From contig RWJK01001652.1 in assembly GCA_004335835.1 (NCBI GenBank), positions 1-64,000 of the forward strand: DNA of 64,000 nucleotides, given 5' to 3'. The notes below the pieces were generated by a model. That model worked only from the letters and a program-made list of their open reading frames with translations, did no database searches and was not told the origin of the DNA. The translations under genes and the position numbers were made by a program. Position 1 is the first letter of the stretch; each line of letters starts with the position of its first letter. The DNA is from Scenedesmus sp. ARA3 (taxonomy: Eukaryota; Chlorophyta; Chlorophyceae; Sphaeropleales; Scenedesmaceae). This document shows positions 1-64,000 of this stretch, in pieces.

Positions 1-60
<60 letters not shown>

Positions 61-534
61 AGGCTTGTGAGCCGTGCTGACACGCTGTAGCAGGCTGTGC
101 AGGCAGCGTCTGCCAAGCCTGCATGCATGCAGGGAAAGAGGATGCAAGGCTTGGCACAACGCCAGAGCGTCATTGAAGCTTCATTTCACTGCAAAGTGTC
201 GCTGGCCAAGCAAGAAAAACACGACATATAATGTGGAGGACATATACACATTGACACTGCGTGCTCGTTTCACTGAAGCAGCTGGGGTTTGTTATGACAA
301 GGGGTGCCTCTCGCTTGCTGTGCGGCAGTGCGCTGGCGGGCAGCAATGCGCTGCACTTCCTGCAGACAACACTGCTCTACAGCAGACTCCATGCTGAAGT
401 TCATCACATCACCCGAGAGCACCGTGCACTCCATGGGCAGGGCAGTGGGTGCTGTGTTGCCCACAACATGGCGCCACCACTTTGCCTGTCACAGCCATAG
501 TATGCATACTTGCAACGACTTCGGGAATTCACAA

Positions 535-1415
535 TTATTGGCCATCATAAAGTGTGCCAAAACTTGACCCACCAGAGTCAACCAACTGTGTTTCTGAGTG
601 CTGCTGCCCAGCATCTGCTGATGGGCTAGCAGTGCTGGACATCAGCAGCAACTGGACCTCTTTCACCACCAGCATAGCCCATCGAGGCACGTCCTGCTGC
701 TGCTCCATAGCCTGCTGCAGCAGCTGCAGGCCGTTGCGCAGCGCAGATGACTGCAGCAGCAGCAGCTCTGTGTTGCTGGCCGAATGCTGCTTCGCCAGCT
801 GTCTTAGCTTGCTGTAGGTGTCTGCACTGTCAAACTGTGCAAGGTCTGGTGCAGCTGACAGCTGGGACAGCAGCTGCTGGAGCTGGTGCAACCTTGATTT
901 CCTGGCAGTTGTTGTGGCCATGACTGATGCCTGTAGCTGCTGGCCTTGCTGTTTGATGCTTAACTCCTGCACCTCTTGCTGCTGCTGCACCTGATTAGCC
1001 AGAAACTCTGTCCCTGATGCCGTTCAGCCAACAACGTCGCACACAGAATGAAGGCGTGCTTCACAGCCGTTATAAATGTTGCTCAGAATCAGCAGTTGCA
1101 GCAGCTGTAGGCGCAGCTTCCGCTGCTGCTGTGTCAGCTGCCAGCTGATCACATGGTACCACTGGCTTCCCGCGTCTTCCGTTCCCTTGCGGGCGGAACT
1201 TCCGACACCAGATGAGGGTTGAGTTCGCTCGTGTTTGAGTGTAAGTAAATGTTGAAAGCGTTTGTTTCCGCCCGTGCTGATCCCTGCTTTGCAACAGAAG
1301 TGAAGTGCCGTTGGCACCTCAGGTGACAGCCCTAGCACCACAGCTGCTCCACCTGTTCGTTCAAACACAGTTCGAAGGTCTTGCTTTTATATTCACAGCT
1401 CGTCACATAGCTCAT
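535..1415 (-). CDS. small coiled-coil protein, function unknown
   Basis: Proposed three-exon gene on the minus strand: exon 1 1415-1353, exon 2 1128-1045, exon 3 990-535 (stop TAA), about 200 residues. The frame of exons 2 and 3 is shared but interrupted by TGA at 1024-1026. A 54-base intron (1044-991) with a branch-like CTAAT just before its CAG acceptor removes that stop and keeps phase 0. The product is rich in Gln and Leu with long heptad-like stretches (RKLRLQLLQLL, then a Gln-rich helix), so a coiled coil is likely. No family was recognised. The ATG of exon 1 lies only 25 bases from the ATG of the opposite-strand secreted protein, which makes the first exon the weakest part of the model. 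An augmin-like or other cytoskeletal role would be a guess. Confidence 0.45.
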
Positions 1416-1440
1416 CTATCGACACGAGTATCACGACACG

Positions 1441-2421
1441 ATGAGGCACTTCGGCAGCTTATGTGTGCTGACGGCCTTACTGATCAGCACATCATGCTAT
1501 GCGGAGGGCTCTCGAACGGTATTGGCAGGTGCGTCATCGCAAGGTGCCGCACAAGGCAAAAGGCCCCAGGCTGGCTCCTGTGCACACCAGCCCCGCAACG
1601 CTGCGTCGTGCACGGTCTATTATCGCTGCCCCAAAGCCTCTGTTTGAGCACTGACACACTATATACGCAGCCGATTGCTGTGCAGGCCAGTAGACAACCA
1701 GCAGCACTGCTCCATGCCCATCCACCCTGCCACTGCTGCCACTGCTGCTGCCCGCTGCTGCTGCTGTCTTCCTGCAGGCTGCAAAGCAGGCCAAGGCGGC
1801 AAGGATTGCAAGCCCTGCGGCCCAGGCACCTTCAGCGCTGGCGGCAGCTTTGCTGACTGCAAGTCCTGCGACACAGCACCTAACGCCTTCTGCCTGAGCA
1901 TGGCCACACCCTGCCAGACCAAGCCACCCTGCGACCCAGCCACTGGCAAATACTCCTCCATGTGCTGGGTGCCTAAAGCGGATGGAGCCATGTGCATTGT
2001 GGAGGGAGATATGGCGGGCGAGTGCAAGGCCAACATCTGCGTGGACGTCGTGCAAGGCAAGCCCATCGGCAACCTGCCGCAGAAGACCACGCCCATGCCG
2101 CTGCCGCTGCCGCTGCCGCAGAAACTCCCAGAGCTCGGCGGGCAGCGGCCGCAAGTGCAGCCTCTCGGCCCCACACAGCAGCGGCCGCAGGTTTTGCCTA
2201 CCGGCCCAACTCAGCAGCAGCCGCAGGTGCAGCCAGCTAAGCCGGCCTGCCCCAGCACGCCCATGTGCCGGTCTGCTGCCACACCCTGCCAGCAGGCGCC
2301 GCCGTGTGACGCGAAAGGCAAGCCGACCAGCATGTGCTGGGTGGCCAAGCCGGCTGGTGCGGGCTGCCAGCAGGGCGGCAAGTCCGGGAAGTGCAGCAAG
2401 GACGGGCAGTGCGTGGTGTAG
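1441..2421 (+). CDS. secreted cysteine-rich protein with ephrin-receptor-like (GCC2/GCC3) repeat
   Basis: Two exons: 1441-1528 and 1778-2421, phase-1 intron 1529-1777 (GTGCGT donor, CTGCAG acceptor). About 243 residues. Residues 1-22 form a signal peptide (MRHFGSLCVLTALLISTSCYAEG), so the product is probably secreted or placed in the cell wall. Exon 2 opens with a CxxGxGGxxCxxCxxGTFSAGG pattern typical of the ephrin-receptor-like Cys-rich module. A second Cys cluster with an MCWV motif follows, then a Pro/Gln linker of short repeats (RPQV, PTQQ), then a second copy of the MCWV cluster ending at GQCVV. The two MCWV modules are internal repeats. Binding partner and role are unknown. A degenerate copy of the 3' end follows the stop codon. 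Confidence 0.75.
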
Positions 2422-2546
2422 GGGGGCAGCTGTGTACGCTGCTGGCTGGTGCTTGCCGTTTTTTTTTCTGCGGGGATGTAGTTGCTTTTAGCCTTGCATC
2501 CTATAGGTTGGGTGGTTTCGTTGCATTGGGGGGTCGCGTGGGCCGT

Positions 2547-2770
2547 GTGACGCGACAGACAGGCCCACCAGCATGTGCTGGGTAGCCAAGCCGGCGGGTG
2601 CGGGCTGCCAGCAGGGCGGCAAGTCCGGGAAGGGCAGCAAGGATGGGCAGTGCGTGGTGTAGGGGTGCACTGTGTACGCTGCTGGCTGGTGCTTGCTGTG
2701 TTCGCGGGCGGGCGCGGGCTGCTACCAAGGCGGCAACTGCAAGTCCGGGAAGTGCATGGCGTTGGGGGGC
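2547..2770 (+). repeat. duplicated 3' end of the secreted Cys-rich gene
   Basis: Bases 2547-2660 repeat 2306-2421, the last MCWV module plus stop codon, at an offset of about 241 bases. The repeat continues into the flank (gtgtacgctgctggctggtg is present in both). A third, shorter copy of the GxGCxxGGxxxSGKC segment follows at 2706-2765. One Cys codon of the second copy is changed to Gly (KGSKDG instead of KCSKDG). The copies lie after the TAG at 2419-2421, so they are either 3' UTR or decayed coding sequence. Confidence 0.8.
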
Positions 2771-3694
2771 AGTGGCTCACCCTGTTGCAGCAGGGAGTTG
2801 TTCTGCCGTTTGTCAAGTCCTGTAGGGTGTGGTGTTGTTACTGCGGGCGCTTTGCGCCACACAAGGATGGTTGAACTGTTTGGGGATAAAGCACTGTGTC
2901 TGCAAACATACCAACAGATGAAAAGCATTTAACGAGTTGTATCTGATGCTGGCATTTTGCCAGTGTGCCGCTTTAAGCATTGTCACCTGCCACATGATTT
3001 GTGATGCCACTGTGTGCAGCATTTCAGGTGTTTTGGCTGTTACGTAACAGTATACTGGAAAGTGTGCACGTACTAGGCCTGGCTCCTGCAGGCCGCATGA
3101 GCTGGTGGCTCTGTTGTGCAACAAACCCAACCACGCATGCGCAGGCTGTCAACTGCATGATTCCGCAGCTGTTAACAGAGAGTTTGCAAGTTGCAAAGGG
3201 TGAGTTTGCATTTTACAACATGTAAGCAGGACTGAAACTGGCGCCGGGGCCGAAAGAGCTGACACAGTTGCATGTCAGCTGTGTAGTGTGCTCCTGCAGT
3301 GCCGTTTGCTCTGCTGAATCCCGACAGTGGCACTGGCATTGGCCGACACGGCGCAGTCTTTTTGTGTTACGAGGGTGGCATCATGACGCCAGTGATCACT
3401 GCTGCGCATCGATCAGCACAAACCGACACTAAGTCAATGTAACGAACATCACGTCGTCTTAATTTGCCACTGGCAACTAAATTGAGCCACAGCTTGGTGC
3501 AATGGGCGGGCGGCCCACTGTCAAGACTATGCAAGGCCCAGCTGGCGCCCCACACACGGGGAAGCTTTTCGCACCGCTGCATATGTTACGAGCACACGCC
3601 TGCAGTGGACTGCAGGCGATCTGATATCACAAACGTCCCGTAGTCTTGACGGCGGCAGAGGTGCTCAAATGCAACAGCAGCAAACCCCGCCACG
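2771..3694. other. convergent intergenic region, no gene seen
   Basis: This holds the 3' flanks of the plus-strand secreted gene and the minus-strand RBM28-like gene. A TGTAA at 3220-3224 could end the plus-strand transcript. Short open frames here have no recognisable similarity and no exon-like codon pattern. Confidence 0.5.
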
Positions 3695-3699
3695 TTACA
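3695..3699 (-). terminator. putative TGTAA poly(A) signal of the RBM28-like gene
   Basis: The minus strand reads TGTAA here, about 46 bases after the stop codon at 3745-3747. TGTAA is the usual poly(A) signal in chlorophyte green algae. The short distance fits. Confidence 0.5.
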
Positions 3700-3744
3700 C
3701 CACAACAGCACGTGTGACAACACATACGCGCAACACCGCTCGCC

Positions 3745-4778
3745 TCAATCAAACCAGCGCTTGAGGCTGTCGCGCTGCTGCTGCTGCTGCTGGCCCTTGC
3801 CAGCCGCTCCACCCAGCCCAAACAGCTTGCTCTTGTAGTCCTGCACCATCGCCTCGAGCCGCTCCTCAGCTGCCCTGCCAGGCTTATGCCGCTTCTTGCC
3901 TGCATCCTGCTGCTGCTGCTGCTGTTTGCCCTTGCCTCTGCCCCTGGCAGCAACAGCACCGCCATCGTCCATGCCTGCTGCTGCTAATCTGTCAAGCTCA
4001 GCGTCTGCTGCCCGCTTCCTGCCCCGAGCAGCATCCTCCTGCTGCAGCTGCTGCTGCTGCCGCGCCGACTTGGCTGCCAGCTGTGCAGACTTGGCAGCAG
4101 CAGCGGCAGTGGCCACCTTGGCGGCTATGTCCCGCTTACTGGCTTTCTTGCCATTCTGCTGCTGCTGCTGCTGCTGGCCGGGCCCAGCTGGCCGGCCCTG
4201 CTGCTGCTGCTTTTGCTGCTGCTGTTGCTGTGGCTTGTCAGCTGCTGCTGGATGCAAGCCATTTGCCTGGATCTTGGCAAGCTTCCGCTGCTTCTCCTTT
4301 TGCCGCTTCAGCTGCCGCTTGGACAGCTGCTCCTGCTGCTGCTGCTGCTCGCCAGCACTGCTGCTGCTAGCTTTGCCTGCTGTGAATTTAGCGCTTGCTG
4401 CAGCAGCACCAGCCTCTTCTGCTGCTCCTGCAGCATCATCCTCTGCTACTGCATCACCAGCTGCTGCTGCGCCTGCTGCCTCTGCAGCTGGCTGCTGCTG
4501 CTCCTGCTTCTTCTGCTGCTGCCGCGCTTTCTGCTTCGCCAGCTTGTCGTCACGCGCCCGCAGCACCTTCACATTGTCCACGGCAAACTCTACGATGGGC
4601 CGCCTGCACACAGCAGCAGCAGCAGCAGCAGCGCAGGATAGCATATGCGTGAGCAGCAGCTGATGGTGACTGTTGCATGCCAGAAACAAGTATAACGCCT
4701 ATACTCGCCAGCACACGAACCGCTCGCACACCATGCAGCACCTGCACGCATCCCAACTGCATTTACTGTGCGCAATAA

Positions 4779-4820
<42 letters not shown>

Positions 4821-7800
4821 TACAGCCAATGCGGCCGCACCTGTCCCTGCTGCCGAAGGCCGTCGGGTTGTTGTTGAGCTGGCGCAGCGCAGCCAGGGCG
4901 TGGCTCTCATCAGCAAACTCGACAAAGCCGAAGCTCATCAATAAGAACCGTTGTATTGCATTGTCAAATGTTACGCACCGAGGCTTGTAAGTTTGTGATC
5001 TAGCTAGCACAAACACCCCTACTGCAGGCGCTGCGCCATCAAACAACAGCAGGAGCAGAATCACACAGCCCGCCCGCACCTGTCCCTGCTGCCGAAGGCT
5101 GTGGGGTTGTTGTTGAGCTGGCGCAGTGCTGCTAGGGCGTGGCTCTCATCAGCAAACTCGACAAAGCCGAAGCCGCGGCTCTTGCCGCCCGGGTGGCCCG
5201 CCGCATCAGGGCGCTCCGGGTCACGCAGGATCTTGGCCTGCGGGTAGGTGGGTGGGCCAGGGTGACAGGAACGTAAATTCGAAGTTAGAGATGTTCATTT
5301 GGGTGGCAGACGGGGTTCTCAGCAGGCAAAGCACAGAAGGCCAGCGTCCGAAGGATGTAGACACATCCAGAGAATAATCAATGGTGGCTCATACTACCTG
5401 AGATGGTGGCAGGACCCATATATAGATAACCTCTCTGTGAAATAAAGCACTGCGTGTGCAAAATGGCGCTGATTGCCCTTACTCTGCTGGCACATGTGAC
5501 ACGCATGCCCAGGATGTGACCCAAGACTCTGCTGCTGTAACAAAAAAGAAAATGCTGCTGCGCCGCACCTGCTTCACGACTGGCCTCTCCTTGGTGGCGC
5601 GCGCCTTGACTCCCGCGATGAATGCCGCCTTGAGCTTGGCCTCGTCCCAGCTGGCAGGGATGTTGCGCACAGCCAGGCGCGTGGTGGACACCTGGTGGAG
5701 CAGCAGCAGCAGGAGCAGCAAGGGCGCCAGCAATACAAGGGCTGGGCACTGCAGCAGCAGTTGCAGCAGTCGCACTGTGCCAGCTGGCAGGGATGTTGCA
5801 CACAGCCAGGCGCGTGGTGGACACCTGATGTGGTGCGTGTGCGAATGAGGCACCCAGCAGCAACAGCAGCAGTAATCAACAGAACACCATGAACAAGGCA
5901 GGGTGGGGGACGGCAGTGTCAAGAGTTGCAGGGCTGCAGCAGTGACACCTGCTGCCTGCCTGCAGTTGCAGCCATCACAGTGCTGCTGCCACAGCAGGCC
6001 TGGTGGTGCAGCTGTGGCAGCAGCCAATGCAGCCAGCAGAGCCAGCAGTACGCTCTCAACAAGGAGCTGCAGCAGTGACAAATCCTGCCTGCCAGCAGTT
6101 GCTGCAGTCACACTGCTACTGTTACAGCAGGCCAGCTAATGAAGCTGCGGCAGCAGCCGCGCCACCCAGCAGCGCCAGCAGCACACCCACCGCAAAGTTG
6201 GGCGACTTGAGCTTCTGGTTCTTCTCCTCCGCTGCACGCTTGCGCTTGCGCCTGCAGGACAGCAGCAACAGACCGTAAACTGTCATCTGTTCAGCAGCTG
6301 CAGGCGCAGGGCACCTTGGTGGATGTAACACAGACGCATAAGATTGAAACGGCATAATTTGGGCAGCCCTTGCTTCATCATATCTAGCCTGCAGTATGCT
6401 TGGGCGGGAGCTACCTGCTGTACCACCAGCTACCAAACACCCACAATATAAAGAACCACCTACAGTGTGCGTGGATGTCAAGTTTCACAAGTCGACATAA
6501 CATGTTATGAATGTGTTCCCGCCCCACCTGTCATTCTCCGACATGGCCTCCCACTGCGCACTGCCCTCCTCAATGAAGCCCTCCTTGGCCAGGTACAGGT
6601 TGCGCCGGTCAAACTTGCCGCCCTTGTTACTTTGACCGGCGCTTTTACCGGCGCCCGGCACGCCGCCCTGCTCCTGCCCCAGCCGCCGCGCGTCGTCCTG
6701 GGTCAGCGCCAGGTCAACGCTGAGTTTGACTCCTTTGACCATCACATCGGGGCCCTTGCCTGCGCGTGCGCGCGCGCAGGCGTCTGCTGCTGCTGCTGCG
6801 CCTGCTGCTCCCTTGAACTCGATGAATGCTGTGCCCTTGGGCTTGCCTGTGGCCTTGTCCATGACCACGCGGCAGGCTGTGACCGGCCCGAAGCGCTCAA
6901 AGCGAGCCTGCAGCAGCAAGGAGCAGAAGAGCAGGAGCGGTGTCAAGCAGCACGTAACAGGAGGAACAGCCTTGTGAGCAAGCATGCATGTCGGTGGCTG
7001 GCGATGAAGCAGTCATGCCAAATGCCACCCCATGATGTTCGAGTCCAGGTGTCCCCTGGATAATGCCAGCTTATGGTAGACGCCTGAGAGTACATTACTG
7101 CCAAGTCTTTGTACATTTCAAGCTGTCCTACAAGTCAAAGACATCTCTGAGCCCTGCCCTGGAGCGCTGCCACCTGCCTCACACCTGTAATTAAGTGGGT
7201 CAAGCTGATGCTTTGAGCTTTGTCGCAATTTGCACTTGTAAGTGTCAAGCGCCGGCAGCGCTGCCCCCTGCCCCTCACCTGCAGCTCAGGGCTGGTCACG
7301 TCCAGCGGCAGCCCACGCACAAACACCGTGCTGGCAACAGCAGCGCCCCTGAAAGGTGCTGCAGCAGCAGCATCTGGCGCCCCTGCCGGCGGCTGCTTCT
7401 GCTGCTGCTTCTGTTGCTGCTGTGCCTGCTGCTGCTGCTGCGGCTGCTCCTGTGCTATGACTGCATCCAGTGCACTCTGCATGACTGCCCTGTCCTGGTC
7501 AAAGCCCCGGTCCTCTGAGCCCTCTTCCTCTTCGCCTTCTTCTAAACCCTCATCCTCAGAAGCCTCCTCCTCATCAGATGACAGCGCCTCCTCATCTTCT
7601 TCTGCTTCCTCTCCTTCTTCTGCTTCACTGCCTTCCTCACCATCTCCGCTGCTGCCAGCCTGCTCAAAGTCCTCGGACCCCTCCTCTTCCACTTCTGAAC
7701 TCAGCCCACCATCACTATCCTCATCCTCCTCATCCTCATCTTCCTGCAAGCTGTCCTCTGCTGCATCTGCTGCTGCTGCCGCTGCAGCCTGCCCCCCAAC

Positions 7801-10111
7801 AGCCCCCTGCTGCTGCTGCTGCTGCAGCTGCTGGTACTGCCCCTTGCCCAGCGCCCAGTCAACCGCCACAGGCCGCTTGCGCAGCAGCTGCCCGTTGACT
7901 GCAGCAAGGGCCTTTTCTGCCTCGTGATAAGACAGGAAGGAGGCAAAGGCAAAGCCTGTGCTGCGGCCGTCGGGGCGCGTGGGCAGCTGCACCTGCCAGG
8001 CAAACACGCCTGAGGGCGCCAGCAGCTTGCGCACCTCTGCTTCTGTGGCCTGCGGATTTTTGGGTGGTGGTGGCAGTGGAAGGAGGTAGAAAGAAAAGCA
8101 GGCAAGCGGTCAAAGACGTGCATGCTGCAACAACGCTGCCGGCACAATAGCCCCAAACGTGGCTACCAGCTGCCATGCATGCTGCTGCTGCCCTGCTGCT
8201 GTGCGTGCCCAAAGCAACACCCCACCCAGCAGGATCACCTCCTCAGCCCCACATAACTGCGCCCCAACAAGCAGCAGCAAACACAGCAACTCATTGGCTC
8301 CACGTAGCACTGCAAACACGCCAGTCACCTGGAAGGCAAGGTTGCGCAGGATGAGGCGCCACTTCTTCACCAGAGCACCCTCGCCACTGACATGCCTGGC
8401 CCACAGCACAGTGCCACCATCACTGCCAGCCGCAGCAGCTGCAGCAGCAGCCGCAGCAGCCTGCTGCTGCTTCAGCTGCTTGGCGGACAGCTGTGCCGCC
8501 TGCTTCACTTTTCCTTTCTTGCCTGCTTTGCCACCTGCTGCTGCCGCTGCTGCTGCTGCCTGGGCGGCCACCGCTGCTGCTGCCTCTGCTGCTGCAATGT
8601 CTGCTGGGCTGATAGCTTTGCCGTGCAGCTGCGTCACTGCATGGCTGGCCTCCTTGACCTGCAGGAGTGGGCAGAGCGGGGAACCAATGGTGTGTTTGTT
8701 ATGTTGTGCATGTGCAGTCGCTTTGATCGTCAACAGTCTAAAAGTTTCACGGGTGTGATGTGCCTCTGCAATTCTGAAGCTTGTACTCGTCGTAAACATG
8801 GAGACACCACACGTAAGCTTGCTCCATCACTACTCACTATGCTGCCTAAAGCTGTCGCAGGGCTGCAGGGAAAAACAAACAACACTGACCGTGGCGTACA
8901 CCAAGAACACCGCCTCGCCGCTGCAGCCGTCCTGCGCCAGGTGGGCCCGGCCCGCCACGTCAGCCGGCGGCGGGTCGATCACTTCCTGCAAGCCGCCCGC
9001 AGCCGCCGCCAGCTGCAGCGCGTGCGCCTTGACCTGCTGACTCAACCCGCCCAGTGCCACGCTGCGCACCCACTTATGCTTGTCCTTGCCTGCGTGCTGC
9101 CCTGCTGATGCTGCTGCGGCTGCAGCTGCGGCAGCTGCCCCTTCCAGTGGCTGCTGCTGCTGTTGTTGCTGCTGCTGCTTCTGGCGTTTGGCTGCGGGCT
9201 CTGGTGCGGGCTTGACAGGCTTGGCTGCTGCTGCAGGCTGCTGTGCCTCATCTTCGTGAGCAGCTTCATCGCCTGCGGCTGCATCTCCCTCTGCTGCTCG
9301 CTTGCGCTGCTTGCGTTCCTGCAGCGGTGCACGCTTGTGCGCGAGCTCGATCTGCGGCCGCGCGAGGCAGTGACAGGAGTGGCGCAAAGACCAACACTTT
9401 CAGCAGGCTAGTAGTTGGGCAGGAAAGATTGCAGAACTTGAGGACTTTTGAGAACTCTAGAACAAAATTCAGCATCAGTGCTTGGTCGCGGCGTGCTGCT
9501 GGTGGACCTAGCCCCACTGAACGCTGGTGCTGCAGCAGGTGGTGCATGCCAGCTCTTGTCACGGCAGAGTAGGCAGATGCAGGTCAGCTGCTGCAGAGCT
9601 GACACACCAGCAAAAAGTGTGGTATTGCTGACGCATGACGCCTGCCTGCTGAGGAGAAGTTGTGCTGCACACTTGCTGCCATGTCATGACAGTCCAGCAG
9701 TACAGCAGCAGCAGCAGCAGTCAACCACACTGCATGCAGTACCGGCCACTGACAGCAGTTTACATGCTGCAGGCAGAAACTATAAGCATCACTTTATTTA
9801 TATGTGGCAACATATAGGCTGCCAATAACAAGGGTGTCGTCCTGCAAGGCACACACCTTCAGCCTGCGGCCGGCCACCTCTGTGCCATTCAGCTCCTCCA
9901 CAGCCCGCTGAGCATCCTCCGGAATGGCAAACTGAACAAAGGCAATACCTCTGTGCTTTGTACCCTCTGCACCCTTCTGCGTCACCAGGAAACACTGGCG
10001 AACGGGACCTATGTCGGCAAACACCTGCTCCAAGCCAGCACTGTCGACAGAAAAGGCCACATTTCGCACGAACAGTGTACGAGCATCCTTCTCTGCTCCT
10101 CCGTCTGGCAT
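3745..10111 (-). CDS. RBM28: nucleolar multi-RRM RNA-binding protein (RBM28/Nop4 family)
   Basis: Nine exons on the minus strand: 10111-9857, 9351-8890, 8658-8329, 8049-7279, 6907-6528, 6251-6191, 5691-5569, 5237-5080, 4603-3745. Phases match at every junction and the lengths sum to 1132 residues. Five RRM-like units are visible. RRM1 (about 11-90) has RNP2 LFVRNV and RNP1 HRGIAFVQF. RRM2 is degenerate and holds a long Ala insertion. RRM3 (about 340-420) has RNP1 STGFAFASF. RRM4 (about 588-665) has PKGTAFIEF. RRM5 (about 752-845) has RGFGFVEF. An acidic Asp/Glu/Ser stretch lies between RRM3 and RRM4, and the C-terminus is Gln/Ala/Lys-rich, ending RWFD. Nop4/RBM28 proteins act in 60S ribosomal subunit assembly in the nucleolus. 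The protein is longer than the human one because CAG tracts encode Gln and Ala runs. The start is the first ATG in frame (MPDGG). Confidence 0.88.
4815..4935 (-). repeat. intronic copy of the 3' half of RBM28-like exon 8, with donor site
   Basis: This lies in intron 8 and repeats 5080-5175 of exon 8, including the splice donor ACAG|GTGCGG. The encoded stretch FGFVEFADES...NNNPTAFGS is identical in amino acids. The five base differences I count are all synonymous. A possible acceptor (GATGAG|C) would make the copy a symmetric phase-2 exon. Confidence 0.85.
5780..5828 (-). repeat. intronic copy of the 5' end of RBM28-like exon 7
   Basis: This repeats the start of exon 7 (codons for VSTTRLAV.NIPAS) upstream of the true exon, at an offset of about 137 bases. 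One residue differs (Arg to Cys). Confidence 0.8.
5946..6180 (-). repeat. direct repeat within RBM28-like intron 6
   Basis: Segments 5946-6052 and 6087-6180 are similar. Both hold a CTGCC(T) tract, CACAGCAGGCC or TACAGCAGGCC, and an Ala/Gln-codon-like end (GCAGCAGCC). They lie in the intron between exons 6 and 7. Confidence 0.55.
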
Positions 10112-10995
10112 GCTGACCAGCAGCAACTATGTAAGCAGCAGAAAGCAGACTCGAAAAACTTTGGGTTGGCACCTTGCGTGGCAGACTACGACTATCAGGC
10201 GGTGCACAACTCAGAAATGTGAAAAAATGACGTTGCTCTTCGTCGAAGCGAATGTACGCTTCTGGCGGGCGTTTTGAGCCCAGCATATAACACTGACTGG
10301 TGGGCTTCACAGCAGGGTCTGGCCAGGTGCGTGCTGTGCCATGCTTGGCTCGTCACGCCGTTCGCACAGAAGATGGATAGTATGTAGCGATGTTGGGATG
10401 GCCACAGGGGGAGATCAAGGATGTCCCTGCTTCGAACAAATGCGCACACTGCATAGTGCAGCCTGGAAGGGATCGCCAGTGGTGCATTACCTGGTTTTTT
10501 GAAGACTTGAAGGTTTAAACACTCCTTTTAGCACGGCAGCACTTGCTGGCTGTCTTGGTGCCGAGCAAGCAGAGAGGAGCCCATCTCACTCCTGCAGCTC
10601 GACTGAGACATTCTTAGAAGAAGTATAAAGAACATCCTGCTGCCTGGGTTGTGAGGACATCTGCTCGGCTTTCCCAGCAAGCAGCAAGCCACGGTGAGAC
10701 ACAGCAGCTTGCAGCTGGCAGGAGCATAATGTCAAGATAATCAGTTCTGTATGCTTGCACCTCTTCTGCGTGTCCTGCTATCGATCCGTAGCACCGTGTT
10801 TGCGCGCCCTTCCAGACCAGCTCAAGCAGCTAGCATAGCACCTGTGTTGCTGCAATCGGTCTTCAATGTTTTAGTTTCAAGTTGTGAACACACCTAGGCA
10901 GTGTGCATTGCATCAGCTGCACCCCAGGCGCGCGAGTGTTGAGTTGCAGGCTCTGCCCACCCCTTCGCAGGCGATCTCCGCCCTCGAGGCGCGCC
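10112..10995. promoter_or_regulatory. divergent promoter region between RBM28-like and Gln/Ala-rich genes
   Basis: This 884-base interval separates the minus-strand ATG at 10111 from the plus-strand ATG at 10996. TATAAA at 10624-10629 could serve the plus-strand gene. No other gene is seen in the interval. The assignment rests on layout only. Confidence 0.4.
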
Positions 10996-13900
10996 ATGGC
11001 TATGAATGACAGAGAAGCAGTGATCCATGGGTCTATGGACAGGCTCGTGGGCCAGGTGCGCAGCTGGAGAGCAACCTGGCCAGCAGCAGGGCCCAACGCG
11101 AACAGTGAGCTGTGCAGCGCGCACAAAGACGACATCTGCCGCTTCTTCAGGGACAGTGGCCTGCAGCCCTGGGAGTTCCACACTATGCTGCACCGGGCCA
11201 GCGAGTATGGCCTTGTTGATGACATGAAAGGCTTGTGGCAGGAGGTGGCCACCACGTTCCTGCAGCTGCGCAGCGGCCATGCATCAGACCTGGCGCAGCA
11301 GCAGCACAGCAGGCCAGCAGCAGGCAGCGCTGCCGGGCAGAGCTTGAGCAGCAAGAGCAGCAGCAACGGCGGCGCGTACGCAGGCGCATGGCCCGCCAAT
11401 GGGCGCAGCAGCAGCAGCAGCAGCGGCGCCGGGTATGCCAAGCCACCAGGCTTGGACCTTTCCGACATGTCAGGTGCAGCCACACCGCCTGGATCAAGGC
11501 AGCAGCAGCAGCAGCAGTATGGAATGCCGCCGCCACCGCCCGGCAGCGGAGCGCGCTCTCCAGCAGACGACACGGCACCAGCCAGCAGCGACCAGCAGAG
11601 CGGCAGGAAGCAGCAGCAGGCCGGCAAGAAAGGCGGCAAGCAGCAGCAGCAGCAGCAGGCCAATGGCCCAGCAGGCAGCGGCAGCGCTGCGCCTCCGCAG
11701 CAGCAGCAGCAGCAGCAGCGAGCTGGCGGCGCCGTGCAAGCAAACAGCAAGTCGGCAGGCAGCGATGTCACACCCAACGGCTACATCCCTGCGTGGCGCA
11801 ACAACATCGCTGCTGCAGGAGCAGGCCAGACCGGTGGCGCCTTTGCAGCCCTGCCAGGTCAGCAGCATGCAGGCTTCAGCAGCAGCGGCAGTGACCAGCA
11901 GCAGCAACGAGGTGCGCAGGGGCTGCGGCCGGGCAACACAGCAGCAGCAGCAGCGCCAGCAGGGGCCAGCAGTGGAGCCTGGGAGGTGCAGGAGCCTCTA
12001 GATCTGCTGCCTTCAGGCCTGCTTGATGATGTGTATGACCAAGGAGATGCAGTCGTGGATGCTCCATCAGGTTATGCAGCCACGGCCAACGGCGCTTTCA
12101 GCGGCGGCAGCAGCGCCAGCAGGGCAGGCGGCAGCAGCAGTGCACCTGCAGCGCAAGGCGCGGGTAAGGCCGGCAAGCAGCAGAGCAAGCGCCAACAGAA
12201 GCAGCAGCAGCAGCAGCAAAGCCAGCAGCAGAGTCAGCATGGTGCTGCATCTGCCAGCAGCGATCAGCAGGGCCCAATGCAGCAGCAGCAGCAGCTGGCG
12301 GGCCAGGCTGGGCAGCAGCAGCAGCAGCAGCAAGGCATGCCGCGGCCGTCCTCATTGGAAGCAGCATTCAGTGGACCACTGATGCCTGCAGGCGGCTATG
12401 GTTCCCTAGAGCTCACCAGCCCACTAGGTATGGTGCAGCACCAGCAGCGGCCAGCATTTGATGCACTGGCCGCACAGTCGCAGCAGCAGCAGCAGCTCCT
12501 GCTGCTGCAGCAGCAGGCGCGCATGTACCAGCAGCAGTTTGCGGGTCTGGGGACGTGGGCAGCAGCAGGGCACATGGGCGGCGCATACAGCCATGCATTT
12601 GGCGCCATGCCTGCTCCACCACCGCCGCCACCGCCACGTGGCGCAACTGGGCCTGTGCAGGCCCCACCAGCAGCAGCAGCAGTAGCAGCAGCAGCAGCGC
12701 CAGGGGCAGGGGCAGGAGCTCCAAACAGAGCAGCAGCAGCACCACAGCAGCAGCAGCAGCCTGCAAAGCAAGGATATGCGGCAGTAGCAGCAGCGGCAGC
12801 TGCCGCCCCAGCAGCTCAAAAGGGCGGCGCACCAGGAGAAGGCGCAAAGCAGCCAGCAGAAACAGCAGAGGCGGCTCCGCACAGCAGCCAAAGCATGGGC
12901 CCTAGCTTGTACCAGCCCGTGCAGTTTGACAAGCAGCAGCAGCAGCTGCAGAGCAGCCAGCAGCAGGCAGCAGGCTTGAGCCTGTTCCAGACTGCGTCAT
13001 TTGACAGCCCCGTGACAGCACCCCTGGGTGCTGGGCCGCTGTCACCCTTCCCCAGCCCACTGCACAGGAGCCTCTCTGCTTCTGCAGGTGCCTCGCCTGC
13101 CCTGCAGGCACTGGGCACGGCAGGCGGCAGCGGCAGCAGCAGCAGCGCACTGCACGGCCTCGGCAGTAATAACGGTGCCATGGCTCCGATGCTGCTGCCG
13201 CCATCAGCTGCCTCGCTGGGCGTCATCGGCGAGCCGGTTTACGGCAGCAGCGCTGGCAGCAGCGGCAGTTATGCGGCACACATGGCAGCACACCAGCAGC
13301 AGCAGCAGCAGCAGCAGGAGTTGCTGGCTGGCGCAGCAGCAGCAACAGGTGACCAGCCAGTGCATGATTGGAGGTTTGGCGGAGCCGGCGCAGTAGGCAC
13401 AGCCCCAGTGGGGCCTGCCGCACACAGCCAGCAGCAGCAGCAGCAGCAGGGCGCACAGCTGCCTGACGGCTCCTATGCGTCAGTGAGTGTGCTGGCAGCA
13501 GACAGCAGCACCTGCTCTGCTGCTTCCTCAGTTACTGCTGCCACAGCAGCCTCTGTGGCAACCACACCCCACAGCCAGGCAGACAGCCCCAGCAGCAGCA
13601 CGAGCACCCCAGCAGCAGCAGCGTCGGCAGCAGTCCAGCCGCCCCCGCCGCCGCCGCGCACCAGCAGCGGTGATCACCAGCAGGCCACGGCCGCTAGCAG
13701 CGGCAGCAGCACTGCTGCCAGCCCACAGCAGCAGCAGCAGCAGCCGGCGCCGCCACCCAAGCCCATGACATGGGCCCAGAAGCTGCTGGCTGCCAAGCAG
13801 AGCAGCGCAGCAGCAGCCGCGCCAGCAGGCCCTGCAGCCACAACGGCAGCAGCAGCAGCACCGGCAGCAACTGCACACCCAGCAGGCCACCCGCGCATTG

Positions 13901-14683
13901 CACCTGCGCCAAAGTCGGAGCTGCAGCAGCAGGCTGGCGCAGCAGCAGCGGCGGCGGGCGGCGCAGGCCGTGCGCAGCGCGCCGGCAGCACTGGCCAGGC
14001 TCTGCTAGCAGCTGCGCGGCAGCAGGAGGCTGCAGCAGAGGCTGCTGCTGCCACTGCAGTGCCCACCTTCAGTGAGGCTGCTGCACTGGATGGCTTGGAT
14101 GCTGTCACTGCCAAGGCTGCTGTGTCAGCTGCCAGCCGCATGCCACTTCCCTCTAAACTTATCACTGCCTGGCGCAGCGGCCTGTGCCTGGCGAGCCTCC
14201 TGAAGCTGCTGCAATCGCAGCGGCCAGATCTGGCTACAGCCTTGAACGACCGCATCAAAGGGTGGCTCACGCAGGACTGTGATAGGTCCACAGCAGAGTG
14301 CCTGGTGCTGTTTGTGCTGGTCAACATGCGGAGGGACTGGCACGTTGCTGCAAAGAACCCCGGGGCCTTCCTGATGGCGCTGCTGCAGCATCGTGCCGCG
14401 CTGATCAGCGGCAGCGGCATGGCGCGCAAGCTGCTGGAGACGGCGCGCAACTTCCCGAATGTGGCCGTGTACATCGACAGCGACGTGCTGCAGGTGTGTT
14501 ATTGCTTTTTTTTGTTATTATATGTTATTGATTGTTATGTCGTGCTGTCACTGCTGCTGGAATGCCATGAGTAGTGTCTCGCTCCACTTGCCCTTGCTGT
14601 GCATGTATCCTCCTGGGGTATCACGCGGTGCTGCTGCTTGCCTGCTGCGCACGCTGACCTCACTGCTGCTGCTGACCTGCCTG

Positions 14684-14722
<39 letters not shown>

Positions 14723-15116
14723 CCCTCAGGAGCTGGGCGACATGGAGCCGGGCCTGCGCTGCTTCATCATGGACGAGTACATGTGCAAGCAGCGCCACGA
14801 CTGGCCTGAGGGGCTCAAGTTCCCCAGCCAGTGCCTTCTCAGCTGCATGCGCTCCATACGGTGAGTTGTGGTAAATAATCAAGCACCAAGCGTCTATAGG
14901 ATAGTCGCTCCTGTTGCGTTTGTTATGTGATGCTGAAATCTCTCCAGGCCGTGCCTGCTCTGGCTGCATGCGCTCCATCTGGTGAGCTGAGAACCTTGCG
15001 CTCTTAAACTTCAGCACCGCCTATTGGGTTTTTGACAAGTGATGCTGAATTGTTCCCCAGCCAGTGCCTGCGTGAGTAGGTTTGTCCAGTCGCAGCCATC
15101 CGTCTCAATATGCCTG

Positions 15117-15149
<33 letters not shown>

Positions 15150-15587
15150 TCTGCATCACGCAGCTACGCCGACCCCGCGGTGCACAAGGCGTATGCCTCG
15201 CTCATGTCCAGCCGCCCCGACCTGGCGCGCGCCATGAACGGCGTCATCCTGTACGGGCTGTGCAAGTGCGACCCGGCGGTGGGCCTGGCGGCAGTGAAGC
15301 GGCTGGGCGAGCTGCCGGAGGAGTGGACGGCTGCGGCGCGCGTGAATGCGAGTGCTTTCCTGTACCAAAAGGTGCGCGCACGGCAGTTGGTGTGGGAATC
15401 TTGAGCGCTTGGGTCACCCATGTGTGTGTGTGATCAGGAGCAATCAGGAGCAACCGAGAGCTGCGTGCTGCTGGGCTATCGCATGTTCTTGGGGTGCTCA
15501 GCTTGCATCCCTGCTGACCTGCTGCTACTTTTGCTGCTGCTGCTGCTGCTGCAGGTGCAGGAGCTGTGTGGCGGCCATGGCTACTAA
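10996..15587 (+). CDS. large Gln/Ala/Ser-rich protein with helical C-terminal repeats
   Basis: Four exons: 10996-14493, 14730-14860, 15164-15371, 15555-15587; phases agree and the product is 1289 residues. The start is ATG at 10996 (CGCGCCATGGC). Residues 1-95 form a compact, low-repeat N-terminal domain (CRFFRDSGLQPWEFHTML). Residues 100 to about 1010 are low complexity: Gln, Ala, Ser and Pro runs written mostly as CAG and GCA codons. The last 270 residues are again globular, with repeated helical units that share an RPDLA(T/R)A(L/M)N motif (in exon 1 and exon 3). The third unit loosely recalls the hnRNP-Q acidic-domain fold, but that match is weak. Low-complexity Gln/Ala regions are common in RNA-binding and transcription proteins and can drive condensate formation. 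No enzyme motif is present. Function is unknown. Confidence 0.78.
14684..14720 (+). repeat. (CTG)n microsatellite before exon 2 acceptor
   Basis: This CTG run ends a few bases before the CCCCCTCAG acceptor of exon 2 of the Gln/Ala-rich gene. Confidence 0.9.
14948..15078 (+). repeat. intronic copies of the exon 2 end of the Gln/Ala-rich gene
   Basis: Bases 14948-14986 repeat the exon 2 end (codons for CLLSCMRSI) with the donor GTGAG. A second, shorter copy (CCAGCCAGTGCCT followed by GTGAG) lies at 15056-15078. Both sit in the 303-base intron between exons 2 and 3. Confidence 0.7.
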
Positions 15588-17724
15588 GCAGCCAGAACAG
15601 CAGTAGCAGCAGCAGCAGCACTGGCATCTGCAAGAGCGGCACAGGCAGCAGCTGCAGGCAGTTGGTGGAGCTCTCTTTTGCACGCAGCTGTCTGCTGGAG
15701 GATGCGGGTGCTGGCGGCACAGCAGCATGCACAGGCAAGCTGGGTTAAGGGAGCTTACAAGCACAGACAGCAGTGGTGCCGTGTGGGCATCACAGCAGCA
15801 GCAGCAGCAGCATGGCTGCATCTATCTGCTGACCGTCAAGAGGCGGTGCAGGCTGTAGCAGTTGTCGCTGTTGCTGTGGATGGAGCTGTAGCACTGATTG
15901 TGGTGCGAGGCGGTGTCATGCGTGCTGCGCTGTGTTGTTGATGATGACGATGATTGTGACAATGTTGATGACTTGTGTTCTTGGTGTCCAAAATGAGGGG
16001 GCACATTGATTGCTAGCGCGTTGTTTGGGAGTTGCTTGCTTAGCCGTTGCATACATTCTGGGGCAGGACAGACGACGCTCATTCGCTGCTGCTACGTACG
16101 TGTTGCATAAACTATGTTCTGCAGTCTTCAGTCTGTTCAAACTGGCTTGCCTACTTGCGCCAGGACTACCTGACTATGTATTCACCGCATGTGCACCCAC
16201 ATCTGCCTATTTTATGTACACGGCGTCGGTGCACCATGCTTAGCATGTTCACGTGTTCAAAAAGAGGTTTCAGGCGCCAAGCGCAGCTGTTGCGTGGCCT
16301 GCTACTCTTCCTATGCATAGGGTGGGCTTTGCTTCTGGCCACACCCCTAGAGGTACCTTCAAATGTCATAGTAGCATGTGGCGTCACATCCCCTCGACTG
16401 CTTTGTTGTTTCATTGCTTGCGCGAGGTATCGTAGCCAAATGGATGGGTCATTTACTGCTGTGGCTGCCCTCTGCAAGGGCTTAGCGTGGCGTGTGTGGT
16501 TCTGTGTTAGTGACAGTATAGTAACGAGGGCCCTCGAAGCTAGCACTGCGTGTCGTGTTAGTAAGGCGTTTTAAGTGTGCTTGTGCAGCAGTGCTGCAGT
16601 GGTGGGTGCTGTGTGCGTATTTTGCAAAGGCCTGAGCCGCTGTTTAGGTGCACCTGACTGACAATGCAGGGTCTTGATTGGGGTTGGGGTGTGCCAGATC
16701 TTGGATCGCTGGTGGTGTTTTGCTTTGCAATAGGCATTGTGTGTGTGCCCCTCACGTGCGCACAGGTACTGGCAGGTGTGTGGGTTTGGGTTCAACTCCA
16801 AAGCCACAATCGCCTGCAGCATGTGGCTGCAGGATGAGCTTTTCCTGCAGCCGCGCACAAAATGCATGATTGCTGTTGCCTTTATCCCTGGTGTGTTGCA
16901 CGTCGTTGCGCTGTACAGCACAGCAGAAAGAATTGAAGGCAGGCAGGCAGTGCGAGACGCATCAACATGCTGAATCAAGCAAGCTTGGGTGCCGTGCAGT
17001 TGGCGGCCTCCAGTGCCATTGTACACCAGCGGCAGTGCCCACCCAGCAGACTGTGCGGTTGCTGCTGTGGTCTCAGATGTAACAATTGGTGTTGCGAAAA
17101 TATACTGCCTTGTTGTCGATAAGGCCCTTACCTGCAATTCTTTATAATATAAGGCACTTGGTCTGGCTGCTTATGTCAACAACATGCACCTGGGGTGGCG
17201 TGCCAGGCTGGCACTAATTCTCTGCGCCTACTGCTTCCTGTTGCTTAGAACCGCAGCTGCTGCCCCTTCAGGCTATGCCTAACAGTTAGGCCCTAACCGC
17301 CATAGGCTTTGCGCTGTTGAAACTCAGAACCAACCAAGTCATCTTGCCAGCAGTACCTGTAGACCCTTGAGGTTCAGGCCTTTGTCTCGACTGTACAAGT
17401 TCTGTATGTCAGACTTGGGACCTCACTTGTTTTAATTCGAGAACTTCACCTCGCAGTACAAAAATCACACGCAGGTTACTCATTGCAATCACTCTGTTTG
17501 GCGCTCGCACATACGCCCTGAGTGCACCTACCTCGTTGACACGTCTGTGCAGGGCGGGTGTATACGCAGAGTTGCGCTGATCGCTGCCAAACCGCAGCAA
17601 TACATTCAAATTGAGCTTTAAAAGGATTTATTCCAGTTCGTATTGACCATGGGCTAGCATGTTGCGGAGTCTGCTGCTTTTGCAGTAGTAGCTGCTACTG
17701 CTGCTGCAGTCGCTGCTGCCAGCC
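15588..17724 (+). other. long 3' UTR / intergenic stretch, no gene seen
   Basis: No exon-like frame was found here. The only TGTAA poly(A)-type signal I see after the stop at 15585-15587 is at 17078-17082, which would give an unusually long 3' UTR of about 1.5 kb. An unseen small gene is possible. Confidence 0.4.
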
Positions 17725-18128
17725 ATGGCTATAAAGTGCGTCTTGCTCTATAAGCTCCCCAAGGGCGTACTACCAACAAAATCAGATGCAGGTACCACCT
17801 TGAGCGCAGAAACATAACACATGCTGGGTGATGTGGTTGGCACTGTTGTGCTGCTGCCACTGTAGTGCTTGTGCTTACACTGTTCCTTCAGCAGAGGCAT
17901 GGCTGCCAGCTGTAGCCTCGGGAACTGCATACACCACGAGTTTCTATTGCCATGTTTATCACCTGGCGCATGTGCAGCAGCAGACATTTACTTGCAACAC
18001 GTGTGTTGCGTCAGCGATGTGCAGCAGCAGATGGCAGCAGACGCGGCCTTCCAGCAGCAGTGCAGTGCATGTTTGACCAACCATAGATACAGGTGGAGTT
18101 GGTGTATACATGCAGCTCCATTGGATGT

Positions 18129-18216
<88 letters not shown>

Positions 18217-20009
18217 GCAGAGCGCATCATCTCTGTGCTTACGGAGCAGCTGTGCTGCGTCCAGGAGGGTGGCAGGGGCACGGGTGGCGGCTCGGGGGAG
18301 AAGCAGTTGGAGGCGCTCATCAACATCTACAAGCAGACGCAGGTGCGGCAGCAGCTTATAAGTTATACCTGATCGTCTTCTTTGTTTGATTTATCACCCT
18401 TTCCATCTACAAGCAAAGCAGACGCAGGTGCGGCAACAGCTGGCTTAGCTGGCACGCCCATTCACAGACGCAGGTGCAGCAGCTCCTGTGCTTGCTGGCG
18501 CACCCAGCAGCAGACGCAGGCGCAGCAAGACAACAACACAGCTCACTGCCTGCGCCGCTTGTTCGGGCGTCAATGCGCCATCATCTCGGGTGCAGCCGCA
18601 GGGGCAGCAGCTGGAGATTGGGTTTCAAGTTTATCAAGCAGGCCCAGGTGCTGCAGCACAGCAGACGCAGCTCGCCGGCACCTGACCTTGCTGGCACAGC
18701 TGTAATGTTGCCCGTGTCTGATGCTGTACTGCTGCTGCTGCTGCTGTTGCTGTGCCCTGCTGCGCCAGGCGCCTGACCTCACTGCTGTGGCCTCCCCTGT
18801 GTCGCTGACTGACGTGTGGGCCTTCAGGCTGGCGCGGGAGGCGCCCAGCAAGACCTTCCTCATGATCAGGTGGGCTGGCGGTAGGTGGTGGGCTGCAGGT
18901 GGTGGGCTGCGTGGTGGGCTGCGTGGTGGGCTGCGTGGTGGGCTGCGTGGTGGGCTGCTGACTGCAACTGCAATGCTTGCCTATTGCTGTTGGCAGGAGG
19001 CGCCCAGCAAGGCCTGACTCATGATCAGGTGGGCAGGCGCCAGGTGGTGGGCTGCGTGGTGCGCCTGTGACAGGACGTGCGGTGGCTTTGTGTGTGGTGT
19101 CTGGAGAGCAGGCAAGGGTCTAAGTGCGAGGGCCCAGCAAGACCTTCCTCATGATCAGGTGGGCAGGCTGCAGGTGGTGGGCTGCAGGTGGTGGGCTGCA
19201 GGTGGTGGGCCTGTGGCATGGCAGCAAGTGTGTTGTGTAAGATGTCTTGTCAAGCATGGCTGTGGGCGGCTGCATTCTTCTGTGCGCTGCCCTTTGCCTG
19301 GGGTGATGCTGCAGGAATGGCAAGCAGCAGACGCCATAATGCACAGAACGTTGTTACGCTTGCATGGCTGGCTTTGTGCGCAGCTGTGGTGGCTTTGCAT
19401 ATTTGAATTGTGAGTATCAAGATGTACTGTCAAGCAGGGCTGTGGGCAGCTTTATTTGCAACAAACTGCACTTTGCACAGGGCGGTGCTACACGCAAGGA
19501 ACACAGCAGGTGCCAGCATGCTATGTGCAGCAACAGCAGCTCGCAGCCTCACACCGCACTGCTGATGCACTGTGCCCTTGTATTCAACCTGCTAGAACTG
19601 TCATATATACTGTTGTTTTTAATATAACATGTTACAGGCTGGCGGGTCCGCGCGGTGGCCTGCGAGTGACGGAGGCTGAGCCCAGCATACGGTCCTTCCT
19701 GGAGCGGCGGCTGGACTACAGGCAGCGCGCACAGCTGGCCATACAGGTGCGGCTGGGCCGCGCTGCTGTGTGTATAGGTGTACGGGTACGGGTGCAAGCA
19801 GATGGCTTTTGCCTGCAACTGATTGCAGCGCGGGCAGCTGGCCATTCAGGTGCGGCGGCAGCAGCTATCCCAATTGCTGTGGTGGTCAGCGCCTTACAAA
19901 TTGTGATGGGTGCTGTACGTCGCGCGCACACCGGGTTGTCAAGCGTTTTGGCAGTGCGGCAAGGTGGCAAAAGAGATGACGCGCAAGCTAATCATGCGCC
20001 CTCGCTGCC

Positions 20010-20053
<44 letters not shown>

Positions 20054-21826
20054 TGCCGCCGCTGCTGCTGCTGCTGCTGCCAGAGCTACTCCTGGAGCAT
20101 GGGCGACAAGCATAGCGATGTCACCGTGAAGCTGCTGCAGGTGGGGACCGGCAGGCACAGCAGCAGGGACAGGCAGCAGCGCCACGAATTAATGCCTGGC
20201 TCCAGGCCACTGTTGGTGCATTCGCGCTGATTGTCTTCCATGCCATCTTGTGATGTATCTTGATCATTCTTGGTGCCACCTGTGACCTGCACCCTTCTTG
20301 GCACCTCTCCCAAAGCATGAGGTTGTGTGTTTGCCAAGGGTGACAGTCAAGCAGATGGGCGTAGTATATGAAACGCGCTATCACCACACTTCAAACCCAT
20401 TCTTCACCACAATTGGAAATTCTAAAAGTTGCGTAACCCCGCAGGTGTCGCAGCAGGCGCAGACGCCCAAGGTGCTGGCAGTGGAGGTGACCTACCATCC
20501 CGCTGTTGACCTGGCGGCTGGCGGGGCGGTGCTGGCTGAGCTGGCAGGCCGCATCGCTGACCTGGTGGGGCCAGAAGGGCCAGGGCAGCCCGGCAGGTGC
20601 GCAGGCATGCTGTGCTGTGGTGTATGTTGTGATATGCATCATTGTTGGTCGGCAATGAAGGCACCCGCCTCTGTTTGTTGGACCCACTTCCGCCTTTGGC
20701 GTCACCAGGAGCTTGTTGACAAGGGTGTTGACATGTGGGTCTAGGCTGCAATCTAAAGCGGTGCTGGCTGAGCTGGCAGGCCGTATCGCTGACCTGGTGG
20801 GGCCAAAAGGACCAGGGCAGCCCGGCAGGTGCGCTGGCGTGCTGTGTGACTTTACGTTGCGTCTTAGTTGTGTTCCGTATCATGCATCGGTCGGCAAAGA
20901 GGGCACCCGCCGCTGTTGGCTTGACCCAAATCCGCCATTCCGTCATACGCAAAATGGTCAGAAAGGGGTGTTGTATTGTGGGTCTGGGCAGCAGCCAAAC
21001 GGGTGCTGGCTGAGCTGGCGGGCCGCATCGCTGACCTGGTGGGGCCTGAAGGGCCAGGGCAGCCCGGCAGGTGCGCAGGCGTGCTGTGTTTCTTTACGTT
21101 GCGTCTTAGTTGTGTTCCGTATCATGCATCAGTCGGCAAAGAGGGCACCCACTGCTCTTGGCTTAACCCAAGTCCATCATTCCGTCATCCGTAAAAGGGT
21201 TAGAGAGGGGTGTTATATTGTGGGTCTGGGCGGCATCTAAAGCGGTGCTGGCTGAGCTAGCGGGCCGCATCGCTGACCTGGTGGGGCCAGAGGGGCCAGG
21301 GCAGCCCGGCAGGTGCGCTGTTACATCGCTACAATTGCTTTGCACTTTGTAGTGTGGTGGAAAAGTTAAATGTTTGCTGTCGACAGTTAGCTGTGATCTT
21401 TTATGGTGGGGATTATGTGTGCGACCTGGCAGCAGGTAGGGATAGCCAGGGGCTGGTGCGCATACAAGGGCAGCTGGGTGGGCAGCGGCGACAGATCATG
21501 ATCCATGCATGCAGCCAACTCGGCTACCCCAGGCAGGCATGTTCTGCTTTGTGTCAGTGGTTGCGGCCACCCGCTGACTACCATCCCACAAGTTGCCAGG
21601 TGTGGTGCAGCTCACCTGCTGCACTGCTACCAGCTGCCTGTAGCCAGCAAAGTGCCACTCAATGCTGCTGCCCTGCTGCTGCTGCTGCTGCCATCGCTGC
21701 AGCCTGGTGCTGCTGCAGCCGGACTACAGCCGCTTCAACGCGGAGGAGCTGCCGGGCGCGTTTGGCCCCATGCACATCGTGGTGGCCTACAACGAGCTGC
21801 TGGCAGAGGGCCTGGGCGCACGCTGA
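17725..21826 (+). CDS. MED20: Mediator complex subunit 20 (MED20)
   Basis: Seven exons: 17725-17791, 18221-18342, 18769-18869, 19638-19746, 20084-20140, 20445-20596, 21703-21826. All phases agree and the product is 243 residues, close to plant MED20. The N-terminus MAIKCVLLYK matches the MPVKWVLHW-type start of plant MED20. It continues with the ERIISVLTEQL helix, a TFLMIR strand (family YYFIIR), EAEPSIRSFLERRLDYRQRAQL (family ADSSIQTIMEKLQSYKARVAL), SWSMGDKHSDVTVKL (family YQLGDFQLRVGKV) and KVLAVEVTYHP (family GIVMEVEYLP). MED20 belongs to the Mediator head module, next to MED18, and links gene-specific activators to RNA polymerase II in the nucleus. The introns hold many extra copies of exon edges. 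Confidence 0.9.
18131..18216 (+). repeat. longest (CTG)n microsatellite in the window, at MED20 exon 2 acceptor
   Basis: About 28 CTG units run up to the CCGCAG acceptor of exon 2. It occupies the place of the polypyrimidine tract. Confidence 0.95.
18413..18650 (+). repeat. intronic copies of MED20 exon 2 end
   Basis: The exon 2 end CAGACGCAG|GTGCGGCA (18334-18349) recurs at 18413-18440 and 18466-18492 with a GT after the same exon edge. Weaker copies are at about 18510-18530 and 18638-18650. Confidence 0.7.
18893..18960 (+). repeat. GTGGTGGGCTGC minisatellite in MED20 intron 3
   Basis: A 12-13-base unit (GTGGTGGGCTGC with small variants) is repeated about five times just after the exon 3 donor. 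It appears again in shorter form at 19165-19205. Confidence 0.85.
19001..19175 (+). repeat. two intronic copies of MED20 exon 3 end with donor
   Basis: The exon 3 end (codons for APSKTFLMI, then AG|GTGGGC; exon at 18841-18869) recurs at about 19001-19035 and 19131-19170. Each copy keeps CATGATCAG|GTGGGC. The first copy has an in-frame TGA in place of TTC. Confidence 0.85.
19825..19856 (+). repeat. intronic copy of MED20 exon 4 end
   Basis: CAGCTGGCCATTCAG|GTGCGG repeats the exon 4 end CAGCTGGCCATACAG|GTGCGG (19732-19752). The Ile codon differs synonymously (ATA/ATT). Confidence 0.8.
20526..21319 (+). repeat. four-unit tandem array of MED20 exon 6 end plus donor
   Basis: The exon 6 end (VLAELAGRIADLVGPEGPGQ, donor GGCAG|GTGCGC) occurs at 20526-20602 (true exon), 20758-20836, 21000-21077 and 21242-21319. 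Spacing is 232, 242 and 242 bases. The intronic filler is also repeated (for example the segments starting TTACGTTGCGTCTTAG at about 20851 and 21096). Confidence 0.95.
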
Positions 21827-21928
21827 GTCATCACTGCTGCTGGTGCCGCTGCTGCCAACAGCATCCCGCACCGCACTGGCATGTGGAGACAACAGCAGGG
21901 GTGAATGGCCAATCTTCAAGCAGTGAGC

Positions 21929-22032
21929 TGGTGGAGGGCCTGGGCGCACGCTGAGCACTGTCATGCTGTTGCTGTGCTGAGGCACATGCTGATGGCTGGC
22001 GGCTGAAGGCTTGGGGGCACGCTGAGTCATCG
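21929..22032 (+). repeat. copies of the MED20 C-terminus and stop codon in the 3' flank
   Basis: GAGGGCCTGGGCGCACGCTGA at the true end (21814-21826) recurs at about 21934-21955 and, diverged, at 22005-22026. Both copies keep the GLGAR-stop reading. Still weaker pieces follow to about 22310. Confidence 0.8.
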
Positions 22033-23241
22033 CTGCTATGCTGCTAGGACAGCGCTGGCGGCCGCTGGTGCAGCAACGCGCAGCTCTCGCCTCGTTGTTT
22101 GGAGGCTTGCGGTGGCAGCTGCCAGCTGTTAGTGGCAGCTGAGGCGCTGGGCGTGAGCTGGCGCAGCTGCTGGCACAGGGCGTGAGCAGTGATCAAGAAA
22201 AAATACCTGAGGGCCTGCCAGCCAACCGGCGAGTCAGCCAGCAAGCCAGCAAGCCAGGGGCTGGGCGTGCTGACGCAGCTGCTGGCGGATGGCCGGGTCG
22301 CGCGCTGAATCCGGGCTCTCAGAATGTGGCAGGGTGCTGATGGCTGAGGGCTGGGCGCGCCCTGGTCGCAGCTGTCGCGTTCTTGTTGTCAAGGTTTGGA
22401 GCGTCACACCGTGTGGTTTTCATTATAAAGATTGCTGGGGTGTTTTCGGACATGCATGTGCATGGTGTGGTGCACGTAATGCTAGAGTAGATGGGTATAG
22501 ACACGTGCCGCAGTGCCATGCATACGATTCATACTGTGCATGATGTCTGCTGGTTGAGCTGGGTGCTGCCTGCCTGCTTGGGCGCCTGGCCTGCTGGACG
22601 CCTTGCAAGCAATCGGTGGCTTTCCAACAGGCTGTACAGCAGTGTTGCGCTCCCAACACGAGAGCACTTGTTCAGACTGTTAGTTACGGTGACGGCTGCA
22701 TGGTGTGAATTCAAGACATTGTGCTGTTGACCGCTGATGCAACCGTGCCGGGAAAGGCGGGTAATGCACCCTAGTGACACCAAGCATACACAGTTTCACG
22801 CCCTTCAATGAATAACATCTTATGATGCACAATATTTTGTTTTATGAACAATTGGTTGCCACCTGCAGTGGAAACGATGGTGTCACCAGGTCAGTCTGCC
22901 CATATGTTCGCCCGAAATAAGCCGGACACAACACTAACCCAGAAAATTAGTACGAGCTCAGGGTTTCAGGGTGCCTAGGACGTGAAACCTGTTAATTCTG
23001 GCTGACAGACTGGGAGTCCCGGACGTTGAGGCGGGCTCTGACTTTCTGTTGCATCAGCGAGCCGTTATGTGCCGAGAGTCCCACGCTATGTTACAAGTGC
23101 TCGCTTCTGCGTGTATGTGGCTACAGCAGGTGACAATTCCGGCCCCGGCTTGCCGGAAGTGACTCGTCAGATACAACAGGGCAGACAGTTTCACCTTCGA
23201 CGCACCTGACCTATACGTCAATTGCAGCCATACCATCACAC
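22033..23241. other. MED20 3' flank and upstream region of the beta-helix gene
   Basis: Apart from degenerate pieces of the MED20 3' end up to about 22310, no gene or repeat stands out. Open frames here lack exon-like features. Confidence 0.4.
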
Positions 23242-23866
23242 ATGAGGCATGCGTACGCCCGGAAGTGGGCTGTGGCAGCAGTGCTGCTGGTTTGTTTGAC
23301 ACAACAGCACAGCCTGGTGAACGCTGATGGTGAGCAGCTGCAGCCTTCAAGTGCATCAAGATCGACTGCAAGCTGCATGCTGGCAGCGCACAGCAGCAGT
23401 GCCTGGACACATACGAGTTCTGCAAGCTGTCAGCCAGTGGCCAGACTGACGCACACGGCTCATTGCACTGAAACTGTGCTCTTTTGCTGTTGCATCGGCG
23501 TTGCTGCAGCATACGGATGCTCTCCCTCTGGTCAGAAGTGCTGCCTCTCAGGCCAGCGGTGCGCTCAGGGCCTGCCAGGCTGCCCAGGCGGCTCCAGGCG
23601 TGAGTCTGCAGCATTGGAACGCACAGCACCTGTAACAGCTGTAACCGCAGCAGGACCACGATGCAGTTGATGCAGTGCATGCAGATATCTTGTGCGCTGG
23701 TTGATGGTCTACACGTGCTTAGTACAGCATGCTGACGGTTGAGTGATGCCAGCAACAGGCAGCTACAGTGCTGGCTGTAACGGTTGTAACAACCACGGCG
23801 CCCAAGTGTAGCTCTGCGCTTTCTGACGCACCACCTGTCCATCAAAGACACGCATGCATGCTGATG

Positions 23867-23899
<33 letters not shown>

Positions 23900-25161
23900 G
23901 CGCAGGCTCCTCGGCCCTGTATGGCTGCTCTGGCGAGCGCTGGGACAACAGCAGGCTGCCGTTTGACTGGAGCTATGCAGGTGTGCGTAATGAGATCACA
24001 TGGTGCAAACCTCTTATAATTGCGTCGGCGTGGATAGCAAGATGCTGCATCACATCACCGGGAACACTTGTTCATTTGAAACACTGACATGAGAGTAGCA
24101 GCCTTTGCAGCACCAACACGCGCCGCCGCTGCTGTGGTATGCACACTGCTGCCTTGTTCCCTCAGGGCTTGTGCCAGTGCATTGGCATGCTATTCACTAT
24201 CTTGTGCACATGTGATGCAGGCTATGCCTTTGGCGAGAAGCCCATCCCCTGGGTGGAGGATGCATGGCAGTTGCAACACTAGAATAGCAGCCTGTGCCAA
24301 CTGCACTGATGTATAACCCATCATGCGAACATGCTGCAGGCTATGCCTCTGGCGAGAAGCCCATCCCCTGGGTGTCCCAGTCTGTAGATGTTAAGTCCTT
24401 CGGCGCAAAAGGCGACGGCCGCACTGATGACACATGGGCAATCACAAAGGCCATTGATGCAGCACGCCAAGGCAGCGCCGTGTTCTTTCCGGCCGGCAAA
24501 TACGTCATAACGAAGCGCATCGACATACGGAAGCAGGTTGTGTTGCGTGGCGCCGGCAGGGACGCGACCACGCTGTATTTCCCGCACTCGCTGGCTGACG
24601 TGTATGGCAGCAGGGGCGGCTGGGGCCACGGCATATGCTTCCTCAACTTCTGGGGCTGGTGAGGCGCTGCGGAAACACAACATGAATTGTTAGATGCGCT
24701 GCCAGCTGCTGCTAGGCACTGCTGCCAGCTACTGCGTGGATGCAGGCGAATGTGAGATGTGTGGCAGCGGCGGCGACCTTGTGTTACTCATGTACGGCTA
24801 GGGGTGGCATGTGGTGTAGCTGCTTTGGGGGCTGGTGGAACTGCTGGCAGCTACTCGATGGAGCTTTTCCTGGTATGTACAGGGCACGCCAGCCATGCAC
24901 ATGCATGCTGGCCGTGATGTCAGCGTACATGCACACAATGCGTGTGTCTACAAGCATCCACTTGATCGCAAAAGCTGTGCTGCTGCTGCTGCTCCTTTGG
25001 CTGCTGCAGGAACCCTGTCAAGCCTGGCGTCACCTACCTGGCGCGTGCCACCTCTGGTTATGCAGCACGCGGCAGCAGGCAGCTGGCCGTGGACAATGTG
25101 GGCAGGTTCAAGCCGGGGCAGTGGGTGCGGCTGGTGCTGCAGGACTCCAGTGAGTGGCTGC

Positions 25162-25193
<32 letters not shown>

Positions 25194-27686
25194 TTAGTCG
25201 TACCCCTTGCTTTAATGGTAATAGATTGCTCATGGGCGGCGCCATGGACCCAGGCTGGCCCATTTACCTGTAGTAGCCCCATCGCGTGCACCTACTTAAA
25301 AATTAGATGGTTTACAAGTTGTTTTGCCTCTACTGCAGGCGAGGTGTCATGCAGCGTGCTCATGAGCGGTGCAATGGACCCAGGCTGGCTCATTCACCGT
25401 AGTCCCACCGCATGCATGTGACCTCAACCTGTTCCGCCTGTACTGCAGGCGAGGTGTTTCGCAGCGTGCTCATGGGCAACAAAATGGACCCCGGCTGGCC
25501 CAAAGCAGCAGCACCCGGCAGCAACTTCCTGGTGCGCTTCAGCAGCAGGGTCAAATCCGTTGGCCCCGGCAGCAGCATAACCCTGGAGCGGGCCCTGCCC
25601 TGGGAGGTGAAGCAGCAGTGGGGCCCTCAGCTGCATGCAGTGAAGCCGAGTGTTGTTGATGCGGGGCTGGAGGCGCTGACGATCGAGTTTGCGTGGAGTC
25701 CTTATAAGGGGCACTTGAAGGAGGATGGGCTGAATGCCGTGATGTTCAACCAGATGGCGCAGAGGTGGGGGTGGAGGGGCTGAGCGGCGTGTGCTGCACT
25801 GCTCTGGACTGTACAGTGCTGTGCTGTGCTGTGCTGTGCAATCACAACTTGATGAGCTGCTATGTACAGCTGAGGGGAAGCCACGCTGGGCTTGCATTGG
25901 GTGGGCACGATCACTGCTTACTAAGTAGTACTATGCTGCTGCTGCTTGCTGCTGCTGTGCAGCTGGATAAAGGACGTCAGGTTTCTAAACAGTGACACTG
26001 GTGGGTTACCTCGTGGACAGCAGTACACTGTGCGGCAGCAGCAGCAGCAGCAGCGCATGCATGCGGAAGCAGTGCACGCTAGCATACAAGCTGTGCGGGC
26101 AACGGTGCGCTCAGTGCATGTTGCCTGACCAGCAGCGAGGCAACAGTTGCTGGCACCTTGAATCCATACGACATGCGTCACTTGGGCCAGTGGACGAGGC
26201 AGATCGGCGCCAGCAACGCCCGCATGCGCTGTTTGCAGGTCAAGAAGCATCTCCTACCTGCTGAGCACAACTTGCCTGCCTGCCTGCCTGCCTGCCTGCC
26301 ACGTGTCTCGCCGCTGCCGCCTTGACCCTGCAGCGGTGTACTTCTGGGGCGTGTCCTTCAGCACCGTGCAGGATGTGGAGATTGCCACCACCAAGTGAGC
26401 CCCACTGCCAGTGCCAGTGCAAGCAGAGCTAGGCTTGCAGGCACCCGGACAGTAGGCAGCTGATGCGCTGCCTGTGATGTGCTGCTGCGCAGCACAGTAG
26501 CCACCCCGAAGTCTTGCACAAACGGCACCTTCATCGCAGTGTGCGTGAACCAATGGCTTCACCAAATTCGCTGCAGATGCCGCAGTGGCTGCTGCGCAGC
26601 ACATGAAGCGCCAGTGGCTTTCCATAATGCCGCTGCCCGTTCTGGACCCATGATCAATGTTTGAACTGTCAACTGCTGCTACTGCCGCGCAGGCCCCGCA
26701 GCTCCCGCAGCTCCGACTTCTGGGGCGGCCTGGACCGGCAGGGCCACCGCGGCATCTGGAGCGAGTTTGGGGAGGCCAACCTGTTCACGCGCATTGCGAT
26801 GAAGGTGCCGTTTGTGCACGACTTCAGTGTGGCTACTGCAGAGACTGGCAGCGTGTGGTCCAACAGCTGGGGCGCAGACCTCAACCTGGACTTCCACAAG
26901 GTGGGTGTAACTTGCAGTGGTGTCACTAGTTACACCAAAGGGTCGGGTGACACCAGTGACGCTCGTGCTTCTCGATGACACTTGTGAAACTGACACTGGG
27001 GGAGGACAGCTGTCCAGCAACTATCAATTTCTTTAGCACACACAGCAGCTCTCACAGACTGGTGCGGCTGCACTGCACCAGCGTTGGCGATCCTACTAGC
27101 ACTCACGATCCAATTGATCTGCATCCGTATCTGCTGCAGCACTTCACTTTCCATGTATCCCATGTGTGACGCGCCTGCAACTCTGCAGGCACACCCTGTG
27201 CCAAACTGTACACCGAACTGTACCTGGGCCAAGGCATCAGGCATGGCTGAGCACTCAGCCCCAGCATATATATGTATGACTATGCGTACTCTGCCACAAG
27301 AATGCTTGTCTTCCTGCCCCAGCTGCTCTGCCGCCCTGCATGCTGCTGCGCGCGGCTGACACTCTGTCCCATATGCTGTGCATGCATTGCAGGGCGCACC
27401 CTATGCCAACCTATACACAGACCTGGACTTAGGTCAAGGCAGCAGGCCCTTCAGGTCAGGTGGAGCAGCAGGAGCAGGACCGCATGCAGCAGCATACCAG
27501 ACCTTCTGGAACCTGAAAAGCCGGCAGCCGCTCACTCTGCCAGATGCTGGGTTTGGCCCTTTGGCAAACTACGTGGGGCTGCAGGCACGGGAGAGTGCTG
27601 CGCTGAGGGTGGGGGCGCGCTCAGGGGCGGGGGCGTTCCCGCAGGACTTGTATGCTTCCATGAAGAAGAAACGCATGGGCTGGTGA
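23242..27686 (+). CDS. secreted pectate-lyase-like right-handed beta-helix protein
   Basis: Ten exons: 23242-23329, 23510-23599, 23906-23980, 24340-24658, 25010-25149, 25449-25764, 25963-26000, 26334-26394, 26693-26900, 27393-27686. Phases agree throughout and the product is 542 residues. Residues 1-28 are a signal peptide. Residues 30-60 form a small Cys-rich segment (YGCSPSGQKCC). From residue about 98 a pectate_lyase_3 entry motif is clear: VDVKSFGAKGDGRTDDT, then FFPAGKYVI and VVLRGAGRDATTLYFP, the usual first coils of a parallel beta-helix. Later coils include WIKDVRFLNSD and VYFWGVSFSTVQDVEIAT. Such proteins bind or cleave acidic polysaccharides, so a cell-wall or extracellular-matrix role is inferred. 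Catalytic residues cannot be assigned with confidence. The short Cys-rich N-terminal module could be a carbohydrate-binding add-on. Confidence 0.85.
24217..24256 (+). repeat. intronic copy of beta-helix gene exon 4 start with acceptor
   Basis: ATGCAG|GCTATGCCTTTGGCG repeats the true exon 4 start CTGCAG|GCTATGCCTCTGGCG at 24334-24354. The copy runs on through codons for EKPIPWV and then diverges. Offset is about 119 bases. It provides a decoy 3' splice site. Confidence 0.9.
25228..25405 (+). repeat. two intronic copies of beta-helix gene exon 6 start
   Basis: 25336-25405 repeats the exon 6 start with its acceptor TACTGCAG|GCGAGGTGT. 25228-25275 repeats the ATGGACCC(A/C)GGCTGG part (true exon 25485-25499). 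Both are followed by matching intron-like filler (CCCCATCGCGTGCACC, CCCACCGCATGCATG). Confidence 0.85.
26495..26587 (-). repeat. inverted copy of part of beta-helix gene exon 9 inside intron 8
   Basis: The minus strand of 26495-26587 matches exon 9 at 26745-26840 (codons for HRGIWSEFGEA...VHDFSVAT) with scattered changes. The arms are about 93 and 96 bases with a loop of about 157 bases. The transcript could fold into a long hairpin that includes the exon 9 acceptor. Confidence 0.85.
27184..27243 (+). repeat. intronic copy of beta-helix gene exon 10 start with acceptor
   Basis: CTGCAG|GCACACCCTGTGCCAA repeats the true start TTGCAG|GGCGCACCCTATGCCAA at 27387-27409. It continues, diverged, through the TDLDLGQG codons. 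It contains extra bases, so frame is not kept. Confidence 0.75.
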
Positions 27687-27806
27687 TTGCAGGAGTGTCT
27701 TGACCAGCAGCTGCCGTGCGATGCACTGCACACAATCAGTCTGATCGCTGCTGTGCAACCTTGGGTTCGTTGGTGGGGGTGTTGGCGGTGCCGAGGCCTC
27801 TTGTAG

Positions 27807-27811
27807 TGTAA
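27807..27811 (+). terminator. putative TGTAA poly(A) signal of the beta-helix gene
   Basis: TGTAA lies about 120 bases after the stop codon at 27684-27686, the usual chlorophyte poly(A) signal and distance. Confidence 0.55.
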
Positions 27812-29593
27812 TGCTCTGACGTTCATGAAGAGTTGACACTGAATTTATGCATGAATGCACATGGTGGCAAGGATGTGTGCGCAGCTCCAACACTGCAGTG
27901 CGTGAACTTGTTGACATTGTGCTGTTGGGATTCACTGCAGCTGCCGACTATGGTTGATTGTCTTTTACATCTACATAATGTTGGTTGCAGGTAGAGTTTT
28001 CTTTTGTACTTAGAGCTGTTGCTTGCATGTGACCAGGGTTATTGCTGCCTCATGTTGCTTGACGTCACAGTGCAGGTGATGCTGTTGCAGTGTGCTTGGC
28101 TGTATTCAAGGTTTTGGTCAAGGGGTGTATGTACCAGTAGTTGTCTTTGTAGAAGCATTGTTTTGTGTCTTTGGCGTGTGTTGCGCAAGTTCTGCATGCT
28201 CAGCACTCCTGTCGCTTTCACGTCACATTGCACTGCATACAAAGTGATCAGCAGTGACCTTCGGGTTATCTTTACATAGTTGTCAATGCTATTACATACT
28301 GCAGGAGTTGAGGTGCATGGACTAGGTACTCAGCAGAAGAATACACTACAATTTCGCGAGAGCTCGGCTTGTTTTGGCATGATATGTATCAATCGTTCAC
28401 TAGTTGTACACATGATTTGCACTGTCGCAGAGTTGCGCTGCAGTCACAATGACATTACAGGAATATTCTGATGAAGAGCGCCCAGACTTGATTGCATGGT
28501 TGCCTTGTGCATTGCATTGCAGCTGCCCCAGCATCAGCGCTGTTGCCAGGCTGCGCCGGCGCTGGCTGTGCCGCGGCTGTCTGCCTTGCGCGGCCCTTCT
28601 GTTGGCCTGGTTGTTGGCGTTGCTGCTGCTGCTGCTCTTGGAAAGGAGCAGTAACTACAACACAAATTAATATGGGATCGCTGTGGTTTTGCTGCATCAG
28701 CTGCTGGTGAGGAGATGTGCTGTGACTGTCTGGAGTGCCCCAGCTGGTGGTGGTTCCATTTCACAAATATCTGGAAGCGGTGAAGCATTTGAGCAGTCCG
28801 ACTGCTGGTTTTGGCAAAACCTTGGTTTCCTTGGGCACTGGACTTGTGGACTCCACAGACAGTGACTGTCTTCTGCTGTGATGTGTGGCACAAGCAGCAC
28901 TGCGTGATGTGCTCAGCTTCAGCCTTACATTCCAAAAACTGTTGGTAAAACATGGCAACTGCTTAACAATCCTGCAGCAGCAGACTGTCGACAGTGGCCG
29001 TCCAGCTGGACTGTAGGAATGCCTGGCACAGTTTGTTGCACAAACCTGAGGGTTTTGTTGTGTCTACTTAGGCCGGCAGTTGCACAGCACACACCATGGC
29101 ATGCATATTGGCTTGCAATGGGTCGCTGACAACCACTTTCTTGTTTACAATTGACATGCACTTGCAGGATTTTCGCGGCATCTGTCTGCTGCCGGTCATC
29201 TTGAAGCTTGCTGACCCTGTCGTTGGCACCAGCAGGCATGACGTAACAGGCACATGGTGATGCAGGTTTCAGGGCCGCAGGTGACATCTGCCTGTAACGG
29301 CTCCAGATACAAAGCGATGCCACGGAGTGCGTGTTTTTTCGCCAGCTGCTGTCGTGTTTGGGTGTGGTCTCTGGGTGTGTCATGTCCATGACCTGTTATG
29401 GCAGCTGCTCAAACGAAGGGTACAGACTATTGGTACCTGTTGAACAGTGCAACTCGCGGCAGGTTGGCTGTTTGGGCTGAATTCACAAGTATTCATTGCG
29501 TCAATTAGTTCAGCTTAGCGGAGGCGAGACTTATCGTGCTGCGAGTGCCGGGAGCTGCTGCGGACCTCGTGCTCATGTGGCGGTCACTGCCAG
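27812..29593. other. intergenic stretch, no supported gene
   Basis: A GC-rich piece at 28520-28660 reads as basic residues followed by a Leu-rich hydrophobic run (ALLLAWLLALLLLLLLE). It could be a membrane-anchor exon, but no partner exon was found. A minus-strand frame at 29389-28925 (154 codons from ATG) has no recognisable similarity. I do not call either as a gene. Confidence 0.35.
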
Positions 29594-30089
29594 ATGAACG
29601 GCATCACTTCAACCGAAAAGCACTTGAAGGGCCAAACTACAGAGAATGCCAAGCCTGCTGTCACGCTGCGTTTTCGTGCAGCATCAGCAGCAGTCAGTAC
29701 AGCAGCTACAGCAGTGGAGCAGGAGCAGCAGCCCAGCACTGGAGATCTGCCTCCTTGGGAGAAGGTGCTGTGGCGGAAACAGCCCTACCCAGACAACTAT
29801 GTCGATGACAGCTTCTTGCAGCACATGGTGAGTGCTAGCAGCAGCAGTTGGCAGCTGCTTGTGCAACTACCAACCCGCCAGCATCTTCACAGCAGTGTGG
29901 CGTGGTTTGGCATGCAGCATCTGCTTGGATACCACTTCCATAATCAGATCTACCTCTTACACGGCTTTGCTTCAAGCCAGGTGGCATGGCATAGCTGTGC
30001 ACTGCACCACAGTTCCTTGATTCTTCGCTGCACATCAGCAGAGGCAGGAGCAGCAGCACAGCTGATACCAACAACATGATGCACCCCAG

Positions 30090-30121
<32 letters not shown>

Positions 30122-30563
30122 GTAAACTGCATCATTCTTGCACGGCATGCACGGGGTCAGCACCCTTTCAGCAATTTCCAGCTGCGTGAGCTCACACGTC
30201 ACCCCTGCGCAGCAGCCTATGCAGCAGTCCGGGCCATCACCACGCATGCCGGCACACCACTGCTGCTTACTTTCATTTTCTTTGACCATTTATAATTTAT
30301 GTCAGGTGGTCAACGCGGATGTGCCGCAGCGTGACTTCTGGCAGGTGGCGCTGGGCTCAGCAGCAGTGAGCCAGCAGCTGGCCACAGTGGTGGCTGCTGT
30401 CAGCGTGCCGGTGCACCTGCGGCTGGGTCTGCTGCAGGGAGGCAGCCTGCTGCTGCTCAACGTGGCGCTGCTGCTGCTGGGTGAGCAGCGGGAGGAATGC
30501 TGATGGTAGTGATGGTTTTGTTAGCAATGGGCCTGCACCGCCTATAGCTGCCTGACGGGTGGG

Positions 30564-30596
<33 letters not shown>

Positions 30597-32552
30597 GCTG
30601 CTGCCACATGCAGCAACCAGCAGCTCGCTTCCTGGAGTGCTGTGAGGGTCAATGCAGAGCACATAATGGGCAGTGCTGCTCATTGGCTGCCTGCCGCTGT
30701 GCCTTCAGCTGATGCTGGCTACCGTGCTGCTTCTGCTGCCGCTGGCTGCTGCTGCAGGCTATGCTGTGTGCGGCTTGCTGGGCGGTCACGTGCTAGGGGG
30801 CTCACTGGTGAGCTTGTGATGCAGCATGTGCCTGGTGAGGCAGCTGGATGGGACGGGCACTGCAGCAGAGGCAGCATCATGGCGGGATTGCAGCAGCAGC
30901 AGCAGCAGCAGCAGCTGCCTTAGTGTGGACCTGGTGGCTGACAGCCCTCCTCTGGCATTGTTGCGCGTGTACAACTGCACCTGAATTGCCCAGCTCATTT
31001 GACGCAATAGATGCTGCACTTTTGTCATTGACGCTGTACATCCTGCGATGCTGCTTGCGTGTTGTGTTTGCTGCGGAGTGCAGCGCCGCGGTGTGCGCCA
31101 AGTGGTGCTCCTGTCAGGAGGTAGGGCTGCTGCCCGGTAGGGCTGCTGCCCGGCAGGGCTGTTGCAGGCTTCCTGCAGTGCCCTTGCATGCACTCACTTG
31201 AAGCAGGTGTCATGCATGCAGCTGCCGACAGCACTTGCAACATGTCCCTACCTTGCATTGGGGTGCGCGCGTGACGAAGAAATGCTGGTTATTGACATGC
31301 CTGACGCTGCACCTCTTTGCGCTGCTGTTGTCACCGGCCCGCCAGGGGTGTACCTGCTGTCGCCCATAGCTGCTGCGGACATGCACAACATGGCACATTT
31401 AACCTTGCTGTGCCTGACGCTGCGCTGTGCTGTTCTGCTGTACCTGCCTGCCAGGCGTGCACCTGCTGTCGCCCATGCTGCACAGCCTGACGCGGAATGT
31501 GAGCGAGGACTCGGTCATTGCCATGATCGTGGGGCTGTGCGTGACACACCTCGCCTTGCACGACTACAAGTGAGCGGCGCTTGCGGCCTGGACAGCTATT
31601 GTAGTAGTTCTGCAGTGTGTGTTTTGTTTTGCGCAGTGCTCACGACTACAAGTGAGCGCGGCTCCAGGCCAGGGAGGTTGTGCTGCTGCAGTGTTGCCTT
31701 TGCACAGGCCTGCTTGCTCTGTTGCAATGCTCTGCTGATAACCACAAATCGTAGCTCTCCTTGATGTTTGACAGCCTACATTTGGCGCAATTCTGTGTGA
31801 ATGCTGCCCTGGGCAACGCTGCTTGCTGCCTGCTGCTGTCTGCGCTGCTGCTTCTTGTTGCAGCTTTGTGAACAGCGTCACTGAGCAGCTGACAGGCACC
31901 GTGTCGCTGGGCGCTGCGGTGTTTGCCTCGGTGCTGTTTGCCAGCGGCATGCCCACAGAGTTTGATGTGGTGAGCTGCTGCTGCTGCTGATGGTGGGATT
32001 GCTGGCAGGGGCAGCATAGATGAAGGGTTGCCAGCAGCTGGACAGCTATATTGCAGAGCTGCACTTGGCAAGCACTGCGCAGCAGCTGGTGCACACGATA
32101 CGTGTCCTGCAAAAGTTGTATTCAGTGGCATGCGTACCGTGCACCTGGTCAGCTGAATGCGTATTGCTGTGTCAAACCTAGTCCTTTACATATGCGTAAC
32201 ACTATGTTTGTGTGCTCTTCTTCTGCTGCTGCCTCTGCTGCTGCTGCCGCAGTTTGTGCACGTGCTGTTCTGCCTGCAGCTGTACCTGCTGTCGCCCTTC
32301 ATGCGGCGCTACATACGCAATGCATCGCTCACCGCGCACGTGCTGCTGACAGCAGCCATGACCGCGGCGGCGGTGCTGCTGCTGCTGCCGCTGTCGCGGC
32401 TGCTCACTGCAGCGTACGTGGCGGCCGTGCTGTCGGTGTCGTTTGTGTGCCCCTACTGGCTTGTTCACATCCAGAAGTTCAAGGCGAAGATCAATGGGCC
32501 GTGGGATGAGGCAGTGCCCAAGATTCCAACAAGCATTGCCAGCAGTACATAG
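29594..32552 (+). CDS. PIGC: PIG-C, GPI-GlcNAc transferase subunit (Gpi2 family)
   Basis: Exons assigned: 29594-29827, 30306-30480, 30758-30807, 31455-31569, 31864-31969, 32253-32552. Exon 1 ends with the family hallmark WEKVLWRKQPYPDNYVDDSFL. Later parts match the core: LLSPMLHSLTRNVSEDSV (family FSPVLKTLTESVSTDT), THLALHDY, then several membrane helices, and near the end YWLVHIQKFKAKINGPWDEA (family [20 protein letters not shown]). PIG-C is a multi-spanning ER membrane subunit of the complex that makes GlcNAc-phosphatidylinositol, the first step of GPI anchors. One short exon between 30807 and 31455 is unresolved: exon 3 leaves phase 0 and exon 4 needs phase 1. A candidate is a frame at about 30995-31058 (FDAIDAALLSLTLYIL), similar to the WADLKSALVFITF segment of animal PIG-C. 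Confidence 0.85.
31339..31385 (+). repeat. intronic copy of PIG-C exon 4 start with acceptor
   Basis: GCCAG|GGGTGTACCTGCTGTCGCCCAT repeats the true exon 4 start GCCAG|GCGTGCACCTGCTGTCGCCCAT (31450-31476) at an offset of about 108 bases. The shared filler upstream (GCCTGACGCTGC) is also repeated. Confidence 0.8.
31634..31662 (+). repeat. intronic copy of PIG-C exon 4 end with donor
   Basis: CACGACTACAA|GTGAGCG repeats the true end at 31559-31577, about 80 bases downstream. Confidence 0.75.
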
Positions 32553-33326
32553 CAGCAGCGGGACTGCCACCATCTCTTGCAAGTATGGTGGCAGAGGTGG
32601 ACATCAGTTAGACCGTGCATGCGGAGCGCATGCAACGCAATGTTGCAGCGTGGTATGTTGGCCTATTTGAGCCGGCGTATGTATAATTCACTGAAACTCG
32701 TCAGTCAACGTGCATAAAGCCAATTCGTCACCCACACGCATGTAGCATTGGCCTATTGCACACCATCGCATGCGCGGTGCTTTTCACATCCTGGCAGCAG
32801 GGGTCAGGATCACTTTGTTGAGTGCCATGTAGCACAGGACCAAGTATACTGCCGGTTCAGCGGCGGAGCGTGGTTCAGCGGAGCGCGGTTCAGCTGTGTA
32901 TGGCGGAGTGGCCTGAGTTTCTGCCTTAAAGCGCATTGCGTGGCACAGTTGTGTCCTTAAAGTACCAAGTTGTTGGCCATTGAGATGGGTCCTCCTTAGT
33001 AACAAAACACGTGTGCACACATGCGCTTCCCCGTCTTGCCCGCACCCCCGCTTCGCTCAAACCTGACCCTAAAACGCCACACACGCTGTCACACCAGCTT
33101 GAGGAGAACCTATGTGTTTGATGTCAACCTTTTCATAAGGTTGTTGTTGTGCACGGTGAACTCCCAATCAGCAAAAGCTGTTGTTCTGCACGACACACTC
33201 CCAAGCAACAACCAGTCTATACACCACAGAACAAACCATAGCGTGGTTCAACAACACACTCACTGCAACCCCTACTTCCGTGCCGTGCTGCATACAAGCA
33301 CAGCTACCGAACGACGTACACCCAAG
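32553..33326. other. convergent intergenic region, no gene seen
   Basis: The 3' flanks of PIG-C (+) and the helical-repeat gene (-) meet here. A short direct repeat of GGCGGAGCGTGGTTCAGC type is at 32860-32890. Nothing else is recognised. Confidence 0.4.
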
Positions 33327-33445
33327 TGCCAGCTACCTGCCAGCAAGCAGCTGCTCAACTGACGCCAGCAGATCTTGCCTGCTGCTGCTGCACGCAGGCA
33401 GAGCCATCCAACCAAACCCACCCGCCTGCCAGCCAGCTGCTCAAG
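33290..33445 (-). repeat. copies of the 3' end of the helical-repeat gene in its 3' flank
   Basis: 33290-33375 repeats 33512-33597, the codons for VEQLLAGT and stop plus following flank, at an offset of about 222 bases. The copy reads VEQLLAGR-stop. A shorter third piece (CTGCCAGCCAGCTGCTCAA) lies at 33426-33446. Confidence 0.85.
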
Positions 33446-33552
33446 TGATGGCAGCAGCATGTGCCTGCCATTGATGCTGCTGCTGCTGCCTGCTGCTGCT
33501 GCTGCTGCTGCATACAAGCACAGCTACAGAGCCGCACACACGCAAGTGCCAG

Positions 33553-36185
33553 CTACGTGCCAGCCAGCAGCTGCTCAACTGACGCCAGCGCATCCTTTGC
33601 AGCTTTCAGCAGCTCCTTCCTGCTGCTGCCGCGGTCCAACTTATTGCGTCTCAGACCTTCCACTATTGCAGTCAATGCAGCTGCCAGCTGCTGCGCGTGA
33701 CTTGAGCTGCTGCTGCTGCCGCTACGGGTGGCACCCATTACGGCGACCAATGCTGCTGCTGTTGGTGTGATCGGTGCACGATGCGAGCCATTCGCATGGC
33801 CTCTGCTGCTGCTACTGCTGCTGTTGTTCTTGTTGCTGTTGCCAGTGGTTGCAAGCCCAGTCATATCCAGCAGCAGCTGCGGCGCCGTCTTTGCAATGTC
33901 ACTTACAAGCTTGCATGCGCACAGCGACAGCTGCCTCTGTGTGATGGCAATGACTCCTGAGTGTTGTTCTGTCCTGCTCAGTAGCTCCACCAGCGCTGCA
34001 ACAACATCACGCCACGCGCTGCTGCAAGCTGCCGGCTGCACACCTGCTGCGCTGCAGCCTGCTGGCACAAGCGGCAGCAGGCAGCGGGCTAGCTGCAGTG
34101 CAGCTGCCTGCAGGTGTTGGCGCTTGAAGCGATCAAAGTTGCCAGCAGCATCACGTAGGTTGTCTGGGACTGCCGCCAGCATTCGCTCCCAGCTGCACGT
34201 GGAGTTTGCTGATGCCGCTGCCCCGTCCTGATTCTGCTGCTGCTGCTGGACCGCTGACGCAAACGACTGCAGCATCCACAGCGCAAGCGGCACGAGTGTC
34301 TCTAGGTGAGTCAGTGCAGGCAGCTCAATCTGTTTATCCCATGTAGGTTGGAAGCCGAGCTGGTTCAGGACTTTCATTGCTGTTGGCGTCGCAGTGACCA
34401 CCTGAGTCAGTCCCTCAATATGTGGCTGCAGCACTGCCACAATCAGCTGCAGCTGCTGAGGCAGCAGCGGCTTGCTGCAGTAGCTGCTCTGTAATGCCAG
34501 CGGCATGAACAGGGCTACTTGTGCCATTGCTGCTGTCTTCAAGTCACCACTCCAAGCCGGGTCGTCCCATCCCCTGCTTGCAGCATGCACGTTACTTTGA
34601 AAAGCCACCACAGCAGGGCCAGCACTGGCTGCAGCAGCTGCTGCTTGGGGCAGCTGCCGGGCCAGCTGCAATCAGGGACAGCAGCAAAGGAAAGCAGGGG
34701 AGGAAGATGTGAGAGCAGAATGGGGCAGTGCACAACCAGCAGTGGATTGCAGCTCATGCAACGCTGTTTTACTGGCAATTATTGACATGTATGCAGCGCC
34801 CTGTGACTAATGTACAGCACAACAAACCAAACCTGCAAGGAGGATTGGTTCTGTTCATCACGCTCACCGATGCATACAACCATGCACGCGGCTGCGCATG
34901 TCGCCCCTGCTGTGCAGCGCTCAGGCACACAGTACGGCACTATTCCTGTGACATTGTCACTCCCTGGCAACTACCAGACATATTTAATCAACACGACTGT
35001 AGCAACCGGGTCAAGTGTGTTGCTCACCTCTACTTCGAGTAGTTGCTGGCTGTTCACACGATCCAGCAGCATCGCCCATGCAGCACGCAGCGCCCTAGGT
35101 ACAGCATCCGCCATTGCGCCTGCCTGCTGCCTGGACTCCCGGCACCGCCTGTCACTGCCTGCAGCAATTGCAATGCTGCACCTGCTGCTGCTGACGTGGA
35201 TGACATGGATGTCACCTCCTATGGCAAAGTCAGGCTGCTGAATGGCCTGCATCAGGTCTGCTGCCAGCGGCACGAAAGCCTCAAAACAGCTTCGTGCCAG
35301 CCCGACAGTCGTTGCTGCAAGATAGCCGATCATGTTGATCACATGCAGCTGGACTGCTGGTGCGGCAAAGTCGGATAGAGCTGCCTGCAGGGCTGCTGTC
35401 ACTTGCTGGCTGCTGAAGAAATGCTCAAGGCTGGAAACAGCAGCACTGGGCAGTGCTGTATGTGCTGCAGTCGCAACTTCCAGCAGGAGCCGCCACAGCT
35501 CCTGCTGGCGCAATGACAGCGGCGGCGGCTCTGCAGGCATTGCTGCATGTTCCTGCAAGCTGATGAGCTGCTGCTGCAGCTGCTCCAGCAGTGGTGGCAT
35601 AGCGTTCGCAACCCAGCTGCGTGCGACTGCGCCTGCAGACCTACTGTTTGACTGCTGCTGCAGCGACCGCAGCATGTCGGCAGCCGGCAGGCCTCTGCGA
35701 AGGACAAGAACTGTCAAGGATGCAGCTGCCCTGCCTGCTGCTGTGCTGCTGCCTGCTGCTGACAGTATCTTTGACTGGTCGGTTGGGTCTGCCCACAGGG
35801 CAGCCAACTGCGGTGCTGCTGATGCTGCAGCCAGCCTCGTGATGCACTCGAGCAGGGCCGCGGCAGCTGAGCCGCAGTGGTCAACGTTCGGCAATAGTTT
35901 GACCAGCGTCTGCAGGGCTCCTGCCTGGATAACCGCCTGCAACTGCTGCTGCTGCTCTGGGGTTTGCTTGCTGGTAGAGCCGGCCAGCCAAACCAGCAGC
36001 ACCACGTTGCTTTGCGACTGCTTCAGTAGCTCAGACTTGAATAGTATTGTCAGTGCGTGCTGGGCCGGCACGGAGAATCGGCTGCCGAGGAGCAAAGCGT
36101 TGTGCAGGTCGAGCAGCATTATGGTGGGCTGTTCAAGGGAGTGAATAGTATTAGTTGGCATACTGAAACTAAGTTGGCGGTACAT
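33553..36185 (-). CDS. alpha-helical repeat (ARM/HEAT-like) protein, unknown
   Basis: Two exons on the minus strand: 36185-35028 and 34665-33553 (stop TAG), joined in phase 0 by an intron with donor GAG|GTGAGC and acceptor TTGCAG|CTG. Length is 756 residues from the ATG at 36185, or 748 from the ATG at 36161, which begins MPTNTIHSLEQ. The sequence is almost wholly alpha-helical with repeated Leu/Ala-rich helix pairs (ALQTLVKLLPN, AAAALLECITRLAAAS), an armadillo/HEAT look. No enzyme motif is visible and Trp and Cys are sparse. Such proteins usually scaffold other proteins. A transport, ciliary or tubulin-related role cannot be told from sequence alone. It shares a short upstream region with the plus-strand gene at 36432. 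Confidence 0.75.
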
Positions 36186-36431
36186 ACAGGTGAAGGCATG
36201 CCGGTGCCGGTGAAATGACCGTTGCTGAGGGTGCAAGCGTATTAGTGCTTGTTATATCATGCGATTGCCTGCTGCGGCAGGCAGCGCGCCTCAGTTTGAC
36301 ATCTTTCAACCTTTCAGACCCGATCAAGCAGTCACCATCGCCGATAGCATCAGATCACCGCATTTTCTGTTTTGTTGAGCGCTGTTCGACATTTGAATTT
36401 TTCGAGCCCTTGTCAGCCCATCATCAACAAG
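36186..36431. promoter_or_regulatory. short divergent promoter region
   Basis: Only 246 bases separate the minus-strand ATG at 36185 from the plus-strand ATG at 36432. The two genes are likely to share this promoter. No clear TATA box or known motif is seen. Confidence 0.45.
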
Positions 36432-37348
36432 ATGCCGGGTGAGTGTCATGGTATCAGCCAAAGCTGATGTTATGCCTGCCACTCTGAAAGTACGTGCAGC
36501 TTCCCATCCCCGGGTGTGCTGCGCAGCACAGCAGCATGCTTCAACAGCTGGCACGCCCAGCTCCTGCAAATGTTCATGCACTTGGCTTTAAAGCATGGCA
36601 GGGGCATTGTAGAGCATGCATTGATAGCAAAGTGCCTATCAACTCAGCCACACAGGCGCCCTGCAGGCTTTGCCTCACATGACGTGTAGTGTGACATGTC
36701 CTGCTGCGCAGATGCGCCCCTGCTCCAGCACATGAACATCTGAGAATGGCGACTGACAACCACAGCTGCCGTGTACCTTAATGCACACATGGCTGTACCT
36801 GCACAGGCACAAAGCGCAAGGCGCAGGAGGCTGCCAGCAGCGCAGCTGCAGCAGCAGGCAGCGGCAACGTCCTGTACCTGATCCAGTGCAGCCGCAGCTC
36901 ATGCGTTGAGGAGTATGATGAAGACCTGTACGTTGACTGCCACGGGGAGGAGAACGATGCAGTGGAGCACATGGTGCGTGACGCCCTCAGGAAGCTTGAT
37001 GGCACATGGCTGTTCAATGCAACAGCACCAGGCAGCAAGCAGCAGCAAAGTAGCAGCGGTATCGCGCTGTTCAGCACGCTGGAGGCAGCCAATGAGCTGG
37101 CAGGCCAGCTGTTCAAGGAGATGCTGGCAAACCCTCCTTTTGATGGAGAGGCAGATGATGATGATGAGGAGGAGGAGGAGGAAGAAGAGGCAGAGAAGCC
37201 AAAGCTATCCAAGAAGAAAGCAGCTGATGGGCGGGTCAAGTGGGAGGCGACGCTGCGGTACAACTATGACCCTCTCACTGCAGGGCAGCTGAAGAACGTG
37301 GTGGAGAGCACACTGGTGGTCAAGGTGGTGCCAGCAACTGTCTGCTGA
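36432..37348 (+). CDS. unknown acidic protein, tandem paralog 1
   Basis: Two exons: 36432-36438 (only ATGCCGG) and 36807-37348, joined in phase 1 by an intron with a perfect GTGAGT donor. Product is 182 residues, starting MPGTKRKAQE. The Ala-rich start is followed by a conserved core: LYLIQCSRSSCVEEYDED, then an amphipathic helix VRDALRKLDGTW, then LFSTLEAANELAGQLFKEML(A)NPPFDGE, an Asp/Glu run (about 25 residues), and a C-terminal half ending VESTLVVKVVPATVC. The paralog at 38.4-39.4 kb shares every block and the same C-terminal Cys. No family was recognised. The KRK cluster near the N-terminus could be a nuclear signal. The 7-base first exon is supported by an equivalent one in the paralog. 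Confidence 0.75.
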
Positions 37349-37594
37349 GGGGCGGTTGCTGCTACCTGCAACTGTTGCAGAGTAACGTGTCTGAGTCATG
37401 GTGTGCATGAGTGCCAGTATCAGCACAGAGCACTCCTCTGCACATCCTCTTGCCTGGCTGCGCGGCCCGCACTGCGGCAGAGGCTGTGTGTTGTGCCACT
37501 GGCAGTCCTTGCAGCTGCAACGGTGTTGACACCAAGCAGCCTCGAAATGAGCCACGTATGAGTACGCATTATGCTGCATCGTGCATCTGCAATT

Positions 37595-37599
37595 TGTAA
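37595..37599 (+). terminator. putative TGTAA poly(A) signal of paralog 1
   Basis: TGTAA lies about 250 bases after the stop codon at 37346-37348. Confidence 0.4.
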
Positions 37600-38413
37600 T
37601 GTCTGCAAGTCATAATACACTTGTCCCAGGTGTGCCACACCGCTGATGCGGCACCAGATTTGAGGTTTGGCTGCTTGAATCAACGCCCTGATTGCTGTAG
37701 AACCCTGCCTGGTCATCTGGTGTGGCAACGCACTGCGTGGCACTTGTTCGGGCCGCAGAACCCAACATTGGAGTGGCTCGCACACAAGATTGGCGCACAA
37801 TGTGCAAGGGGCATCGATGTGTTGATATCGGTGTTTTTGGTATTATCATCATGATGTTGCACGCTTCAAGCGTTGGCCTACTAGGGCCCGCCATGCACTG
37901 CTTGCTGCAACTTCCAGTCCAAGCCATCCAGAACCCTGTATAACTTGCACGTCGCAGCAGCCAGTCGCACATCAACATGTTTCAGTAGCAGATCCAGGTG
38001 GTGCCGGGGTACAACTCAGTGGTACTCCCCAAGTTGGGGAGAGTGTGCACTGCTGTGGCTGTCTCTATGGCTGCAGAGGGAATCTGCAGCAGGTGTGCAT
38101 GCGATTCATCTGTGTCTTCCGTGTCTCTATGCTTTGAAATCTTGCTGTGTGCCCTATTTGTGTTGTCATGTTTTTGCAGTGCTGGACCCTGGTGCTGGAC
38201 ATGGGGCCTTCCCATTGCACACCCTGCAAGTTGGCCCCAGTCTGCACTGGAAGCTAGCCGTGACAACACAAGCAAACACTGCCCGGATTCTTTTCCTCGA
38301 TCAAAAGCACTGATACTCAAATCGTTCATCTCTGCCAAGCCCGGTGTTGTGTTGTTCAGTGCTGCTCGGCAACCAAACACGTCTGCGGTCTTTCTAGCCT
38401 ACCTTCAAAAGCA
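37600..38413. other. spacer between tandem paralogs, no gene seen
   Basis: No exon-like frame or repeat is evident between the two paralogs. Confidence 0.4.
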
Positions 38414-39032
38414 ATGAAGGGTAGGTTGCTTTTCAGGAAGTTAATATGATGTGCAGGCTCACTTTTCGGGCAGTGTGGTGCGCAGCATGCACCGCATGAG
38501 CACCTGGGCTGGCGGGTCCAGCTGCTGCACCTCTTCTTGAGCTGCTGCCGTTTCTCCCACTGTAGAAATTTAGTACATATTAGGCAGATTCGGCAGCGGG
38601 CAGCAACTCAGCCACGCATGCTACACTTGACCTGTGCAGCTCGTGTCAGAGTGTGCTGCACATCAAGCTGAAATGTGCCACCATATGCAACTTCTGCTGC
38701 AGCATCTGGATGCATCAACTCAAACCCTCACAATCTGCTCCTTGCTGCCTTTGTGTACGATGGATGCATACTCAGGGACAAGCAAAGGCACCAAGCGCAA
38801 GGCACAGGGGGATGCCAGCACTGCCGCTGCTGCAGCAGGCAGCGGCGATGCCTTCTACCTCATTCTGTGCAGCCGCAGCTCGTGCGTTGAGCAGTTTGAC
38901 GAAAACTTCACAATGGGTCACTACGAGGACGAGCTGGAAGAAGACAAAAGGGAGGTGCGTGATGCCGTCAAGCCGTTTGATGGCACATGGATGCACGGCA
39001 TGCCAGTGCCAGGCAGCCAGCAGCAGAAGGCT

Positions 39033-39083
<51 letters not shown>

Positions 39084-39401
39084 GACTGCAGCATTCAGCT
39101 GTTCAAGAGCCTGGAGGCAGCCAACCAGCAGGCAGGCGAGCTGTATAAGGCGCTGCTGGCAAGCACTCCATTTGATGGGGAGGCAGCTGACATCCCAAAG
39201 AAGCAGCCACAGTTCTCCTGGCAAGCAAAGCAGCCCAAGCAGCCACAGTCACTTGAGACGACCACAGCTGATGGGCGGTGCAAGTGGGTGCGGCAGCAGA
39301 GGTACTACTTTGACCATGAGCGCAGCACAGGGGAAAGAGAATGGCAGCATGTAGTGGCCAGCACGCTGACGGTTGAGGTTCTGCCAGCGAGCGTCTGCTG
39401 A
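38414..39401 (+). CDS. unknown acidic protein, tandem paralog 2
   Basis: Preferred model: exon 1 38414-38420 (ATGAAGG) and exon 2 38788-39401, joined in phase 1 as in paralog 1, giving 206 residues starting MKGTKRKAQ. An alternative is a single exon from the in-frame ATG at 38760 (213 residues, MDAYSGTSKGTKRKA). Shared blocks with paralog 1 are FYLILCSRSSCVEQFDEN, KPFDGTWMHG, SLEAANQQAGELYKALLASTPFDGE and VASTLTVEVLPASVC. It differs by a run of about 21 Ser (AGC repeat, 39021-39081) and a Lys/Gln/Pro linker in place of the acidic run. The pair is a local tandem duplication that has since diverged. Function is unknown. Confidence 0.7.
38459..38561 (-). pseudogene. orphan terminal-exon-like fragment on the opposite strand
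   Basis: The minus strand has a TTTCTACAG acceptor followed by 33 codons that read like real protein (GETAAAQEEVQQLDPPAQV, then LMRCMLRTTLPEK) and a TGA. It lies inside the proposed intron 1 of paralog 2. No further exon of such a gene was found nearby. It may be a duplicated terminal exon from another locus. The final AAAA|GTGAGC could also act as a donor. Confidence 0.35.
39021..39081 (+). repeat. (AGC)n microsatellite coding for a Ser run
   Basis: About 20 AGC units lie within exon 2 of paralog 2. Paralog 1 has only a short Gln/Ser stretch here, so the run is a recent expansion. Confidence 0.95.
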
Positions 39402-40477
39402 TGGCCTGTTGCTGGAGCTGCCTGCACTAATTGCAGCGCAAATCTGTCTGCGCCGTTGATGTGCATGGTTTCCAGTATAAGCGTCAAGCATGACCCTGGC
39501 ATACGGTTTCAGTAGCTTGGCTCCTGCGCTGTTGTGCCTGCAAGAGCTTGCAGGTCAGCCATGAGGCCCCTCAGATCAGGGCATCATCCGCCTCAAGGCG
39601 GCCCTAGTGCACTGACTCAAGGGTCGCATGGGTGACACCGGGTGACACAACACCTGCGGGGCCTCCCAGAGCTGATGCAGGCACAGCACGGTCGGTGGTG
39701 TGTTCGTTGCTGCGCATGTTGCGCGCTGGTGTATAAATTTAGGCCGCAGATTGTACGCATATGGCACCAGAGGACCCAGTGGTGGCCGACACCTGGCAGC
39801 TGTTTGTTTTGCTGCGTTCTTGGAGCAACGTTAAGGCGCAGCATCCCCATGAGCCTTGTCTGGCTCCTTACTGGGTGGGCCTGTGGCACTACTTTGGTGA
39901 CTGGCAACTGGCATCCGCCGGCACTGTGGTGCGACTGTGCCTAGGCGCCGTACATGCAGTGTTGGGCCGCAGTGCCCGCAGGTCCTCCAGGGCCTGTAGG
40001 TCACATCGCCTGCAAGTGTGCCTGCAGCGAGTACGCGGTGTGTTGACATAGACGCCACATCATGAATGCAGCATGCAGGCGTAGCTGAGTGCGGTGCTGT
40101 GTAAAAGGACGATACTGAACATGGCAAAAGCATGTGCGCCGAACCACTTGCTGCAAAGGTGACACCTTGCCTGCTAGCAGTCACGAACAGACACACTGTG
40201 TCAGCAGGACAGCGCTAGCATGGCCACTGCCCAGACGTGCGCTGCAACACTGCTGCCATATACGGCAAGGCGTGGCCACCAGTAGAGCAGCTAGCCTAAT
40301 AGGGCCACAGCAGTGCTCGGCTGCACGAAGCGTTCCAAACCTCGCCCAATGGATGCCTTGGGGACTCGAAGTGCTACCTTGAGACAATGATTACATGCCA
40401 GTATACCTGTGTGCAGCCACGGTGCTTTTCCCAGCGCCTTGCACACAGGCTGTAAAACTTTGTCCTTTTTGTCCTGT
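39402..40477. other. convergent intergenic region with one weak open frame
   Basis: A 96-codon plus-strand frame from ATG at 39761 (MAPEDPVVADTWQLFVLL) has a TATAAATT about 30 bases upstream but no recognisable similarity. I leave it uncalled. The rest is the 3' flanks of paralog 2 and the ankyrin gene. Confidence 0.35.
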
Positions 40478-40482
40478 TTACA
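40478..40482 (-). terminator. putative TGTAA poly(A) signal of the ankyrin gene
   Basis: The minus strand reads TGTAA about 190 bases after the stop codon at 40672-40674. Confidence 0.4.
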
Positions 40483-40671
40483 GGCTGCGCTGCAAGCTGC
40501 ACCACATGGCAGTCGTGCCACTGGCCTCTGCAGCGGCTCTAGCTACAATATGGCAAGGCATGCCCAGACTCAACCACAAACCCCCGACAACAGGATCAAT
40601 CATAGGTGGATATGAAGCAAAGGGTCTACTGCCAGTACTAGTACTGCCAGTGGCAGTCATTGGCAGTGTCC

Positions 40672-41075
40672 TCAAGGAGCAGGCCAGGCAGCCTGCACAG
40701 CAGCGCCTGTCGCCCTGGCCTGCGGCGTGCAGCCGCGCTTGTCCTGCAAGCTGCAGGCGCGCGGGCCAGCAGCAAGCAGCGCCGCCACCACGGCTGCGTG
40801 GCCCTGCGCTGCTGCCTTGTGCAGGGGCGCCTCACCGTCTGCATCTTGCAGCAGCGGGTCTGCGCCTGCAGCCAGCCTGCAGCAGCAGCGGCAAGGGTGG
40901 CAGCAGCATGGTGAGGCATGTACAGGAACGTATGTACACAAACCATGTGTGGCTGAGCTGCAACCGTGTCATGGAACCCACCACATCTCAGGCTACTGCC
41001 GCCGCAGTCGCTGCCTCACTACACTGCCCACGTGTTCGTGACATCACAAGACATTCACAGGTTATTGTCCACCAT

Positions 41076-41110
<35 letters not shown>

Positions 41111-42084
41111 AGGATGATGAAGGCTTGCTGCAGCTGACAGCAACCTCCTGGCAGCTGCGCAGCCGCCACTCACAGTGCGTTCACCACCTCTGCATGTCCG
41201 GTGTGTGCTGCCCTGTGCAGTGCAGTGGCCCTGCCTGAGCGCGTGGCGGCATCAACAGCAGCACCTGCAGCCAGCACCACAGGCACGTGACAGTGCAGCA
41301 GCCTTGTAGAAAGGCTTGTAAACTGCAACAGCATGAGCCTTGTCACCAACACAGCTGAGCTTGTCAGCTCTTCATGTCTGTAGTGTGAATGCAGTTGCAC
41401 AGGTGTGGCACAGCCTGCTTGCTTTGCTGTGGCATGCGACACAGCGCAGCTACTCAGCAGGCTGGCATCAATCCAACCGCCGACGTCAGAGTGAAGTGGT
41501 AGCTGTTTGGCTGCAACGGCTGTGCACCACCCACCGTGCTTCAGAAGCAGCTGCACCGCCTTGATCTGCCCTGCCCTGGCCGCATAGTGCAGCGGCGTGT
41601 ATCCGCTGGTGCCTGTGTGGCGCAGCGTACCATACCATGTTACATGCCTCAGACTTGATTGAGGTGAGATGCCGGCACGGCAGTGTCCAGGCAGGCAGGA
41701 TACGCATGCTGACATATCTGGAAGCTGCAGGGCGTTTCAAATGCTGAGATGGGGTGCTGTGTGTGGCTGATGAGGGTGGCATGTGTCATCCAAGGTACCC
41801 TCAGGGCCTGCAGGTGCTGTGCTACTTAGCTACAGCTGGTTCATCTGCACTGCAGTCGTTGCACAAATTTGAAGTGCTGATATCGTCACACCTGTGCCAC
41901 CGTCCCAGTTGATTGCCTCTGGCCTGTTGCGCAGGATACGTGCTAGCTTGTCTAGCTGGCCCAGCTGTGCAGCATGGCAGGCGCTTCTGACAAACTCTAG
42001 CTCGTCTAGGCTCTGGGCTGCAGCTCCTGGCTTGGAGTAGCACTGACACTCAGCAGCGTCGTGATCGCAGTTGAGCTGAAACAT
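40672..42084 (-). CDS. ANKRD39: ankyrin-repeat protein, ANKRD39-like
   Basis: Four exons on the minus strand: 42084-41892, 41612-41535, 41264-41174, 40876-40672. Phases agree and the product is 188 residues (human ANKRD39 has 183). After a His/Cys-bearing start (CDHDAAECQCYS), LDELEFVRSACHAAQLGQLDKL matches the family's [20 protein letters not shown]. Three ankyrin repeats follow: SGYTPLHYAARAGQIKAVQLLL, ATALHRAAHTGHAEVVNALL and GEAPLHKAAAQGHAAVVAALL, then a C-terminal tail with DKRG. ANKRD39 is a small conserved eukaryotic protein of poorly known function; ankyrin repeats bind other proteins. The ATG at 42084 is the likely start, but an upstream exon cannot be ruled out because a TTTCAG acceptor-like site follows it directly. 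It is divergent to the HisHF gene. Confidence 0.82.
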
Positions 42085-42507
42085 GCACAGGCAGAGAGGT
42101 GCATGCAGCGAGGTGACACCAGCAGCAGTAGCAGTGGGGGAGCAGTAGCAGCAGCAGCAGTGGCAGCAGCAGCACCAACAGCAAGTGGTGCTCACACGTA
42201 TCGGGTGAGACGTTGCAGCTGCAGTACTCAAGAACAAACGCAACCAGCACACATCACACAGCACTGTAAGGCTGCTTGAAAGGTGAAAACCTTTTGGTGG
42301 AAGGTGTTACAACCGTGGACGATGACGACCCGATGAGTGTTCCATCTGACTGCACGAACGCATCGGCAGTTCAAAGAGCTCACCATTAGCACGTTACAAG
42401 TCTGCAGGAGGCCCTTGGCGGCCGGACACGTGCAGTTGATAAGCACTTGGTGTGCTGCGTTTGACGTTAAGTGGCCACGAAAGATACTGAAGTAGATCCA
42501 AAACACA
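42085..42507. promoter_or_regulatory. divergent promoter region between ankyrin and HisHF genes
   Basis: This 423-base interval lies between the ATG at 42084 (-) and the ATG at 42508 (+). It includes a short CAG-rich stretch (42120-42180) and no gene. Promoter role is inferred from layout. Confidence 0.4.
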
Positions 42508-45314
42508 ATGAGACGATCGCAGTGCTTAAGCCAGAAGGCCAGCAGCAGCAGCAGTAGCAGTTGCCTGGCACCCAGCAAACCCTCCCGGCAGCGCTGCGTG
42601 TCTGCACGTGCAGCAGCCAAGGAGGTCACACTGCTCGATTATGGAGCGGGCAATGTGCGCAGCGTGCGCAACGCCATCAAGAAGCTGGGCTACAGCATCA
42701 AGGATGTGAGCAGCCTGCTGCATCAGGCTGACGGCAGCAGCAGCAGGTGTTGCAGCAGCAGCATTCATGACACAACTTGCCTGTAGATGTGTACAAGAGC
42801 AGTAGCTGTGATGGGTTGCTGAGCGCGCTTGCATGTGCCTGGTCCTTGCAGTTGTTGCGCTGGCTGTATTGCATGCATGGTCATCAAGTCTGTGAAGCAT
42901 GTGTCAGCATCTTCCTGCTCTGAACTCTGTTGTTGCATGCACGCCGGTGAGACAATTTGTTTTGCTACCCTACAGCTGTTGTCTCCAACTTCATCACATA
43001 CATGCAGGTCTCCAAGCCCTCAGACATCGCAGCAGCAGACAAGCTCATCTTCCCGGGCGTGGGCGCCTTTGGCCAGGCCATGGACGTGCTGCAGCAGAAA
43101 GACTACGTGCAGCCGCTGGTGGACTACATCCAGGTGTGAGGGGCGGCAGCAGCAGCAGCGGCAACGGCAGTGGCAGCAGCGGCAGCGGCAACGTCACCTG
43201 TACGTGCATCTTCCGTCAACTATCAACAGCTTGACATCAAGCATGGAAGAGCTCCACGAAGCTGCTGCACGGCAGGCAGGGCTGCAGCAACAGCCATGGC
43301 AGCCTGGTGACAGCTGTGTGTGCTGCAGCCGTGCACCAGTGGGCGCTTTGCAGCAGCACTCGTGCTGATGCACTGCGGCAGCGTCTGGCATGGCAGCAGC
43401 AACATGCGGGCGTACATGCTGCAGGGCTTGCTGCGCTGGAAGCACCTGTTTGCATCTGCATTAGTTCCCTTGCAGTTGGTCGCCTTGCAGTGGATGTTTG
43501 GTGCCTGCAGGCCTTGCAAACTCTGGCCAGCCCTTCATGTGATAGCAGTCCTCCTGAGTTTGCAGCTGCCCCTGCTGTGCTGCCTTGGCCGCCGTCTATC
43601 TGCTGTCTGCCATGCAGTCCGGCAAGCCGTTCTTCGGCATCTGCCTGGGCATGCAGCTGCTGTTTGAGGGCAGCACAGAATCAGGCGGCAGGGAGGGCCT
43701 GGGGCTCATCGCGGGCACTGTGGACCACTTCGACACCAGCAGGTGACTCATCAGTACTGCAGGAACAATGCACTGACGGCTCAGGCTGTGTAATGTTTGG
43801 TTGGACAGCTGCTGGCGTGGCGTGAGGCAGCTGGGATATGCAGCTGGTTGCTGTTGGCACGTCAGATATGCAACACTGGCCTGCTTTGGTTGGCGAGCAG
43901 CCAATCACTCTGCCTGACCGCTCATGCATACTGCCTATGCGATGTGCTGTGTGCTGTGCTGCCGCTGCTGGTGTCACTGCAGAGGCCTGCCGGTGCCTCA
44001 CATTGGCTGGAACACGCTGGATCAGCTGCGCGCCAGCGACCTGCTGGCGTCTGCTGCGCCCAGCGACAGGGTCTACTACGTGCACTCCTACAGGTGCGGT
44101 CCTGCATGATGGGGGAACGTCAAGAAGTGCAGCTGAATGGCAGTGATTGGCTGATGTTGGGCCCGGCTGCAGCAGCTGTGCTTGCAGAGCAGATGGTGTG
44201 TCTGAGCTTTGGCTTGGCCTTGCAGCGATTCGTGACTGCTGACAGGGGTGCAGTGCAGTTCAGCGTGTTTCTTTCTGTTCTGTCAAATCTGTAGCATACT
44301 GTTCATGATCGCTGGGCCACGCCGCAGGAGGCCAATGTAGATAGGGTGCTGCCCAATGCTGGCAAGCACACTGTCAACAACTGTCATCAACTGTGTCTTG
44401 GCGCATACCCCCATATGTTTGCAGGGCGATGCCGCAGGAGGCCAATGTTGACTGGGTGCTGGCCACCTCCTACTACGGCGAGGACTTTGTGGCAGCAGTC
44501 TGCAAGGGCAACGCCATGGCCACACAGTTCCACCCCGAAAAGTCCGGCACACTCGGCCTCAACATCCTGCGAGGCTTCCTGGAACCGGAATCAGCAGAGG
44601 CGCGCGCAGCAGCAGCAGATGCGAATGCGCGGCAGCTAGCGGGGCTGGCTGCGCCCGAGGGGCCTGACAGGGGGCTTGCGAAGCGCGTGATTGCGTGCCT
44701 GGATGTGCGCAGCAATGACAATGGGGACCTGGTTGTTACGAAGGGCGACCAGTATGATGTGCGTGAAAAGGAGGGCGAGCGGGACGTGCGCAACCTGGGC
44801 AAGCCAGTGGAGCTGGCTGCACGGTAGGTGGCGCTTCATATTGCTTTCTGGATATTTGTTTTGGGTGTGTTGCGTGGCGGTTTGAGCCTGCATGTTGTGT
44901 GTTGCTGTGCGCAACCTGGGCAAGCCAGTGGAGCTTGCTGCTAGGTGAGGATGTGTTGCAGGATTGGGTGGCAGGTGGTCTAAGTTTGATCTGTGGATGC
45001 TTGTGTTTGGCAGTACTGCTACTGCTCACACAGGGGCACAGGACGGGGAAGCTTGCTGCAGGAGTTTGCGCGTGAGCAAACTGTACTGCAGTCCTGCTAA
45101 TCGTTGCAGCGGCGGCGTTGCATGCGGCAGGCATGTGCCGCACGTGCTTGCTTGCCCTGCACCCTGCACAGTGTGCTTACGCCGCTGCCGCCGCCGCCGC
45201 TGCTGCTGCTGCTGCTGCTGCTGCGTGCAGGTACTTTGACGAGGTTGCTGACGAGGTGGCTTTCCTCAACATCACAGGGTTCAGGGACTGATGATCTGTA
45301 ACACTGCTGTGGCC

Positions 45315-45349
<35 letters not shown>

Positions 45350-47314
45350 GTCATGCAGGTACTTTGACGAGGGTGCTGACGAGGTGGCCTTCCTCAACAT
45401 TACCGGCTTCAGGGACTGCCCCCTGGAAGACCTGCCCATGCTGGGGGTGAGCCGCTGCTTTGTGATTGGCAGTGTGTGTCAGGTTCTGCACTCCACAAGC
45501 TGCCCACTGCATAACGCGCCCATGCTTGGGGTGAGGCAGCTGACACAAGCTATGCCAATGTCTGCTGTGGCCACAGCTGCACCACCTATGTAGCTCCTGG
45601 CTCATACTTGCCGATGAACGCGTGTTGCAACACGGCCCAAAACCTCTGGCTGTATTGCAGCTGCTTGTTGTTGACTCTTGTGTGGGTTGTGCACTGCGCT
45701 GCTGCCATGTGTGAATGCCATGTTGCAGGTGCTGCAGGCGGCCAGCGAGCGTGTGTTTGTGCCGCTGACAGTGGGCGGCGGCATCCGTGGCTTCAGCGCG
45801 GCAGGCAAGGACTACTCCGCACTCACAGTGGCTGCTGAATACTTCAGGTGAGCGCTTCAGGTTTACGTTTGTCTGTGCGTGTTGGGGTGCTGATGGCTGT
45901 GCGTTCATAGTCAAGTGGCAGGCAAGGACTACCCTGCGCTCACAGTGGCTGCCGAATACTTCAGGTGAGCGCTTCAGGTTTATGTGTGTCTGTGCGTTTT
46001 GGGGTTCTGATGGCTGTGCGTTCACAGTCAAGCGGCAGGCAGGGACTGCCTAGCACTCACCGTGGCAGGCAAGAACTCCCCCNNNNNNNNNNNNNNNNNN
46101 NNNNNNATGGCAACCGACGGCACCTGCTGTTTCTGTTGCGGCAGGTCTGGCGCCTACCAGGTGTTCATTCGCTTGGATGCAGTGCATTTGGCAACTGCCC
46201 ACTGCTTGTGTTGCTTGTGTCTGACTGCCTTGCTGTGCTGCATGCTGCAGGTCTGGTGCAGACAAGGTGTCCATCGGCTCTGATGCAGTGCTGGCAGCTG
46301 AGGAGTACTACGCTGCAGGCTGCAAGACCAACGGCAGCACCGCCATCGAGCAGATCAGTGAAGTGTACGGCAAGCAGGCAGTTGTGGTGAGTGGCGCAGC
46401 TTGCTGCTTCACTGCTGCTGCTGCTGCATGTATATCTCATTGCACCTGGTCTCCACATCCTGCTGTGTACTACCTTGCAGCATTGTTATTCAGCGCCGTG
46501 GCATCTGCTAATTGGTTACCATGCCGCCACCTCCACACTTCGCAGTGTGTTTCAGCTAAGTCGTACAATGCACTGCTGACCACATACTAATGCACCGCTG
46601 CGCTGCTGCTGTACAACCCCTGCCGAGTGTCTGCCCTTTTGCTGACACCAGGTCAGCAACGACTCTCAGACGCCCCTTACACCTGCTGCTAATGCTCTGT
46701 TGCGCTGCTGTACACTTGCCGCCTGCGTGCTGCTGCAATTTACAGGTCAGCATCGACCCTCGCCGCGTGTATGTAAAAGACCCAACAGAAACCAAGCACA
46801 CCTGCGTGAAGGCATCAGAGCCGGGGCCAGAGGGCGAGGCGTGGTGCTGGTGGCAGTGCACAGTCAAGGGCGGGCGCGAGGGCAGGGACATTGACGCCAT
46901 CCAGCTGGCTAAGGCAGTGGAGGCGATGGGGGCTGGCGAGATCATGCTCAACTGCATCGACAATGACGGCAAGGGGCAGGTGCGTGTGGTGTGTGTTCTA
47001 GTATGCAGGTGGGGAAGACGCAGCGAGCACTGTGGCGGCAGTGACGTGACACGTGAGATCTCAGCACTGCTGCCACAGATCACATTGCACTGCTGCCAAC
47101 GCTGGTTAATGAGACATATTGCATATCAGGCCAATCCTAGCGTCTGCAGGGGTGGCCAGCAACAGCCAGCGCTGGGTGCATGCGCTATGGCAGGATGGCC
47201 TTGTGTCTGTTGCTTGTGGAGGAGGCAGCAGCTGTCCTGCATCTGGCAGTTACATCCTCTGCTGTTCCCCGCTGTGGAAGCCTCACTGTGCTGCTGCTGC
47301 TGCTGCTGCTGCTG

Positions 47315-47357
<43 letters not shown>

Positions 47358-47788
47358 AGGGCTTTGACCTGGCGCTGGTTGACGCTGTGTCCAAGGCGGT
47401 GACCATCCCAGTGATCGCCAGCAGCGGGGCGGGAGCACCCAAGCACTTCACAGAGGTGCGGCGCAGCAGCAGCACAGCGCAGCCTGCAAGCCTGCATGCC
47501 TAGCTGTAACATTATCAGCTGTGGCTGCTGTGTTGTCAGCTGTGGTTGCTGTAATGTCAGGTGACTACGCTATGGTGATAGCACGCTGGCTGAGACACAA
47601 CACACTCAACGCCTCTTGCTGACACCCCCTGCCCCGCCTGCCCGCCTGGTGCTGCTCTGCAGGTGTTCCAGTCGACTGGCGCTGCTGCTGCGCTGGCTGC
47701 CGGCATTTTCCACAGAAAGGAAGTGGGCATCATTGAGGTCAAGCAGCACATGGCAGGCAACAGGGTGCCCGCACGCATTGCTGCCTGA
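42508..47788 (+). CDS. HISN4: imidazole glycerol phosphate synthase, bifunctional HisHF, plastid-targeted
   Basis: Eleven exons: 42508-42705, 43008-43133, 43618-43742, 43983-44093, 44425-44823, 45359-45446, 45729-45847, 46251-46386, 46746-46979, 47360-47455, 47663-47788. Phases agree and the product is 585 residues, near the 592 of Arabidopsis. Residues 1-37 are Ser/Arg/Lys-rich, a likely chloroplast transit peptide. The N-terminal HisH glutaminase has [12 protein letters not shown], the nucleophile Cys117 in GICLGMQ, and His223/Glu225 in FHPEKSG. The C-terminal HisF cyclase starts at KRVIACLDV (Asp279) and has [18 protein letters not shown] (Asp438) and PVIASSGAG. It converts PRFAR plus glutamine-derived ammonia to imidazole glycerol phosphate and AICAR, the fifth step of histidine synthesis. 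Introns carry many copies of exon edges and one assembly gap. Confidence 0.95.
44325..44365 (+). repeat. intronic copy of HisHF exon 5 start
   Basis: CGCCGCAGGAGGCCAATG and onward repeats the exon 5 start at 44428-44446, about 103 bases upstream of the true exon, with changes (GTAGATAGG for GTTGACTGG). Confidence 0.85.
44907..44950 (+). repeat. intronic copy of HisHF exon 5 end with donor
   Basis: GTGCGCAACCTGGGCAAGCC and onward repeats 44786-44823. The copy ends GCTGCTAG|GTGAGG where the true exon ends GCTGCACG|GTAGGT. Two of the Leu/Ala codon changes are synonymous. Confidence 0.9.
45224..45291 (+). repeat. intronic copy of HisHF exon 6 start with acceptor
   Basis: GTGCAG|GTACTTTGACGAGG repeats the true start ATGCAG|GTACTTTGACGAGG at 45353 and runs through codons for [18 protein letters not shown]. 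It has four synonymous changes and one Gly-to-Val change, then TGA where the exon has TGC. Both copies are preceded by a (CTG)n run. Confidence 0.95.
45513..45545 (+). repeat. intronic copy of HisHF exon 6 end
   Basis: GCGCCCATGCTTGGGGTGAG repeats the true end CTGCCCATGCTGGGGGTGAG (45432-45451). Confidence 0.75.
45922..46082 (+). repeat. tandem copies of HisHF exon 7 end plus donor, running into an assembly gap
   Basis: 45922-45975 repeats 45803-45856, including TACTTCAG|GTGAGCGCTTCAGG and about 70 bases of following intron, at an offset of 119 bases. A third, more diverged copy starts at 46034 and enters the N run. Confidence 0.92.
46083..46106. other. assembly gap (24 N)
   Basis: The N run lies inside the tandem exon 7 copies of the HisHF gene. 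The assembler probably failed on this repeat, so the true copy number is unknown. Confidence 0.98.
46140..46185 (+). repeat. intronic copy of HisHF exon 8 start with acceptor
   Basis: GGCAG|GTCTGGCGCCTACCAGGTGT repeats the true start TGCAG|GTCTGGTGCAGACAAGGTGT (46246-46270). It then diverges through GATGCAGTGC. Confidence 0.8.
46646..46685 (+). repeat. intronic copy of HisHF exon 9 start with acceptor
   Basis: CCAG|GTCAGCAACGACTCTC repeats ACAG|GTCAGCATCGACCCTC (46742-46761), about 92 bases upstream. Confidence 0.7.
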
Positions 47789-47852
47789 GTTGGCACTGCA
47801 GTTTGGTTTACGGCAGCATGCGTGACGGCTGGTACATTGTGTGTCATCTGTG

Positions 47853-47895
47853 GCACGTGGCAGATAACAGGGTGCCTGCATGCATCGCTGCCTGA
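47853..47895 (+). repeat. copy of the HisHF C-terminus and stop codon in the 3' flank
   Basis: CACGTGGCAGATAACAGGGT and onward repeats 47748-47793, the codons for [12 protein letters not shown] and stop, at an offset of about 105 bases. It also ends GCTGCCTGAG. Confidence 0.85.
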
Positions 47896-48970
47896 GCTGT
47901 TTGTGTTAACGCTACATAGTGTAGTGAGCGCGGCGTTCACGAGGGCTGGCGCCCTGTGTACCATGAGCGGCGCTTGCTGCCGTCACAAACAACGTGCTGC
48001 ACGCATAGCGGCGGTGAGGTTGAGAAGGTTGAGAAGGCAGGCTGTGCATGGTCTGTGTTTGGTTTGGTTGGCTTGCAAAATGTGCAACAGAGCAGCAGCC
48101 ATGGAGCTGCCGTTTCACCCAGTAATGGTGGAATTAATTTGCTGCATGTTCAAGGTGTGCCGCGCATTTTCTGGCATTTGACGTGACCGCGCGGCTGACC
48201 TTTTTCTTTGTCTAGGTTTGCAGCATTTGTATTGGAGATGGCGTAATAGCTGCCACAGCCACCAGGGCTGCATCCAGTGGGCAATGCCATTGGTCACAGC
48301 GTGAATGGTGCGGCAGGCGGCACCCCTTGGGAGCAGTTGCAGCTGCACGCGTCTTGTGTGGTGCCATCTGATGTTGTGATGCGTCTGTTGGCTTCACGCA
48401 ACTAGGCAGTGGCAATGATGACTGTGGATTTCAGGAGCCTCCTGAGGATACTCTGCAAGGTAACACAGCAACCAGCTGGAGCCCCAGGACCCTACACCAG
48501 CGACGCACTGCACACGCGACAGCGGTATCGTGTCCTGCTGCCGCTTGGCGCCAAGCCTGCGGCCTGCTAGACTTGGTACTACCAATTGGTGGTACCGTCG
48601 ACGTCTTTCATAACATGCGATGGCTATCGTATGCAGCAGTTGCCACCTATGAGCAGCAGCCGATTCTGCAAGCTCTGTAGCACTGGACCCAGTTACCTTT
48701 TCACCTAGGTTTTCACAGGCCTGTGATAGCCACAGCCAAGCAAGACCACACACCAAACTGCACCAGAACAAACCCATGCCAACCCAGCCTGGGAGCACGG
48801 CAACAAAAAAATATGGGAGCACGGTGGGAGCATCAACGTCTGACGTGATTTAAATCAAAGCAAGCTATTCACAACCTGGGCACAGCAATTGAAATCAAAG
48901 AGGAGAGCCATCAGCACTGCCAGAACTCACTAAACCAACAAGTTTTCATAACCAGGCTGTTGCGCCACTC
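47896..48970. other. convergent intergenic region, no gene seen
   Basis: The 3' flanks of HisHF (+) and the P450 fusion (-) lie here. No exon-like frame was found. Confidence 0.4.
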
Positions 48971-49025
48971 TAGCCCGCCCACACGTCCTCCAGGTAGCGC
49001 TTCACCTCCAGCTGCTGGACTCCAG
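48971..49025 (-). repeat. copy of the P450 fusion C-terminus in its 3' flank
   Basis: 48971-49015 repeats 49236-49285 (codons for LLEAKRYLEDVWAG and stop on the minus strand). The copy reads LLEVKRYLEDVWAG-stop. It lies about 267 bases past the true stop. Confidence 0.88.
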
Positions 49026-49166
49026 GTAGGTGCACTCAACAGCCCAGGGATTTGCCCTCTCACACACATGAGAGGGCAATGCCCTGGGTTGAATGCATTT
49101 TAGAAAATGCAGCCCAGCTCAACAGCCTGGCACCTAGCTGGCTGTTTCACAGCATTGTCATCAAGC

Positions 49167-49171
49167 TTACA
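49167..49171 (-). terminator. putative TGTAA poly(A) signal of the P450 fusion gene
   Basis: The minus strand reads TGTAA about 67 bases after the stop codon at 49238-49240. If used, the C-terminal copy at 48971-49025 lies outside the mRNA. Confidence 0.5.
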
Positions 49172-49237
49172 GTAGCGGATGGCTGTGGCATGCAGCGTCA
49201 ATGCATGCTGCGCCATTTTAATGCCGTGCAGCGCTCT

Positions 49238-52200
49238 CTAGCCCGCCCACACGTCCTCCAGGTAGCGCTTCGCCTCCAGCAGCCCGCCCATCCAGCTCTC
49301 AGCAGCAGCAGCGTTGCGGCCACCACACGACTTGGCCATCTCCTTGAAAGCATTGCGCACATCTGGCGCCATGCGGCGCGCATCGCCGCACACGTACACG
49401 TGCGCGCCCGCCTCAAATAGGCCCCACAGCACGGCGCCCTGCTGCAGGATCAGGTCCTGCACGTACACCTGCAGGGGGGATGTAACACGGAAAGTAACAG
49501 AGAAGGTAACAACCCTAGTCTGTGTCTGTATGTCTGCCACAGCGCGGGACCCTGCTGCAGGATGAGGTCCTGCACATACACCTGCAGGGGTGAATGTAAC
49601 AGAGACAGTAACAGAGAAAGCAACAACCCTAGTCTGTGTCTGTATGTCTGCCACAGCGCAGGGCCCTGCTGCAGGATGAGGTCCTGCACGTACACCTGCA
49701 GGGCGGATGTAACATAGAAAGTAACAGAGAAAGTAACACCCTAGTCTGTGTCTGTATGTCTGATACAGCGCGGGGCCCTGCTGCAGGATGAGGTAGCCCT
49801 CCAGCTCAGCCCCAAGGCACCCAAACCCACTGGCCATCTAGCAGCTTCAAATGCCTGGCCACACCCTACAGCAGCCGTTCAAGGTCAATCTGTCGTTTAA
49901 CAAGCTGCAGCAGCTGTCTCCCTTGCTCACCTTGCTGGCCCCTGGCTCCCTGCTGAAAGCGACATGCAGCCCAGCCAGCACACCACTCTTGACATAGCCC
50001 TCCAGCTCAGCCCCAAGGCACCCAAGCCAACTGGCCATGTAGCAGCAAAACATGCACTACCACTCCTGCAGGGCTTCAAATGCCTGGCCACACCCTACAG
50101 CAGCCGTTCAAGACCAATCTGTCGTAAAACGCTGCGGCAGCTGGCCCCCTTGCCCACCTTGCTGGCCCCCGGCTCCCTGCTGAAGGCCACGTGCAGCCCA
50201 GCCAGCACGCCACTCTTGACGTAGCCCTGCAGCTCGACCTCGGCAAACCAAACCGGATGGCCATCTAGCAGCAAAAAATGCACGGCAACCACTGCAGGCC
50301 TAAAGAAGCCTGCAGCAGCCGATCACTTTCATTCAACACACTGCAGCAGCAGCTGTCTCCCTTGCTCACCTTGCTGGCCCCCGGCTCCCTGCTGAATGTC
50401 ACATGCAGCCCAGCCAGCACACCCAAAGCCAGGCAGCCCTCCAGCTTAACCTCAACAAACCAAACCGAATGGCCATTTCGCAGCAAAACACGCACGGCGA
50501 ACTGCTGCAGGCCTAAAGAAACCTGCAGCAGCCGATCACCGCCATTCAACATACAGCAGCCACAACTGCCCCCCTTGCTCACCTTGCTTGCGCCCGGCTC
50601 CCTGCTGAATGCCACGTGCAGCCCAGCCAGCACGCCACTCTTGACATAGCCCTCCAGCTCAGCCCTGTAGATGAAGTCCTCCACGCTGCTGCGGCAGCCA
50701 AAGAAGAGGTGCGCGGGGCCCAGGGCTGCACCACCAGCAGCGAGTGCGGCGCGCTCCTGCAGGAAGCCCATCATGGGCGCCACACCAGTGCCTGCACAGC
50801 CACAGGTGCGGAAACCAGGTTACTTTATGGTTTAGGTATTTGGGTTACAGAGTTTCAAAGGGTTTGTGGCAGCCAGTGCGACGCGCTCCTGCAGGAAGCC
50901 CATCATGGGCGCCACGCCGGTGCCTGCACAGCCAAACGTGATGTAGGTCGGGTTTAGGGTTCCAGAGTTAGGGTGTTTGTGGCAGCGAGTGCGGCGCGCT
51001 CCTGCAGGAAGCCCATCATGGGCGCCACACCGGTGCCTGCACAGCAACAAGTGGTACAAGTATATGTGCTTTAGGGTTGCGATCAGATCAAGGGTTTGGT
51101 GGCAGCCAGTGCAGTGCGCTCTTGAAGCCCTCATCATGGGCACGGCGCCGGTGCCTGCACAGCCAGCCGCACAGCACGCGGTCAGCGCAGCACATAGTGC
51201 CTGCAGTAGCGACTGTTGTGACGAAGCATCCACACACTCTCAAACATGAGGAAATGCATCAGCATGTTCGCAGTCTCCCCTCACCTGGCCCAATCATGAT
51301 GACAGGCACAGCAGGGTCCTTAGGAAGCCTGAAGCTGCTGCTCAGCTTGCGCACACAGCCCAGCAGCTTGCCGCCCACAGGCGTGGCGTTGATGGTGGCT
51401 GAGGCTGCGCCCCTGTGGAGCCGCCCGCTGGGTGTGGTGAATGCCACCAGGCCCACGCTGATGCTGCAGGTGCCGGGGCGCGCCAGTGGGGAGCTGCTGA
51501 TGGAGTAGTAGCTGCAGGGCAGGCAAGGCAAACACAGCGCAGGGATGGGTGGCAGAGGGACAAGTACGCATGGTGCTGTATGCAGGAAGTAGGCTCAGGC
51601 TGTGTATGCAAAGGAAAGGAACCACCGGGGGAATAGCTGCGGTACACCATGCCAAGCAGAGAGCTGCTGATGGAGGCAATCATCATCATGATGGAGCACT
51701 GCTATGCGGTGCACATGGAGCCACAACCAGAGTTTTGTTATGCATCTGATGAGGTGACAACATGCATAGTTATGGCAGCGCCATTATGCAGCATGTGGCT
51801 GTCGCAGTTGCGTGCTCACCGTGGCCCCATGCGTGGCAGCAGGTTGGCCAGCTGATCCAGTGACACGCTGAGCGACTGGAACTGGCCCAGCAGCTCAACC
51901 AGCGTCAGGCGCTGACCAGACACCTGCAGCCAGCCAGCAGCAGCAGGTGTTTGACGGCCTATCGAGAACGCCTTGCCCAGCACGACACAGTACAATGAGG
52001 AACAGCAACCACAGGCAGCCAATCGAAAGCAGCACCCAGTCTTGATCTGCTGCACTCAATCCCCTCCACTACACACATGCCCTGCCAAAGCTTCTTGAGA
52101 ACAGCTCACCCTCTCCTTGTACCCCTCCTCTGTGGCCAGCTGCCTGCTGCTCTAAGCCGCGCTGCACGACAAGACTGGCGTCGTGTCCCGCGTAGCACCA

Positions 52201-55200
52201 TGTCAGCGCTCCTTTTCTCATCAAATTCAAAGCAATAACGTTGTAATGCAGGACAATGATGCCAAGGAGCCGCACCTTCTCTTTGTAGCCCTCCTCTGTG
52301 GCCAGCTGCCGCAGCGCCGCAGCCTCAGGCGGGCAGGGGCAGGCCTCCGCCAGCAGCGACACGGTGCGCTTGCTGGGCACGGCAGCCAGGTCAACCAGCC
52401 ACGTCAGCGCGTCAGACACTGACAGGATCAGGCTCAGGCCGCCGCTGCTGCCCAGGCTGCGCGCACTGCCGGAGCCGCCCTCAATGTTGGCGCGCCACTG
52501 CACGCGCTCCGAGCCTGCAGCCAGTGAATGACACCAACGTGGCAGCCAGCAGAGGGCGGATGGTACAAATTGAATTAAATAGTGAATTTGCTATTTGCGT
52601 CGCTCCTTCTGTGCGCCACTCCACGCACTCAGCGCCTGCAGCGGCACCAGACAAGAACCGCATGTTAGTGAGGCAAGCAGCAGCAGGCAGGAGGAGTGAC
52701 AAGCCAAGCAAAGAGCACTGCCGGAGCCGCCCTCGATGTTGGCACGCCACTGCACGCGCTCCGAGCCTGCAGAAAGCGGCAGCAGGCAAGTACCGCATGT
52801 CAGTGAGGCGGTGCTCAGCAGGCAGGAGGAGTGGGATGCCAAGCAGAGAGCACTGCAGGAGCCGCCCTCAATGTTGGCGCGCCACTCCACACGCTCCGAG
52901 CCTGCAGAACAGGCACCAGATAAGTGCCTCATGTCAGTGGGGCAGGGAGCAGCATGCTGGAGGAGTGACAAACCAAGCAGAGAGCGCTGCCGGAGCCGCG
53001 ATCAATGTTGGCACGCCACTCCACGCGCTCCGCGCCTGCGACATCACCAGAAAAGTGCCGCATGTTAGTGAGGCAAGGAGCAGCAGGCAGGAGTTACAAA
53101 GCGAGCACTACCAGAGGCACCCTCAATGTTGGCGCGCCACTCCACGCGCTCACCGCCTGCAGCAGAGGCACCACACATCAACGCGCAAGACATGTTCAGG
53201 GCATGTTTGTATGGCAGCAGGCTGGAATAATCCAAGGCAAGCAAGCAGCCACGATTGCAGCTGTGAAAGATATATGTCCACGCCATCACCAAACACGTCA
53301 CCACGCCCTGTCTACAGCTGAATAATGCAGCATCATTGTGACAATCTCACTGCGACTGCCTGCTGCTCCCACCTGTCAGCCCCAGGCGCTTGAGTGCAGC
53401 CGCCACCAGGGCCTTGTCATTGTTGCCCATCACCTCCAGGTGGTCGCCCGCGCTGTACTGCCCCGCCTCCCCTGCAGGCAGCGCCAGCTGCACGTGGCGC
53501 GTGCTGCGGCTGGCGCCGGGGCCCTGCAGCTCCCGGTTCTCCAGCACCTGCAGGCAGCAGCAGCAGCAGCAGCAGCAGGTGTTCAGTGCACAGCAGGCAC
53601 ATGACAGCTGCGGCTGGCGCCGGGGCCCTGCAGCTCGCGGTTCTCAAGCACCTGCAGACAGCAGCAGCAGCAGCAGCAGCAGCAGGTGGTGTTCAGCACT
53701 AAACAGGGGATGTAATGGATGCTTGCAGATGACTGTTGCAGTACATAGGTGGAGAGGAAGACAGGCATGTGCTCACAGAGCGCGCATTGAGTGGCACCCT
53801 GTTGTTTCCCCTACGCAGCCACCTGGCTGTTACATGTCGTTGTGTAACAAATCGAACGGTTCTCACCTCCAGCAGGTGATAGCCGTCCGGCTTTGCAGCC
53901 CTCAGCTGCGCAATGACCGTCTCCACACTGAGCGCCTGCCCAGGCTCACTGGCCTCCAGCAGCCGCAGCTGCAGCCGAGCCTTGGCCTCGCCTACAGTAG
54001 CAGCAGCAGCAGCAGCAGCAGCGCAGCTGTCACAGCATGTGCGTGGTGTATAAGGCGTGATGTACACGCATTGCAGTACATCGGCACCTGTACCAGGCAG
54101 GCTCATGTCAACACGCAGCAAGCTGTCGACAAAACCTCAAACTCATGATGCTGCCGCACCTGCCGCCGCGCCGCTGTTGACTGCAGCCACGTATGCCTCT
54201 GGCGGGTTGACTCCGAACGTGACCAGCAGCCCCCGCAGCACCTCGCGCTGCCACTCGTCAAAAGCCTCCATCCAGTCGTTGCTGTCCACGTCGCTGCAGC
54301 GCATCTCCATCACCTGGGGTTTTCAAGGTGTGCATGTTTGGCAGGCAGGGCATGCAACCACAGGTCAAGCACTCACATCAAAATCCCAAGGCGGTCAACA
54401 TACTTTCATTCTGAATTGGTGTTGAGTGCAAGCAGCAGCAGAGTGGTTGGCACCAGCTGCAGGAACCGTACATATGTTGCGCGCATGGTTCCCACCTGTG
54501 TCGCGCCGGCGCGCGCCAGCCCCAGCGCCACCTGTGTGGGGAAGGCCTGGTAGGTCTGCGCCCACTGGCTGTTGCCCACACCAAACACGCTGAAGGTCAC
54601 CTTGGACAGCGAGCCTGCAGAGGCAGCAGCAGCAGCAGCGCAACGGTGTTCAGCAATCAAACACCGGTCTTTCACGCTCTGTTTTGCAAGAAGCATGCTT
54701 CCATTCTTGAACGCTGCTGCTGCTGCTGCTGCTGCTGCTGAATATCTGGCTTTTTGTTCAAAGCAATGTGCAGGGCTCATCCCTTGCTCACCGTCCGCCT
54801 GCTTGGGCAGCCAGCGCGCAAACTCGGCCGCATTATCAGGCGGCGTGCCATTGTACGTGCTGCTGATCACCAGCAGGGCCCCCGCCTCTGGCAGAGCACC
54901 GCCTGCTGGCCCTGCAGGTGTGGCCATCACACTGTCCAGGCTGGCCGTCTTGGCGGCAAAGCCTGCGGCTGCGGCTTGGCCAGCCAGGCTGGATGCCAAC
55001 TCCTCACAGGTGCCTGCAGGTTGGGGGAAAAAAGCGGCAAAACATGCTCTACGGTGCAGCTGTGGCTAGCACAGAGGGCGTGGGGGTGTTGCGGCAGGCG
55101 CTTGGCAGACAGCAAGTCGCTTGACAGCTGCACTTTCACAGACAGGCGCTGATGGTGCAGTACTACACGTGTCTCATGGTGAAGTGGTGAAGCCGCAGAT

Positions 55201-57500
55201 AAGGGCCACAGAAGGCATCATGAACTCTGCCAGCAGCAGGGGCTGCTGCCATGCCCCATAAAGTGCACGCTGAAGCTTCTGCAGCAACATACTGCAGCGC
55301 AAGGCTCAGCAACGCTACTACTGCACCAACCAGCAAAAAAATAGGACACCAAGCAGTCAGTCACGAGCATGCGCAGCAAGCCTCACCTGTGTTGGAGCCG
55401 TACAGGATCAGCAGCGGCGTGCCGTGCGACGCCTCAGCCGCAGCAGCAGCGGCTGCAGGCGCGGCGTCATTCTGTGCAGCTGCAGGGGCGGCGCCCTTCT
55501 GTGCGGCTGCGGGCGCTGCTGCTCCTGCCTTTGCTGCTGCCACTTGGCTGCTGATGCTCTGCACATGCGCATGAGCACCACAGTACCACAGCCAGTGAGG
55601 CGTCAGCAGCGCATTCTCAACACTAACCCAGCCACACTGTGTTTGGACGCGCAGGATATGCTGCAAGTTTTCAAATTCCAGGTCATGCACTGTAGCCATG
55701 TCACAAGCTGCAAACATAACGCTCGCACCTACCTCCAGGACTGCGCCGCTCTCCTTGCGCTTCCAGATGCGCAGCGCCAGGTGGTGCGGGGTGGGCGCGG
55801 CACCACCGTCAGCCGTGCTGGGCAGCGGGCGTGCAAAGCCCTCCGGCACACGGAACCTAGTGGTTGTGATGATATTCAAGGCAGCAAGCGCAGGAGCAGG
55901 CGCGAGCGGTGTGTAAATGCTGGGGTGGGTTGGGTAGTGAGCCATGCTGGGCAGCGGGCGGGCAAAGCCCTCAGGCACGCGGAACCTGGCGGGCGGGTGC
56001 AGCATGAGGGCAACAGGTGCAGGCATGTAGCGTGTCCGGCTTGGGATGAGGCGGGCTCGTCAGGTGTTGCTGGTGATGGTGGCAGTCAGTTGAGGCGCTT
56101 GAATGTGGCGCTGGTGCCGTCTGATGATACGTGGACACAGCGCGTGCTGGCTGGCCGGATGTGAGTTGGCAGCAACAGCCGCGAATAAAACAAGGCAGGC
56201 GTCCCAGCAATGCCTTGCTTCATGCAGCTTCCTATTTGCAGGCATCCTTCTGCAGTTGGTTTGTTGCGTTTTTTGCATCAGTAATCAGCCAGTGCTGCAG
56301 CTCACTTGAAGCAGCGCAGCACCATGCACAGGAAGAGCTTGCCCTCCCACAGCGCAAACTGGCTGCCGATGCACGCGCGCACGCCAAAGCCCCACGGGTT
56401 GAACGCGTTGGGGTGGCGGCCACTGGCCTCCGCAGCACCTGGCCGCGCAGCAGCAGCAGCAGCAGCAGCAGCAGCGTGAGGGACATGATATCGCCAAATT
56501 AATGAAGCCAGGAAGCAGCACAGGCACCTTGCTTGCACAGAGCTGGACACATGCATGGGTTGACGTAATCTGTCTGCCCAGGCGCTTGCACCACCTTCAA
56601 CCTTCAAGCACATGGCATGAAGCGCTCCAGGCTACAGCGGTTGGTTCACCAAACAGCACGAGCTGATCACTCAAAACACTCAACTGCAGTACAGCGCATG
56701 GCTGGGTCAGCCGCACCTGGCATGAAGCGCTCAAGGCTACAGCGTTGCGGTCTCCAAACAACACCAGCTGGTCACTCAAAGTATCCTGTTTCACCAAAGC
56801 CGCACCTGGCATGAAGCGCTCGGGGTTGTAGGCGTTGGGGTCCCCGAAGCTGCCTCCCCACTGGTCCTCACGCCGCTGCAGCGCCACGTTGTTGATGTCC
56901 ACGCGCTGACCCTTGCGCACAAACCAGGTGCCTGCACAGGTGGCACAACAGCGCCAGCACATAGCAGCACAAAAACAAGGTATCAGCATCAGCTGATACG
57001 TCACAACATGCAGCATGTCCACGCGCTGACCCTTGCGCCACAAACCAGGTGCCTGCAAGGCAAGGTGTACAGCAGCACCGCGGCGCAACAATTTGCCTGA
57101 GCAGTCACCAGGCTGACAGATGTGTGACAAGGTCGTATGTGGCAGCAGCTGCTACAGGTGGCAGACAGGTCAACTGACCATCAAGTGTGGTGTCAGCATT
57201 CACAGTGGCTGTGCCTAATGCGGCCTGTCAGCTGTCAACAATGTACCCCGCAGCTCATCAGTCATAATTTGTGGCATGACAGACGCATAAGCACATGTTT
57301 TGGCTCACCCTTGAGTGTGGTGTCAGCATACACAGTGGCATGTATCTCGCAGCTTATTTGTCGCAAAATGTGGCAACACGAAGGCAGCTGCTGTTGCTCA
57401 CCCTTGAGTGTGGTGTCTGCGTACACGTCGCGCGTGACTGTGCCCACTGCGGGGTGCAGCCGCAGCGCCTCCCTGAAGCACGCCTCAAGGTACAACTGGT

Positions 57501-57532
<32 letters not shown>

Positions 57533-60500
57533 TGCAGCAGCACAGGCAGGCAGTTCACATACTCTGGCAATGTCGGAACACTCAACAATGATCAAGCAGC
57601 ACACGCGCTACCGCTGGTTCATCTGCCTGACCTTCCAGTGCTTGATGTGCACATCAGCATGTGCATTACGCGCAAAAGCGCGCTGGCCTGTCACGTGTGC
57701 AGCTCTCAGGCAAGCATGTAGCAGCTCGAACGGCGCCTGGCATCAGGGCTCTGGACACTTCAGGTAACGGACCGCTGGAAGATGCCAGCTAAAAGTTTTG
57801 TTGAACGTTTCCCCTGGGAAAGATAGCTCTGAAAACGGTGATTCAAGGCTAAAACATCACGCACCAGCTTGGGCACGTCGTCAGCTCGTGGCTCGCAGCG
57901 CTCCCCCAGCACTGTGCTGATCTCCGCCAGCGCCTTGGCCTCCACCTCGGGGTGGGTGGAGATGTAGTACAGCGCCCACGCCAGCGTAGCAGCAGTGGTC
58001 TCGTGGCCTGCAGCACAGCACAGATGGACAAGCATCGCGGGACTTCAGGACATCATCGTGTGCGTTGTTAACATGTGAATGAGGTGCAGGCAGAGCTGTT
58101 ACATGTGATGGTAGCGCCGCTTCCTTTGTGTTACTCCGCAGCCGCATAATGTTTTGCTGCTCAGATGCCAACACTACCACGCAGCAAACCACAAAAGACA
58201 ACAAGCTGCACATCACGCCTGGCAACACACGTCTGCCGCTGCGTGCGGCACCGCATCTGCTGCTGCAGTGTTTCCCAGCCACGCACCGGCGATCATGAGG
58301 TTCATGACCTGGCCGTAAATGTTCTGCAGCCGCACGTAGTCCCCGGTGGAGGGGCTCACGTCGTTCAGCATGGCACTCAGCACAGACTGGGGGCCGCCAA
58401 TCTCGCCCTGCAACGGTTAAGCAAGTGTATTGGAGCAACAGAGGTGTCTAGAGCGCAACAAACAAGACCGCTGCCTTGCAGTGATATTCTTGTCGAGCAA
58501 GTGTGTATGCAAAGCAGTGCTGTTGGTTGTGTGTTTGAAAATGCAGCAGTAGGCTTGCCAGCAGCGCAGCCATGGCGACAACAGCACGTCTGCCTGCCGC
58601 AGGGACGGCACAGCACAGGGCTGTGCGCAGCACCAACATCCACCACACAACTGCAAGATCAGCAGCTGAACAACCAGATTATTTGGTGTGCCGACTAATC
58701 ACCTTGCGTGTGCGCTCCAGCAGCTCGCTGACCACGTCGTGGCTGGCCTGCAGCGCAGATGCCTTCTTCTTGGCCAGAGCAGCAGCGCCATCAAAGAAGG
58801 GGTTCCACGCCGCCAGGGAGCCAAACTCGGACTCAACGGTGGCCCTGGTGGTGCGGGTGGCAGCGGCAGGATGCTATGTGAGGGGGCAAACACACACACA
58901 CACATGTGAACACACATGTGACTTCAGGTAACATGTTCAACAGGAAGACCATGCAGCATGTGTTTCCTGCAGCGTGCACAGCCACACGTCAGTGCATGCG
59001 GCAATTGAGAAACTTGATGATCAGGTGCGGCCTGGTACCATAAGACAGGAGTCCAGCTGAGAGGATTGCTGGCTGCACAGCTGCCCAGCGCCGACTCCAG
59101 GCAGCATCTCCAGATCAAGCCGAAAGCAAAACCAATAAAAAACCGGCCACATTGCCGCACACGCAGCAGCTCACCTGCCCAGCGCCGACTTGAGGCAGAA
59201 ACGGAAGGCGTCGATGAACTTGTGCAGCGGCTGGCCCGCAGCCTTGGCCTCCACGTTGCCCATGTCCTGGCGCAGCAGCAGCAGCAGCAGCAGCACTTAC
59301 AATCGGCAGTTGCGCCAGCAGCAGCAGGCCGTGATGCATGCATGCACACCACCTGCATGCATGCACCCCAAGTGTCACTGTAAATACCCATGAGCAGCAG
59401 CAGCAGCAGCAGCGCCAGCCCAGCCGTCTCACCATGCCCATGGCCGCCTTGACCACCGCGTCAGCCGTCATGCATGTCAGCCAGTCGCTGACGCCCTCAA
59501 TGGTGCCGCCCTGAGGCATCTGCGCCCACGCCGCCACAAAGCTGCGCGTCTTGTCCAGCAGCACCTGCCAGCAGCAGCAGTAGCGGCAGTAGCAGGGGCA
59601 AGGGCCATGGGCACATGCACATGTTGACTGCGCGTGGGAACTGTGCCACGCATTGGGCGCATCACAAACTAGCAGCGTCAGAGCTCGCAGAGAGCAAGCC
59701 GAGCTGTACCATACAGCACAACGGCGTGCACGGATACACTCAGCACTGTGCTATGCGTTTGCACCGGCGTGCACACTCCACTTCTTGTCTTGTGCTCACC
59801 CCAAAGTAGTTCTTGATGCGTATCTGGTTGAAGGCGCGTGGCAGCAGGCCGTGTGCCACCTGCCAGTCCTTGTCCAGGGTGCTGCTGGTGAACAGGCCGT
59901 TGCCTGGCAGCAGCAGCAGCAGCAGCAGCACAAAGAACGTGTCACGCCGAGGTGATGTTTTCGCTGCTTCAGCTCAAACTCTTGTACATACAGGCCCATG
60001 AGTGGCCGCAGGACATGCGGTGCTGGTGCACAGAAAGCCCCCCAGCACGGCACGGCGCCCAGACATCAGCAAACACTCACAGACCAAGCAAGAGCCTGCA
60101 CCATTGCACTGATGAGCTGCAGCAGCACGGCTGCTGATGCTGGCTGGTCACTGCCTGCTGCTGCCTGTAATCCACCACCGGAATGCTGCTGCATGCCCAT
60201 CCCCATCGCTGCTGCCGCTGCCGCTGCTGCTGCTGCCGCTGCCGTGTCGAGCAGTCGCCCTCACCTGCCACCGCCTGCAGGCTCCGCTCAGCCTTCCTGC
60301 GGCCCCACAGCTGCACACAGACAGCAGCAAGCAGCAGGAGGTATTAGCATGAGGCACAGCCCCAGTGAGTGCCCACATGCAGGCTGTGCTGCTGGCATGT
60401 TGCAGCGATCATTGCTTCTGCACGCCTCATCTGTGCCGCTAGCAAAACAGGTTCGTAATTTGATAAAAAATGTGTGGTGTCCTGGTTGCGTTATAACATA

Positions 60501-62485
60501 GTTCAAAACCAATCAATAGTCACCTTTGGAAAATCCTCCTGGCGCGCCAGCAGCTCTGCCACCACCTCAGGGTCACACGTGGCAACAGCATAGTCCAGCA
60601 GGCCGGGCTGCACGTCCTGCAAAAACAAAGTGACCACAGCAGAGTGAAGACATTGCAGCGGCAGAAGAGGGCCACCAGGAAAAGGGTCGGGGCTGACAGC
60701 GCAGAGCAGCATGCCATGATCACTCTGCAGGTGCTGGCTGCATGCCTTGGCAAGAGGCATTTGCAGGCACTGCAGGCAGAGTGTGGAGCTGTGACGGCAC
60801 TGCACATGAACTCAGCCTATCAGGCTGACAAGAGTTCAAAAAAAATTGCGCCTCAAGAGTGTGCCAGCTGCGCCCGTGACCCTGCCCTGCCCAGTGAGCT
60901 GCGTCCTGCCAAGTGCTGCCAGCACCACCAGCACTGAGCTGCTCCCTCCTAGCATGCTGCTGCTGCTGCTGCTGCTGGCATCTGTATACTGCCCGCGGCC
61001 CACCTCGAGCACCTCCCCTTCAGGCCCATTTGAGCCCGGCAGCAGCAACAGCACTGTGCAGCGCTATGTTCACCTTCTGCTGCTGCTGCTGCTGCTGGCA
61101 TCCATGCAGTGAGCTCACCTTGAGCACCTCCCCATCAGGCCCACCCGAGTGTGGCAGCACGATGAGCACCGTGTCGCCCCACACAGCACGCTTCTCAGGC
61201 GCAAACACGTTGGCCGCAAAGTTGTATGCGGGGTGACCCCGCCCGCCCTGCTTGTACAGCAGGAAGCTGCCTACCAGTGGCAGCGGCTTGGGCCCTGGTC
61301 AAACGCGGTCAACCACAGCATAACATGTTACTACTTGTCACTTTGTGCTGTCATATTTCATCATGCGCTGCCGCCCAGCACTGGAGTCCAAAGAGATGCT
61401 GCGCAAAGGCTGCATGCAGCATCGTGCATGGTCCGTCAAACTTTTCCAAGCTACGGTCAAGCAGATAATATTACCTGCAGGAATAGGCAGCAGCTTTGGG
61501 GCCTGCTGTGCTGTGCTGCTGAGCGGCTGGCTGTCTGCAGTGGCCAGCAGCAGCAGCACGCCTGACACGCGCAGCGCGGGGCTGGCCAGGGCTGCTGCCA
61601 GCTCAGCTGAGCTGCTCAACTCAGGCCTGCCCTCAGCCTGAGGAAGCATAGACACACATGCAGCAGCAGCAGCAGCAGCAGCAGCAGAGCTCAGTCGGAT
61701 GGGGTGGAGTGTTGAACAGAAAGAAGCACATGCCTGTGGAGGTTGTCTGATGAAGTTTTAGTGGTCATCCAGGAAAGGCAGTCTTGCAGGTGTCAGGGGT
61801 GGGGCAAGGATGTTTGCAGTCGGTTGCAGCGGTTGGCTGGTGCAGGCGAGACAGCTGCACATGGGATGCATGTGACAGCAATACATCATGAAAGTAGGTG
61901 GCCACTGCACCCAAACGGCTGCAAAAACCTTTGAAGCAGCAGGCGTGGTGGTGGTGGGCACCACACTGCTGCTAATTAGGCAAACCCTGACAAGCAGGTG
62001 CTGCAGGTGCTGCTGCAAACTGGTGCTGTTATGGACTGTAAGGAGAGCAGTTGAAGCAAGCTTACTAAAGGCCACACATGCATCACTCTTGAGCAATGGT
62101 TTGGCCATACAGTAGCGAACACAGCAAGCAAAGCAAGCAGCAGCTGATGCATGACAGGTGAGTGGGTAGTGACTCTGCTGCTGCATGCTACTGCTCCAAG
62201 GCACTATCGCTAGTGCCTCATGCCTGCCTCCCGCAGCCACCAACACACCTGCTCAACGAACAGCCTGCAATCTTCTATGTGCAGCTTTTCCTCCACTTGG
62301 CCCTTCAGCTCGTCGATGCTTTCGCACTTGCCCAGGTGGATGCCATTTTTGCTGCCATCCAGGAACACCACCACCCCTTGCTCACACGTAATCTTGTTTG
62401 TGTACACATATGCAGCTGCTCCTGCTGCCGTGGCAGCAAGAGCTGCACCGGCCAGCAGGCCGGTCTTGCCTTCAGGTAGTTGCAT
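49238..62485 (-). CDS. self-sufficient cytochrome P450 fused to P450 reductase (CYP102/CYP505-like), membrane-anchored
   Basis: Twenty-six exons on the minus strand: 62485-62249, 61637-61475, 61294-61119, 60616-60524, 60310-60265, 59903-59800, 59564-59433, 59266-59175, 58844-58703, 58407-58287, 58007-57865, 57495-57402, 56931-56806, 56438-56306, 55856-55733, 55558-55387, 55013-54792, 54614-54496, 54313-54160, 53991-53867, 53547-53373, 52514-52276, 51923-51820, 51511-51285, 50791-50583, 49468-49238. All phases agree; 1300 residues. Residues 8-28 look like a membrane anchor and 29-130 are an extra N-terminal domain. The P450 part has AGHETT (435-440), EALR (492-495), NPERF (550-554) and the heme loop FGVRACIG with Cys579. 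An Ala/Gln linker leads to the FMN motif YGSNTG (695-700), FAD motif RYYSISSSP (1079-1087), NADPH motif GTGVAPMMGF (1155-1164) and CGDARRMAPDV (1251). It ends DVWAG as in P450 BM3. Such fusions hydroxylate fatty acids or similar substrates with NADPH and O2. Confidence 0.93.
49540..49800 (-). repeat. three intronic copies of P450 exon 26 start, one fused to exon 25 sequence
   Basis: The exon 26 start (codons for VYVQDLILQQG with acceptor CTGCAG) recurs at 49540-49590 and 49653-49703. A third copy at 49766-49793 keeps LILQQG but is joined directly to exon 25-like codons (AELEGY). Spacing is about 105-115 bases with shared filler (TAGTCTGTGTCTGTATGTCTG). Confidence 0.92.
49920..50462 (-). repeat. 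three intronic copies of P450 exon 25 end with donor
   Basis: The exon 25 end (codons for GVLAGLHVAFSREPGASK, donor AAG|GTGAGC; exon at 50583-50665) recurs at 50356-50462, 50149-50240 and 49920-50015. Spacing is about 215-230 bases with shared filler (CTGCAGCAGCCG and CATTCAAC). The amino-acid reading is largely kept in all copies. Confidence 0.93.
50876..51163 (-). repeat. three intronic copies of P450 exon 25 start with acceptor
   Basis: The exon 25 start (acceptor TGTGCAG, codons for GTGVAPMMGFLQER; exon at 50745-50791) recurs at 50876-50932, 50986-51044 and, diverged, 51112-51163. All lie before the true exon in transcription order, so each offers an earlier decoy acceptor. Confidence 0.93.
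51645..51685 (-). repeat. intronic partial copy of P450 exon 24 start
   Basis: GAGAGCTGCTGATGGAGGCA recalls GGGGAGCTGCTGATGGAGTA of exon 24 (51489-51508). The SISSS reading is kept on the minus strand. The acceptor part is lost. Confidence 0.55.
52105..52165 (-). repeat. intronic copy of P450 exon 22 end with donor
   Basis: The codons for LATEEGYKE at the exon 22 end (52276-52310) recur at 52108-52140, ending AGG|GTGAGC where the exon ends AAG|GTGCGG. Confidence 0.85.
52600..53162 (-). repeat. five intronic copies of P450 exon 22 start with acceptor
   Basis: The exon 22 start (acceptor CTGCAG, codons for GSERVQWRANIEGGSGSA; exon at 52460-52514) recurs at about 52604-52639, 52719-52771, 52849-52906, 52983-53040 and 53105-53161. 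Four keep WRANI; the most diverged is the first. Spacing is about 130 bases with shared filler (AAGCAGAGAGC, CATGTTAGTGAGGCA types). Confidence 0.95.
53606..53656 (-). repeat. intronic copy of P450 exon 21 start with acceptor
   Basis: The codons for VLENRELQGPGASRS with acceptor CTGCAG (exon at 53500-53547) recur here. Two synonymous changes and no amino-acid change are seen in the first 15 codons. Both copies are preceded by a (CTG)n run on the minus strand. Confidence 0.93.
55941..55990 (-). repeat. intronic copy of P450 exon 15 start with acceptor
   Basis: The acceptor GCCAG|GTTCCGCGTGCC and codons for FRVPEGFARPLPS repeat the exon 15 start (55812-55856), about 128 bases before the true exon. 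Confidence 0.9.
56607..56760 (-). repeat. two intronic copies of P450 exon 13 end
   Basis: The exon 13 end (codons for ERFMPG; exon at 56797-56830) recurs at 56711-56760 with the same CAG|GTGCGGC donor and at 56607-56655 with a weaker one. Confidence 0.85.
57015..57060 (-). repeat. intronic copy of P450 exon 13 start
   Basis: The exon 13 start (codons for GTWFVRKGQRVD with acceptor TGCAG; exon at 56891-56931) recurs with one extra base, at an offset of about 121 bases. Confidence 0.85.
57180..57340 (-). repeat. two intronic copies of P450 exon 12 end
   Basis: The exon 12 end (codons for VYADTTLKG and donor GGGTGAGC; exon at 57402-57430) recurs at 57303-57340 with its donor and at 57180-57210 without a clear donor. 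Confidence 0.88.
60991..61060 (-). repeat. intronic copy of P450 exon 3 end
   Basis: The exon 3 end (codons for GPDGEVL; exon at 61119-61170) recurs at an offset of about 120 bases, with its (CTG)n neighbour also repeated (60958-60975 and 61079-61096). The copy has lost the clean donor. Confidence 0.85.
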
Positions 62486-63548
62486 ATCTAAACGCTAGCA
62501 CACTGTCTGGGATCCTGTTGCTGCTGTAGGATCCCGCTCAATGGGCGAGTGAGGAGCTCGGTCCGTCGATGTGATGATGCCAACGGGTCGCACACCTCAC
62601 GGGGCAGCAGACACCCAGTCCAGTCACTTCCCTGCGGTGTGATTTGCTGCAAGTTTGCTGCGAACTCTTGAAACGTGGCGCATATTCCTCGAAGAGACTA
62701 ACTAGTATTTTCGGCGCCATCGGCGATCACACCTCCCCGTGGTCTCGCGTGAGCATGCCGCAACTTCCAACCTGAAGATTATGTCATCTGGTTCTGCCAG
62801 ACGCTGCCGTTTTCGCACGCACACCAACTTTTTGAATATTGCAATAACCCACAGTTCTACTTTCGCAGCGGACGCGTGCAGACCAGGGCCGTGCAGTGCA
62901 GAACTCGCGCTCTCAGCGTACACCACGATGCCTGTGCAGCAGCTGCTGGCAGGATGCAGGCCAGGGGCTGCGTCTGTCGCGGCATGTGCTTTGCCACACA
63001 CTAAAAAACAGTGATCTTGCTTTTCACCAAGCTTGCTTGACAAAAAGGCTCAACAAGCAGCTGTGAATTACCCCACGTGTCGCATTGCATCCCGTCTGGC
63101 AGTAGATCAGACACACTCATGCTGCTTTGGACATAATACCACAGATCACAACCTATCACCTGCTAGCTATGTATTGTGCACAACAGGCAGACCTCCAAGG
63201 TGCAGCTGCCTGAGCCTGTGCTGTGCCTCTGACTCTTGCAGCCACTGGCAGTTGCACTGGCTATGAGACCAGCCAGGCTCCATGAACTGCACCCTGCTCA
63301 CAGCCCAATGCACGCCTGGGCAAGGCATCCTGCAGCCGCCATACAAACCACTGGCGCGACTTTCTGCAGCCGAAACCTTAGAATCCTGAGAGCTGTACTA
63401 AATACCTATTCTAGACGGTGCCGCACCGTCAAAGCATAATGCCGGCTCTATGACGCTGTGCTGGTGTCGGTGAAAATTGCACAGCGTAGTCCAATGATGA
63501 AACCCAATAGGCGCTGCTGGAGCTGCTGCAGCCTGCACTCCGCGGCGT
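62486..63548. promoter_or_regulatory. P450 fusion promoter region and AAA-gene 3' flank
   Basis: About 1.06 kb between the P450 start codon (62485) and the stop of the upstream AAA ATPase gene (63549-63551), both on the minus strand. A short GC-rich palindrome-like GGATCC pair lies at 62510-62536. Open frames at 62702-63043 have no recognisable content. Confidence 0.4.
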
Positions 63549-64000
63549 TCACTGCTGGGCGCCGGTCCATGCCAGCAGCTGTGCCCTGCGCTGTGGCGGG
63601 ACTGACGGCGTCACTTTGAGGAAGGCCGCCTCAAAGTCGCGCATGCAGATCGCTCGCCGCGCACGCTGCAGGACACAAGCAGGAGGGCACACCACGGCCG
63701 TCAATGCAGTGCGATGGTCATGCCAAGACCAGCAGAAGCATGGGTTTGCAGTGCAATGAAGTTTACGCTGAGTTGTGCATTGTGCTGGGTTTGGGTGGCA
63801 GCAGGGTGCAGGAATGCACTCTGTGAGATGTAGGCGCTACGAATACATCATCATCATCATGTTACCCATCAAGCCATAGTGCTATGAATACATCCCGCAA
63901 CAAACGCCATGAGCTACCAGCCCCACAGCTGCTCACCTCCTGCAGTGGGCGCATGGCTGCCTCAGTGCACAGCTGCAGCAGGTCGCTGCAGCTGAAGCCT
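63549..64000 (-). CDS. AAA ATPase C-terminus (spastin/katanin/fidgetin-like), partial
   Basis: Two exons are visible: 64000-63937 (continues past the window) and 63665-63549 (stop TGA), joined in phase 0. The first reads GFSCSDLLQLCTEAAMRPLQE, the conserved GxSGxDLxxLCxxAAxxPxRE segment in the C-terminal lid of meiotic-clade AAA ATPases. The second reads ICMRDFEAAFLKVTPSV, the helix-end motif of the same clade, and ends LLAWTGAQQ. Family members sever microtubules or remodel membranes with ATP. The Walker motifs lie outside the window, so the exact subfamily is open. Confidence 0.8.

Follow-up and report, generated by a model that had tools for sequence, protein, structure and literature searches.

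Dense exon-edge echoes in a 64-kb stretch of the Scenedesmus sp. ARA3 genome, a variant of internal gene duplication

Segments can be duplicated inside genes, pieces that combine exon and intron included, an event that Gao and Lynch reportedly described in 2009 as internal gene duplication. Tandem duplication is given as one route to new introns in the accessible part of a review (PMC3443670). In the potato RdRp gene, according to the portion of the report available to us (PMC4974935), one duplication crossing an intron-exon boundary produced a new intron via a cryptic donor. Repair-mediated duplication, as presented in the excerpts of that study consulted here (PMC2671141), yields short local duplications, partial exon and intron pieces among them, and captured nearby DNA; copies less than 50 bp apart were excluded there, and an inverted exon is one of the examples. 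In the literature searched (titles and abstract openings, with few subscription papers among them), no dense copies of exon edges were described in Tetradesmus or another alga. The copies reported here, which we call echoes, are real, spread through the genome yet patchy, and a dense variant of internal gene duplication.

The window, meaning the whole stretch of DNA analysed, comprises positions 1-64000 of one contig from an 87.27 Mb assembly of 1,567 contigs. Gene models were generated by spliced alignment of close homologue proteins to the window using our own aligner. Three genes rebuilt in this way (HisHF, P450-reductase and RBM28-like; Table 1) have 46 exons, 43 introns and 92 edges; each homologue protein aligns over its full length, and every intron is GT-AG. 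Compared with Tetradesmus obliquus OEZ86_007402 (P0241), the RBM28-like protein has 1 difference in 1132 aligned residues; HisHF has 9 in 585 relative to its Tetradesmus obliquus match P0001, and P450-reductase has 26 in 1300 relative to P0121 (98% identical). The DNA is that of Tetradesmus obliquus or of a close relative. The source contigs of P0121 are at most 4,480 bases long and have no room for introns, so P0121 looks like a transcript. Of the gene names given in the preliminary description, those of HisHF, P450 and the RBM28-like RRM protein (whose relatives are named RNA-binding protein 28) are backed by close homologues and that of PIG-C by Pfam GPI2; in contrast, the names MED20, beta-helix and Gln/Ala-rich could not be confirmed, as none of the five ORFs taken for these genes (three within 20.3-21.9 kb, another at 25 kb and the last at 10.9-14.6 kb) has a Pfam match. 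The P450 fused to its own reductase has relatives in other algae, a diatom, dinoflagellates and bacteria. Elsewhere in the window, an array at 20526-21318 holds about three units of 242 bp, with three ORFs over or beside it that lack a Pfam match; a related ORF pair, also without a Pfam match (36782-37345 and 38631-39398, about 2 kb apart), shares 70-76% DNA identity in parts; and an inverted repeat (26495-26589 and 26743-26838; 96 bp alignment, 85% identity, loop of about 150 bp) is possibly a small mobile element or a hairpin.

Table 1. Positions in the window of the three rebuilt genes and of the echoes found in and beside them.
Feature	Positions	Strand	Basis and remarks
RBM28-like gene, 9 exons	3748..10111	-	spliced alignment of P0241, whole protein (residues 1-1134); GT-AG in every intron
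Echo of RBM28-like exon 8 end	4832..4934	-	alignment; 94% over 103 bp
Echo of RBM28-like exon 7 start	5777..5830	-	alignment; with acceptor, 94%
Array without exon contact, sole such case in the three genes	5933..6121	-	period 133
HisHF gene, 11 exons	42508..47785	+	spliced alignment of P0001, 585/585 aa; all introns GT-AG
HisHF exons 1-6	42508-42705, 43008-43133, 43618-43742, 43983-44093, 44425-44823, 45359-45446	+	spliced alignment of P0001
HisHF exons 7-11	45729-45847, 46251-46386, 46746-46979, 47360-47455, 47663-47785	+	spliced alignment of P0001
Echo of HisHF exon 5 start (real 44415-44465)	44305..44355	+	alignment; acceptor lost, CAG to CTG
Echo of HisHF exon 5 end (real 44786-44825)	44907..44946	+	alignment; GTGAG donor
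Echo of HisHF exon 6 start (real 45354-45418)	45226..45290	+	alignment; with acceptor
Two echoes of HisHF exon 7 end, second partial	45917..46077	+	period 117, filler also repeated; adjoins N-run 46083-46106
Echo of HisHF exon 8 start	46116..46197	+	alignment; with acceptor
Echo of last HisHF codons and stop codon, no splice site	47853..47899	+	alignment
P450-reductase fusion gene, 26 exons	49241..62485	-	spliced alignment of P0121, 1300/1300 aa; all introns GT-AG
Echo of last P450-reductase codons and stop codon, no splice site	48968..49015	-	alignment; 96% identical
Three echoes of P450-reductase exon 26 start, third partial	49537..49794	-	period 113; filler repeated in first two
Three echoes of exon 25 end	49789..50452	-	period ~213
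Three echoes of exon 25 start	50869..51165	-	all comparisons: exon parts differ 2-25%, fillers 29-63%
Echo of exon 22 end	52107..52144	-	alignment; GTGAGC donor
Five echoes of exon 22 start	52601..53240	-	exon part of e1 short and diverged
Echo of exon 21 start	53607..53645	-	alignment; with acceptor
Echo of exon 15 start	55937..55987	-	alignment; with acceptor
Two echoes of exon 13 end (real from 56806)	56608..56758	-	alignment
Echo of exon 13 start (real 56895-56936)	57015..57057	-	98% identical
Two echoes of exon 12 end (real 57402 on)	57184..57339	-	alignment
Weak echo of exon 8 end	59072..59104	-	alignment; no donor, GT changed to CT
Echo of exon 3 end	60998..61058	-	alignment

When the window was aligned to itself at E<=0.1 after masking of simple repeats, 61 direct pairs less than 800 bp apart were retrieved versus 2 inverted ones. 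With 20 sampled loci on other contigs added (10 kb each, one of 7.9 kb; 261,887 bp together with the window), there were 269 such close direct pairs and 4 inverted, which rules out chance or low complexity as the source of the echoes. Collapsing pairs left 124 arrays, or about one per 2.1 kb, and the 34 of these in the window come near the roughly 40 cases previously claimed for it. The sampled loci were uneven, 3 of the 20 having no array and 3 others having 10 each. Array periods across window and sampled loci begin at 69, fall at 110-139 in 56 of the 124, and form a second group at about 200-280, near double; the lower bound of 69 is specific to the self-alignment search, Tandem Repeats Finder giving units of 12-46 bp in the window. 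The 93 coding-like arrays and the 31 without a coding-like block cover the same size range, and coding-like blocks account for 135 of the 156 blocks in pairs, versus 0.70 at random places. We would like to note that two settings were used. The later ones served for the pair and array counts, the edge and array rotation, the intron lengths and the rerun of the kinase loci described below; the less sensitive ones, which missed three P450 edges that the later settings recovered, served for the initial kinase-locus scan and for the filler-homology, splice-motif-end, triple and N-between-copies counts. The third echo of P450 exon 26 is joined to exon 25 sequence (49765-49809; one frame reads ELEGYLILQQGPALY), so that a breakpoint lies here where two arrays meet.

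In the alignments, copies of exon starts precede the exon and carry its acceptor, copies of exon ends follow it and carry its donor, and an intact exon stands at one end of the array, all as the preliminary description had stated. Across 29 comparisons of a real edge with its echo, each copy spans 23-94 bp at a single exon edge and includes a single splice site or stop codon. Echoes were found for 21 of the 92 edges in the three rebuilt genes, namely 19 of 86 splice junctions (10 acceptors and 9 donors) and, among the 6 CDS ends, 2 that are stop codons. The placement of echoes at splice junctions claimed earlier thus applies to 19 of the 21 echoed edges, but not to the two at stop codons nor to the 31 of 124 arrays that have no coding-like block. 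An apparent echo of the HisHF exon 9 start (46587-46761) was dropped as too weak (E 0.09).

When the exon map of the three genes was rotated, the observed 21 echoed edges compared with 16.4 expected (sd 2.9, P=0.075). By this comparison, of the kind that the preliminary description had proposed as a check, borders are only slightly preferred over shifted ones, and targeting of junctions is not supported. What does stand out is how blocks and arrays lie on exons: blocks touching an exon included its edge in 30 of 32 cases (70% expected) and lacked it in 2 (about 30% expected; P=0.001), and of the 21 arrays, 1 had copies in no exon, 20 had one copy and none had both copies in exons, against 8.7, 7.6 and 4.7 under rotation. 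Duplication looks nearly blind to exon borders, and only placements that leave one intact exon copy were found. The 15 introns that contain a duplicate exceed the other 28 in length (median 470 versus 280.5, P=0.0002).

To account for these patterns as a whole, we give an even chance to a combination in which size-limited tandem duplication is followed by a selective filter and by exchange of sequence between an echo and its exon. A genome-wide process would yield tandem duplications in direct orientation and within a narrow size range (about 70-280 bp, most often 110-140), which would fall on coding and non-coding DNA alike. Selection would then act as the filter: a duplication within an exon would break the protein and be lost, and one across an exon edge or stop codon would be tolerated because one copy stays on the exon and the other is spliced out or left past the stop. 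The duplicated edge would outlast the filler in recognisability, partly since only one of the two copies mutates freely. Echo and exon may further exchange sequence, through unequal exchange or local gene conversion within the still-similar exon block, and this exchange would also multiply units into arrays. Against this account stands the very slight enrichment of edges noted above. Additionally, a count of tolerated placements predicts that about half of the arrays (0.504) lie free of exons, and 1 of 21 does, so duplication and a selective filter alone are insufficient; an age-matched test for the rarity of exon-free arrays was weak (P 0.03-0.11, from a hand-made list of 20 periods).

A simpler reading, which we consider unlikely, has tandem duplication and a selective filter followed by neutral decay only, with no exchange; microsatellites and indels would scramble the fillers, and one exon copy would be constrained. 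Differences between real edges and echoes fall on codon positions 1, 2 and 3 as 48, 29 and 93 over 1,499 exon bases in the 29 comparisons, which have exons in common and so are not independent. These counts come close to the ratio of 1:1:2 predicted when the echo is free and the exon constrained, and they also speak for the account we favour. The adjacent intron differs at 100 of 652 positions (15%) and codon positions 1 and 2 together at 77 of 997 (8%), counting aligned parts only. Decay alone would fit both the codon counts and this factor of two. It would also fit the fillers in part: CTG/CAG runs of unequal length account for some unalignable ones (at locus L009), and filler homology was still found in 33 of 106 partial-block pairs from the window and sample. 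In the remaining 73, however, it was undetectable, a count that is partly circular through the selection of partial blocks, and among coding-like blocks at least 92% identical it was undetectable in 14 of 21, for which neutral decay does not account. The rarity of exon-free arrays is a further difficulty for decay alone. The earlier statement that the filler between copies is often repeated too is thus borne out in part: it holds for young arrays, but those 73 pairs show no detectable filler homology. Two other filler tests were discarded: a global-identity test was too blunt (unrelated sequence has about 0.6 gap-tolerant identity) and partly circular through the choice of partial blocks, and a triple test (0 of 6 triples with homologous fillers) was set aside, L009 being a case of CTG runs of unequal length near similar sequence.

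When one echo is compared with another, both copies should be free to change. In young arrays, which are repeats of whole units, exon part and filler are about equally diverged (7-11% versus 6-9% at the exon 26 start, 9% versus 9% between e2 and e3 of the exon 25 end), and in the arrays at HisHF 45800-46066 and P450 49424-49764 the similarity of the filler roughly equals that of the exon part. Among old echo pairs, in contrast, the clearest have exon-derived parts that differ by 5-11% and fillers that differ by 21-34%, the clearest gaps being 3/55 versus 17/50 (exon 25 start, e1-e2) and 6/63 versus 18/71 (exon 22 start, e2-e3). Over 17 echo-echo comparisons in four arrays, the exon part was less diverged in 13 and at most half as diverged as the filler in 5, the latter within two of the four arrays; it was more diverged in 4, which count against the account we favour, three of them clearly so and involving the short e1 of exon 22. 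The exon 22 start echoes e1-e4 have a common filler (14-26% different) that is absent from the real copy (46-52%). Simple neutral decay is not enough for this gap between exon and filler divergence. The earlier proposal that tandem duplication across a border made the echoes is borne out for the birth of the copies (direct orientation, short distance, whole-unit young arrays); plain duplication followed by neutral decay does not account for the high-identity blocks that lack filler homology.

High-identity blocks without filler homology are also what break repair would leave, if an edge were duplicated and new filler inserted in one step or nearby DNA captured, and the 14 of 21 such blocks accordingly count against the account we favour. 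The available text on repair-mediated duplication reports nearby donors in vertebrates (PMC2671141). Nevertheless, we think break repair quite unlikely here, given the nearly uniform direct orientation (269 to 4) and the young whole-unit tandem arrays. Moreover, several sharp pairs have blocks that stop 2-9 bp beyond the splice site or stop codon and not randomly within the intron.

Exchange between echo and exon best fits these sharp block ends, the high-identity blocks without filler homology and the slow ageing, and we infer it on those grounds. One site in exon 22, at which the real exon and e2 have Q and e1 and e3-e5 have E, also fits exchange. On the other hand, feedback of echoes into exons left no sign in the amino-acid comparison with homologues: echoed segments changed at 5 of 311 residues versus 31 of 2706 elsewhere (P=0.41), a lack of excess that counts against the exchange account (the list of echoed segments included the weak HisHF exon 9 and omitted the three later-found P450 edges). 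Of these five residues that differ from the homologue, two lie in P450 exon 26, where all three echoes keep the homologue's residues; for another, in HisHF exon 7, the first echo has the homologue's and the second another. Some arrays are thus probably older than the split from the homologue.

We also considered an assembly artefact, in which two diverged haplotypes were placed end to end. In favour of it, more than half of the real-echo differences are synonymous (92/170), the assembly has small gaps, one of which adjoins an echo array, and one pair at locus L013 lies on both sides of a 50-base gap. False duplications are marked by gaps between copies, according to the accessible part of a study of them (PMC9516828), but N occurs between or in the copies of 4 of 204 pairs only, and in three of these it is the same single-base N. 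Two haplotypes would not suffice for arrays with four to six copies, and a 3.7 kb stretch used as a query found no second copy of itself among the best genome candidates. An artefact is therefore very unlikely in our judgement. The L013 case itself (8894-9032), a 27-base identical repeat around the gap, looks like an unmerged contig overlap, which is a different error type.

The echoes supply many decoy splice sites. By eye, the decoy GT or AG is retained in 39 of 43 echoes (28 of 30 in the window, 11 of 13 at kinase loci), a count that omits the second echo of HisHF exon 7 and the third of P450 exon 26, where the site lies outside the copy, and that scores a GT to GC change at L025 as lost. 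With about 8% neutral change per site, a retention of 0.85, or about 37 of the 43, is expected, and there is no sign that decoys are either purged or specially kept. Splicing likely ignores them, because the transcript-like P0121 (98% identical) holds each exon once. Could the echoes instead be useful, with decoy sites setting the choice or rate of splicing and held by selection? The retention of decoys would agree with this, as would the exon-derived part with its splice site being the conserved part in some arrays and the lean of echo-private changes to codon position 3 (15, 19 and 36 at positions 1, 2 and 3 in seven arrays), a lean that is unexpected for a wholly free echo and so also counts against the reading we prefer. 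But the retention is near the neutral prediction, the stop-codon echoes have no splice site, and pairs are absent altogether from 15 of 20 kinase loci, and we regard a function of this kind as highly improbable.

These 20 kinase loci, from elsewhere in the genome, came from a Pfam PF00069 search and were picked for at least two nearby matches. Arrays at exon edges were found in four (L024, L025, L032 and L041), L024 having, by our reading, four edges with echoes; under the later settings a pair was present in five, the fifth being L028, where the pair lies at the low end of the kinase match. A test independent of gene models was applied to the 20 sampled loci, where 57 coding-like short-block pairs had a splice motif at the expected end in 24 cases and at the wrong end in 6, and 29 other pairs in 2 and 1, respectively.

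For gene finding, the results are a warning, since copies that resemble exons and carry good splice sites occur commonly in the stretches analysed. If long reads bear the echoes out, the many introns with several near-identical sites would form a large-scale natural test of splice-site choice. If the reading is true, it would provide a route for intron growth, echo-bearing introns being longer, and possibly a stage before intron gain by duplication, and echoes are dense enough that a comparison of strains would yield their rates, sizes and fates. On a bolder reading, which we think rather unlikely, introns would hold a standing, turning-over stock of exon edges, in which ongoing size-limited duplication, recombination matching to the working exon and splicing that chooses among near-identical sites would lead intron length, splice choice and exon sequence to evolve jointly.

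The echoes can be set beside several described systems. They are unlike tandem exon duplication, in which a whole exon is copied with both splice sites, as the copies hold one edge of 23-94 bp. They differ from the repair-mediated duplications of the excerpts cited above in being direct and tandem (269 direct, 4 inverted), and from false assembly duplications in that N is present in 4/204 pairs. Introner-like elements place related sequence at distant loci; here, 10 of 73 window pairs were at least 800 bp apart, and the 3.7 kb query found only itself among the best candidates. Intron gain by tandem duplication is similar in that duplication acts on splice sites, but here there is no exonic AGGT duplication and no demonstrated new intron, the copied donor or acceptor already existed, and in none of the 21 arrays do both copies lie in exons. 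The nearest case found, potato RdRp, involves one gene and a new intron in the portion of the report available, whereas here the copy seems to be skipped whole, and donors and stop codons are copied too, in several unrelated genes. The likeness to internal gene duplication lies in the duplicated segment within a gene, seen here in 21 arrays, 20 with one exon copy; the differences are about one array per 2.1 kb of the DNA analysed, the sharp size peak and the slow divergence of the exon part in some arrays. The type of event is already known, and its density here is unusual.
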